From contig NC_087390.1 in assembly GCF_963675165.1 (NCBI RefSeq), positions 2,370,001-2,434,000 on the forward strand: 64,000 nt of DNA, in the 5' to 3' direction. The notes under the pieces are model-generated. The model was not told where the DNA came from and searched no databases. It saw nothing but the letters and a program-made list of their open reading frames with translations. Source of the stretch: Halichondria panicea (taxonomy: Eukaryota; Porifera; Demospongiae; Suberitida; Halichondriidae). The position numbers and the translations under genes were made by a program. Shown piece after piece: positions 1 to 64,000 of the stretch (its first letter is position 1; every line of letters starts with the position of its first letter).

Positions 1-541
1 TATACACCTAATTGTTTACCCCCACCCATTTGCACTTTATATATTTCTATACAACCCCCTGGTGCTGCACCGACCAAGTTAACAACTAATTAAAAAGCTT
101 CATGATGCCTTACACGTGTATACATATACAAACAATTGGTGCTCACCTTGTTCTTTTTGTTGTGGGCTGTTCTTAAGTGCAGTACTGTTAAGGCAGGGTT
201 TCAGAGAGGGGGGGGGGCGCCCTGGAATTTCTCCCCTAGAAATCTGATGTCATAACAAAATGTATGATTTTTTAAACGTTTCCCCCTCCCAGCTAAAAAT
301 CCTGTGTGAAACCCTGTAAGGTGTACATAAACCACCTCTGAATCAGTGTAGGGGCAATTTGAAACGAATGCTGTTTCACTGCCAGTCTGGGCTACTACAG
401 CCTACTAGCATCAGCAACTAGCATTGCAATTTGGTATTCAATATTGCAATGTGTACATTCTTAATGGGTTACAAATTGAATCAGGGTTGCCTAGCTCTTG
501 AGAAATCTAACAGCTTGTGTATTGCTCTTAATTCCATCCAG

Positions 542-3500
542 ATGATCGAGCATACATTCACGGATAGAATTACAATGGACTCCTTTCTTCGGTCGAGGCT
601 TCCGTCGGTGAGTTGGCTTGTTTGCTTTATATATGTACATGGTATGTACACTACTGACCTACAACTTATAGTTCTTGTAAAACAATCAGGTTACTATTTT
701 TTATATGAATTCCTTTGTCTGTATAATTATAACAATTTGTCAAATGCAATGTCCTGTTCCAGTAAATGTAGTCATACAAGAGATCAGGAGTGTAAAGTTT
801 TGCTTAATTCATTCAAGTTACCCACATGTGACTATAATTAACCTTGTACTGTTGTAGGAAGTTTCTTGAACATGAGCTACACCAATGCTTGTCATGCCCC
901 ATACATGCGTAGCTGAATTTATAGGCTGATTGTTTTACATGCCCACACAATTGAATATTCCAGAAGCCAGGTTGTGTGCCATACCGTAATCAGCTGGCTA
1001 TTTTTAGAAATTGCATGTTCATTACTTGTGATGGTTCATCTTGCATGGCTTCCATGGTTGTTTTCAGTGGTTAATTTGTCTTGTCATGTTTGTCTTATCA
1101 TGTTGCACCACAAGGGTGTTGCCAAATCATTATAGACTCTGTGCAATCATGTTAGCAATTTAGAAGAAATCTTATTATTTCTTCATCTGGAAACGCTCTC
1201 CTCAATGGACACTTTGCAGTCACCCTATTTGCTTCTCATGATCAGTAGCAAGTGGACAAACATGAACTGCACACCAATCTGCTTTGATTCATAATCTTTT
1301 ACCCCTTCAGTAGTTACTGATCTCATTGAGACCCAAACAAACCTCTTGAATAAGAGTTCAAAATGTCTGCTTATTTTTGCGCTTAGCTTGACTCGTGAAA
1401 ATCTACTGAGTAGAATACTGTATAGCGGGTAATTTTCCGGGGGAGGGGAGTATCCAGTTGGCTTGTGGTTTTCCTGGTCGACTCTCTGAGCACGAATATT
1501 TTACCCACGAATGAAGCAACCTTGACTACATTTACCTGCAGTGCAAGCAGCAACCATGAAAATAATATCCACAAATATTTTGTTCCCTAGAAATTACCCG
1601 CTATACGGTAGTGCTTTCTATACAGTCATATGAAGCTTGATAATAGTATGCTACCTAAAATGTGACGCTATAAATTGCTGTGCTTTAATAGAGACTATAA
1701 GTACATGTATTATGGATTACATGTATTGAGCAGTTATAATGTACAATTGTAAGCTGCACTTGTTTCTCAAATAATAATTGTACTAACAGGACAATTATTG
1801 CTGTTTCAGCTTCAAGATGGATCCTCCAGTGGTTGTATCCAGTTTATACTGTCAGTGCTGCTCACCAAGGGAGTTTCCAGGTGAGATACTGCATTGTGAA
1901 CATAGAAAATCTAAAAAGCGACCTCTGACCGGTTAGGGATCGAGTACAAAGATCGATACATGCACCTCATTAACAGTAGTGTACGATGCAATGTAATTCA
2001 TGTTATAGTTGTGACACATGCACCAGTGCCACATTGGATATATTGGCTCAGTAGTGACTTAGGCCCGAGGGCCGCAGGCCTCGAGGGCAAAGGCACTACT
2101 GAGCCAATATATCCAATGTTGCATTCCTTGTGCATTCCTTTCCGTGTACACATCACTCCTTTTATAGGACAACTAGTTTCAACTACTTGTGGTGGCTGTG
2201 GAATGCTCCAGACGCATAAAAAACGTTTTCTGCCTACCACTGAATCTGTTTAACAGTGTTATACTATAAAAGGGACCGTTTCAGGTTACTGGGTGGAGGG
2301 TGGGCTTTACGTAACTTCAGCCATACTATGCCAGTATCTAGATAGTGGCACAGTTCAAGGCTTGACCTGTGCCATATGGCAGATATTGGCACAGTGTTTC
2401 CTTTGATCTGCCCACTCAAAATGCAACAAGTACCGTTACTAGAATGTTTTGCGAGCACCAAACGATATACAAACTTTGCAAGGGTTGTGATCAATTTATA
2501 AAATATTTCAAAACCTACTGGTATTTACACACTATCCTTGCCAGAACGCAATGTTTACACAAAATATCAATTTTTCCGCTGATTTCGTTATTCCTAAAGG
2601 TTTTTTGCCCCCAAAGTATTCTATATATCTGATGTGTAACCCCTGTGTTTTGATATCTATACTGATACTGAGTGGTATAATTGTAAAACCAAATCCTCCC
2701 CCAGTTTCCCATACAAGTCTATGGTCCCACGGATAAAATATCAATATGGTTTTTCATTTCACTCCCCCAAACCACACACAGCATTCAGTCTGAAATGGAT
2801 GAATCCAATGGTCATCTTATTGGAGCACATGGGTACTGCACTCAGGTAAGCATGCACCCCTCTACACTTCTGTCAATATATAGCCCTGGCTTCTTGCCTG
2901 CCTGCATGTGTGTAAGGATGGCCTTATTATGCATGTAGATCATGACTCTAGGGGAAGGCCATTTGGCAGCAGAAAGAAGGAGGTGCACCGGTTGCTGTAC
3001 TATACGTTATTACCAGCAGGATGCTGTGCATGTACTCGGATCAGGGTCATGGGACTTCGTAGTCTAAGCTAGAGTGCATGCATGTCAGTCACTGTGATGA
3101 TTATATTATGAAGACCCAATCATTGCCCCTGCCCACACACACACACATACACACACGTACACAGGAGCTAGTTAACTTGCTACTGACTGGGGTGGCAGTT
3201 TCTAATGTCTTTGACGGGGAGGTGGACATGGGCAGTAAAGGAAAAGAAAAGGTTAGAGAATGAATCACTAGCTTCCACTAATAACCCCATGGTGTAATAT
3301 CCTGTGTGACTTTACCGGTTGATTACTGTGATTACTGTACCTACAGTTCGTCACTTAGTATGGAACTTTCTGTTTATTGTGATGCGCATTATTCTGTCAC
3401 AATTTAAAAGTGACCTAAACTGGTTTCGGGTTTTCAGGGAGTGGTACATGAACTGTCAACAGTATAAAGGTTATTGGGGTATAGTACATTATGATAATCA

Positions 3501-5261
3501 AGAGTTCATTAGGAAGAGTACTAGTACGTCATGATCACAAAGCAAAAACAACAGAAAGGCAATGAATAACATTCACCACTAAAACTAGTTTTTAATTGCA
3601 CAATATACGACAGCAGTTATGACGCAGAACTTCTATAGTTTTAAGTGTATAGTCGTGTACTCTTCTTTATGATATTCATAGTTTAATGATGACAGCTGTT
3701 TTAAAAACATGTTTATTTCTTTTACTATTACTACCCAGAGAATTAGATCCCTTTCAACGAATTGACACACAACATAATTATGAATTTCTTTGTTGCTATT
3801 TACCAATGTAGCTACATTTTATTAAATCATCACCTTATTTCTCTACCATCCAGCTAGTCCTTCGAGGTCTAAGCAAACAGAGTGAGATCGGATTGTTATC
3901 ACTATTTGAGCATTATCAGTCATGCATGGTGAGTTCGTGTGGTCCTGTTATTAACACACCAGTACTCCCTCATACCAACGTCTTGGACCACGCATCAACC
4001 CACCCTCAATACTACCTCACTTAAGCATATTTTCCCCCAGTCCCCTATCACTCCCTGCGTATAGGTGTATACCCTAATGAACACTTGCATTCTCACACCC
4101 ACCCTCCCCCTACAGGTAGGGAGTAATTACAAGGACCCTGTCTGTCCTATATGGGTGATCTGCAGCGAGAGCCACTTCTCAGTGCTGTTCTCTCATGAGA
4201 GATTGCTGCTTGAGAATCTGTAAGTTTTGAAGTCCCTCTGTAACTTTTCTATTCATGGTGAAGTCTATTGAAATGTGCTTGTATACAAGAATTGGCGAAA
4301 GAATCATTGGTATTCGAAATATTATGTGTATAGTAAATTGTTCGACCGTACTGTTTGTTGTCTATTGTATATTTATACAGCAGTACAATGGTTCAATCAT
4401 TCCTTACCAATTTAAGTCTTCATGCACATACAGGAGAATCCAACAGAGATTTGACTTACATTAATACGATGGTTTGGCTAACCAGGACGAGGCCATACGA
4501 CTGACTATAGGTACATTGAGAGATGTGCCAACTTCAGCTAATGTAATAGATACTCACAGAGACAATGCAGAGAGGAGAGGGTCGTTGGTGGAGGATGCAT
4601 TGACCACACCACTGGAACTGTGCATTCGGACTAAGTAAGTTTTAAACCTGTTATGCACTACCGTAAAAACTGGATTATTAGCGCTTACTCGACTATAAGC
4701 GTATCTTTATTTTAAGTGCATGCTCAACTGCAGGCTCGAATTGAAGCGCTTTTCCAATTTTGAAATGCCACTGCATTTTACAATTGAACTATGAGCTAGT
4801 TATAGCTTGTACAGTGCATGATAGCTATATATAGCTGGTGATATCCATCCGGAACTGAGGACTCTCTGGGCATGCTGTTACCTTGTCTGATCATGCTGAG
4901 ACATGGATGAGGTCCTTTTATTCCAAGTTCCTGGTCAATATGAATGTTTTTTAAATGAACTGTAAAATGAACTTTAAATAATAGATCCAGTTAGGGTTGC
5001 CTGCATGCTTGCCTTGCTTGCTCACTTACTAGCCAGCTTGCGAGTCAGCTCTCATCACAGAGACATCCGGTTGCTGGGTGGGGCTCGAAATGACTGCATT
5101 ATAGGCGCATTCTCGAATATAAGCGTATAGTGCTCTGCTATTGACCCTAAAAGCGCATGCGCTAATAATCCAGGTTCTACTGTATTATATAAGCGTTTGT
5201 ATCGTGCTGCAGGTGGAGGAGTGTCACTGTGAGCTGGAATGAATCAGAACCAATTTTGTAG
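542..5261 (+). CDS. MINDY4: MINDY4 (FAM188B)-like deubiquitinase, 3' half, with an in-frame stop
   Basis: Eight exons with GT-AG borders and matching phases: 542-607, 1810-1880, 2782-2845, 3165-3251, 3854-3928, 4116-4219, 4434-4634, 5213-5261. Together they read about 238 codons of the C-terminal half of the MINDY catalytic domain. Hallmarks are [11 protein letters not shown] then ELVNLLLTG and AVSNVF (exons 3-4), GLLSLFEHY (exon 5), [15 protein letters not shown] with the expected catalytic His codon at 4173-4175 (exon 6), DGLANQDE and LELCIRTK (exon 7), and a C-terminus WNESEPIL. These match MINDY-4 better than MINDY-3. MINDY enzymes are cysteine proteases that trim Lys48-linked polyubiquitin; the exon with the nucleophilic Cys would lie left of the window. 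Oddity: exon 7 has TAA at 4462-4464, where relatives have an aromatic residue, about 70 codons before the normal end. The downstream frame and last splice site are otherwise intact, so this is a very recent null allele, a sequencing error or a young pseudogene. TRAF-A follows 0.6 kb later on the same strand. Confidence 0.85.
1416..1610. mobile_element. MITE, TACCGTATAGCGGG family, copy 1
   Basis: About 195 bp with terminal inverted repeats (left TACTGTATAGCGGGTAATTT, right its near complement ending TATACGGTA). It begins and ends in TA, suggesting TA target duplication. It lies in a MINDY4 intron. Related elements are at 51090, 51432 and 56886 and a one-ended copy at 46082. Confidence 0.75.
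2031..2119. repeat. Hairpin with GC-rich loop
   Basis: Perfect 26-bp arms (2031-2056 and 2094-2119) beginning ACATTGGATATATTGGC, around a 37-bp centre rich in CCCGAGGGCC. It sits in a MINDY4 intron. The same plan (AT-rich arms, CCCGAGGG centre) recurs at 63347-63461, suggesting a foldback element family. Confidence 0.75.
4659..5184. mobile_element. Tc1/pogo-type MITE in the last MINDY4 intron
   Basis: 526-bp element; left end TACCGTAAAAACTGGATTAT, right end the complement of TACAGTAGAACCTGGATTAT, with TA at both borders. Internal sub-repeats (ACTCGACTATAAGCGTAT and its variant) flank the centre. The CAGTAGAACC end resembles pogo/Tigger-type termini. No transposase is seen. It fills nearly the whole intron between exons 7 and 8. 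Confidence 0.8.
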
Positions 5262-5803
5262 AATGTTATACTGTACGCATGTAAACATGCACCCATCATC
5301 TGTGAGTCATGATCAGACATTACTATATATAATTTTTTAACATCAATAATTATGGTTATTATGGATATGGTTAGTCTCATAACCCTTCTTTTGGACGCAA
5401 ACTATAGATACTTGTACTTGTGTGTGTTTTTTAACTGTTGAGTCATATTTTCAGTATGTGTACCCTCTTGCGTGCGACCCATCGCGCAGGGGATTAGAAG
5501 TTCTCCTGATCCATCTTTTGGGGGGCGTTGCATGCTCTAATTAGACTTCACATGCCTGCATATTTTTATTCACTAGTGCAGACATAATATTGTTATTAAT
5601 TTTATGCACACTCATCACTCTATTCATTCAACTGTCAAGACCTGTCAAGGATGATCATGATTGTTCAAGACCGTTTAATTTAAAATTGATGACTATTAAT
5701 GACTACGGATGACACGTGTCCAGCCTAGTGACCTCTATGTCGTGTGACAATAATTATTTATACACTTCCGCTTATTGAGGAATGGAAATTAGGAGTGTTT
5801 TTT
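5262..5803. other. Intergenic stretch between MINDY4 and TRAF-A
   Basis: AT-rich DNA with the MINDY4 3' untranslated region and the upstream region of TRAF-A. No exon, RNA gene or repeat border was recognised. Confidence 0.5.
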
Positions 5804-5810
5804 TATAAAA
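5804..5810 (+). promoter_or_regulatory. TATA box of TRAF-A
   Basis: TATAAAA, 66 bp before the TRAF-A start codon. TRAF-B, -C and -E have TATAAAAG about 68, 60 and 70 bp before their starts, so the spacing is conserved although surrounding bases differ. Confidence 0.55.
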
Positions 5811-5869
5811 TTAAAAATGGCACTCAGTGCAGAAAGATATATCAAGCTGTAAGTGTAATAGCAAAAGTG

Positions 5870-7149
5870 ATGAGTACACTAGTGTGTGTAAGCTGTCAAG
5901 AGTACGTGTTCCACGATCCCTACCAATGTGACTGTGGAGATAGACTGTGTGGCAAGTGTTACAATTCCTATGTTGAGAGGTAAGACTGCAGGTAAGACTA
6001 CAGTATTAACTATAATGCACCTATCAATGCAAGCCCTTACTACACCCCAGTCCCTTCAACCTCCGCCTAGTTGGGCAGGCAATAGTGCAGTGGGGTTTGT
6101 CTGAGCTTTATTAGTAAAACCTAACCCTAGGGGCGGGGGACGTTTGTAATGTACAAATGTACATGTACCATAGAAAAAATTAATGTGTTCCACTTCTGAG
6201 TGCATGGCGCATCTTTTAGAAACCCTAAAAATTGCATTCAACCCAGCTGGCGTTTAAATTATATGCACTACAGCTAGTGTAGTGGACACCGTCTAGTGCA
6301 GTCTCTTAGAACTCGGGTAGTTTTGCACCAGCTCCAATCGAAAATAGGGTCTGGAGAACTTATACTCGCAAGCCACTCCTTTTCTCTGATTGGACGGGGG
6401 CTGGAGAAAAAGGGACTGGTGACTCTGGGCTACAGCTTCTGTCTCTACCAGAATTTGGGTAGAGATTATTTATTGGTTCTTCTACGTGATCCAAACATTG
6501 CGTGAGGTAGTAGAATTGCGTAGCCTGCAACAACTGAAGGCATGCGGGCTTCTTAGCTACAAATTGAGAATGGATGCTAGTGCTAGAAAAGAGAAGACTG
6601 ATTAAGTAATAACGACATCAGGCATTCAGCAGGATAGTCATCTAAGAGACCAGCAAAGATTAGCTGTGTTTCAGTTTTATATGATGAGAACTGGCAGCAG
6701 AAAGTCAGTGTGTTATTGGTTGCCCAAGGCTTTTGATATAAACCTGTACAATTAACTAATTTTTCTGCATGCAGGGTGAATCCGGGAAACTCAAATAATG
6801 GGTAATGATCGACCATGATTGTTGTTAAAAACTAAAAGTTCAAGTCTAAAATTAATGGCTGCATGTCGGCAGAGCCTTGCAGCTCTCTTCTCACTCTTGC
6901 AGCTACCAATAGCTAGCGTTTTAGTACAGAGCTAACTGAGTAGCAACACTCGGTGAACAAGTTTTGCTACATACTCTTCTGAAAAGGATGCAGTGGCATT
7001 CCAAGTAAGCAAAACTAGGCATAACTAGAGAACGAAGCATTATTTTGCAAATCCACAAATTGAAATCCAAGAAAACATGACTAGAAGTCTATAAAAAAAC
7101 TCTTACTTACACTTCATTGATCTTTGAGGAGCTGTAGCAGTCTACACAG

Positions 7150-7184
<35 letters not shown>

Positions 7185-9471
7185 ATCGTATGTGTTTGTG
7201 GTTAGTATGGAATTTATATCTGTATTTGTCTTTTTCGTTATTGTTTCCTGTCTGTTGATCACACTTTGTGTTCTAACTCATGGTACACTTTTACTGTTTT
7301 ATAAAAAAGTTGTTAGCCTGCCTCATCTTGTTCAATCCTAGAGTAGCTCTATACAGTATGCCTCGCTTGCACATGTGCATCGAGGTATGATTATACCTAT
7401 AATACTTTTAAAGTGAAGCAAACATGGCGAAAGGTATTAGTACAGCGCAGCTTGCAACACTCGTTGTCCCAAGAGTATAGTGGGGCTTTGCATTGATAGG
7501 TGCATTACTACACAACCATTAGTAAGTTTATTTACGATATGTGTCATTTTCTGCAGAGGCCAGAAGAAGTTCATTTGTTCATCTTGTAATGAAGAGAACA
7601 TTGTGGCCAACTGTTTCCGAGACAAGGCAGTGGAGTACGAGCTTCGGAACACCACCCTCAAGTGCCTGAACCAATCCTGTCCCTGGGAGGGAGAGAGCAG
7701 GTTCTATCAGGTAATTACAGATTACATGCCTTATTGATAATCGTATTCACAAAGTAGTGGGACTGAACCAGTCCCATTCGTCCCATTCAGTGTAATGTAT
7801 GTACCAAGAAGCAATAAATAGAGCAACTTCCAGTGGTAGTCAATAATTATAGCTATACAGGGAATATCTTGACAACTATTTGAAAGGGCATTACAAGAAG
7901 TGTCTAGTAGGAATCATAGTTCACTGATCTGTTTTGCCTAGAATGTTGTGTGAACCACTTGTTTAGTGTCTCAGTGTCTGTGTTGGTGGTGAACTATTGG
8001 ATTGATGTCTTGTCTTGTTGCCAGTTTGTTGTTTACATGTGTCTGTTTTCTGTAGGAGCATAAGAATTCCTGCAAGTTTGGAGCGGTACAATGTCCCAAC
8101 TCAATATACGGCTGTAAAGAGGAACTGATTAGGAGTCAATTACAGGACCACCTCAGCAATAAATGCAACTGCAACCCGATCACTTGTCGATGGTGTGAAC
8201 AACACACCCTCAATGAAGACGTAAGTTATTTGTGCTTCTTTAAGAGACACTATTATAATAGCTGCATGCATAGAACTCCCAACTAATCATCACGATTCCC
8301 AAACACACAGATTCACATTCAGAAGGAGTGTGAGATGGCACTAGACTACTGTCCCAATGGATGTGGGGAAAGGTTACCTAGGAGAGAGGTCAGTTCTGAT
8401 CGATGTCATTTGATAAATTGCCTTTTTAGTACATTTTTCAAACATCATTTCCTGTGTTATAGTGACATGAATAATTAAAATTGATAGTTATGCAGTTTGT
8501 TTAGTTAATGATCTTTACCCACTCTCTCCACAGATGCTCAAGCATACTAAAACAGTGTGCACTCACCAAGTAAGAGAATGCGACTACAAGGACTTGGGGT
8601 GCACCTACAAGGTATGTTCACACAGCATTTATTCACTTCTCAACTTATATAATAATGCACTCATGTAATTATGTGATCTAATGTACTCGCTTAGTTATAT
8701 ACTCTTATTTGTCTGTAGGGTACCATCAAGGACCTAACGAAGTATGCGAAGGAGTACCCCGCATATCACAACCAACTACTGAAAATGGCCAACAAAGAAA
8801 TGAAGCAATCTCTGGACCACCAAATTGCCTTATTAGACAACAAAACAGACGATTTGAAATCTGAAATTAGCAAGATTAGGTCTGAGGTGCAGTCACGACT
8901 GCAACCAGTAACGGATGCTGTGGTAAAAGCTGAGTCAGCAATTACCCAACTACAAGATGGACTCAGTGAAGTATCTCTGCTATTGCAAACACTTCAAGCA
9001 GCCAGTTACGATGGAACATTCATTTGGAAGATCCCCGAAGTCACTAGGAGAAGACAAGAAGCTAGAAGTGGGAAAACCGTCTCTCTGTATTCTGCTCCAT
9101 TCTATACGAGTCGCCATGGATACAAGCTCTGTCTAAGGCTCTACTTGAACGGCGATGGTACTGGAAAGGGCACTCACTTGTCGTTCTTTATCACCCTAAT
9201 GCGAGGAGAGTACGATGCCCTCCTCCCCTGGCCGTTCAGACAGGCAGTCACTCTGACCCTGGTGGATCAGAACAAGCAGCGAGACATTGTCCAGTCGTTC
9301 CGTCCTGAACCAACCTCCTCATCATTCCAGAGACCACGCAATGAGATGAATGTTGCCTCAGGCTGTCCCACATTCGCCCTCGTCTCTGTCCTTGACAACG
9401 TCTCCTACGTCAAGGATGATACCTTGTTCCTCAAATGCAAGGTTAACACCACTGGACTGACCAATGAATGA
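5870..9471 (+). CDS. TRAF-like RING/zinc-finger/MATH protein, copy A (445 aa)
   Basis: Six exons: 5870-5979, 7557-7710, 8056-8220, 8311-8388, 8534-8611, 8719-9471. Domains: RING at about residues 6-47 (C6, C9, C22, D24, C27, C30, C44, C47), five TRAF-type zinc fingers at about 73-212, a coiled coil at about 214-290, and a TRAF-C/MATH domain at about 292-440 with YDGTFIWKIP, FYTSRHGYKLCLRLYLNGDG, MRGEYDALLPWPF, SFQRPRNEMNVASGCPTF and YVKDDTLFLKC. The MATH signature is TRAF2/3-like. TRAFs are cytoplasmic trimeric adaptors and RING E3 ligases that pass receptor signals to NF-kB and MAP-kinase pathways. Oddities: Asp replaces the canonical RING His (D24), and the fifth finger has Tyr204 where copies B, C and E have His. 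Intron 1 is 1.6 kb and filled by repeats, against 63-299 bp in the other copies. The start was chosen by alignment with the other copies. Subgroup with copy C. Confidence 0.93.
6815..7400. repeat. Interspersed repeat inside TRAF-A intron 1
   Basis: Closely matches 17675-18112 (shared blocks: CCATGATTGTTGTTAAAAAC, the GCCTTGCAGCTCTCTTCTCA block, GTAGCAGTCTACACAGACAC), including a (CA)n tract at 7149-7174 and an end with a short imperfect palindrome CCTCGCTTG...CATCGAGG. A related, more decayed copy in reverse orientation seems to lie at about 56286-56640. Origin unknown; no coding capacity. Confidence 0.65.
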
Positions 9472-9520
9472 CAAAACTATCTCGGAGTACGTGCATGAAG
9501 AGAAATATTCGACATAGACA

Positions 9521-9621
9521 TTGCAAATGATATAGTATTATCATAGCCTCGAATCCACGCCGATTAAAATACGGTATTTTAATCGGCGCGAATTCTAGGC
9601 TATGGATCATATCATTTGCAA
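9521..9621. repeat. Nested inverted repeats downstream of TRAF-A
   Basis: Inner hairpin 9543-9572 / 9574-9603 (arms beginning ATAGCCTCGAATCC) lies inside an outer inverted repeat TTGCAAATGATAT (9521-9533) / its complement (9609-9621). The equivalent place behind TRAF-B (27264-27424) has the same outer arms but a different inner element. Confidence 0.75.
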
Positions 9622-9989
9622 AGTCTCTGTGTTATATTATTCTTCATGCATGTACTCTAACCATAGTTGCACCTCAAGAGTGCCTCGTTGTCTTCAATCT
9701 ATGCTCCTAACGCCAACTATAAACATTGTTATTTTTTATTTATTTATTATTTATTTGAACCACAATTATTATTCTCTTCATATAGTCCATTGCTGCATGT
9801 CATTGATTGCCACATATCATCTCCTGGTTAACATTAGCAACAGTAGAAATATAGCCACTGCTGTACTATATAACAGTATTAAGCCTGCTACCAGTCAGTT
9901 ATAAGTATGGCCATGGAACAACTGGCAAGATTTAGATCCAAAATCCCAGAAATGTTCCCCCCTAAATTTAATTAATGATCTTTACCACT

Positions 9990-10066
9990 TCTCAGCACAG
10001 TGGACACTCACCAAATAAGAGAATGGGACTACAAGGACTTGAGGTGCACTTAATTACAAGGTAAGT
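9990..10066 (+). pseudogene. Orphan TRAF exon 5, start of duplicated segment 1
   Basis: Matches exon 5 of the TRAF genes (CACTCACCAA, AAGAGAATGGGACTACAAGG, GGTGCACTT) with indels that break the frame; a donor-like GGTAAG follows. It is preceded by the polypyrimidine intron end typical of this exon. No other TRAF exon is attached. Confidence 0.7.
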
Positions 10067-11149
10067 ACGTTCACCAGTAATCGATTCACTCGTATATATA
10101 TTGAATTGTGTACAATTATAGTCTAGCGGCTAGGGAGATTGAGAGTCGTAGATTAAATTACTTAGTGACTGTAGGAAACATAGAAACAATCAAACTGCAA
10201 TGAGGAATTTACTTATTGCTGTTATATAGCTGGTTTAAAATAAAACACAATCTGATAGCGTTCCATTACACAAGTAGTCTACACGCTTTCCATTTCAATT
10301 TTTTCATTTTGAAGTATGCTCCCTCTCTACTCTCCTGCCCTCCCCTCGTTAGCATTTTTAGCCCCTTTTTTATTTTTGCCTACAATTACAGAAAAATGTC
10401 AGAGTCAGCTCTGTGTTTGTCTCGGGGTTGTCAGAATACACCTGAAATGTTGTTCATTTGAATGGATTGCTGGGAACACAAGTGCCAGTCAGCAGCTAGA
10501 TAAGGGGAACCTTCTTCATAGACCCTTGGGTGGTCCCTGGCCTTTATATAAAAATCCCTAACCATGTTCTGGAAATTCCTATGAATTCACTACCTGGCTT
10601 AGAAAATGCGTTTTTTCTGGAAACGATCGACTAACCTGAGCAACGAGTGTGCAGAAAGACGTGGAAAAAAGCTGCACGAGGAGCCCTATGATGAGCAATG
10701 AGCCTGCTATTCCCCGATTCTTTTGGCTGCCCCTACCCTGATTGTACTGGTCCTGGATGTGCTACATACTGGTCGTGAGTGCAATATTATAAAGTGAGCT
10801 TTGGAAACACTTTTCGAATGTGAATCAAGAGATGTAGTTGGGAACAAGCTATTCGGGCCCCTTAATTATCAAGTGTAGAAAATTGCTCTGTTTACATTGT
10901 GTATAATTATATATCAGTGTTTATGCCTCCCCTCTAACTATGTACATGTACATCCTCTCCCCCTCTTACTCTATGGACCTTCACTTTATTCTCTGACTCA
11001 ATCCAGCAAGCCACTTAAGGAGAGGTAAGTATAAAATACACAGGTGCCATGGTGGCTATTTTGAGACGTGCAGATCACATAGTCCTGCATACTATGTCAG
11101 AGGATGTTGGCCACGCGTCATCTTCGTATTGACATTCCTAAGGTCTCTG

Positions 11150-11305
11150 CTCACGTTACCATACATATTGAATAACAGTAAAAAAGTTATGGCTAACTCT
11201 TGCTTTGCTGAGCTCATAACACCTGACCTCACGTTACCATAGATATTGAATAACAGTAAAAAAGTTATGGCTAACTCTTGCTTTGCTGAGCTCATAACAC
11301 CTGAC
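11150..11305. repeat. Two-copy 78-bp tandem duplication
   Basis: The unit containing CTCACGTTACCATA, GTTATGGCTAACTCTTGC and GAGCTCATAACACCTGA occurs twice with a 78-bp period and about one difference between copies. Confidence 0.85.
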
Positions 11306-12577
11306 TAGCTGTGTCTGTTGCCTGGTTACCAAGATTTGCTAGACTATTAGTAGGGTAGAGTATAATTCAGCGGTGCTGTATGTAGTCTGTATTGTACTGG
11401 CTGGCAAGAATTTGGTCACTCTATATGCACCGATAACTCACCAGAATGGAGAGGATCGCTGGGGATCATCATCTGGTTGATTAATGAAGCTTTATATTCA
11501 AAGTAACCAGAGAAAAACATTTGCTTTCAGTCTCCAATGACCGCGCAACACCAGCTAGAAGTTTACATAGTTGTCATAAGCTAGGCCGGCAAGTGGTACA
11601 TGCACGCCGCCGGTGACCGTGTCCAACCTCGTCTGTTTAAGGACCATAGTGGTAGCAAATGTGCAGCTGTTGTGTCCGGCTATGGTTCTACATATTTATG
11701 CTGCTTTTGTCAGAATCATTGGTCTTGGTTTTGCGGACAACACTTCTCTAAATCTGTGAACGTCCATTGCCTTTTCCCCGCACACATAGATGTTGAATAC
11801 TTCCCCCCTTACCTAATCCCTCCTAACACACACCCACCCACATCTCTCTAGTCCCCACCCCAGCCCTAGCTGATGAGAGGAGGAGGGTCTGGTGTCAGCA
11901 CTAGGGGAGATCTTGTGGAGGGCAGGAGGAGGAAAGAGAGCTGTGGTTGGATTGTAAGTGGGTTGCTCCACATAATTATGTGTGCTGTCATAAATGAGAT
12001 GATGTGCGAAATGAGATGATGTGCGAAATGAGCGTGCAGCTATGAATATCATACAAATATCATATTTATACTTGTTTACTAGTATGATTATACTTACATG
12101 TAGTGTCATTGTTTCCGTGGTATTTTTAGAATGCTCTGTGTGACCTATTTGATTATGCACACACAAGGTGTTGTTTACACATGCAGGTTTATGTCATCAG
12201 TGTTTGTATTAGAAATTATATGGGTTCACCGAACTCATCTCAGCATTTACGACTGGTTGATTAATGAAGCTTTATATTCAAAGGCAGAGACGGGCCCCAG
12301 GAAAGCAATACACACCCACGTACCAGCCTGATTCCATCGCTGAAAGGGTAAGTTCCTGTAGTAACCCTACCGTAACAAAGACATTGATCTTTCTTTGCTA
12401 TGGTGAAAACAAAGCCTTTCCTTTCTGTTTCCATGTCAACATGATCTTTATTTCCCGGGGACATAATTGTCTTCAGTATAACCTACAGTGAAATTTGATT
12501 ATGTCTCATATTTGTCAGGGAAGTTTATAGTGTTGCTAAGTAAACATGTAATTAATTTGTTCTTTCCCCGTATGCAG

Positions 12578-12640
12578 ATAGTGAACACTCGTTAGTGTTG
12601 AGCAAACACTTGAGTCGATTCTACGAGAAAACTTCCGCTG
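12578..12640 (+). pseudogene. Candidate upstream MINDY4 exon (segment 1 copy)
   Basis: Flanked by a TATGCAG acceptor and GTGAGT donor and reading SEHSLVLSKHLSRFYEKTSA. Decayed copies are at about 20502-20571 and 30203-30260 and, reversed, at about 61145-61210. In every case it lies 1.1-1.4 kb upstream of a copy of the MINDY4 exon found at 542-607, so it is probably the preceding exon, whose intact version lies left of the window. Similarity to known MINDY4 is weak here, so the assignment is inference. Confidence 0.45.
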
Positions 12641-13659
12641 GTGAGTTGATTGTTTAATAAGGAACACAGAACACATGTGATAGTAACTAGTCCTAACACT
12701 GCGGTCACATGTGCTTATAATTATTGATACTAACTTTTGGCTATGTAAATTATGTAGTTGGGACTGTCATTGGAAGCATGATCAATCCCAAAAGTTATTA
12801 CAGTGTACATGTCCACCACCACAATAAGAACTATGACAAATCACAAATTACTAAAACAAAACTGTGAATACATAATTATATTACATGTGGGAAGAACGTT
12901 GTATGTACATTCATTATACCGTTAATATAGAATACTAGTTAGGGAGTTTCCTTTACTTAGATCATTGCCCATTCTCTCATTTTGTATACGTAGCACGGTC
13001 GACCTGTTACAATCGTGCTACATGTACTAATTATGATGTTTGCTGCTGTGGGAACCATCACATGACACCATGCCTCAGCATTAGTTGTCAGCTCCAAACA
13101 TGTATATAATGCTGACAGTGTACGTATAACTGTGTGCCAGTTATCAGTTAATTACGTGTCACTTATTAAAAAACAGTGGCTATAAAATTATAATGAGTTG
13201 TTTGCAAACAGAAATAACGATTATGATGTTGCTAAATTTTGCAACAAGTGCTGTAATCTTTCTGAAGTTGCGCAAAATTAATAAGTTATTGCAATTGAGA
13301 CTTCGAGATCACCACACGAATACATATTTCCATTATCATTTTCATTTATTTCCTCGATGGGTGTCGCTCGCTCTCTGTTCTCCTGTCTTCTCCTCGTTAG
13401 CAACAGTAACAATAAAGCCGCTGCTGTCAACAACTAGTACCAAGCCTGCTACGTTATCCATTCTCAGTCTTCAGTTGTTTACTTTACTAAGCACAACTGA
13501 CAAGATTGTGGCTGTATTCCTATTTTGAATACCATGTGGTCTTGGAATTGAATGAACATGGAATTATATACGCCTTCCTTTTCATCGTTTTGAGATTGCT
13601 TACTTTACTCGAATATAATTATTCTACCCCAACATTATTTTTCTCTTAATTCCATCCAG

Positions 13660-15565
13660 ATAATTGAGCATACATTCGAAATACAATGGACTCCTTTCTT
13701 CAGTCAAGGTTACCATTGTGAGTTGGCTTACTTGCTTAAATATAATTATGTAGTTATTAATTGTTTCCACGTAAACAATTACACAATCATGTATCTGTTA
13801 CTATTTATAATTTTAATTAGCAATGGTAACTACGAGGTTTCCATTCCTGGTCCATATAGCAACTAGCTATGAATATCATTATGCTATACTCGAGGCTGAC
13901 AGGTTATATTGTATCAATCCTTTTTCTGTGTACCTATACATGTACAGTTGTCTGGAACAACAAGAGGAGAGGACTCATTACAAGACCTTGCGACAATACA
14001 ATAATTATAACTCAAGTACTTGTATGAAAGAATTAAGTTAACCTCCTATTAGCCTCGAGACCAGGCCAAATTATTGCAATTGAGACTTCGAGATCACACG
14101 AATACGTATTTCCATTATCATTTTCATTTATTTCCTCGATGGGTGTCGCTCGCTCTCTGTTCTCCTGTCTTCTCCTCGTTAGCAACAGTAACAATAAAGC
14201 CGCTGCTGTCAACAACTAGTACCAAGCCTGCTACGTTATCCATTCTCAGTCTTCAGTTGTTTACTTTACTAAGCACAACTGACAAGATTGTGGCTGTATT
14301 CCTATTTTGAATACCGTGTGGTCTTGGAATTGAATGAACATGGAATTATATACGCCTTCCTTTTCATCGTTTTGAGATTGCTTACTTTACTCGAATATAA
14401 TTATTCTACCCCAACATTATTTTTCTCTTAATTCCATCCAGATAATTGAGCATACATTCGAAATACAATGGACTCCTTTCTTCAGTCAAGGTTACCATTG
14501 TGAGTTGGCTTACTTGCTTAAATATATGTAGTTATTAATTGTTTCCACGTAAACAATTACACAATCATGTATCTGTTACTATTTATAATTTTAATTAGCA
14601 ATGGTAACTACGAGGTTTCCATTCCTGGTCCATATAGCAACTAGCTATGAATATCATTATGCTATACTCGAGGCTGACAGGTTATATTGTATCAATCCTT
14701 TTTCTGTGTACCTATACATGTACAGTTGTCTGGAACAACAAGAGGAGAGGACTCATTACAAGACCTTGCGACAATACAATAATTATAACTCAAGTACTTG
14801 TATGAAAGAATTAAGTTAACCTCCTATTAGCCTCGAGACCAGGCCAAATTATTGCAATTGAGACTTCGAGATCACACGAATACGTATTTCCATTATCATT
14901 TTCATTTATTTCCTCGATGGGTGTCGCTCGCTCTCTGTTCTCCTGTCTTCTCCTCGTTAGCAATAGTAACAATAAAGCCGCTGCTGTCAACAACTAGTAC
15001 CAAGCCTGCTACGTTATCCATTCTCAGTCTTCAGTTGTTTACTTTACTAAGCACAACTGACAAGATTGTGGCTGTATTCCTATTTTGAATACCGTGTGGT
15101 CTTGGAATTGAATGAACATGGAATTACTATTTATATATGCCTTCCTTTATTTCTTCCACACAACACCTCTTCCCACATCCCCACTTCCCAGTATAGACAA
15201 CATTTTTTTCATCGTTTTGAGATTGCTTACGAATACCTTAAGGTGACATATTTTCACAGGTAGATTTGTTTGCATTTTTACAGTTTTGTACATTTTGCGG
15301 TATAATATTTTGCGAAATGTCGATCTGGATACATTAAACAAGAGGGCGGCCAATTATTTGCGAGTATTAATTTTTGCGATTTTACTCTCATTCGCAGAAA
15401 TAGCAGAAATTAATACACGCGAAAATATGTCACCTTAAGGTATATTCTACCCAATATTATTTTTCTCCTTAATTCCATCCAGATGATTGAGCATATACAT
15501 TCACGAATAGAAATACAATGGACTCCTTTCTTCGGTCAAGGTTACCATTGTGGTCAAGGTTACCA
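13660..15565 (+). pseudogene. Three broken copies of the first visible MINDY4 exon
   Basis: Copies at about 13660, 14442 and 15483, each between an ATCCAG acceptor and a GTGAGTTGG donor-like sequence. The first two lack several bases between CATTC and ACAATGG, so the frame is lost. The third has a TA insertion and a short duplication (GGTCAAGGTTACCATTGT twice). All are non-functional. Confidence 0.75.
15234..15442. mobile_element. 209-bp MITE with TACCTTAAGGTGACA ends
   Basis: Ends TACCTTAAGGTGACATATTT and the exact complement, TA at both borders. It sits inside tandem unit 3 at the sequence CGAATA, which is uninterrupted in units 1 and 2, giving a direct empty-site comparison. A half copy is at about 16697-16765. 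Confidence 0.85.
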
Positions 15566-16841
15566 TTGTGAGTTGGCTTACTTGCTTAAATATGTAGTCA
15601 TTAATTGTTTCCATTACACAATCATGTATCTAGCTGTTACTATTTTTAATTTTAACTAGCAATGGTAACTACGAGGTTTCCATTCCTGGTCCATATAGCA
15701 ACTAGTTATGACTATCATTATGCTGTACTCGGAGGCTGACAGGTTATATTGTATCAATCCTTTCTCTGTGTACCTATACATGTACAGTTGTCTGGAACAA
15801 CAAGTAAGGACTTATTACAAGACCTTGCGACAATACAATAATTATAACCCAAGTAATTGTATGAAAGTCAACCTCGAGACCAGTAGACCAGTAGACTGTC
15901 TCGAGGCTAGCCTCCTATAGGAACTCTACTCTATGATATTCATAGCTGACAACCTATGTTTGTGGTTTTGTTATGATGCCCTTAAGCTTGATGTACAAGA
16001 AATTGATATTCAGTACGTTGTACTGCCTAACGACTTGAACCAAATCATGTCTTACACTTTGCTGTATCAGGAGAGAGGACGCACGCACATTCCATTCTAC
16101 ATCTACGTAGGACTGAAGTTGTGTAAACTGTTAGCCATGAATAAAATTAAATGTGGGCTGGAGGTAGAAACCACACTGTGTATGCTGATATCATTTTTAA
16201 CTAATTAACCACCTCACCTACTATGCACCCACTTAAGATGCGGTCTGGTTAGTGTTGGATTTTGACAGTATGCAATTTATTGGCACCCATTATTGTTATT
16301 ATCTGTGCTGTAGGACACCGTTCCATTCTCAGGTGCATGCTGGCAGAGTCTCACAGATAAATAGCTGCATGTAGAATTAAGAACATACATTAAGAGAGTG
16401 ACGTAGTATGACATACTTGTACCGTAACGTGGTTTACTAACTTATAGTTTCACAACAATCATTATAAGAAAATCATGAATATTCATGAGCAAACTGTTTA
16501 CCGTATAACCCATAACGGGGCTATTTTTAGACACGTACATTAAGTGGACTATTCAGTATGTGTCATGTTGCACCAACACACTGAAATCATTCTTGTACGT
16601 GCAATCATGTTCTAGCAATTAGTGCAATCACATTTATGGCAACGTAAACCATATCCTCGTCCTCTGAGGTTTACTGCCATAAATTCTGATGTAGTAGACG
16701 TGCATATTTTCGCGTGTATTAATTTCTGCTATTTCTGAATGAGAGTAAAATTGCAATAATTTGTTCTCGCAGAACGGAAAATGCAACTTCAACGTTTTTT
16801 CATCGTTTTGAGATTTTTATGTACCAATAACATCTGATAGG

Positions 16842-16903
16842 TCACAGTGTGCACTCACCAAGTAAGAGAATGCGACTACAAGGACTTGGGGTGCACTTAC
16901 AAG
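16842..16903 (+). pseudogene. Orphan TRAF exon 5, start of duplicated segment 2
   Basis: Encodes TVCTHQVRECDYKDLGCTYK-like sequence (as in TRAF exon 5) with the first codons replaced and a GTACGT donor. No exon 4 or 6 is nearby. Marks the start of segment 2. Confidence 0.75.
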
Positions 16904-18515
16904 GTACGTACGTTCACACAGCAAATTGATTCACTCATTACAAGTATACATAATTATATATACTCGTATGCTGATACTTAGTAATATATATAGTCTAGTG
17001 GCTATATAGGGAGATTGAGTCATAGATTATATTAAAGTATATAGAAATGATCGAATCGTATTGCAATAGATAAAATTGTGAGAATTTACTTATTGCTGCT
17101 AGCTGGTTTGATAACACAATCTGATAGCGTTCCATTGAACGTATTGCTCCCTCTCTGCTCTCCTGCCCTAGCTCCCCTCGTTAGCATTTTTAGCCCCTTT
17201 TCATTTTTGCCTACGTTTCCAGTAAAATGTCCATTCACTCATAATCATACGTATGTAAGCATGCAGAGTCAGCTCTGTAGGGGTTGTCAGAATACGCCTG
17301 AAATGTTGTTCATTTGAATAGATTGCTGGGAACACAAGCGCTGCAGTCAGCAGCTAGATAAGGTAAATCTTCTTTATATACCCTTGGGTAGTCCCTGGCC
17401 TTTATATAAAAATCCCTAACCACTGTCTGGAAATTCCTATGAATTCACTACCTGATTCACTACCTGGCTTAGAAAATGCGTTATTTCTGGAAACGATGGA
17501 GTCCCCTAGCAACTGATTAGCAACTTTAATTAATGAGTGAGCAAAAAAACGCGAAATAAATTAAAGCTGCATGGGGAGCCCTATGATGAGCAATGAGCCT
17601 GCTATTCCCCGATTCTTTTGGCTGCCTCTACCCTGATTGTACTGGTCCTAGATGTGCTACTGGTCCTGAGTGCAACCATGATTGTTGTTAAAAACAATCG
17701 ATACCAAAAGTTCAAGTCTAAAATTAATGGCTGTATCAGCATGCAGAGCCTTGCAGCTCTCTTCTCACTCTTGCAGCTACCAATAGCTAACGTTTTAGTG
17801 CAGAGCTAACTACTAAGTAGAGTATACGTAGCAACACTCGGTAAACAAGTTTGGCTACGTGCTCTTCCGAAAAGGCTGCAATGGCATTCCAAGTATAGGC
17901 ATAACTCGAGAACGAAGCATTATTTTGGAAATCCACAAATAATAATCCAAGTAAACATGACAAGAAGCCTATAGAAACTCTTACTTGCACTTGATTCATC
18001 CTTGAGCACCTGTAGCAGTCTACACAGACACACAGACACAAACACACTACCATATACCTCGCTTGCGCATGCGCACCGAGGCATAATAAGCTATCTATAA
18101 CCATTGCGTTCTGGAAAGGATCGTGATGTTGTACAAGTTCTGGTATAGGTATATTTGCGATTTATGCCAAGTGCTCAAAAATCATGTTTGATACTCGCAA
18201 ATTAGTAGTAGGCCGGTACCTTAGTAGTAGGTACCTTCTTATTAAAACATGAACAACACCCATGCATGGCATGCCTTACACTTTGCTGTATTCATAGCTA
18301 CCATGTGATTGTTTTCATAACAAAAGATTATTCCAGAAGCCTAGTTAAGCCTGTGTGCATGGCTATTTTTAGAGTTGTTGCATTTTGACCTCTGAGGTCA
18401 AAGGAAACAGTGTGCCAGTGTCATATGACACAGTTTATGGTGGTGAACTGTGCCAGTATCTCCATGGATATTGGAGTTGCATGCCCTTTCTTCTTTTATA
18501 CGCCCTTGTTATTAC

Positions 18516-18765
18516 CAGGAGCCCATAAAGAGAAGGAGCGGCTAACTTCAACGTATACTCGGGGATCACATCCCGTAATTGCCGGTGAAACCGCACTTCC
18601 TTGTTTGGAAGTGACTAAGTGCTTACAAACCGCAGCCCTGCATTGCGTATAACACGTGTAGGGATTCACCCACTTAAGTGACTCTGCATATATGGAAATA
18701 CGGTCATAACCACTTACGGGATGTGATCCCCGTAGTCAGCCGCTCCTTCTCTTTATGGGCTCCTG
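18516..18765. mobile_element. 250-bp inverted-repeat element with 7-bp target duplication
   Basis: Ends CAGGAGCCCATAAAGAGAAG and its exact complement, flanked on both sides by TTATTAC (18509-18515 and 18766-18772). A second, inner inverted pair (GGGATCACATCCCGTAA / TTACGGGATGTGATCCCC) follows the ends. Non-coding. Confidence 0.85.
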
Positions 18766-19279
18766 TTATTACGCTGTAAGTAAGTCATTAACTAGGTCAT
18801 GTCTTGTCATGTTGCACCACACACTGTTGCTAATTTCACTTGTGAAATTATTCTTATGCAATTATTAGCAACAGGAGTTCAACACGCGAGAGTAATCTGA
18901 TAAACCAACTCGGCGCAGAGAGTCCAACTCCCACACACATTCTGGACTAATCTGTCACTAACACTTGTAATTGTTAGCCATGAATAAAATCAAATGTGGG
19001 CTGGAGGTAGCATGACCTGTATTGCTTGTTGTGTGCAGAGGTTGTGTGTTGCTGATATCATTTTTAACTACGCACCCACTTAAAATGTGACGTAGTGTGA
19101 CATACTTGTACGGAACATGGTTTGTATTACAACTACCATCTCAATGTTCACACAACTACGCTCTTTTTGTTCCTTTTCTCTATCGTAAATGTTTTCCTCG
19201 ATAGATATTTCAATATAATTATCCTGTTAGATGACTATTATACGTGTATGCTGGTCATGCCCCCCTCCCTATACACACA

Positions 19280-22200
19280 GGAGTTGCAAGGTTAGCTTGC
19301 TACTGACTGGGTGGCAGTGTCTAACGTCTTTGATGGGGAGGTGAACATGAAAAGCAAAGGAAAGAGGTTGCATGGTTAGGTTAGGGAGTAGGTTAGAGGT
19401 TTGGTGCAAGTGCTTTCAACTGAACTGAGACGCAGACAGTTCATAATGAGAAATTCCCCTTAAACCCAGAGTTTGCAGTTTATGAGGTCAATCCTGTAGT
19501 CCTTGATTATTGATCATTTGTTTGTTATTTTATAGTAGTCTCCATGGCGCTGAATGTAGCACGGGGGGGTGTTGTGTAGCCTCGAGACTAGGCCGTTAAT
19601 TTGTTACAGACAGAACGCCTGGTCAAGTTCCAACGTAGAACTCTTGTAATTGGTCCAGGAATTTCATAAACCGGTAATTAACCACGCGCCCACAACCGGT
19701 CATGAATGTCATTATGATACAACAATCCACGGAATGACTTATTTAGTACGTTGAGGTTCATGTGACCGAGTTCATTAGGAAGAGTATGAAACTCCACTTA
19801 AAACCCCCCGTAGTAGGCGTTCTGCTGTCCAGCCTACGTCACAACCACATATTGTATCAATTTGCAATGAATAACATTAGTGATGATTATACCGTATGTA
19901 TAAATTTCTCAGACAGCAAAAAATAAATTGTCTGGGTATAATTGGAACAGATCATTATAGCCCACGTGAGATGTCCGGAATAAGTGTTATATGCCCACTT
20001 GAATGAAAAGTACGTACTTGCAACCTATAGGATACAACTAGCTAACAGTCTCAAAAACTATTGTAAACGAACAAAAAGCTTGTTTTTTTTCTACATGAAC
20101 TTATACCCTTTCAGTGATACAATCAGGCTGGTACGTGTCACCAAACCGGCTCGTCTCAGCATTTACACGATTGTTATTATCAGTAGAGACGGGCCCCAGG
20201 AAAGCAATACACACCCACGTACCAGCCTGATTGTATCACTGAAAGGGTATAAGTTCATGTAGAATAAACCTACCGTAACAAAGATATTGGAAGATTTTAA
20301 TCTTTCTTTGCTGTGGTGAAAACAAAGCCTTTCCTTTCTGATTCCATGTCAACATGATGTTTATTTCTGTGATAGTTTTCAAAGGGGACATAATTCAGTA
20401 TAACCGAAGTGAATTTGATATTTGTCAGGGAAGTTTATTATAAATAATTACAAGTGTTGCTAAGTAAACATGTAATTTGTTCTTTCCCCATGCATGCATA
20501 TGGTGAACACTCATTAATTTTAGTGTTGAGCAAACACAGTCGTTTCTACGAGATAACTTCCGCTGGTGAGTTGATTGTTTTGGTATTCATACTAAGGAAC
20601 ACAGAACACATGTGCATGATGGTAACTGATCCTAACATGTGCTTATATTGATACTAACTTGTGGCTAAAGATAATTGCATGTATGTAATTATGTAGTTGG
20701 GACTGGTCATGGGAATCATGATCAATCCCAAAAGTTATTACAGTGTCCATGTTCACCACCACAATAGGAACTATGTCTAAAATAAAACTGTAAATTTCAT
20801 GAATACATTACATGTGGAAGAACGTTGTATGTACATTCATTACACCATAAGTATGGAACACCAGTTAGGGAGTTTCCTTGATTTACTTGGATCATTTCCC
20901 ATTCTCTCATTTTTGTTAAGCTGTATACCTAACAGCTAGTGCAGCATGATTGTAACAGGTCTGACTGTGAATGTAAGGTGTTTGGTGCTGGGAACCATCA
21001 CATGAATTTAATTTGAGCTTTGTCACCATGCCTTGATCAGCATTAGTTGTCAGCTCCTACACGTATATAATGCTGTACGTATAATGTGTGCAGTTATCAG
21101 TATGATCAAGTGCGTTTCAGCAATCTGGATTTTAAAAGAGTGGTTAGTATAAGTGTTTGCAAATTTACATAGAAATTATTGGATCACACAAAAACACGCA
21201 CTCTCCATTGTCATTTTCATTTGTTTCCTCGGTGGGTATCGCTCCCTCTCTGTTCTCCTGTCCTCCCCTCGTTAGCTAACAATAATTATAGCTTTTGTTG
21301 TCAACAGTGCTAAGCCTGCTACGTTATCCATTCAGTTGTTAGCTTTACTTTACTAAGCACAACTGACTGGCTGTATTTCTATTTTGATTACCGTGTAGTC
21401 TTGGATGAGTGAACAACGTTTTTTAAGTATGGAAATGGAGTGTAAGTTCAGCAGCAGGATTGCTAACAGTAAGACAATCGTTTATCTCCTCAACTGTTTT
21501 CAACTGCAAGAGTAGGTCATGCACTTCTGCTCCAATTAATATCCGTCTCTGCTTTATCTATGGTTAATTAAGTATGCAGCAGAATGCTGGGGTGTGTGCT
21601 ATTAATAGTTATGCCCTTTTAAGGTGTAACAATAATAGCCTTTTGTATAATCTATTTCGCTGGGGTTATCTCAATCCATTGCGGTTTTCAATAATGCACA
21701 GACTCAAAATTTGTGCATTATTATGTACTTGTCTCTTAATTCAGATGATCGAGCTTTTATTCACGGTACAATAGACTCCTTTCTTCAGTCAAGGCTTGCG
21801 TTGGTGAGTCAGGTATTGGTGAGTCAGGTGTTTGCTTATGTCATTTTTTCCATGTCCACAAAAACAGTTACATAGTAGTCTGTTACTATTTTTACTGCAA
21901 TGGTATGGTAACTATAACATTATGAGTGGTAACTATAACATTATGAATGGTAACTATAACATTATGAGGTTTCCATTCCAACCGCAACAATAGCTATGAA
22001 TATCATTATGCTAGGAGCCTGGCAGCCTGCATGCTTCATCTTATATTGTATCAATTCTTGCTCTGTAGCTATAGTTGTCTGAAGTAAGGACTCATTACAG
22101 ACTTTAGATGATACAATAATTATGAAAGAAGTATGCCTCCTTGGAACTATATAGCTCTATTGAGTCTACTCTAGTATTCATATACAATGATAATCATATT

Positions 22201-23520
22201 ATTATACCTAAAAAGCTAGTTTGGGATTTTGCTATATACGATGCCCTTGCTGGACAACTGTTGTGCAAACCGTAATTAATCTGCATAATTTAAGTGCAAA
22301 GTTTTGCTTAATGCATTCAGTTACTGACTGTTTTAGGTAGGAAGCTTCTAGAACATGAACTACACAATGAAAGCCATGCCTTACACATAGCTGTATTCAT
22401 AGCGTGTGTTGTTTGTTGTTTTAAACGCCCACACAATGACCATTCCAGAAGCCTTTATAACGTAGTCAGCTGTTGTCAATGCTGTCAATGTTGTCATGCT
22501 ATTTATGTCAACTTCAATGGTTGTCTTCAGCTCATGTAAAATAATATAAGGCGCGAAGCAACTAATACTGCATCGTCTCTCAGAAAACCTTTGTATAATA
22601 ATAATTATGTATGTATGTCATGCTTCAGGAATGCGGAATTGGGTGTGGCTACATTCGGTTATTACCTCATTCTTGTGCAAACATCTTAGCAGCCATTGCA
22701 GCCATTGCAGCCACACATTTTTTGAATGCCACGTACATTGCCAATTGAAAGAATCACTTCCTGGTTCAGTTTTTGAGAAGGTGGGTATAATTATTGACTA
22801 TGCTGGCCCAGTATCTATAAAGTACGGCCACGTGAGCATGACTATGCTCTTTTTGTTCTTTTCTCTATCAGGAACGCTCTCCTCAATTGACACTTTGCAG
22901 TCACTCTGTTTGCTTCTCATGATCAGTAGCAAGTGCACAATACCGTATAATCTGGTTAGTAAGTGCATGCGCCTATATAGGGAAAGAGCAAGCCTCTTAA
23001 TCTATGCGCTATTAGTTGATGTGCGCTTATTAACCAGTAACAGGAACGCCTTAAGTTGTTGAAGTCCTTCTGTAATTTTCTATTCATGGTGAAATCTATT
23101 GAAATGTGCTTGTATAGAAGAATCGGCCAAAGAGTCATTGGTATTTGAGGTATGTGCTTCTATGGTGTCATTTTGCTATGCTATGCCGGAAATTTTATGG
23201 TTATGTACATGTAGACAATGGCTCTATTCTCCATATTCACATGCAGGAGACTACAAAGGATATTTGACAGCTATAACTTCGATAGTCTGGCTAACCACCA
23301 TACAACTGACTATATATAGGTACGTTGAGAGATGTGCAAACCTCAGCTAATGTACTCCCACATGCAGTGCAGAGGGGAGAGCTAGGGTCGTTGGTGGAGA
23401 TGCATTGACCTCACCACTGGAGCTGTGCATTCGGACTAAGTGAGTGAGAGGTTTTGTGTTGTGTACTATTGTCAGTATGTTTTAGAGGAATACTTCTGTG
23501 AGCTGGAACAGATCTTAAAC
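19280..23520 (+). pseudogene. Scattered MINDY4 exon remnants in segment 2
   Basis: Remnants: exon ELVNLLLTG at 19280-19370 (frame broken); first visible exon at 21744-21802 (premature TAG); exon 7 at about 23247-23440 (several indels; LELCIRTK still legible); last exon at about 23482-23520. The ELVNLLLTG exon lies upstream of the first exon, so the order is scrambled. Confidence 0.7.
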
Positions 23521-24757
23521 AATTCTTTGATATTTGATTGGGACTCCCCACCCTAACCATAACTATAATGACTATTTAATTATCTGCAACTATAAAATTA
23601 TTTGTTCTATTTTTAGCATTACATTGCGTGTGTCTACCTCCTACCTCCTATAAGTGTAAAACATGACTGTGTTATCTATTTATTTTTAGAATATTCATCA
23701 TAGGAGAAGCCTAACCAATGGATGACTAATCGATGAAGGAGTTCAATTAGAAGGAGGGATTGGAAACTTTTGCACACATTTATAGAGTTCAATACAGGGG
23801 TCCGACAGGCGCAATGCAACTCAAGCAATAACCCACGACGTGGGCGGATAATTAGTGGACGAGCTGCACCACGCCGGCCTGTTGTTCCTCAGAGTTCAAT
23901 GTATAGCTTGCAAAAACATCTGTATTTCGGGCCTGGAAATAGTGGGGAAAACCCGCGAATGTAAATAGACTATGCCAGCATCACATACGTACATGTAAGG
24001 CAGTGCAGGTGTGCTAAAACAATTTTTTTTCTGTAGCTAAGATTCATGTACAAGATTGGCACAAGGAAAGAATAATTATTGTTACAGTCAAGTTAAAAAG
24101 ATTGTACCTGACTTTCGTGGACGGCCAGGTCAATTGATGGTGTTGGCGTGTTCGGAAGCAAAGGTATAGATCGGGGCCTCAGATGCACCATAGATCGATT
24201 GAGTAGTAATCTATGGATGCACATTATGGTGGATCTTAGGAGTGAAAATTTTAGTCTACAGTGACCCAGTGGAGGGTGGAACTGTATGATCTTCCTTGCT
24301 TCTCATAATAGTGGAGAAGCGATGATTTTGACACAAACGGCACCCCATAAATTCCTCCAGCAGCTTCTTCTCATTCGATAGCATTGGGTCTGGGTGGAGT
24401 TGCAATAGCATGTGGGTTGAACACCCTAACATCAATCATATATACATAGTACTCTACTATCTATGCATCAATGTACGACAATGTCCAAACGAGCACCCTA
24501 GCTCTTCACGATTTGGCTTTCACTCATTTCTAGTTCTAGCATAAGCCTTTTGATTTTAAGCACCTTCCACATCATCATAGCCTCGAGACCAGCCGTTCGT
24601 TATACGAACGGCTGGTCTACCTCTTGGTCTACCTCAAGTTCATGCAGGCAGGCATGTTTTGCTGACTAGGCACAACTGTTGCAATTTATTACGTCACCGA
24701 AATGTGACTTCAAAGAACAGTCTGTTTGCTTTGATCATAATCTATTTTAGCTACAAG
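23521..24757. other. Intergenic stretch upstream of TRAF-B
   Basis: No exon recognised. It holds a perfect 14-bp hairpin with a TAT loop at 24587-24617 (arms GACCAGCCGTTCGT) and a block at 23813-23890 (ACCCACGACGTGGGCGGATAA) with a weak inverted counterpart near 49810-49890. Confidence 0.5.
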
Positions 24758-24765
24758 TATAAAAG
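24758..24765 (+). promoter_or_regulatory. TATA box of TRAF-B
   Basis: TATAAAAG, 68 bp before the start codon. The sequence after it (ATCATGAGTCTAAAATCT ... GTAGTCAAAG) is shared with the TRAF-C 5' leader. Confidence 0.6.
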
Positions 24766-24825
24766 TAGCTTGCTAGATCATGAGTCTAAAATCTATTAAG
24801 TTCAATATAGTGGTAGTCAAAGCCA

Positions 24826-27222
24826 ATGAATACACTAGTGTGTGTAAGCTGTCAAGAGTATGTGTTCCACGATCCCTACCAATGTGACTGTGGAGACAGA
24901 CTGTGTAGCAAGTGCTACAACTCCTATGTTGAGAGGTAAGACTCCAGTAAACTAATGAATGATTGCAGTAATAATTTTAGCACCATGATGATGAGACTGA
25001 GTGTCTAAATATGAAATATACAGGCACAAGCACGAACTAAGCACGAGGGCGAGTTACCTGTATAATGCATAAAACACGAGGATTCTCATCTTATAATTGT
25101 GTGTTTTATATCACGATCATCCCTTACCAAATCATGCCTTGAGGCTACCCGACTGCATTAATAAACAACACGGAAGAGACAACTTTTATTATTCCCTTTA
25201 CAGGGTTGATCACGTGTTATCTTATTTTCTTCAGCGGCCAGAAAAAGTTCATCTGTTCATCCTGCAATGAAGAGAACATTGTGGCCAACTGTTTTCGAGA
25301 CAAGGCAGTGGAATACGAGCTTCGGAATACCACCCTCAAGTGCCTGAACCAGTCCTGTCCCTGGGAGGGGGAGAGCAGGTTCTATCAGGTAACTTTTAGT
25401 TTCTTGGCTGAGTTTCACAATGCGATGTCATAATAACTATTTACAAGGAGGAACCTGTTCCGTTCAGATGCCCCCATTCAGTTGTATAATGCATGTATCC
25501 ACCGGAATCAGTGAATGTACGTATAGATAGTATAGCTTCCAGGTATTCATGACAGTTCCTGTAACACCATCAAGTATTTGAACCTCTCTTTTCAAGGGTT
25601 TTGTTTTACACGGGCAGTGGTAGTGTGTATAGTGCATGTATATAGGATTTGTAGGAGCTGGTAGACAGGTAGTGTAGTGACTTACTCAGAAATTGCAGCG
25701 ATTTTGCTTTGCCTAGAGCTAATTTTATTTGTCGTCCAATATTTCATTGTCTAGAGTGTCTGCAAAATATTTCTATATCTGATGTTTGTTGTTGCTGCTC
25801 TTGTTCTCTCATGCCAGCATATTTGCTGTTCAAAGTGTGTGTTTTTGTTTCTGTAGGAGCATAAGAATTCGTGCAAGTTTGGATCGGTACAATGCCCCAA
25901 CTCAATATACGGCTGTAAAGAAGAACTAATTAGGAGTCAATTACAGGACCACCTCAACAATAAATGCAATTGCAACCCGATCACTTGCCGATGGTGTGGA
26001 CAACGCACCCTCAATGAAGACGTAAGTTAATAATTACGTTACTGATACTATACCATTTAGAATCTCCAACTATTCATTGATTCCCAAAACACATTAACTA
26101 AACAACCTCATTTCAACACAGATTCACGTTCAGAAGGAGTGTGAGATGGCACTAGACTACTGCCCCAATGGGTGTGGGGAGAGGTTACCTAGGAGAGAGG
26201 TGAGTTCTGATTTCAGAGACAATGGCCTTTTTAAACATAATCATCATATCCTGTAGTGCTGTGAATAAATGATGCTGCCATGCTAAAATTGAGTTTGTTT
26301 AGTTATTGATCTTTACCCACTTCCCCACAGATGCTCAAGCATACTAAAACAGTGTGCACTCACCAAGTAAGAGAATGCGACTACAAAGACTTGGGGTGCA
26401 CTTACAAGGTATGTTTACACAGCATTTATTCACTTATGCACTCGTATAATCATAATGTACTTATGTGCTCTTATTCGTCTGCAGGGTACCATCAAAGACC
26501 TAACAAAGCATGCAAAGGAGTACCCCGCATATCACACCCAACTACTGAAAATGGCCAAAAAAGAAATGAAGCAATCTCTTGATCACCAAATTGCCTTAAT
26601 AGACAACAAAACCGATGATCTGAAATCTGAAATTATCAAAATTCGATCTGAGCTGCAGTCACGGCTACAACCAGTAACAGATACTGTGGTAAAAGTTGAG
26701 TCATCAATTATCCAACTACAAGATGGACTCAGTGAGGTATCTCTGCTATTACAAACACTTCAAGCTGCCAGTTACGATGGAACATTCATTTGGAAAATCC
26801 CCGAAGTCACTAGGAGAAGACAAGAAGCTAGAAGTGGGAAAACCGTCTCTCTGTATTCCGCTCCATTCTATACGAGTCGCCATGGATACAAGCTCTGTCT
26901 AAGACTATATATGAACGGCGATGGTTCTGGGAAGGGCACTCACTTGTCATTCTTTATCACCCTAATGCGAGGGGAGTACGATGCCCTCCTCCCCTGGCCA
27001 TTCATACATGCAGTCACTCTGACCCTGGTGGACCAGAACAAGCAGCGAGACATTGTCCAGTCGTTCCGTCCTGAACCAACCTCCTCATCATTCCAGAGAC
27101 CACGAAATGAGATGAACGTTGCCTCAGGCTGTCCCACATTTGTCCTCGTCTCAGTCCTGGACAATGTCTCCTATGTCAAGGACGATACCTTGTTCCTTAA
27201 ATGCAAGGTGACCAATGAATGA
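24826..27222 (+). CDS. TRAF-like RING/zinc-finger/MATH protein, copy B (440 aa)
   Basis: Six exons with the same sizes and phases as the other copies: 24826-24935, 25235-25388, 25857-26021, 26122-26199, 26331-26408, 26485-27222. RING (D24 in place of His), five zinc fingers (fifth finger His204 present), coiled coil and MATH domain are all intact. Compared with A and C the C-terminus lacks NTTGL and ends KCKVTNE; other subgroup marks are SEL for SEV in the coiled coil and HAV for QAV in the MATH domain, all shared with copy E. Predicted role: cytoplasmic TRAF adaptor and E3 ligase. The start MNTLVCVSC is set by alignment and by the conserved TATA spacing. Confidence 0.92.
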
Positions 27223-27282
27223 CAAAACTGTCTTGGAGTACATATTCAACATGATTATAGACATGCAAATGATATAGTATTA

Positions 27283-27392
27283 CCAAGGGCGTATAAAAGA
27301 AGAGAGCAATTTCATGCACATTCACACATTCCTCTGCCCACATTTGAATTCTGCTATAGCTACGTGTACTCTCTTCTTTTATACGCCCTTGG
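27283..27392. mobile_element. 110-bp MITE with CCAAGGGCGTATAAAAGAAG ends
   Basis: Terminal repeats of 24 bp pair exactly. Related copies: 33519-34488 (with a nested insertion), a half copy at 58466-58489, and a single end near 18490-18508. Each end carries a TATAAAAG string, so an insertion brings TATA-like sequence with it. Confidence 0.8.
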
Positions 27393-28329
27393 CATTATTC
27401 ATAGGATCAATCATATCATTTGCAAAGAGTCTGTGTGTTATACTCTTCATGCACGTACTCGAACCATAGATGCACCTCAAGATCTAACTACCAACCTGAA
27501 CATTACTTTTTTTTGTTATTTGTTTGTGTAATATTTATTTGCATTTTGAACCATAGTTATATCAGAGTCATAATTAAAATCTGTCCATTGCTAGATAATA
27601 CATATTTCCACATAAATCAAGTGCCGGTATATATGATTTTTTCGGCAAGTCCATGCATGTAAAAAAATCAGAATTGAAGCCGTAGACATAAACACAGGCT
27701 ACACAGCACACAACTTGAATAATTATTTTTTTTGTAACTTCACAAAGACAGGTGCAGTTTGAGTACTGAAGAACTGCAAAAATAAATGGGTATAGGAGTT
27801 CCACCCAAATTTTAATATAAACCAGCTATTTTATACAAAGAAAGAATCGATTGCAATTGACTCTAGCTTGCGACACTTTGCTTCTCATTAATCTAGCTGT
27901 GAAAATTAATGATCACTATTAAAACACAAAAACCCACTTTCCATTGCCATTTTCATTATTTCCTCGGTGGGTATGTGTATCTCTGTTCTCCAGACTCCTG
28001 TCCTCTAGCGATCTCTTCGTTATTACGTTAGCAACAGTAGAAATATAGCCACTGCTGTACTTAAGCCTGCTACATTATCCATTCAGTTATAATGATGTTG
28101 ATGTAACAACTGGCAAGATTTAGACACAACAGAGATCCAAAATCCACTCAGAAATTAATTTTGTTCCTTAAATTGAGGTTGTTTAATTAATGATCTTTAC
28201 CCACTTCCCACAGGTGTTATTTTGGACCCTGGGGTCTGTCCACTGTGCAGCTAGCTAGCTACAGAGAAGAGAAGCAGATAAACAAGGAGGAAATTATTTT
28301 GGGGGAAAGTGGATGTCAAGCACTATAAA

Positions 28330-28402
28330 ACAGTGTGCACTCATAATCTCTGCACTCACCAAGTAAGAGAATGCGACTACAAGGACTTGGTACTTATAAG
28401 GT
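28330..28402 (+). pseudogene. Orphan TRAF exon 5, start of duplicated segment 3
   Basis: Contains ACAGTGTGCACTCA, CACCAAGTAAGAGAATGCGA and a shortened GGACTTGG...TATAAGGTATG end. A partial duplication of GCACTCA and a deletion break the frame. The preceding 28190-28215 still resembles the exon 5 intron end. Confidence 0.7.
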
Positions 28403-29753
28403 ATGTTCCCACAGTAAGGCCATGCAAAGTCAATTTGTAGTTTCTCAGGCTATTATTCCTAAAATAGCAAGCGGATTGAGGCATTTGATAAATATTAATG
28501 ATAATGATATTCATAGAATTTTAATTGAAACACACCCCTATAAGCGGAAGTGCATACTAGTAATAATTATATTCATGACCAAAACACCATACAAATTTAT
28601 CCTTTTCTTTTCTTTTAGTGCCTTTAATTTTGAGGTCACGTGATATTTAACTTTTTTGTAGCCAATTTCCAAGCGCGAGGGCCTGAGAAACTACAAATTG
28701 ACTTTGCATGGCCTAATTGACTTTTATAATAATTCACTCATTAGAAATTATGTACTCGTATGCTTATATGTTTGTACTCTTATTTATAATTTATTGCTGC
28801 TAGCTGGTTTGATAACACAATTTTTTTCAACGACCAAACAAAGTCTATACAATCATTGTTTGTCTAGGGGTTGTCAGAGTACGCCTGAAATTTTGAATAT
28901 ATTTCCAGGAACACAAGAGCCAGTCAGCAGCAGCTAGATAAGGGAAACCTTCTTCATAGATCCTGGGTAAGTCCCTGGTCTTTATATAAAAATCCCTAAA
29001 CATTCCCCAAACATTCTCTGAAAACTCTTATGAATTCACTACCTGGCTTAGAAAATGCGTCACTTTCTGGCAACGATCCAGTCCTAGTAACTGATTAGCA
29101 AATTTAATTATAAAAAGATGCAATAGGGAGCTAGCATGGAGCCCTGTGATGAGTGATGAGCCTGCTATTCCCCATTATTTTGGCTGCCTCTATACCCTGA
29201 TTGTACTGGTCCTGGACGTGCATGCTGCTGGTCCTGAGTATTATAAAAGTAAAGAGCTTTTCCACCTTCGAATGTGAATGTAGTTGCCAGCACAAGTGAT
29301 AGTTCCATACAGAGCCCAACTCAGCAGCAACATGTACCTTATTTGACCAGGATATGTTCAAAAACACTTTAATGGATAAGGATGGTCCTAAACTCTGTGG
29401 TAGAAGCCGTTACTTACTTCCATTATGCGTACAGTTTCATTATGCGTACAGTTTATGGAGGCCCTTGTGGTGTGCTGGCAGCAGTGCAGACCTTTATACT
29501 CAAGCATCTTATGTTCTCTGACTCTAGCAAGCCACTCAACGAGAGGTGAGTCTATATACACTGTGAGGTGGCTATTTGGAGAGGTTCCTTATAAATAGGC
29601 CTGCACACTGTTTTTAGTGGCCATACGTGGTAGCAAAATAATGTTCAGCTGTTTATTGTGTGATTTAGAAGCCCAGGTAGTACCCTAAATCCCATAGACA
29701 CCTCCAAAACTGCGTATATAAGTATATAGATATTGAATACCTCCCCCCTTACC

Positions 29754-29756
<3 letters not shown>

Positions 29757-29791
<35 letters not shown>

Positions 29792-29797
29792 CCACGC

Positions 29798-29886
<89 letters not shown>
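29757..29886. repeat. (CA)n microsatellite, about 130 bp
   Basis: Near-pure CA repeats with one TACACCCACGCACACG interruption. The inverted paralogue has two TG tracts (61515-61567 and 62384-62455) separated by 0.8 kb. Confidence 0.95.
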
Positions 29887-29887
<1 letters not shown>

Positions 29888-31073
29888 CTCTCTAGTCCCC
29901 GCCCCAGCCCTAGCTGATGAGAGGAGAGAGGGTCTGGTGTCAGCACTAGGGGAGATCTTGTGGAGGGCAGGGGGAGGAAAGAGAGCTGTGGTTGGATTGT
30001 GAGTGGGTTGAACCACATATAATTATGTGTGCTGTCATAGCTAATTAAGTAATTGTTTGAGATGATGTGAAATGAGCGTGCAGATGAATATTATTATTGT
30101 GTTTACTTTGTTTGCGAGTGTGATTGTGCTTATTGAGTCATTGTTTTCGTGGTGAGTTATTAGTTATACCGTAACATGTAATTTGTTCTTTTTCCCCATG
30201 CACACTCATTTAGTGTTGAGTAAACACTTGAGTCGTTCCTACGAGAAAACTTTCGCTGGTGAGTTGATTGTTTTGTTCATAATAAGGAACACAGAACACA
30301 TGTGATGGTAACTGATCCTAACCCTGCGTCACATGTGCTTATATTGATACTAACTTGTGGCTAAAGATAATATAAATTATGTAGTTGGGACTGGTATCGG
30401 AATCATGATCAATCCCCAAAGTTAGCAGTGCACATGTCCCACAATACAATAGCAACTATGACAAATCACCCGATTTTCTAACTGTTAATTATATTCATGA
30501 ATACTTTACATGTGGAAGAACGTTGCCTGTGTGCATTCATTAATTACAACATGATTTAATTATGGAACACCATCGGTATGGAGTATGGAGTTTCCTTTAC
30601 TTGGATTGTTGCCCATTCTCTCATTTTTGCTAAGCTGTATACCTAACAGCTAGTGCACAGTCAGACCTCTTAAGATCATGCTGCATGTAATAATTATAGT
30701 GTTTGCTGCTGTGGGAACTATCACATGACTTTAATTTGAGCTTTGTCACCATACCTCAGCATTAGTTGTCAGCTCCTACAAGTATATATATAATGCTGTA
30801 CGTATAACTGTGTGCAGTTATCAAAGATCAATTATGTTTCAGCAATCTGGATTTTAAAAAGAATGAAGAGTTGTTAGTAAGTTATTTGCAAATTTACATA
30901 GAAAATATTATTGATGCTGCGCAACAAGTGCTGTAATCTTTTTGAATTTGCGCAAATAAGCTATTGCAATTCAGACTTCAAAACCACACAAACATGCACT
31001 CTCCATTGTCATTTTCATTTGTTTCCTCAGTGGATATAGCTAGTTAAACTAAGTAGTGTCCTGGGTCACACAT

Positions 31074-31254
31074 ACAGTAGACTCTCGTTATTCCGGCTCT
31101 CTGAAGTACGTACGGCCACCTTTTATTAGTCATTAGATTTTGAAGAGGTCATTTTTGTAGCCACGGCTATTTTCTGAAATACAGCCACCTCGCTATTCCG
31201 GCCAAGCTGCATGCACTTTCCCAAGGGTGACCGGATTAACGAGAGTCTACTGTA
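31074..31254. mobile_element. Pogo/Tc1-type MITE in segment 3
   Basis: Ends TACAGTAGACTCTCGTTATT and its near complement, bordered by TA. Its partner copy in the inverted duplication is at 60144-60323. Confidence 0.85.
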
Positions 31255-32354
31255 TAGCCTTTTAAGTATGAAAATGGAGTGTAAGTTTAGCAGCTAACAG
31301 CAATTACTATATAAGACAATCGTTTATCTCCTCAACTGTTTTTCCAGCCTGGATTTTCTTCCATGTTGTAAGTAGTATAGACAGCCTCGAGTAAAACCGA
31401 GGGACAGGGATGGCAAGAGTAGGTCACTTTTGCTCCAACATCCCTCTCTGCTTTATCTATGGTTAATTAAGTATGCAGCAGAATGCTGGGGTGTGTGCTA
31501 TTAATAGTTATCCCCTTTTAAGGTGTAACAATAATAGCCTTTCATATAATCTATTTCGCTGGGGTTATCTCAATCCATTGCGGTTTTCAATATTCCACAG
31601 ACTCAAAATTTGTGCATTATTAAGAGTATTCTTTTTCTTTTAATTCAGATGATCGAGCTTTTATTCACAGTACAATGGACTCCTTTCTTCAGTCAATGCT
31701 TGCGTTGGTGAGTCAGGTGTTTGCTTATGTCATTTTCAAAAACAGTTATACATGTATGTCTGTTACTATTTTTACAATTTAATGAGCAATGGTAACTATA
31801 ACATTATGAGGTTTCCATTCCACGGCACATGTACAACCGCAATAATAGCTATGAATATCATTATGCTAGGAAGCTGTAGGCTTCATCTTATGCTGAGTAT
31901 TGTATCAATCCTTGTTCTGTATAGCTACAGTTGTCTGGAACAACAAGTAAGGACTCATTACATGATACAATAATTATAAGTACTCATGAAAGAAGTCAGC
32001 CTCCTAGGAACTAGCTCTACTGAGTCTACTCTAGTATTTTTATACATCATAGCTGACAACCTAAAAAGCTAGTTTGGGATTTTGCTACGATGCCCTTGCT
32101 GGACAACTGTTGTGCAAACCGTAAAATCTGCATAATTTAAGTGCAAAGTTTTGCTTAACGCATTCTGTGTTACTGACTGTCTTAGGCAGGAAGCTTCTTG
32201 AACATGATATACACCATTGCAAGGCATGAACTACACTTAGCTGTATTCATAGCGTTTGTTGTTTTAAACTGCCCACACAGTGACCATTCCAGAAGCCTTA
32301 TAACGTAGTTAGCTGTTGTACACTTAGCTGTATTCATAGCGTTTGTTGTTTTAA

Positions 32355-32940
32355 TATGGTGTGTAATCAATGACAAAATTAGCCAATGTAAATTTAGATG
32401 TGGCATACCAAAACTGGACCCAAAAAATGCTGACAGTGCAGAAAGTGACCCACAGAAAATGGTGCCCTCAGAATTTCTGCTCACATAAGAAAACTATATA
32501 GTAATACCCTCAGCAAATCATACCCATGCCACGCATACTCACAACAGGAAGATATCACCTATCAGAAAATCATATACCCACGAACACACTGACAGGGACC
32601 ATACTCATACCTTCAATTCAATATTGATGTTGGTACAGTAAATATCATTATGTGGTGTGGGTATGAGGGTAAATTTCCTGCTAGTTAAAGTTCTCTTGTA
32701 TGGGTGAGGGTATATACATAGTTCCCCTTTGTGTGTGCATGGGTATGATTTTCTGAGGGTATAGTTTCCTTGTGTATTTTGAGGGCATCGACTTCTGAGG
32801 GTCACTTTCTGAAGGTCATTTTCTGTGAGATACTCACTTTCTGAGGGTCACTTTCTGCATTGTCAGCATTTTTGGGTCCAGTTTTGGAACGGCCTATCTA
32901 AATTTACACCGGTTAATTTTGTCATTGATTACACACCATA
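32355..32940. mobile_element. 586-bp inverted-repeat element with TTTTAA target duplication
   Basis: About 90-bp terminal inverted repeats (TATGGTGTGTAATCAATGAC ...). TTTTAA lies on both sides. Segment 2 at about 22420-22432 shows the uninterrupted target GTTTTAAACGCCCAC. The interior repeats variants of GAGGGTCACTTTCTG on both strands; no protein seen. Confidence 0.85.
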
Positions 32941-33516
32941 TTTTAAACGCCCACACAATGACCATTCCAGAAGCCTTTATAACGTAGTCAGCTGTTGTCA
33001 ATGCTATTCATGTCAATTTCAATGGTTGTCTTGTCATGTTCACACACTGTTGCTAGTTGCTAAGCGCTCATGTAAAATAATTAAGGCGCGAGGCAACTAA
33101 TATATACTGCATCGTATCTCAGAAAACCTTTGTATATGTACGTATGTATGTCATGCTTCAGGAATGCGGAATTAGGTGTGGCTACATTCGTTTACCTCCA
33201 AACTGATCTATACTAATTGGCATAATTTACAAGCGTACTAGCTGGAGGATAGCTATAGGCCGGCTGTAGCCTTAGATCCTGTATCTATGCTGCACTGAAG
33301 CTGTAGAAGAGTGTCACATGATCGAAGCCATCCAACAACGACTCGACACTACTACTCTTGGAAAGAGAAAGCAGAGTTCTAGAGAGACTGATTCTAACCA
33401 ATAACTGATGTAATTGCTACTTTTATAGCTATGCGCACGCATCCATAATTATATCCAAATCTCATTCTCTACACTCTCTACATGATCCTCCTTTCTCCTA
33501 AAATCTCCTAAAATTG

Positions 33517-34490
33517 TACCAAAGGTGTATAAAAGAAGAGAGGGAATGTAACAGCAAAAGAGCAGAGTTTAAACATGGGCAGATGAATGTGCATGAATGC
33601 ACTTCACACATCCTTCCGCCCACGTTTGAATTATGCTGGCTACGTGTACTAGATAATGAGTTGCATGCCTTTACAGTGCATCCAGTCTAGAGAGTAGAAT
33701 ACCAAACATGTGTAAGTAGTTGTACTTAAATGAAAATATGCTGATACCGTTGTGTAGGTGAATGAATAAGCTACAACATACATATCCAAAAGTGTTCCAT
33801 GACAACATAAGGTGGTGGATTAATAAAACGGTACCCAATTGAGTTATTGGTTAGGGAGAGAAAAGGCCAACGTTTTCCGGCTAAGGTGTGGAACTTTTTC
33901 ACAACATCTATATAATTGCTCACCTGAGTGTGTCTGAATGCGGGTCCAGATCCCTGTACTGATGTGATGGAGAGGGGGATGTCCCTCAATCCTCGAAGGT
34001 CTCAACCGAGCCCTGTGACCACACCCACGACACCACTGCCCACCTCACCTCTTCTCCAGTAGACAGCCTCCTGCAGGGAGACAATAGCAATGTGTTTTAA
34101 AATAATATCTACACATCTTCCACAGTGCTCAAAATTGCTAGTTTTTAGTATCGTTTCGGTTAGGGAGAGATTTAAAGAAGATCTTACGGCTAAGGTCCAC
34201 AGAGTAAGCTTGAATAAATTGTCTAACTTTTGATAAGAAAATGTTGTCTAGAAATACTTTAGTTCCGGAGATAATTAATGTTACATACATTTTTTTACGA
34301 TCACCCCTGTTACCTAAAATTATTTTCCGCTACAACAACTTTTGGGTAAATATTTTTCTTTTACCTATACAATGGTATCAGCACAATTTCTTAGAAATGT
34401 TCCAATCTCGAGTTTAAGTACAACTACTCACCTATTTTTGTATTCTACTCTCTAGACTGGATGCACTGTATATATACGCCCTTGATTGTA
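33517..34490. mobile_element. MITE split by a second, nested element (33672-34470)
   Basis: The outer MITE (CCAAAGGTGTATAAAAGAAG ... CGCCCTTG) belongs to the family seen whole at 27283-27392. Inside it is a 799-bp element with TACAGTGCATCCAGTCTAG ends and TA borders. Outer flanks share ATTGTA, a possible 6-bp target duplication. Confidence 0.75.
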
Positions 34491-35598
34491 CAACTCTGCG
34501 CGAGACTATAATCATGCGTGTGCGTTGCCGTATACCTAGTTTCTTGTGCAATCACTTAGCAGCCATTGCAGCCATTGTAGCCACTAATTTTTTGAATGCC
34601 ACTAATTGAAAGAGTCGATCACTCCTGGTTCAGTTTTTGAGAAGGTGAGTATATTGACTATATTATGCTGACCCGATATGTAGAGTAAGCCTCTATTAGT
34701 TGATGTGTCCTTATTAACCAAGTGCGCTTATTAACCAGTAACAGGAAACGCAATTAAGCCGTAATTTTCTATTCATGGTGAAGTCTATTGAAATATGCTT
34801 GTATAGAAGAAATGGGCAAAGAGTCGTGCCATTCGAGGTATATGCATGTGCTTCTATGGTGTCATTTTAGCTATGTTATGCCGGAAATGTTATGGTTATG
34901 TATACATTTAGATACAATGGCTCTATTCTCCATATTAGAGACTAACAAAGGAAATTTGACAGACCTACACTACTTCGATGGTCTGGCTAACCAGGATGAG
35001 ACTATACGACTGACTATAGGTATGTTGAGAGATGTGCAAACCACAGCTAATGTAATAGATACTTCCACAGACAATGCAGAGGGGAGAGGGTCGTTGGTGG
35101 AGGATGCAGTGCACTCTTGTCAGTTTTGTTCTACTGTAGGTGGAGAAATACTGCATGTGAGCTGCATGGAACGGATCTGAACCAATTGTTTGATTGTATG
35201 GCAACGGTGAACTGTAATGAAAACTTAATGGCGGTGGACGGATCGAGGACACTTTCATTAGAAGTAGTGGCTTTGGTTGCTTTGATCAAAGTTAGAGGAC
35301 GTATTAGTGGTACTAAGGACGATCCAGATCAATTCTTACAAATTCTACAGCTCAGAACTGCAGAAGGCATTTTTCAAGTGTTCTGGTCATAAACCTTAAA
35401 TTCACTCACGATTCATGACATTTCGATCATTACCTATAATTATGGACAGAGGAGCAATCAAGCATTCACACCCCATGGTCTCCACCGACTCAGTGGACCT
35501 GGCCCTGCCAAGTCGAGTTGACAAAATGCTGTTGGGCGGGGCTAAATGGGACCCGGATGGATGTCACAGGCAATCAAATTCCTGGCCTTGCTTTATCT

Positions 35599-35904
35599 TA
35601 GTTGGGCAGAGCCCGACCGTCCCTGACGGGAGGTAGGGTTTCAAGCCTATATTATCAGGATATGTCTTTGCTGCAACTATAGTTGCAGCCCAATCAGATT
35701 GCAGCATTTCTGCTGTGGTCTGTGTCACATCCGTTGCGCAACCTCAAGCAAGGTCAAATTGGTTAACACCCACTTCAGAATAATAATATTCATAGAATAA
35801 AAATTAATGATTATTCATAGCTGCTTATCAGCTGTTACATAATTAAGCAAGACAAATCCTGACATAAGCTTGAAACCCGGGGACGGTCGGGCTCCGCCCA
35901 ACTA
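35599..35904. mobile_element. 306-bp inverted-repeat element with perfect 9-bp target duplication
   Basis: Ends TAGTTGGGCAGAGCCCGACC and the near complement, followed inward by GGGTTTCAAG on both arms. GCTTTATCT occurs exactly at 35590-35598 and 35905-35913. A 9-bp duplication is typical of Mutator-like elements. Non-coding. Confidence 0.88.
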
Positions 35905-36105
35905 GCTTTATCTGGCTAGTTCTACTACAGAGGAGGTCGGACATCACTTGAACTTTCACTAATTATGACCTTTTAATGACATTCCAGGCCAAATTGCTTT
36001 TACGTTTTATGCTGATTCAGCACAAATAATGCTGACTCAGCAGTAGCGTCTCCTTGCGTTTCTGCATTGTGACAGAAGCCCTAAACCAGTTGCATGCAGT
36101 TATAT

Positions 36106-36871
36106 CAGAGATACAAAAGAAAAGGGATTGGAAACGAAATTTTTACGAAATTTTTGCGTGAAGCATTCCGCGTTATAGGGCGTGGCTAAAACTACAAAGG
36201 ATTATATTTATAGTCAGCATGCTCATTACCAGTCTTGACTGCTCTACAATGTGCTGTACATAGAAACAGTGAAATTGATCATTTTTAATGTTGATTTTTC
36301 TAAAAAGTAAAGAGAAATTAGCTCTAAAAAGTCCACTAAGCCATGCAGCCACTATTACTAGACAAATAAATGCTATGCAAGAAGAAATAGCCTTTACTAT
36401 GAAGTCGTAGGAGGGACAGGCCCGTGGCGTGTCTAAAAGTATACTAAAGCAGTTTGAAGGACTATACTGCAAACGTTTATGAACAGTACAGCTTATTTAT
36501 AGCATGAAGCCATTCTATGTAGCACTTAGATACATAATAACCAAGTCAAGCAATGTCCTTTGCTGTTTTGACTTCACAGGAGGGACAGAGAAAAGTTGAC
36601 ATAGAGTAATTCAAGCTAAACTCAAAAAAATTGGAAACAGAGTAAAGACAACGGACTTAGAGCTTGTCAGTGGTATAAGCTTACTTCTCTCAAGTATCTC
36701 CCAGGCCCTGAGTGATCTCTAGTGGATAGGAGAGCTAGAAACCAGGGATATAAAACTTTTCCATGTAATTATTTGCGAGCGCAATAATTACACGGAGTGC
36801 TTCACCGGATGTCAGTCCTTTTACATAGGGCGTGGGCGGTCGTTTCCAATCCCCTTTCTTTTGTATCTCTG
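36106..36871. mobile_element. 766-bp element nested in the 2-kb element
   Basis: 32-bp ends starting CAGAGATACAAAAGAAA, one mismatch between arms, flanked by GTTATAT on both sides (36099-36105 and 36872-36878). Non-coding. Confidence 0.87.
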
Positions 36872-36901
36872 GTTATATATGATTATCGCTATTAAGATCT
36901 G

Positions 36902-37195
36902 ATGGCTACTGGACCTAACCCTATGTCTATGAGCACCGACAGCGACAGTAGCAGTGAGGATGAAGGCAGCAATGGCAGAAACAGTGACAGTGACAGTGAC
37001 AGTGACACTCCTAACATAACAGTGACAGTGCTAGTGAGCCTGATAGTGAGCCAGAGGATGTTTGAGAGACAACATTAACACAGAGATGTCACAGACTAAA
37101 ATTTAAGCGTATTGGTAGCAAGAAGGAGCAAAGATACCAAGATGCTCTTCGATCAGCTCAGGATGTGCGATGGCTTGGACATACAATCCCTGTCT
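36902..37195 (+). pseudogene. Decayed acidic, Ser-Asp-rich open frame within the 2-kb element
   Basis: Starts ATG at 36902 and reads a Ser/Asp-rich stretch (SDSDSDSD). A frameshift near 37015 and then a TGA interrupt it; the frame that continues reads RLKFKRIGSKKEQRYQDAL and HTIPVSLFKE. The latter faintly recalls proteins with a HIRAN-like domain found in invertebrate repeats, but I cannot confirm this. Probably a decayed element-borne gene. Confidence 0.4.
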
Positions 37196-37201
37196 CATTA
37201 T

Positions 37202-37768
37202 TCAAGGAAACAACTGTCGACATCGCTTTCTTTCACCACTAGCTCTAGCTCTGTTGACATGTTCAGCCATGGCTAGCTGGTTAGTGCTGCTCAGAATTCG
37301 ACTCTGGGGTCGCTTCTCATGCTGCTTGGCCTTGGCCACCCTGGGTACAGGTGTACATATTACATAAACACTGGCAGTAGGAGTGGACAACTGTCGACAT
37401 TGCTTTGTTTCATCAATAGCTCTAGCTCTGTGTTCAACCATGACCAGCTGGTTAGATCTAGTCATAGTGTTGCTCCTGAGGGGAATTCGACTCTGGGGTC
37501 GCTTCTCATGCTGCTTGGCCTTGGCTGCCTTGGGTGTTCCTGTACATATTACATCAACACTGGCAGTAGGATCTAGGAGTTGAAAACTGTTGAAATAGCT
37601 TTCTCTTGGCTCTGTGTTCAACCATGACTAGCTGCTCCTGAGGGGAATTCGACTCTGGGGTCGCTTCTCATGCTGCTTGGCCTTGGCTGCCTTGGGTGTT
37701 ACATCAACACTGGCAGTAGGAGTTGAAAACTGTTGAAATAGCTTTCTCTTGGCACTGTCACGTTCAGC
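37202..37768 (-). CDS. Tandem-repeated basic open frames of unknown function within the 2-kb element
   Basis: On the minus strand about 3.3 copies of a 145-195-bp unit encode KAAKAKQHEKRPQSRI preceded by STPTASVDV. The first copy starts at 37768 (MAERDSAKRKLFQQF) and closes after 47 codons; the next copies run into a 139-codon frame (37621-37202). The unit looks like a duplicated N-terminal exon of an element protein. Not recognised as any known family; Lys/Arg-rich, possibly nuclear or nucleic-acid binding. Confidence 0.4.
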
Positions 37769-38040
37769 CATAGTTAGCTAGCTAGGATCAGGATTATGGT
37801 TTTAGATCCAGTTATTTTACTGCCGAGTCAGCATTATTTGTGCTAAGTCAGCAAAAACGAAAAGCAATTTGGCCTGGAATGTCATTAAAAGGTCATAATT
37901 AGTGAAAGTTCAAGTGATGTCAGACCTCCTCTGGTTCTACCATACCGTAGATGGTTCTACTGTCGTACATGTACTAGTACCAGGATCTAGGAGTGCATTC
38001 CTGGTACTACGTACATGTATATGTAGCTAGGCCGGTAGAC

Positions 38041-38048
38041 TATAAAAG
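38041..38048 (+). promoter_or_regulatory. TATA box of TRAF-C
   Basis: TATAAAAG, 60 bp before the start codon, followed by a leader shared with TRAF-B (ATCATGAGTCTAAAATCT). Confidence 0.6.
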
Positions 38049-38100
38049 TACTGAGCTTAAATCATGAGTCTAAAATCTAAGTTTATCGTAGTCAAAGTCA

Positions 38101-41041
38101 ATGAGTTCGAGTACACTATCGTGTGTAAGCTGTAAAGAGTATGTGTTCCACGATCCATACCAGTGTGACTGTGGAGATAGACTGTGTGGCAAGTGCTACA
38201 CCTCCTATGTTGAAAGGTACGTATATAAATAAGGCTGCATTATTACTTATTAAAGCATTTCATGGTGAGTTGGAGTAGATAATTATACTGTCATTGTCAC
38301 CAACTTATTATTATAGAGGCCAGAAAAAGTTCATCTGTTTGTCCTGCGGTGAAGAGAACATTGTGGCCAACTGTTTCCGAGACAAGGCAGTGGAGTACGA
38401 GCTTCGGAACACCACCCTCAAGTGCCTGAACCAGTCCTGTCCCTGGGAGGGGGAGAGCAGGTTCTATCAGGTAAACACAGTGCATGCGATGAGCCTAATA
38501 CTATTGTAGTTGGTTAGCTCCTTGACTAGACCTTAATTATTATGCCGAGACTGAGCTGACATATTCTTGATCCTATGCAGTGGCATAGGAAGTGGGGTGG
38601 CTCCAGGGGCTGGAGCCCCCCTTGTTGGAGAGCAATGTTTAGCTTGAACTGTTGAGTTAGCTTAGCTATAGCAAGCTAGCTGCAGCCAGGTAGCTATTAA
38701 ACTGTAAATTACGTGATTATTTCAATTATGGGCTATGTTTCGAAAGTCTAAAGTGCAAAGTGATAGATCTACCACAGAGATGATGATTGATCTATGAGCC
38801 TAGTCTCGAATTCCAGCCTCTTTCAGTCTTTGCAAGAATACGAAGCTGGGGAGAGCGTGGCCAGACTACTATGAGCCCCCCTTCCAAAAAATCTTCCTAC
38901 GCCACTGCTATGTAAACCTGAGAACCAGCATTTACATGCATAGATACAAGTACAACGCGTGTACCCGGAATCAGTGGCTTCCAGTGGTATTCATGGATTT
39001 CCTGAACTTTAATACTAGGGTATTTTGACAACAGTACCAGGTAGTTGTAATAGCTCCTTCCTCTATGAATAGCTATAGTTTACTGATCCTGATCTTTTGT
39101 CTAGCATTAATATTTGTAGGCTCTGTGTTGTCTGTTGATGATATTAGTGGCCAAAATATTTGAGTCTGTGTCGGTGTTGTCTCACGCCAGTTTGTTGTTC
39201 ACATGTGTCTATTGTCTGTGTTTCTGCAGGAGCATAAGAAGTCCTGCAAGTTTGGATCAGTACAATGCACCAACTCAATATACGGCTGTAAAGAAGAACT
39301 AATTAGGAGTCAATTACAGGACCACCTCAACAATAAATGCAACTTCAACCCGATCACTTGTCGATGGTGTGGACAACGCACCCTCAATGAAGATGTAAGT
39401 TATTCACTGTGCTTCATTAATCTCAAAGATATAATGCTATAGCCGTTTAGAACTCCAAACTAATCATCACGATTCCCAAACACACAGGTTCACATTCAGA
39501 AAGAGTGTGAGATGGCACTAGACTACTGCCCCAATGGATGTGGGGAAAGGTTACCTAGGAGAGAGGTCAGTTATAATGTCAGAGGTTAATTCTTGTGATG
39601 TGGTCAGAAATTCATTGCCTTTGTTAGTACATTTTCAAGAATGTCATTTCCTGTTTTAGTGCCAGAACACCCCATGAATAAATTGTTTAGTTGATGACCT
39701 TTACTCACTCCCCCACAGATGGTAAAGCATACTAAAACAGTATGCACTCACCAAGTAAGGGAATGCGACTACAAGGACTTGGGGTGCACTTACAAGGTAT
39801 GTTTACACACATTAATTACCTGAGGCGTGTGAGCGTCGTTTGGTTTGTTTTTACCCGAGGCCATGCCACAGCCAGCGGGTACAGTAGTCGTCTGATTTGT
39901 TTGTCGGTTTGTGACACATGAGTCTGCTTACCTAGATTCCATAGCGCAGCATGGATAGTTTTAACAATGACAGATTTCAATGTTAAAGCTTTGTCGTTGT
40001 GTATAAAAGCGAGCAAAAAGTTAAGAAGCCTGAGCTTGCACGTTGCCTAGCTCTACACGCGACCTTTATTCGAGGTAGATCTAAATATTTGCAGCTGAAG
40101 TGATCCTTTACCAGTCTCTCTATTAAAAGTAGAATTGTAGGTTATTGCTTCTTTACTATTGTGTAACTGAACACTCCTCTGGTTTTTATAAACCTATTTA
40201 TTTATGTCAACAGCTGATGGTTAGCAATTACGTGCTCGTAAATGATGTCATTGCTTAGTTACAAATTAACGCTCTTATTGGTCTGCAGGGTACCATCAAG
40301 GACCTAACGAAACATGCAAAAGAGTACCCCGCATATCACAATCAACTACTGAAAATGGCCAACAAAGAAATGAAGCAATCTCTTGAGCACCAAATTGCCT
40401 TAATAGATACCAAAACAGACGATTTGAAATCTGAAATTAGCAAAATTCGGTCTGAGGTGCAGTCACGACTGCAACCAGTAACAGATGCTGTGGTCAAAGC
40501 TGAGTCAGCAATTATCCAACTACAAGATGGACTCAGTGAGGTATCTCTGCTATTACAAACACTTCAAGCAGCCAGTTACGATGGAACATTCATTTGGAAG
40601 ATCCCCGAAGTCACTAGGAGAAGACAAGAAGCTAGAACTGGGAAAACTGTATCTCTGTATTCTGCTCCATTCTATACAAGTCGCCATGGATACAAGCTCT
40701 GCCTGAGACTCTACATGAATGGCGATGGTTCTGGGAAGGGCACTCACTTGTCGTTCTTTATTACCCTAATGCGAGGAGAGTACGATGCCCTCCTCCCCTG
40801 GCCGTTCAGACAGGCAGTCACTCTGACCTTGGTGGACCAGAATAAGCAGCGAGACATTGTCCAGTCGTTCCGTCCTGAACCAACGTCCTCATCATTCCAG
40901 AGACCACGCAATGAGATGAATGTTGCCTCAGGCTGTCCCACATTTGCTCTCGTCTCTGTCCTTGACAACGTCTCCTACGTCAAGGACGATACCTTGTTCC
41001 TTAAATGCAAGGTTAACACCACTGGACTGACCAATGAATGA
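38101..41041 (+). CDS. TRAF-like RING/zinc-finger/MATH protein, copy C (447 aa)
   Basis: Six exons: 38101-38216, 38317-38470, 39230-39394, 39488-39565, 39719-39796, 40289-41041. Two extra codons at the N-terminus (MSSSTLSCVSC) otherwise leave the usual layout: RING with Asp in place of the fourth ligand His, five zinc fingers with all expected ligands, coiled coil, MATH domain ending KCKVNTTGLTNE. Closest to copy A in the C-terminal exon. Intron 2 contains a 330-bp MITE (38578-38907). The start ATG is the only one in frame after the TATA box. Predicted TRAF-type signalling adaptor and E3 ligase. Confidence 0.92.
38578..38907. mobile_element. CAGTGGCGTAGGAAG-type MITE in TRAF-C intron 2
   Basis: 330 bp, ends CAGTGGCATAGGAAG and complement, flanked by CTATG on both sides. 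Next to each end is a GC-rich GGGGCTGGAGCCCCCC palindrome or its remnant. Second copy at 42284-42440. Confidence 0.8.
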
Positions 41042-41625
41042 CAAAAGTCTCGGAGTACTTGACACCATCATTATTTTGTGTGCTGAGTACTCCTTTTCAT
41101 GTCTATACTCAAACTTATATGCAATATTTATAATGTTCATTATTTATTCTCAAAACACTGCTTTATTTATTTACGCAATGTTCACTATAATTATTTTATT
41201 CATTACTGTTAAATGTTCGTGCTGAATTTAAACGAGTAAAGGAGATTCCTACGTACTGCAACACTTTAACAGTACTAGTAATACTTAGGCCCTGATACAT
41301 TATGCTCGGAATAATTTTAGCATCATAGCCTTCATAGGTGTCTAAAGAATAATTAGCATCAACGTCCCCCCTTTTGGTAAAGATCATTTTTGCATTATAT
41401 AATGTTTTCATTAGCAAAAAATGCTGAAGGTGAATTATGGATTCAGTTCAGTGAGTCAGCAAGATAACACTGAGAATCATGATTGAATTTATATTAATTA
41501 AGTCGTAGTTGCATGTGTGCTGTGGTTTATGTTTACGTCAGAATTTTTTGAGAATAATTGGATTTTTTATGAGCATATTAGGCACATTTTTCAAGAATTA
41601 ATAATGCGTGAAAAAAAAATAATTT

Positions 41626-41972
41626 GTGACAGGCTCTGGGAAAAAGGCCATATTGGAGCAGGCTACAATTGTTGAGATTTAAATACCAGATGATAGAGCA
41701 AAGAATTGCCTATGCATTGATATGCTTAGTTTGCACATACCTCTTTTCATGCCTGAGTTATGCGCGTTGGAAACTCAAAGTTCTGAAATAGCGGTATTGA
41801 GAAACACCCACTTAATCAGAGCATCAGATTTTATAGAGAGGTAGTAGAAAGACTGTAGATAACTATAAGCTAAGAAAAATGATTATGAGATTATACACCG
41901 CAGTCCATAAATCTGGCCATTGCTCAATACCAATATCTGCTCCAATATGGCCTTTTTCCCAGAGCCTGTCAC
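41626..41972. mobile_element. 347-bp inverted-repeat element
   Basis: 35-bp arms pair perfectly (TGTGACAGGCTCTGGGAAAA ... and complement). The interior is AT-rich and non-coding; the target duplication is unclear. Confidence 0.75.
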
Positions 41973-41989
41973 ATTTATCAGGGCCTAAC

Positions 41990-42780
41990 TTGGAACACTG
42001 GGAAACAGTATAGGCACAATGCAAGAACCGATGGGGAACAGTATATATAGAAACAGTACAATAATGGAACAGAGAGAACACTGGGAACACTATATAGGAA
42101 CCGTATAGGACTGAACGCTATAGGAACTGTAGGACTGAACACTATATAGCTGGGAACCGTATAGCAACAGTAGGAACAGAGGGAACAATTGGACCATGGA
42201 AACAGCAGGAACTGTATCAACACTACGAATTGTAGCTAGGAACAGGGAGAACCTTATAGGAAGAGGGAACACTATACATATAGCAGTGGCGTAGGAAGGG
42301 GAGGCTCCAGGGGCTGGAGCCCCCCGCCCCATCTTTCTAGGCTTTAAGTAGATCAAGCTGCACTATGTAGATAATCAGACTTTTTTGTCCATTCAAAAAA
42401 CTAGAGCCCCCCCATTGAAAAATTGTTTCCTACGCCACTGTATAAGGAACCGTAGGACTGACCATGTAGGAACAGTAGGAACAGAGGAAACACTGGGGTC
42501 ACTATAGGAACTGTATAGCCTTATAGGACTGAACACTATAATTATAGCTATATATAGGAACCGTAGGAACAATAGGAACATGCAGAAGGAACAATAAGAA
42601 CACAAGGAACAGATTAGTCGAGGGATTAGTATAGGAATAGATACTATAAGGAACAGTGTTACACTATATAGGAACAGAGGGAACACTGTATATACGTATA
42701 TAGGCAGAGGAAACAGTATACGAACAAAGAAAACAGTATAGGAACAGAGGGAACAGTAGAACCAAGCAGCAGTGGCCAAA
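41990..42780. repeat. Degenerate minisatellite (GGAACAGTATAGGAACAG-like units)
   Basis: Dozens of irregular 10-22-bp units built on GGAAC(A/C)GTATAGGAAC and AGAGGGAACACTAT. Interrupted at 42284-42440 by a MITE. Minus-strand open frames across it (rich in Tyr, Leu, Phe, Pro) are by-products of the repeat. Confidence 0.85.
42284..42440. mobile_element. CAGTGGCGTAGGAAG-type MITE inside the minisatellite
   Basis: 157 bp; ends CAGTGGCGTAGGAAG and CTACGCCACTG; same GGGGCTGGAGCCCCCC motif as the copy in TRAF-C intron 2. Confidence 0.85.
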
Positions 42781-43559
42781 GACTTGGGACCACTGGATGC
42801 CTAATGGAGGTCAGTATAGAAGTGTATCTTACTTAGAGTTCCCCCTGTAGATCTCGACTGCATTGAGAGCCGATCCTGAGAACTGTTTCACTCGAGTGCT
42901 GGAGCGACCATGCACTCTCACACAGATGCTGATGACAGGAGACGGTTTTGGGATAGCAGCTAGGCAGATTGACATAGGCAGGATCAAAGGAAATATGCAT
43001 ATAAATAATTATTAGTAGCCACACATGCACATAATTAATAAACTGTAGGAGGAGATTGAGCATCTTACTATGTATAATTATAGTTTCAATAATTTATGGT
43101 ATAGCATTGCGGAATCAATAAATATCGTCTAACTATGTTTCCTTGTTTGTAATGTGCTCTGCATACATGTGAGGCCGTTTGATCTAATAACTGTACAATG
43201 AATACAGCACTTACAACAGTTTACCCCTATATATATTATGGCAATGTTTCACTTTGTACATAATTCTATAGCATGACGATATCCATGCAGTTTAAGGAGT
43301 TTGCTGTATATTGCAGCTATACATGCATGTATATAGCTGGTTTGATAATACAATATTCCATAATACACACTCTCTCCAACTCTCCCCCACTCCCCATTGT
43401 CCCCGACATAATTATTATGCTTTCCATTTTCTTGTTTCCTCAATAGGTATACCACTCCTCTCTCTCTGCTCTTAGCAACAGTAGCAATATAGCTATAGCT
43501 GCTACTGCTACGTTACTCTTCAGTTGTTAGCTTTACTTGTTTGGAGACTCAGTTGTTTG

Positions 43560-44610
43560 AGGGAGTTACTTAGGAGAGAGGCTGTACTGCACATTCACTT
43601 GAAAGCACTGATAGCTATATCCTTTACTAAAGGATATAGCTATCAGTGCTTTCCTTACCTTGATTAATGTAGACTGCTAGACTATCAGTGCTTTAGCCAA
43701 GTTTGCCGTGGTATGGTATCTATGAGACAACAGTCACAGTTAGTAGTCGGGTGTGTTACACACCTCAATGAAGACGTAAGTTGCGCTTCTTTACTCTCTT
43801 AATAAAATGTTTAGCTACTCTCAAAGAGAAACACTCACTTATTACATCTGTACCATTATAGAGTCACTAGATAATAATGATTCCCAAACACATATAGATT
43901 CATTTTCATAAGGAATACACTCAATGGATCATATGGGAGAGGTATCCTGAGGTGTAATGAAACACTCTTTTTACATAGATATGCTTGGTTTGTTAATTCT
44001 CTTCACCCACTCCCTCACAGATGCTCAGAACAGTGTAGCTACTCACAAGGGAATGCTACTATACAAAGACAAGGGATGCACTTGCAAGGTGTTAATTATT
44101 CACATACTCCGCATAGGCGAAGGAAGCAGTACGATATAAGTACGGCTACTGAATGCCATTGCCATACCAACTTAAGGGGATCCAGAGCCGCAACTTGTAT
44201 ACAATAATGATTTCATAGTGACGCAGTTGAGATAATTATTATTACTAGGTTAAGTCAGCGTGCCATTTTTTTTAGAAGCCATGATGATTACACGTGTCCG
44301 TGGGTGTGGCCATCTGCATCACATAATCGGCGTGGCTCAAACTTTTTTCTGGTCGCTTTGCAACCTGTCTTTTTAATCTACTACCTAATCTAAAGTTCCT
44401 TCCTACACCAATGCTTCGTAATACTCTGGCCGCAGGGCACCATCAAGGACCTAACGAAGCATGCGAAGGAATACCTTGCTAATCACAGCCAACTGCTGAA
44501 AATGGCTAATAGAAAAATTAAGCAAACTCTGCAGCATCAATTTGCCTTAATAGACAACAAAACAGACAATCTGAAGTCTGAAATTAACAAAATTCGATCT
44601 GAGGTGATTG
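43560..44610 (+). pseudogene. Eroded TRAF copy (exons 3-6 remnants)
   Basis: Remnants in order: end of exon 4 (43563-43581), end of exon 3 with its GTAAGT donor (43752-43775), exon 4 (43897-43955, many changes), exon 5 (44022-44088, frame lost) and the first 168 bp of exon 6 (44437-44604), still open and reading GTIKDLTKHAKEYLANHSQL through the coiled-coil start. Then similarity stops; there is no MATH domain. No RING exon seen upstream. A perfect 25-bp hairpin with 3-base loop (43601-43653) interrupts it. Confidence 0.75.
43601..43653. repeat. Perfect 25-bp hairpin with 3-base loop
   Basis: Arms GAAAGCACTGATAGCTATAT plus CCTTT on each side around ACT. A third partial copy (CTATCAGTGCTTT) follows at 43682-43694. 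Confidence 0.85.
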
Positions 44611-46860
44611 CAATTAATATGGTATCACATGACTGCATTCTAGAGCGGACAGGGAGTAGTACACGTAGCTATTATTAAAATGTGCATTAGCATATTTATA
44701 CCTCTGGCATTGCGCATGCATACCCTGAGGCGGCATAAAATCAGTCAGCTATTGCACACCATAATTATTATTACCATCCCTCATAATGTTCAGTATGCAT
44801 TTATAATTATTTTCTGCATCAGGGACTTGGTATATATAATACTTTCTACAGACTAAGAGGCCTCAAAGGTTATCTTCATTGAGGACAGCAGGGATGCTAT
44901 GAAATACGCAATCATACGATATCGACCCCAGAGTGACAATAAGTGGGTGCGCTAAATCTCTTTAGGGGACACAAACTATACACGCACTAAAGACTGTAAT
45001 CAAAGATTGCACAATAGTAGTATCCATTTCATCAGCTCAGGTAAAGCACTAGTGTGTGTCAGTTAATGAAGCAGGTGGGCGGTTGCTCGATCTGTTGGAC
45101 CTTTCTCACTATTCAAATGAGAACTGCCAATAAGTATGCACTCACTCAGAAAGTTGGGGGCATGATCGACCGTGTTGTTAGGTAGACTGATCCTGGTTGA
45201 GGGGGTAGGTGTGTTGGTCCGTATAGGGGTCATTATAATTATTTGACTGATCGTGGGGGGAAAGGTAGACAAAGAAAACATAGGTGATGAACGATAGCGG
45301 GATAGTAGCACTATGATAGAGGGCATATGCATGTTGTTATCATAACTGAATTGTTGTGCCAATAATATGGTTGAATGTATTAATCTAATCTTGAACTGCC
45401 GCACGCTGCTCGGTGCACGAACTCAACACTTTTAGTCATACGAGCTCTCAGAAAGTGTTTCCTTATCAACCAGCACTATACCAGTAGTGTACAGTATACT
45501 TAATGGTATCTCTATACAGCTACTGGTATCCATTATGTAATTATAGCTTAAACAAAAATTTAAAATCGTCAATGCGTGTGCAATCTTCACCACTTTTGCA
45601 GGCAATGTGGCATTCTTCAGAAGTTGGATTCCCCGCAATCCCCAGCAGAAGGCCAACAATAAAGAGTGGGATGATAAATGCACTGCCACAAAGATAAACT
45701 CAGTTTCTTTAGACCCGTGGCAGTGATAGCATGATTGTCACACACAGATGTATACCTTGTGCAGGAGAACACAGTTAATAGAGCAAAATTCGACCATTGC
45801 AGGGTAGTGCCAAATCCTCTATAAATTCACACAGCGGACCATTTTGTAGGTAGAAATAAATAATCAAATACAGTGTATTGTTGACGTGAATAGTGAGGTC
45901 AGCCACAGACAATTATATGAAAAGCCTCAGTAGTTTTCTTGCAAATAAACAGCAACCTGATTGGTTGCTGCCTGCTGTGGAGACACTATATATAGTAAGC
46001 TAGCGGACACAAAGACCACTCTAACCTCTGACCTTTCCTCTCTAAGACCTGTCCAGCAAGTCCCCTGACTGTAGAGGTACAGTACCGTTTAGCGGGTGAT
46101 TTTTCAAGTCTACATGTATTAGTTTTGCAGATTTTATCCAAGCTGTAAAAACGAAAAGATTATTGTGAAACCCAAAAAATAGTCGATAATACACGTGAAA
46201 ACCCACAGTGTACAAACAGTCATGCAGAAAACACACGCCTCCCTATAGCCAATTATTCTCTCACCTATCTTTTAGGTAAGAAGTACAGAGAGTGAGTAGA
46301 AACTATACATGCAGCCACTAGAGGACCCATCTTGGAGCTGTATAGTTTGGATTAAGCATTGAAGCGTATCACAATACCATACGTATCACAATCCTATAAT
46401 GAAGTCCTCACAAACATTTGCAATGTGAAAAATTGCTAGGATTGGCCGAGAGAAACAGCATGGAAACAAGAAATTCGGCGAGAGTATAACTCCAATTAAT
46501 CCATTCACAATAATTTTTATTATTAACCATTATTTGGTGGCAATCCTAGCACTTTGCTGGTACAGTGATGTTCTAGAGTGTATAGCTACATGCATTTTGG
46601 GGGACAATTTGTGGGACATGATTTTATTATAGACCATGCACAAGGTGTTTGAGTTTTGTCTTTTGAACGTTTATGATAATAAAATTATATATACAAAGTG
46701 AAACAGAGACAAGGCTATAAATGAACTATCTGCATGTCCAGCTAGTTTTCAGATGTAGTCTTTCTCTGCAATATTTGAACAGGCAAAATAATTATTATAG
46801 CTGAATACATTGCAAACGCACTGCCAATCCGCAGACAGATCCATCAAACATTTTTCCTGT
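44611..46860. other. Gene-free stretch
   Basis: No exon or RNA gene recognised. The minus-strand open frames at 45063-45404 and 45432-45689 have no recognisable motifs. A one-ended TACCGTTTAGCGGGTGA MITE remnant starts at 46083. Confidence 0.5.
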
Positions 46861-46866
46861 AGAGTA

Positions 46867-47300
46867 GTCAAAGCATACTAAAACAGTAGGCACTCACCAA
46901 GTAAGAGAATGTGACTACAAAGACTTGGAGTGCAAATATATATACAAGGGGGGTAGACTCTACGTTTACAGGTATAATACTGAATAATTAATGTACTCGT
47001 ATATTTATATTCATTATATTCGCCTGCATTGTAGGGTGCCATCAAGGACCTAACGAAGCATGCAAAGGACTACACTCAGTTTGCAATAATTACAACCATG
47101 CAACTATTATACCAGGCTGAAAATTACCAATAAAATATATTCTGGAGCGTCAAATTGCAAAATGTTTTGAAGTTGGAATTTGTTCTGAGTTACATTCACA
47201 ACTACAAAAAACAAATGCTATAGTGGACGAAAGCACTCTCAAAGGAACTCCCTTGAAGTTTCCCTCAGGCTATAAAGAATCGAGTATACAATTCTGCTTG
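46867..47300 (+). pseudogene. Eroded TRAF copy (exons 5 and 6 start)
   Basis: Exon 5 remnant at 46867-46950 (AAGCATACTAAAACAGTAGG, CACTCACCAAGTAAGAGAAT), with the last codons replaced by TA-rich sequence. Exon 6 remnant at 47037-47300 starts GGTGCCATCAAGGACCTAAC and keeps a readable stretch to GCAAAGGAC, then decays. Confidence 0.65.
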
Positions 47301-47931
47301 AACTCAGTAAGAAACAAATGTCACTATTGTTGTATCTGTATATAGCTATATTTCTACTGTTTCACTTACGAGTGTTGGGGAGTGATTCCTCTCCACCCAC
47401 CCACACATTTTGCATCAGATGTGTTTGGAAAGTAATGTGACTTCCTGTCAATGTGTGATCAATTGCTAATAACATAATTGCTGCCTCGAGCATGCAAGCG
47501 GTGAATCTAGGCGCTTTGATTGATCAGTTACCATGCAAACAAGAAGTGAGGTTACTTTCTGAATACATCTGATGCAGGTATAATGCTTCGTTTGATACTC
47601 CTTCATGGACTCTTGCATGTACTCATTGCGTTGCAATGGTATTCTTATTGCAGCTAGCTGGGTCGATAACACAATCTAAGGCCATGCAATAGTAGTTTCT
47701 CAGGCTCTCGACTTGGAATTTGGCAGCTTTTCAGTTACGAGTCTTATGACGTGTGATCTCTTTCAATTTAAGGGCACTAAAGAAAAAAGTTATTGTTTTT
47801 AAAAAATTGGGGGCATTTAAAATGTTATGAATACCATTAGATCACTAATTTATCATTGCCTCATTTCCACTTTCTATTTTAAGAATAGTGCCAACAATGC
47901 ATAGCCAAGTTTACAACCAGCTTATCTGGCC

Positions 47932-48260
47932 TTAGACTGGCGGCGACAGCCCCTCGTGTACCGCGAGGGACTGGCAAACTGTCTATCAGTCACTCGTCTC
48001 AGCTGCAACGAGCATTGCAGCCTATCAGATTGCTCAACGTCATATTAGCCCTGTAATTGTAACCGCACTTACACTTCAGGGGATTCAGTGCATTCCATAG
48101 TAGCTGAATCTCATAGCAAAATTTAACCACATTATCTATAACGATATTCATGTTTAGTAGTGTCATACGATCTATTACACTTCCGCTGAGACGAGTGACT
48201 GATAGGCAGTTTGCCAGTCGCTCGCGCTACACGCTCGGGCGGCTGTCACCGCCAGTCTAA
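47932..48260. mobile_element. 329-bp inverted-repeat element just upstream of TRAF-D
   Basis: Ends TTAGACTGGCGGCGACAGCC and near complement, flanked by TCTGGCC at 47925-47931 and 48261-48267. It ends 180 bp before the TRAF-D start, a region where the TATA box found in other copies is missing. Confidence 0.85.
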
Positions 48261-48439
48261 TCTGGCCTATCTAGCTAGCTATAGCTAGCTATAAAGGTTA
48301 ATCTGTATCGAATGCTACATGAGTAGCTACATAACAAGAAGAGCTTTTACACCTCTGAGTCTCTACAACACGGACAGCTTGTAACTGATCAAGGGCTACT
48401 ATACTGCTGCTTTAATTAAAGACTTCAATGAGTAGATCC

Positions 48440-50810
48440 ATGTCTACACTAGTGTGTGTAAGCTGCCAAGAGTATGCGTTCCACGATCCCTACCAATGTG
48501 ACTGTGGAGACAGACTTTGCAGCAAGTGTTACACCGGCTATGCTGAGAGGTATGAAACAGTAGAACTGCATACATTTTTAATAGTCATTGCAGATTGAGA
48601 TTCTAATAAATAACTTTCATGGATGACTTTCATGTTGTTATTAATAGCTTATAATTCTGTAGCGGCCACAAGACATTTATTTGCTCGTCCTGTGATGAAG
48701 AGAACATTGTGACCAACTGTTTTCGAGACAAGGCAGTGGAGTACGAGCTTCGGAACACCACCCTCAAGTGCCTGAACCAGTCCTGTCCCTGGGAGGGGGA
48801 GAGCAGGTTCTATCAGGTTTGAGTTGATAATTATGCATCATGATGATAACTGCAACAAGCAATAATAGAGTTGTATCACAAATATACTAGCTGTCTGTCA
48901 ACATGATGCCGCTTTGAACACACTATGTTATAGCTAGACATAACGTGTGTTGGTACTAGTGCTCTTAGAGGACGGCACAGAGTGTACCCTAATAATTCAA
49001 CATTGTCCTACAGAAAATTATCATGACTGGGAAGGTACAATTCACGATTTGATCAGACATGACATGGTATATGCCTTTCGAAAACTGGTGAGAATTAAAT
49101 TATTGTCATGCGTTCAATCAAGGAGCTGACCAACTAAAATAGCACTGATATTAGCTATCATCAGCTAGGGTTGCTCATTCTAGCTGTCATCAATGAACTG
49201 CTCTTTAGATTGTTTGTATGGGACACGTCATGCGAGTAAACAATGAATATGATTATAATTTATACTGTATCCCATACTCAACCGAAGAAGCAGAAATCAC
49301 TGTATTATTTTGTTGTTCTATTTTCTGTGTAGGAGCATAATAAATCCTGTAAGTATATGGAGCAGTACAATGCCCCAACTTGATATACGGCTGTAAAGAA
49401 GAACTGATTAGGAGTCAATTACAGGACCACCTAAACAATAAATGCAACTTCAACCCGATCACTTGTCGATGGTGTGGACAACACACCCTCAATGAAGACG
49501 TAAGTTATGTGTTTCAGACACTCTTGGGCAATTTTCGTTGTTCTAATACAACAGACACTCCAGTGATTTAATATTACATTTGTTCTAAATATCCGGACAA
49601 TACCTTGAAAAGTTGAGTTCCATTCATAGACGGCAAGTAAGACTTAGATAGAGTGCTGCAGTTAGATAGCTTTGAGTAGCTAGTTTTAGATAGCTAGTGC
49701 AACTATTATAATTATTCCGGACACTTCACATACTCTATAAAAATCTGTTCCAATTATACCTGGACAATTTCCAAAATAATTTTAATTTTTGCTGTCCAAT
49801 AAATTAACTAATTATCCGCCCACACCCTGCCCATGTCGTGTGTTATTGCTGAGTGTAATCAGAAGCTAATTGCTTGAGCTGCACCGCGCCTGTCGTACCT
49901 CCTCTGAATACACTTTAGATATATCTACGGTACAACTATTACATGTACGTACTATTGAAATCCAAACTATGCGTCACGGTTCCCAAACACACAGATTCAT
50001 GTTCAAAAAGAGTGTGAGATGGCACTAGACTACTGCCCCAATGGGTGTGGAGAGAGGTTACCTAGGAGAGAGGTGAGTCATGGATATCATGCACATTTCT
50101 ATGATTTCCTGCTGATGTGACCAAATTTAATATTATTTTATTTTTATTATTAATGATCTTTACCCACTCCCTACAGATGCTCAAGCATACTAGGACAGTA
50201 TGCACTCACCAAGTAAGAGAATGTGACTACAAAGACTTGGGGTGCACCTATAAGGTATATGTTCGCACATATGTACAGTAATTTTTCATATTCACTAAGC
50301 TTTATGTATTTTGTAATTACTCGTACAATTATATGCTCTTATTCATCTGTAGGGTGGTACCATCAAAGATAGAGTGCTGCAGTTAGATAGCTTTGAGTAG
50401 CTAGTTTAAGATAGCTAGTGCAACTATTATAATTATTCCGGACACTTCACATACTCTATAAAAATCTGTAGTCACGACTACAACCAGTAACAGATGCTGT
50501 GGTTAAAGCTGAGTCAGCAATTATCCAACTACAAGATGGACTCAGGAGGTATCTCTGCTATTGCAAACACTTCAAGCTGCCAGTTATGATGGAACATTCA
50601 TTTAGATCCCCGAAGTATTCGAGATATACCGGAACTAGATCATGATACCGAAACACCCGACTTGAACTCTGAACAATCACCACCACCACCAACTGGCTCG
50701 ACACTAGCAACTCCAAGTGTTCGTCGGTCAGCTCGAGCGACAACCGCTCCAGACTACCTTGTGGACCATTACTAGAAGAAGAAACGAAGCTAGAACTGGG
50801 AAAACTGTAT
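48440..50810 (+). pseudogene. TRAF copy D, inactivated
   Basis: Exons 1 (48440-48549), 2 (48663-48816), 4 (49995-50072) and 5 (50177-50254) are open and spliceable. Exon 3 (49333-49499) is 2 bp too long after TGTAAGT, shifting the frame. Exon 6 starts at 50353, but about 150 bp of coiled-coil coding sequence is replaced by a 98-bp copy of intron 3 sequence (49650-49747), bringing TAG at 50398-50400. Further on a 1-bp loss, a 150-bp foreign insert (50619-50770) and a CTGT repeat destroy the MATH domain. A normal TATA box at -60 to -70 is absent. The RING exon still has C6, C9, C22, D24, C27, C30. Confidence 0.9.
50619..50770 (+). mobile_element. Fragment resembling the C-terminal end of a retrotransposon polyprotein, inserted in TRAF-D exon 6
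   Basis: Open frame of about 50 codons, acidic then proline-rich (SEQSPPPPTG), then RRSARATTAPDYLVDHY and a stop. Such RRS-R-APDYL strings occur near the C-terminal part of LTR-retrotransposon integrase regions. The host sequence CCCGAAGT / ACTAG resumes on either side. No target duplication seen; assignment is by eye. Confidence 0.45.
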
Positions 50811-50811
50811 C

Positions 50812-50842
<31 letters not shown>
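50812..50842. repeat. (CTGT)n microsatellite
   Basis: Seven to eight CTGT units within the former exon 6 of TRAF-D. Confidence 0.9.
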
Positions 50843-50844
<2 letters not shown>

Positions 50845-51089
50845 GTAGACTGCTACAGCTGCTCAAGGATCAATAAAGTGCATTGAGAGCTGAGTGGCCA
50901 CTCCTGAGAACTGTTTCACTCGAGTCTGGAGCACACACTGACTTTGAGGATAAGAGATGGTGTACGGAGGTGAGCTAAAATTACCGGAAATATAGAGTTG
51001 TAGGACATGTTTTTAGTGTGAGGGAAAATTATATTGGGTTACTTGTAGAAATTGAACTAGGCCTGTTCACCGTTACAGTTGCGTTAATA

Positions 51090-51249
51090 TACCGTATAGC
51101 AGGTATTTTGAGGGTATAAATGTTCGTGGTTTTCGCTGTTAAACCATACCGCGAACATTTATACCCACACATTTCATATTGCATGCTGTAAAATTCCATT
51201 CTGCGAAAAAATTTCTTCCGCAAAATTTATACCCTCCGCTATACCGGTA
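51090..51249. mobile_element. MITE, TACCGTATAGCGGG family, copy 2
   Basis: 160 bp; left TACCGTATAGCAGGTATTTT, right a diverged complement; interior has the paired GTTCGTGGTTTTCGC / CGCGAACATTTATACC motif. Confidence 0.75.
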
Positions 51250-51431
51250 AATGCTCGTTCTGATCTAGCACATATTTATATAGAGCGATTCATGACCGTA
51301 ACATGCATCACATGAATTATAACTCTATATATAGAGTTCCGATGGGATTTCCCGGGCGGAAGTAGTAGGCTAACCATAGCAAAAAAAACAAGCGCATGAT
51401 CTCGATCTCCGTGGAGAGTTTTAGAAGCAAT

Positions 51432-51707
51432 TACCGTATAGCGGGTATATTTCGAGGGTATAAATTTTCGCGGATGGACCATTACAAAGGATTTCGCGGA
51501 TTTTATTTTTGTGGTCTGAGTACTAGCCTTTTGGCGCATGCGCACATCAACATGCAGCTGTACACCTCCACACCGTTAGCCTCGAATCCATAATACTGAA
51601 CACGCCTACTATTCATAAATGTTCGTGGGTATAAATTTTCGCGGTACAGGCTCAATCCGCGAAAACCGCGAACATTTATACCCTCGAAATATACCCGCTA
51701 TACGGTA
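51432..51707. mobile_element. MITE, TACCGTATAGCGGG family, copy 3
   Basis: 276 bp; ends TACCGTATAGCGGGTATATT and exact complement; nearly perfect long inverted arms. The interior contains a GTTAGCCTCGAATCC motif also used in the hairpin at 9543. Confidence 0.85.
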
Positions 51708-51758
51708 TTGCCGGTGGCCTCTCCTGAAACTTGACCTCAACCTAATTCCTATTTTCAG

Positions 51759-52800
51759 AGCCACGAGGGGGGTTGCAAGTTTGAGGTGGTGAAGTGTCCG
51801 AACAGTGGTTGCTCGGTTATCTTGCCTCGAGAGCAAGTGGAGACCATAGACAGCAGTGCTACTACCAGTAAGTGTCGTGTCATTTGTGTGGGATTTCAAT
51901 GGCCAAAGGTAATATACAGGTGCATGCATTAGTACTAGTAGTGGACTTAAATTAACACTATATTGAATTTGGGTTAATTTGTGTGGAAAATGTATTGATA
52001 CTAATGTGTGTGTTAAGTAAAGAAACATACAGGAACTTATGGTACAGATAGCTCTATTAGTAACAATTGACATTAGCACAGAAACTCTTTTGGCCTTTGA
52101 CTGTGACATCACATGCAATTACTGTATAGTAGGTCTGCATGGTGCATTCCCTGGTTCTTTCCCTTGTAAATTATTACAAAATACTAGAGGATTTCAGGTG
52201 TGTTGACTGCTACAATGCCCGCATGCACACTGTGTGTTTCCTAGTGGTCATGACTTGAATGTGCAAAATAATAGGATTGTAAGCGTTGATTGTTCCTTCT
52301 GTAAGTGCTCGTTCATAATTATAACAATTAATAGCTGAATACAACAAATTTCATTCCCCTGCCTATACTTTCTCGTCTACAGGATACTTGATTTCTCTAG
52401 CAAACTCAATTTCATGATAATCAATGCCTTTTATTTGGTGGATTTTAGCTAATAATAATTATTCCTTCAGGGTACTTCCAAGCAACAGCAGGAACACGAT
52501 TCCAAGAGTGGTTTTATCTAAGATATGTGAGCAAGACTGTTGATGAGCTCAAGAACACCAGTGCCCTACTCGCTCGCAGTGTGCCTCAATCAACCACTGA
52601 GAAACTTGCTACTGAGAGGGACAAAGCTTTAATTAAGCCAAGCGATGGCAGATATAACACTATTACATAAGTTAGAGGCAGCTGTCTTTCATCTGCAAGA
52701 ACCCACTAATGAAATGGGTGTAGCGTTGCAAACCGTACAAGGTACAACCTACGATGGAATTATAAGATTCCTGAATTATTACGATGGAATTAGCTATAGG
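51759..52800 (+). pseudogene. Remnant of a second, more divergent TRAF-type gene
   Basis: Exon 51759-51867 after a TTTTCAG acceptor and before GTAAGT reads SHEGGCKFEVVKCPNSGCSV then ILPREQVE, a TRAF zinc-finger pattern clearly different from the five array copies. A later exon from 52472 decays into a coiled-coil-like stretch ending ALQTVQGTTYDGI, the junction into a MATH domain, then a frameshift and loss of homology. No RING seen. Confidence 0.65.
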
Positions 52801-53105
52801 GTTAGGATTTAAGAGAATGCTGAGAAGTAAGCTCTACTGGTGCTGCCAATGTTTACAACACACACTTGCATTCTCTTTGGCCACAAGCTTAGGAAACCGA
52901 CAATAGAAACACTCTACATATATGGAATGCTTTTATCACATGCGTATATATAGATGCCCTAAAGCTGCATAACCACAGAGTGAAATCAATACCTATACTC
53001 AAATCCTATACCAGTAATTATAAGTTGATACGTATCACCTCTATTCTATTTCCTAGGCGTGTGACATACCTAACCAAAACATCACTGCCCCTTCCCACAC
53101 ACACA

Positions 53106-54060
53106 GGAGTTGGTTAACTTGCTACTAACTGGGGTGGCATGCAGTGTCTAACGTCTTTGACAGGGAGGTGGACCTGGGCAACAAAGGAGGTTAGGGAGTA
53201 GGTCAGAGTTAATTGGGTGCCAACTGATCTGCAAGTATTAATTGATTATTGATTGAACTGCTACAATCTAGACCATTAACTTTGTTAGTGGTTCCTTTGG
53301 AATGGCACATTTATTTGGTAACCATGTTATATATACGGTTTTCTGTTCTATACCGGTGAGTTAACCACTCTCTGAGCTCTAAGTTTAACGAAAATAGTGA
53401 GTTCTCTTTTGATGATTCCATGGTTGAAACCCAATGTATATTCTATGTATCAATTGGTATGTGGCCATGCAGAAGACGCCTATCAATAATAATTTAATTT
53501 TTGTCTATATTACAATTGAGAAGGATACAGGACTCCTATCATTTACTCACGACACCCACCCTCCCCCTACAGGTTGGGAGTAACTACAAGGACCCTGTTT
53601 ACCCTATATGGGTGATCTGCAGCGAGAGCCACTTCTCAGTGCTGTTCTCTCATCAAAGATCGCTGCTTGAGAATCTGTAAGTTTTGAAGTCCTCTGTAAC
53701 TTTTGTATTTATGGTAAAAGCTATGGAAATGTGCTTATATAGAAGAATTGGTGAAAGTATTCAAAATATGTGTATAGTAAATTGTTCGACCGTACTGTTT
53801 TTGTCTATTGTATATATAGTTGTAAGTAGTACAATGGTTCAATCATTCCTAACAATTTAGACCACCGCCTTGGACCACTCATCAATCCCAGCCCACTCTC
53901 AATACAACCTCACATTTGACACTGATTCTCCCTAGCCGGGGCCGCTGCCCCCTATCACGCCCTAATACATGTGCCCTTAATGTGCTTCCCACCCTCCCCC
54001 TACAGGTTGGGAGTAACTACAAAAACCCTGTCTATCCTATATTACTTTTTTTTGAACTTG
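53106..54060 (+). pseudogene. Loose MINDY4 exons upstream of TRAF-E
   Basis: Exon 4 copy at 53107-53190 (ELVNLLLTG, broken by a 5-bp insert). Exon 6 copy at 53573-53676 is intact with acceptor and donor and encodes [20 protein letters not shown] plus FSVLFS. A second, truncated exon 6 copy at 54006-54045. Intervening exons are absent, so no gene is formed. Confidence 0.8.
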
Positions 54061-54274
54061 TATTGATTCGTGCACGCATGTACCTCCTCTGCATAAAGTG
54101 AATGCCATTCCAACAGTGGACCTGGTATCCGCCGAGGCACAACACCTGTGCCCCTAATCAACTGGACTAACAAACCGCTTTATTAATAAAATAAAAAAAT
54201 TGAAATGATGTCATAGACTTGTGATGGATGACCTCATACTCATGAATAAATAAATGTGGCCGGATGGGTGGATA

Positions 54275-54282
54275 TATAAAAG
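54275..54282 (+). promoter_or_regulatory. TATA box of TRAF-E
   Basis: TATAAAAG, 70 bp before the first ATG at 54345, with no other match nearby. Confidence 0.6.
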
Positions 54283-54344
54283 GCCCACTGAACACTGGAC
54301 CTGCATGCAGAAAGAATACCATCAAGCCGTACTGTAGCGTTAGC

Positions 54345-56324
54345 ATGATGAGTACACTATTGTGTGTAAGCTGTCAAGAGTATGTGTTTCACGATCCATA
54401 CCAATGTGATTGTGGAGACAGACTCTGTAGCAAGTGTTACAATTCCTATGTTGAGAGGTAAATCGTTATTCATGATGATGTGTCATTGACTGTCTTCCAC
54501 TATCATTTCATTTTCTGCAGAGCCCAGAAGAAGTTCATCTGTTTATCCTGCAATGAAGAGAACATCGTGGCCAACTGTTTCCGAGACAAGGCAGTGGAGT
54601 ACGAGCTTCGGAACACCACCCTCAAGTGCCTGAACCAGTCCTGTCCCTGGGAGGGGGAGAGCAGGTTCTATCAGGTAATAATGCTACAGTACTGCACAAT
54701 GAGTAATCCTCATTTATAATTACGTGATGTCAGATGCATGCATGCAATGTAATAGTCTCCTTCACTGGCCTCCCCTGAAGAAAAGGCCTGCTACTGACAT
54801 GTGCAAAATTATTGGATATTTTGTCCGTAAAATAATTATAATACTGAATTTAGTGGAAAATATCATTGAAAGTCATACACAGAGTTATATAGCTAGCTAG
54901 CTAGAGACAGAGCTGTAGGTTTGTTGTACAGCCATTTTCTTTCTGATAGAGTCAGTAGCAGTAGTATATAGTAGGCTTTCACCAAAGTTAGTATTAGATG
55001 GCGTGGCCTGTCCATATAGGCTTTTGTCAGCTTTCACTCCGTTCAGACGATTGTCATCCACACTGTTGCTGGCTGTGAGTCTTTTGTTAACGTAGCAAGC
55101 TAAGGGTAGCTGTCAGAATACTATCAGACGGGCTAGAAGCCTTCAATCGAACCTTCTATCTACTTCCTTCAGTCCACGTCCGTTCGTTGTGACGTCATTG
55201 TTTTACTGACCATAAACGTTATCTGAATCCGCCAGATACCGGCGGAAGGTTAGCACATGCGCAAGCAGCAGTCGATACCAGGCCCACTCTTCGAGAAAGT
55301 GCGGCCTGGGATCAAGGCTAGCAATGTACTAGGATCCAATGAATACTTAACTTATGTTGAGGCTATAAAAGTATATCGATGTTGGAAACGCACCACTTTT
55401 GAACAGACCCAGAACCACAAACAGACAGACTACTGTAACCCGTGGCGCCGCGGGTAATAACTTATACATTGTAAGACATGTTTGTTGTTTCTGGGTTTCT
55501 GTAGGAGCATAAGAATTCGTGCAAGTTTGGATCAGTACAATGCACCAACTCAATATACGGCTGTCAAGAAGAACTAATTAGGAGTCAATTACAGGACCAC
55601 CTCAACAATAAATGCAACTTTAACCCGATCACTTGTCGATGGTGTGGACAACACACCCTCAATGAAGACGTAAGTTATTCACTGTGCTTCTTTAAATCCC
55701 CAACTAATGTTTTCCTAATACAACAGGTTCACATTCAGAAGGAGTGTGAGATGGCACTAGACTACTGCCCCAATGGGTGTGGCGAGAGGTTACCCAGGAG
55801 AGAGGTGAGTTATAATATACTCGATCTTATGGCAAGCCATAAAATTAAAACTATACATTCTCTAAAATCCAACAAGAATCGTTATAATTATTGTGAAATA
55901 GGTGAGATAATTATACCATCGTACATTCACGTTGTTAAAATCCCATCGTTCACGCTATCATAAATAGTTCATCGTTTGTAGGCTTCCTTGCACGCTGTCA
56001 AATCGTACACTCACATGCATGTGTATAGAGAGGGAGCCCTGCAAAATAAAATGGCTCCTGCAGGGTTAATGTTTTTAATATTAGCTTTACAGTGACTATA
56101 TGACTCCGTGAGACAGGTGAAAAATGTAAACATGGTTTTGATAGGTGTAAATTAACTTGCCATGCTATCCATTGTGACCAAACTTAGCCTTTTGTTTTAT
56201 CCACTCCCCGAGGAGTGGTTACCTAGGAGAGAAGTCAGTTCTGTTTCAGAGCATTCCGAGCTTCTTGTACAATAATGTAGATCATTATGCCTCGAGGCCG
56301 CACGAGGGATACGGTAAAGCTGAC

Positions 56325-56366
<42 letters not shown>

Positions 56367-58403
56367 AGCTGTAACTGCTCAACGGTTGCAATGCGATGAA
56401 AACTAACAGCTTCTATATATATAGGCTTCTTCTAGCCACGTTCTCTTGGATTGATTCGTGGATTAACAAACTAAAGCTAAAGCTGTTGTAGGTTTCTTCA
56501 GAATCTTTCATAGCATTATCTGTTCGCACAAAGTTTCTATTCAACTTATAAGTTAGTCTTGCACTAAAGCGCTAGTTTTTGTTGGCTACAAGAGTCAGAA
56601 AAGATCTATTAAAGCAGCTAGCTATAGTAGCCATTTGTGAACTCTTTGCAAACACACCCTTTAATTATTCCTGTGGCTGTGGATGTAATGCGCATGTGCA
56701 CTCACCCCCACATGTTACAAAATCCAGTGGCAGAATCAACTTTCTTCTTTTTCTTGAGGTCCTGGTATACCGGTAAGCCACAAAACACAATAATGATACT
56801 AGATAACAATAGATGCAGTACACAAGTCTGGTAACAATAGATACATGCATGTACACAAGTCTGTTTTTCCCAGTTAAAGATAGATATACCGTATAGCGCG
56901 AAATTTTCGAGGCACTTATATTTCGTGGATTGGCCTCTAAAAGCCATTTCGTTGCACAATGTTCGCGGAATGACTGCTTACCGGAAGCCACGCCTTTAAA
57001 TATTTGCATGATAGCAGGTAATTCTTATTAACGAACACTTTTCGTGGACTTAATTTTCGTGTAGAATTCCAACCCACGAAATCCGCGAAAATTAAGCCCC
57101 TCGAAAATTTCGCGCTATACGGTATGCATTGTTTAGATACTATACTGTCCGTGCTTAAATTCTCTTACTCTGTGCCTTTGATAAAGGTTTACTTCCACTG
57201 TTTGGCTACAGGCTATTTGCTTCAGTATCGTTAACTTCATCAAGCCATCAGATAGGCTTCTGTTTCCATTCAGCTCCTCTCCTTGTATAATGACTGTGTG
57301 GAATTCAATTCTGTCAACAATTGCAATCAGCGTAACCTCTTCACCTCTTCTAATACATGTAGTTTTTGAGCGAAAGCAAAACAACAGCGAGATAGCGCAG
57401 CTTGCACCACTTGTTAGTACAATTTCAACCACCTCATTTCCTGTTTTAATGCGTGTATGAAAATACTAAAATGAGGTTGTTTAGTTAATGATCTTTACCA
57501 ACTCCCCATAGATGCTCAAGCATACTAAAACAGTGTGCACTCACCAAGTAAGAGAATGCGACTACAAAGACTTGGGGTGCACTTACAAGGTATGTTTACA
57601 CAGCATTTATTCACTTATGCACTCGTATAATCATAATGTACTTATAGGCTCTTATTTGTCTGCAGGGTACCATCAAAGACCTAACGAAGCATGCAAAGGA
57701 GTACCCCGCATATCACACCCAACTACTGAAAATGGCCAACAAAGAAATGAAGCAATCTCTTGATCACCAAATTGCCTTAATAGACAACAAAACCGATGAT
57801 CTGAAATCTGAAATTATCAAAATTCGATCTGAGCTGCAGTCACGGCTACAACCAGTAACAGATGCTGTGGTAAAAGCTGAGTCAGCAATTATCCAACTAC
57901 AAGATGGACTCAGTGAGGTATCTCTGCTATTACAAACACTTCAAGCTGCCAGTTACGATGGAACATTCATTTGGAAAATCCCCAAAGTCACTAGGAGAAG
58001 ACAAGAAGCTAGAAGTGGGAAAACCGTGTCTCTGTATTCCGCTCCATTCTATACGAGTCGCCATGGATACAAGCTCTGTCTAAGACTATATATGAACGGC
58101 GATGGTACTGGGAAGGGCACTCACTTGTCGTTCTTTATCACCCTAATGCGAGGGGAGTACGATGCCCTCCTCCCCTGGCCATTCATACATGCAGTCACTC
58201 TGACCCTGGTGGACCAGAACAAGCAGCGAGACATTATCCAGTCGTTCCGTCCTGAACCAACCTCCTCATCATTCCAGAGACCACGAAATGAGATGAATGT
58301 TGCCTCAGGCTGTCCCACATTTGCCCTCGTCTCAGTCCTGGACAATGTCTCCTATGTCAAGGACGATACCTTTTTCCTTAAATGCAAGGTGACCAATGAA
58401 TAA
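54345..58403 (+). CDS. TRAF-like RING/zinc-finger/MATH protein, copy E (440-441 aa)
   Basis: Six exons: 54345-54457 (two adjacent ATGs, the second at 54348 matching the other copies), 54521-54674, 55505-55669, 55727-55804, 57512-57589, 57666-58403. RING has Asp in place of the fourth-ligand His; five zinc fingers intact; coiled coil and MATH domain complete, ending KCKVTNE like copy B. Exon 6 and its 3' flank are almost identical to copy B up to 58489, where the inverted segment begins. Intron 1 is only 63 bp; intron 4 (1.7 kb) holds a fragment of exon 4 (about 56211-56238), a GT repeat and a MITE. Private changes in the MATH domain: PKV for PEV, IIQ for IVQ, F for L in DDTLFLKC. Predicted TRAF-type adaptor and E3 ligase. 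Confidence 0.92.
56333..56365. repeat. (GT)n microsatellite in TRAF-E intron 4
   Basis: About 16 GT units, inside a decayed reverse copy of the repeat found at 6815-7400. Confidence 0.9.
56886..57124. mobile_element. MITE, TACCGTATAGCGGG family, copy 4 (TRAF-E intron 4)
   Basis: 239 bp; ends TACCGTATAGCGCGAAATTT and exact complement, TA borders. Confidence 0.87.
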
Positions 58404-58792
58404 CAAAACTGTCTTGGAGTACATATATTCAACATGATTATAGACATGCAAATGATATAGTATTACCAAGGGCGTATAAAAGAAGAGAGTCTTCTACAGC
58501 TACAGCGCAGCATAGACATATACAGGATCTAAGGCTACAGCCGGCCTATAGCTATCCTCCAGCTAGTATGCTTGTAAATTATGCCAATTAGTATATAGAT
58601 CAGTTTGGAGGTAATAACCGAATGTAGCCACACCCAATTCCGCATTCCTGAAGCATGACATACACACATATATACAAAGGTTTTCTGAGATATGATACAG
58701 TATTAGTTGCCTCGCACCTTAATTATTTTACATGAGCTGAAGACAACCATTGAAGTTAACATGAATAGCATGACAACATTGACAGCAGCACA

Positions 58793-59375
58793 TGAAAGAA
58801 GTCAGCCTCCTAGGAACTAGTTCTACTGAGTCTACTGTAGTATTCATATATACAATGATATTCATATATAGCTGACAACCTAAAAAAGGCATTCAGTTAC
58901 TGACCGTTTTAGGTAGGAAGCTTCTAGAACATGAACTACACAATGGAAGCCATGCCTTACACATAGCTGTAGTCATAGCGCGTGTTGCTTGCTGGAATGG
59001 TCATTACACAGCTGACTACGTTATAAAGGCTTCTGGAATGGTCATTGTGTGGACGTTTAAAACAACAAGCAACACGCGCTATGACTACAGCGCTATGACT
59101 ACAGCTATGTGTAAGGCATGGCTTCCATTGTGTAGTTCATGTTCTAGAAGCTTCCTACCTAAAACGATCAGTAACTGAATGCATTAAGCAAAACTTTGCA
59201 CTTAAATTATGCAGATTAATTACGGTTTGCCAGTTTTCCAGCAAGGGCATCGTATATAGCAAAATCCCAAACTAACTTTTTAGGTTGTCAGCTATATATA
59301 TGAATATCATTGTATATATGAATACTAGAGTAGACTCAGTAGAACTAGTTCCTAGGAGGCTGACTTCTTTCATGA
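58793..59375. repeat. Large imperfect palindrome
   Basis: Left arm 58793 to about 59000 recurs as its complement from about 59050 to 59375 (GAAAGAAGTCAGCCTCCTAG, GCCATGCCTTACACATAGCT and others). The right arm is about 100 bp longer, so one arm has a deletion. The centre lies near 59020. Confidence 0.85.
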
Positions 59376-60143
59376 GTCCTTATAATTATTGTATCATCTA
59401 AAGTCTGTAATGAGTCCTTACTTGTTGTTCCAGACAACTGTAGCTACAGAGCAAGAATTGATAATTCGTGTACGCTAAGCGTCCGAGCCAAGGTATGTAC
59501 ATAGGGGCTAGTAAATGAAATCCATGCATTAAGTTAAGCTGATAAATAGTACAATATAAGATGAAGCATGCAGGCTCCTAGCATAATGATATTCATAGCT
59601 ATTATTGCGGTTGGAATGGAAACCTCTATAATTATAGTTACCATTGCTCTGTAAAAATAGTACAGACGTACATGTAATTGTTTTTGTGGACATATGGAAA
59701 CAATGACATAGTATAAGCAAACACCTGACTTACCAACGCAAGCCTTGACTGAAGAAAGGTCAATTGTACCATGAATAAAAGCTCGATCATCTGAATTAAG
59801 ATTAAGAGACAAGAATAAGCTTAAATGCACAAATTTTAAGTCTATGCAATATTGAAAACCGCAATGGATTGAGATAACCCCAGCGAAATAGAAGGCTATT
59901 ATTGTTACAGGAACTATAGCACACACCCCAATTAACTATAGATAAAGCGGAGAGGGATATTAGAGCAGAAGTGACCTACTCTAGCCATCCCTGTCCCTCG
60001 GTTTTACTCGAGGCTGTCTACTACTTACAACATGGAAGAAAATCCAGGCTGGAAAAACAGTTGAGGAGATAAACGATTGTCTTATTAGTAATTGCTGTTA
60101 GCAATCCTGCTGCTAAACTTACACTCCATGTTCATACTTAAGG

Positions 60144-60323
60144 CTACAGTAGACTCTCGTTAATCCGGTCACCCTTGGGACAGTGCAGCTTGGCCAGAAT
60201 AGCGAGGTGGCTGTATTTCAGAAAATAGCCGCAGCTAAAAAAATGACCTTACTTCAAATCTAATGACTAATAAAAGGTGGCCGTACGTACTTCAGAGAGC
60301 CGGAATAACGAGAGTCTACTGTA
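60144..60323. mobile_element. Pogo/Tc1-type MITE, partner of 31074-31254
   Basis: Ends TACAGTAGACTCTCGTTAAT and complement with TA borders; same insertion site as in segment 3, so it predates the inverted duplication. Confidence 0.85.
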
Positions 60324-61510
60324 TGTGTGACCCAGGACACTACTTAGTTTAACTAGCTATATCCACTGAGGAAACAATTGAATGACAATGGAGAGTGCAT
60401 GTTTGTGTGGTCCCGAAGTCTGAATTGCAATAGCTTATTTGCGCAAATTCAAAAGATTACAGCACTTGTTGCAAAGTTTAGAACATCAATAATCTTTTCT
60501 ATGTAAATTTGCAAACAACTTACTAACAACTCTTCATTCTTTTTAAAAATCCAGATTGCTGAAACATAATTGATCTTTGATAACTGCACACAGTTATACG
60601 TACAGCATTATATATATACTTGTAGGAGCTGACAACTAATGCTGAGGTATGGTGACAAAGCTCAAATTAAAGTCATGTGATAGTTCCCACAGCAGCAAAC
60701 ACTATAATTATTACATGCAGAATGATCTTAAGAGGTCTGACTGTGCACTAGCTGTTAGGTATACAGCTTAGCAAAAATGAGAGAATGGGCAACGATCCAA
60801 GTAAAGGAAACTCCATACTCCATGCCGATGGTGTTCCATAATTAAATCACGTTGTAATTAATAATGCACACAGGCAACGTTCTTCCACATGTAAACTATT
60901 CATGAATATAATTAACAGTTAGAAAATCGGGTGATTTGTCATAGTTCCTATTGTGGTGTGCACACGTACACTGTACTAACTTTTGGGATTGATCAATGAT
61001 TCCGATACCAGTCCCAACTACATAATTTATATTATCTTTAGCCACAAGTTAGTATCAATATAAGCACATGTGACGCAGGGTTAGGATCAGTTACCATCAC
61101 ATGTGTTCTGTGTTCCTTATTATGAACAAAACAATCAACTCACCAGCGGAAGTTTTCTCGTAGGAACGACTCAAGTGTTTGCTCAACACTAAATGAGTAT
61201 GCATGGGGAAAGAACAAATTACATGTTACGGTATAACCAATAACTCACCACGAAAACAATGACTCAATAAGCACAATCACACTCGCAAACAAAGTAAACA
61301 CAATAATAATATTCATCTGCACGCTCATTTCACATCATCTCAAACAATTACTTAATTACAGCTATGACAGCACACATAATTATGTGGTTCAACCCACTCA
61401 CAATCCAACCACAGCTCTCTTTCCTCCCCCTGCCCTCCACAAGATCTCCCCTAGTGCTGACACCAGACCCTCTCTCCTCTCATCAGCTAGGGCTGGGGAG
61501 GGGACTAGAG

Positions 61511-61514
<4 letters not shown>

Positions 61515-61571
<57 letters not shown>

Positions 61572-62379
61572 GAGGTTTCAAAATAAAATTATAAGAAAAT
61601 AATAAATAACTTTTGGGTGGAATTGTGTCCACTGCTCATATTACTAGCTCAAACGGGATGCTCGCTTAATTTAATTTTAAATCATATTGACATCTGATGC
61701 TAATTAAGTGTATTTACGACAAGGATTTACCAGAAACAAAAAACAAAAAAATTAGACAGCATAAAACCATACAGATATAGAAAAAGCAAACAGATGCTCG
61801 GCCTTGAGAGCCGAGAATGATGGGTTAAAGAGTCTTTAACGGTGCACCAACCCTCCCCATTCATCTGTTGCAATTGCATTCAAAACTAAATAATGATTGT
61901 AAGCTATTCATTTGGGGCCATGCTGATTGTAAGCTATATTCACATTGGAGGTAATGCTGACATAAAGTATAGAACTTATCTTAGACTTGATATTGGCTGC
62001 TGTAATACTTCAACTTAGCTTGCATGGCTATGTACTTGTGTAAACTAAATCTGACCTTGAGGGAGGCTTATCTTATAAGGCTGTATTGTCTGGGCCAGGT
62101 GGTTTTGTGGTGATAGTATCTGATAATGGGGATGGGTCTATGTGGTTCCTCTAGGTGGCAAGCACAAAACAATTATTAACCTCTAAATAGAGATGGTAGT
62201 GTGTGTGTGTGTGTGTGTGTGTGAGGAGTAGTGGCTTTACTAGGTGGCAAGCACAAAACAATTATTAACCTGTGTGAGGAGTAGTGGCTTTACTAGGTGG
62301 CAAGCACAAAACAATTATTAACCTCTAATTTTGGTTCTTAGAATTAGCATTAGGCATTAGTCAAAATAAATAGAGATGG

Positions 62380-62455
<76 letters not shown>
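61515..62455. repeat. Split TG microsatellite with an 0.8-kb insert
   Basis: TG tracts at 61515-61567 and 62384-62455 correspond to the single CA tract 29757-29886. The 0.8 kb between them has a short stem GCTCGG...CCGAG near 61797 and three copies of TAGGTGGCAAGCACAAAACA (about 62152, 62241, 62296), plus a further small GT tract near 62200. Confidence 0.8.
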
Positions 62456-62457
<2 letters not shown>

Positions 62458-63346
62458 GGTAAGGGGGAAGGTATTCAATATCTATATACTTATATACGTA
62501 GTTAGACACTGTTTTGGAGGTGTCTATGGGATTTAGGGTACTACCTGGGCTTCTAAATCACACAATAAACAGTTGAACATTATTTTGCTACCACGTATGG
62601 CCACTAAAAACAGTGTGCAGGCCTATTTATAAGGAACCTCTCCAAATAGCCACCTCACAGTGTATATACTCACCTCCTAAAGTGGCTTGCTGGAGTCAGA
62701 GAACATAAGATGCTTGAGTATAAAGGTCTGTACTGCTGCCAGCACACCACAAGGGCCTCCATAAACTGTACGCATAATGGAAGTAAGTAACGGCTTCTAC
62801 CACAGAGTTTAGGACCATTCTTATCCATTAAAGTGTTTTTGAACATATCCTGGTCAAATAAGGTACATGTTGCAGCTGAGTTGGGCTCTGTATGGAACTA
62901 TCACTTGTGCTGGCAACTACATTCACATTCGAAGGTGGAAAAGCTCTTTAGTTTTATAATATTTCACTCAGGACCAGCAGCATCCCAGGACCAGTACAAT
63001 CAGGGTATGGAGGCAGCCAAAATCAAAATAATGGGGAATAGCAGGCTCATCACTCATCCATGCTAGCTCCCTATTGCATCTTTTTATAATTAAATTTGCT
63101 AATCAGTTACTAGGACTGGATCGTTGCCAGAAAGTGACGCATTTTCTAAGCCAAGTAGTGAATTCATAAGAGTTTCCAGAGAATGTTTGGGGAATGTTTG
63201 GGGATTTTTATATAAATTCGACCAGGGACTTACCCAGGGTCTATGAAGAAGGTTTCCCTTATCTAGCTGCTGCGGACTGGCTCTTGTGTTCCCGGAAATA
63301 TATTCAAAATTTCAGGCGTACTCCACCCCTAGACAAACAAGTTATA

Positions 63347-63461
63347 GTTAGAACATGGGCATGAGGTATCTATATGTGTTATAGTGTCCCAAAGCTCGAG
63401 GGCTTTAGCCCGAGGGATGAGGGACACTATAACCATAGATACCGAATGCATATGTTCTAAC
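63347..63461. repeat. Hairpin with CCCGAGGG centre at the segment border
   Basis: Arms GTTAGAACATG and GGTATCTAT... pair with 63425-63461; centre GCTCGAGGGCTTTAGCCCGAG. It lies immediately beyond the end of the inverted duplication. Same plan as 2031-2119. Confidence 0.75.
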
Positions 63462-63608
63462 TGATTTAGATCCCAAAACCTATTGGCTACTAGAAATGCA
63501 CTAGCTTAGCAACAGTCAACCTATATAAACAGCCAACCTAGCAACTGCATCATTATTCTTTTGAAAACTAATATCTGAAGTTGGCATCTCTGTGTCTCTA
63601 CTAAGTCT

Positions 63609-64000
63609 GTGGTCTCTATTCAAGTCAACCCTGTTCCTCCACCTCAGTTTGATGGACAAAATTATAGTCCTAGCTCCACCCACAAAACGGACACATCCAG
63701 CTCCTCCCCCAGTTTTGCAGCAAACAAGCCCAGCACACTTCCCAAGAAACGAGCGGCTCGTACTACTCTCACAAAGCGAAAGGAAGACACCTAAGCTATA
63801 ATTTGCAGCAAACAAGCCCAGCAAACGAGCGGCTCCTATACTACTCTTGAAAAAAGTGAAAGGAACTTTAGGAAGAAGCCAAAGCTAGAATCCCAGCACT
63901 TCCATACATCCAGCTCCTCCCCCATGCAGCCTTGCAGCAAAAAAGCACAGCACACTGCCCAAAAAACGAGCGTCTCCTACTACTCTCGAACAAAGCCAAA
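63609..64000 (+). other. Repetitive basic coding-like region running off the window
   Basis: A 61-codon open frame (63609-63794) reads PPPQFDGQNYSPSS, then SSSSPSFAANKPSTLPKKR and a Lys/Arg-rich end. The part with CCAGCTCCTCCCCCA, GCAGCAAACAAGCCCAGCA and AAACGAGCGGCTC recurs at 63801-63860 and 63910-64000. It looks like a decayed tandem array of a disordered, basic segment. Not recognised. Confidence 0.35.

What the first reader, a model, noticed from the sequence alone, without database searches (positions are those of the whole stretch)
542..58403. Tandem array of a MINDY4-type deubiquitinase / TRAF-type RING protein pair
MINDY4 sequence lies before TRAF-A, and MINDY4 exon remnants lie again before TRAF-B, TRAF-C and TRAF-E. 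Several duplicated segments carry both a TRAF exon and MINDY4 exons. The simplest reading is repeated duplication of a two-gene unit in which TRAF copies survived and MINDY4 copies decayed. A ubiquitin-removing enzyme physically linked to a ubiquitin ligase family suggests a co-regulated ubiquitin module, and selection for TRAF dosage or diversity.
Basis: partly seen in the sequence, partly recalled or inferred. Interest (0 to 1): 0.8.

Follow-up and report, generated by a model that had tools for sequence, protein, structure and literature searches.

The report
TRAF gene array with MINDY4 relics
In an animal genome, a deubiquitinase gene and the immune-signalling TRAF gene right behind it were duplicated together many times; most TRAF copies stayed intact while the extra deubiquitinase copies lost their front half or decayed, so this looks like a hitch-hiking neighbour and not a dedicated two-enzyme module.

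Summary
The window is the middle of a ~195 kb array (C14:2.305-2.501 Mb) of 18 TRAF units. MINDY4 exons precede TRAF-A, -B, -C and -E as described, not TRAF-D. The head unit, 54 kb upstream of the window, holds the only MINDY4 found with both catalytic Cys and His exons; its stop codon is 287 bp before a TRAF start. The other MINDY4 copies are 5'-truncated or fragmentary; their 3' exons carry an old signature of purifying selection that is weaker on recent branches. TRAF copies are mostly open (12 of 17 forward units), constrained (pN/pS 0.14), and 17 of 19 TRAF first exons have a TATA motif, in 5' flanks of several unrelated classes. So the duplication history is supported; the 'co-regulated ubiquitin module' is not: 129 of 150 scored TRAF hits lie outside the array, where the MINDY4 search found one stray exon. 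Unexpectedly, four downstream copies and one outlying copy have half the MATH domain replaced by two Death-domain exons; the joint is in frame in three of the four tested: predicted TRAF-Death-Death chimeras. No expression data; host identity not established.

The parts
1807..5258 (+). Unit U6: MINDY4 3' half, exons M5-M11 (1807-1872, 2789-2845, 3162-3251, 3854-3928, 4116-4217, 4435-4635, 5214-5258); in-frame TAA in M10; no N-terminus and no Cys exon
5870..9471 (+). TRAF-A (U6): six exons, RING-like, TRAF zinc fingers, coiled-coil-like region, MATH; open frame
11859..12347 (+). MINDY4 M3 (with stops) and M4 fragment between TRAF-A and TRAF-B
19278..23440 (+). MINDY4 remnants before TRAF-B: M7 (19278-19361, stop), M4 fragment (20211-20246), M10 (23248-23440, stop and split match)
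24826..27222 (+). TRAF-B (U7), six exons, open frame, C-terminus a few residues shorter
29457..29999 (+). MINDY4 M2 (catalytic Cys exon, GGPCG intact) and M3, isolated from the rest of the gene
34962..35190 (+). MINDY4 M10 and M11 remnants before TRAF-C
38101..41041 (+). TRAF-C (U8), six exons, open frame; ATG two codons upstream of the position used by the other units
48440..50815 (+). TRAF-D (U9): T1-T5 present, last exon broken with stops; no forward MINDY4 exon upstream
53104..54041 (+). MINDY4 remnants before TRAF-E: M7 (53104-53188, split by a frame break), M9 (53573-53674, His exon), M9 fragment (54006-54041)
54348..58403 (+). TRAF-E (U10), six exons, open frame
61401..62760 (-). Inverted MINDY4 M3 (61401-61502) and M2 (62674-62760, stop) after TRAF-E

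Best explanation
This is the middle of a large TRAF array that began with a TRAF2/3-like gene lying 0.3 kb behind the MINDY4 gene. Shown: adjacency in the head unit; tandem repeats with TRAF last exons 5-18 kb apart; retention of MINDY4 exons that rises towards the TRAF; TRAF constraint; TATA motifs before TRAF first exons. Inferred: MINDY4 was duplicated only as a passenger. Early duplicates were whole enough to be under selection; later recombination, perhaps in the (CA)n tract before exon M3, cut off the N-terminus and Cys exon, and the 3' remnants are now decaying. TRAF copies persist because each is a complete gene with its own promoter; recombination and conversion keep their coding parts alike while their 5' flanks differ, so the likely pay-off is more TRAF output, or differently switched TRAF output, in innate signalling, not a paired DUB/E3 switch.
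For: 27 of 28 PF13898 exon hits in one locus, interleaved with TRAFs. Head unit: PF13898 E 8e-101, Cys and His regions aligned to MINDY-3. Stop-to-ATG gap 287 bp in U1, 187-608 bp in U3-U6. Repeat structure. Exon retention over 18 units at E 1e-3: M0 1, M0b 1, M1 4 (3 partial), M2 3, M3 9, M4 5, M5 7, M6 6, M7 10, M8 7, M9 10, M10 12, M11 7; TRAF exons 16-18. Broken MINDY4 exons: U2 M10 2-bp loss, U3 and U5 M4 stop, U6 M10 stop. TRAF 12 of 17 open, pN/pS 0.14 over 136 pairs. TATAAA[AG] 52-150 bp upstream in 17 of 19 TRAF first exons against 5.2% of random 130-bp pieces. M3 preceded by (CA)n in the five copies aligned; all 12 M3 matches in the genome lie in this locus.
Against: MINDY4 3' exons in U2-U6 still show more silent change than neutral on recent branches (23 silent of 43, expected about 26%), and U4 and U5 keep M6-M11 open with good splice sites, so some truncated copies may have been used until recently. 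MINDY4 and TRAF divergence disagree between the same units, so the history is mosaic, not a clean series of unit duplications. No expression data; own promoters are inferred from a motif.
Confidence: 0.8

Rival explanations
1. Co-regulated ubiquitin module: MINDY4 and TRAF are kept side by side because removing and adding ubiquitin must be controlled together.
For: Head unit has both genes, 287 bp apart. MINDY-family enzymes cleave K48 links and some prefer K48-K63 branches (PMC11638074, passages seen); TRAFs build K63 chains (recalled).
Against: One whole MINDY4 against 12 open TRAFs; U12 and U13 TRAFs are open without MINDY4; 129 of 150 scored TRAF hits lie outside the array, where the MINDY4 search found one fragment; TATA motifs of their own. 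In PMC11638074 MINDY4 is reported as less active on K48 branches off K63 chains.
Confidence: 0.06
2. The truncated MINDY4 copies (M5-M11, His lobe without the Cys exon) are still used, as catalytically dead ubiquitin binders or as part of chimeric transcripts.
For: Stem branch of U2/U4/U6: 22 silent, 6 replacement; tips 23 silent, 19 replacement, 1 nonsense, against about 26% silent under neutrality. The introns between M6 and M8 are close to unalignable between three MINDY4 lineages while the exons are conserved. U2-U4 exons differ at 20 of 631 sites, introns at 8-11%.
Against: Constraint is weaker on tips than on the stem (Fisher p 0.04); U3-U5 exons (8 of 638) are not clearly less divergent than introns (2.1%); U2, U3, U5 and U6 carry frame breaks or stops somewhere in M4-M10; the fragment lacks the front of the catalytic domain; I found no start exon.
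Confidence: 0.12
3. MINDY4 3' exons are retained because they hold a control element of the TRAF gene.
For: Exons nearest the TRAF are retained most. The M9-M11 stretch, introns included, stays 82-90% alike between U1, U2, U3 and U5, unlike the introns further upstream.
Against: The last 150 bp or so before the TRAF ATG fall into unrelated classes; U12 and U13 TRAFs are open without MINDY4 exons; the pattern is expected from breakpoints and conversion alone.
Confidence: 0.09
4. Assembly artefact: haplotypes or collapsed repeats laid out in tandem.
For: 2500 N bases in the 224 kb joined stretch (not located); tandem arrays are hard to assemble.
Against: Long matches between units are mostly 78-97% identical with offsets and insertions, part of the MINDY4 introns is unalignable, and units carry distinct relics. 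A few stretches are 98-100% alike.
Confidence: 0.03

Closest known systems
MINDY-3/MINDY-4 deubiquitinases (Pfam PF13898)
   Same: Head gene matches in two stretches, profile end included, with GGPCG Cys exon, SESHF His exon and the WKSVTVSWNGSEPIL end
   Different: The downstream copies lack the N-terminus and the Cys exon; M2 occurs elsewhere only as one isolated forward exon and one inverted exon
TRAF2/3/5-type TNF receptor associated factors
   Same: MATH best match TRAF3, E 6.6e-66; TRAF zinc fingers; N-terminus aligns to TRAF5/TRAF6 RING-zinc-finger structures
   Different: RING not recognised by Pfam and has Asp where the usual His stands (family pattern recalled); 17 forward units in one array; four of these and one outlying copy run into Death domains instead of a full MATH
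Tandem arrays with a passenger neighbour gene (segmental tandem duplication with pseudogenisation; recalled, general knowledge)
   Same: One gene open in most units, neighbour truncated and decaying
   Different: Passenger copies passed through a long constrained phase; 5' flanks of the surviving gene differ between units while coding parts stayed alike
TRADD-TRAF2 coupling (Death-domain adaptor that binds the TRAF MATH domain; PMC8195603, passages seen)
   Same: The chimeric copies bring the same module types together
   Different: Here Death domains are predicted in the TRAF chain itself and half the MATH is gone

Membership tests
MINDY-3/4 deubiquitinase (head gene, C14:2304.7-2313.4 kb) | PF13898 conserved catalytic domain | tested here: met
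   337.8 bits, E 8e-101 on my spliced prediction; start exon not identified and a stretch between M4 and M5 may be missing
MINDY-3/4 deubiquitinase (head gene) | Catalytic Cys and His motifs (which residues are catalytic is recalled) | tested here: met
   GGPCG and SESHF align to GGPCA and SETHL of MINDY-3 chain 9rmd
MINDY-3/4 deubiquitinase (window copies) | Complete open catalytic domain | tested here: not met
   The copies of U6, U7, U8 and U10 each lack exons, most of them, or carry stops
MINDY-3/4 deubiquitinase | K48-chain cleavage | not testable with these tools
   needs an enzyme assay
TRAF | TRAF-type MATH domain | tested here: met
   PF21355 E 3e-48 and TRAF3 structures E 7e-66 for U1
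TRAF | TRAF zinc fingers | tested here: met
   PF02176 E 6e-13
TRAF | RING able to act as E3 ligase | tested here: inconclusive
   No Pfam RING hit; residues 6-126 and 13-156 align to TRAF5/TRAF6 N-terminal structures; C-G-D-R where C-G-H-R is usual (recalled)
TRAF | Trimerisation through the coiled coil | not testable with these tools
   the TRAF3 alignment reaches into the region before MATH, no more
Co-regulated DUB/E3 gene pair | Both genes intact in most units | tested here: not met
   1 whole MINDY4 against 12 open TRAFs
Co-regulated DUB/E3 gene pair | Adjacency conserved in other species | not tested
   no other animal genome was available to the searches

The most novel reading that the evidence does not exclude
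The array works as a factory that keeps the TRAF protein nearly constant, swaps its promoters (two units even carry two first exons with different 5' flanks), and has made a new protein type in which half of MATH is replaced by two Death domains, a single-chain fusion of what TRAF2 and TRADD do as partners.
Probability: 0.4. Interest if true: 0.62.

Novelty: new member of a known kind. Interest (0 to 1): 0.42.

Why it matters
It gives a clear case in which adjacency between a deubiquitinase and a ligase-type adaptor looks like a by-product of duplication, with the parent pair, a breakpoint candidate and a graded series of relics on one contig. If the TRAF-Death chimeras are expressed, they show directly how innate adaptors gain new outputs in a tandem array, and the different TATA-bearing flanks make promoter divergence after duplication testable in one locus.

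Tried and rejected
Fusion of MINDY4 and TRAF into one gene: rejected for the head unit, because after ...CIRTK the next exon WKSVTVSWNGSEPIL ends in a stop 287 bp before the TRAF ATG.

Processed (retro) copies: rejected, introns are retained.

Exon M3 as a dispersed repeat: rejected, 12 matches, all in this locus.

MINDY4 beside the closest TRAFs elsewhere (C3:3.012-3.032 Mb) or at C14:2.73-2.74 Mb: none at E 0.01.

Host as sponge: a silicatein fragment gave 28 matches; the four best, the only ones I inspected, have Cys in the active-site motif as in cathepsins. The sponge label is neither supported nor excluded.

Pairwise exon/intron figures for U2-U6 and U4-U6 were dropped, because M5 and M11 were misaligned there. 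M10 of U2 and U3 and most M5 copies were left out of the pN/pS (gapless full-length exons only) and put back.

Papers: eight searches (the last two with no paper) listed no title or abstract start reporting MINDY4-TRAF linkage or a TRAF-Death fusion; the library is open-licence only and listings were capped. Passages were seen in PMC11638074, PMC8195603, PMC6321704 and PMC7654579; none was read in full.
Full report
What was checked. The window is C14:2370001-2434000 of a 131 Mb assembly in 39 contigs. A Pfam search for the MINDY-3/4 domain over this genome gave 28 exon matches (42 of 42 candidates scored): 27 on C14 between 2308026 and 2496386 and one on C10. A search with the TRAF last exon scored 150 of 317 candidates; 21 of the 150 lie in C14:2.31-2.52 Mb and 129 elsewhere. 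A TRAF zinc-finger search scored 150 of 677 candidates, on many contigs. These are hits, not gene counts, but the genome has a large TRAF repertoire and one MINDY4 locus.

Anatomy. I joined the 224 kb around the window and mapped exons of the head unit. The head unit, U1 (C14:2304.7-2316.1 kb), has MINDY4 with its whole catalytic region and an open TRAF. The last MINDY4 exons read ...LELCIRTK and WKSVTVSWNGSEPIL followed by TAG; the TRAF ATG is 287 bp further. The spliced MINDY4 prediction scores 337.8 bits against PF13898, and its Cys and His regions align to MINDY-3. I did not identify its start exon, and a stretch between exons M4 and M5 may be missing from my model. The spliced TRAF prediction has TRAF zinc fingers and a MATH domain closest to TRAF3.

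The array. There are 18 TRAF units (U1-U18, U17 being inverted pieces) from 2313 to 2501 kb. Over the 18 units, exon M0 is found in 1, M0b in 1, M1 in 4 (3 partial), M2 in 3, M3 in 9, M4 in 5, M5 in 7, M6 in 6, M7 in 10, M8 in 7, M9 in 10, M10 in 12, M11 in 7, and TRAF exons in 16 to 18 (E up to 1e-3). Short exons are under-counted. Retention rises towards the TRAF.

Truncation. The Cys exon M2 occurs in U1, isolated in U8, and inverted before U11. U2, U3 and U5 have only the last 14 of 37 residues of M1 and no M2. Exon M3 follows a (CA)n tract in the five copies aligned, and its 12 matches are all here, which makes the tract a candidate breakpoint; this is inference.

Selection. Among U1-U6, pN/pS is 0.18 for MINDY4 M5-M11 (gapless exons only) and 0.13 for TRAF; over all units TRAF is 0.14 (136 pairs). 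The MINDY4 introns between M6 and M8 are close to unalignable between U1, the U2/U4/U6 group and the U3/U5 group, but the M9-M11 stretch is 82-90% alike, introns included, between U1, U2, U3 and U5; the region is a mosaic. Changes placed on branches by parsimony: U2/U4/U6 stem 22 silent, 6 replacement; U1 branch 25 and 13; tips U2-U6 23 silent, 19 replacement, 1 nonsense. Neutral expectation is about 26% silent. So the copies were constrained for long and are less so now (stem against tips, Fisher p 0.044). U2 has a 2-bp loss and U6 a stop in M10; U3 and U5 share a stop in M4. The test uses few changes and ignores gene conversion, which is visible: U4 and U5 share a stretch of M10. U2-U4 exons differ at 20 of 631 sites and introns at 8-11%; U3-U5 exons at 8 of 638 and introns at 2.1%, which is no clear difference.

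TRAF copies. Twelve of 17 forward units give an open RING-to-MATH frame (U1-U8, U10-U13). In the last 150 bp before the ATG, matches of 80 bp or so link only some units: U1-U18; U2-U4; U3-U5-U15b; U6-U14a; U7-U15a-U16; U9-U12-U13. Yet TATAAA[AG] lies 52-150 bp before the ATG in 17 of 19 first exons, against 5.2% of random 130-bp pieces of the locus (the copies are related, so the p-value is not literal). U14 and U15 each have two first exons with different flanks. MINDY4 and TRAF distances between the same units disagree: U2-U4 dS is 0.11 for MINDY4 and 0.18 for TRAF, U2-U3 0.42 and 0.10. The array was probably made by unequal crossing-over and conversion.

What it is. The simplest account is a TRAF array seeded by a MINDY4-TRAF neighbour pair, with MINDY4 as passenger. 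A dedicated module is not supported, because TRAFs persist without MINDY4 both inside the array (U12, U13) and outside it. On C10 a 149-bp stretch with exon M9, identical to U5, lies near other TRAF-like exons; I read it as a recent stray copy.

Beyond the finding. In U14, U15, U16 and U18 the last TRAF exon leaves the MATH sequence at residue 123 of 250, adds about 30 new residues and ends in a splice donor; the next exon is a Death domain (PF00531, E 1.5e-4, 22.2 bits against a cut-off of 22.6) and the one after it a second Death domain (E 3e-8). The T6-Death1 joint is in frame in U14, U15 and U18; U16 has a frame break. Both Death exons occur in five copies, the fifth at C14:2.735 Mb, whose last TRAF exon is also broken. 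Pooled pN/pS of the Death exons is 0.43 over six pairs of four copies. These are predictions without transcripts; U18 also has frame breaks in T1 and T2, U14 a short in-frame loss in T2, and U15 lacks T4.

Noticed in passing
C14:2466683-2468410, 2479485-2481220, 2484682-2485927, 2500676-2502270 (L020-L023), and C14:2733867-2735490 reverse (L029): TRAF copies whose MATH domain is cut at residue 123 of the last exon and followed by two Death-domain exons; T6-Death1 splice in frame in three of the four copies joined.
   Followed up: partly
L027/L028, C3:3020103-3020852 and C3:3024019-3024768: TRAF genes whose MATH part is about 91% identical in DNA to the array while their N-terminal exons are only 37-75% identical in protein: looks like gene conversion between contigs confined to the MATH part.
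   Followed up: partly
C14:2464037/2464884 and 2476679/2477463: Two TRAF first exons in tandem in each of U14 and U15, with different 5' flanks, as for alternative promoters.
   Followed up: no
window 42772-42945: Broken Death-domain-like remnant (48% identity, three stops, E 2.7e-4) between TRAF-C and TRAF-D.
   Followed up: no
C14:2313453-2313495 and about 2316158-2316213 (L011): Short inverted repeats (hairpin-like, AGCCTCGA...TCGAGGCT) in intergenic DNA, resembling small inverted-repeat elements; seen by eye.
   Followed up: no
window 51762-52758; C14:2460963, 2473480, 2493738, 2513490: Matches to a more divergent TRAF type interleaved with the array; weak except the one at 2513490 (68% over the last exon).
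   Followed up: no
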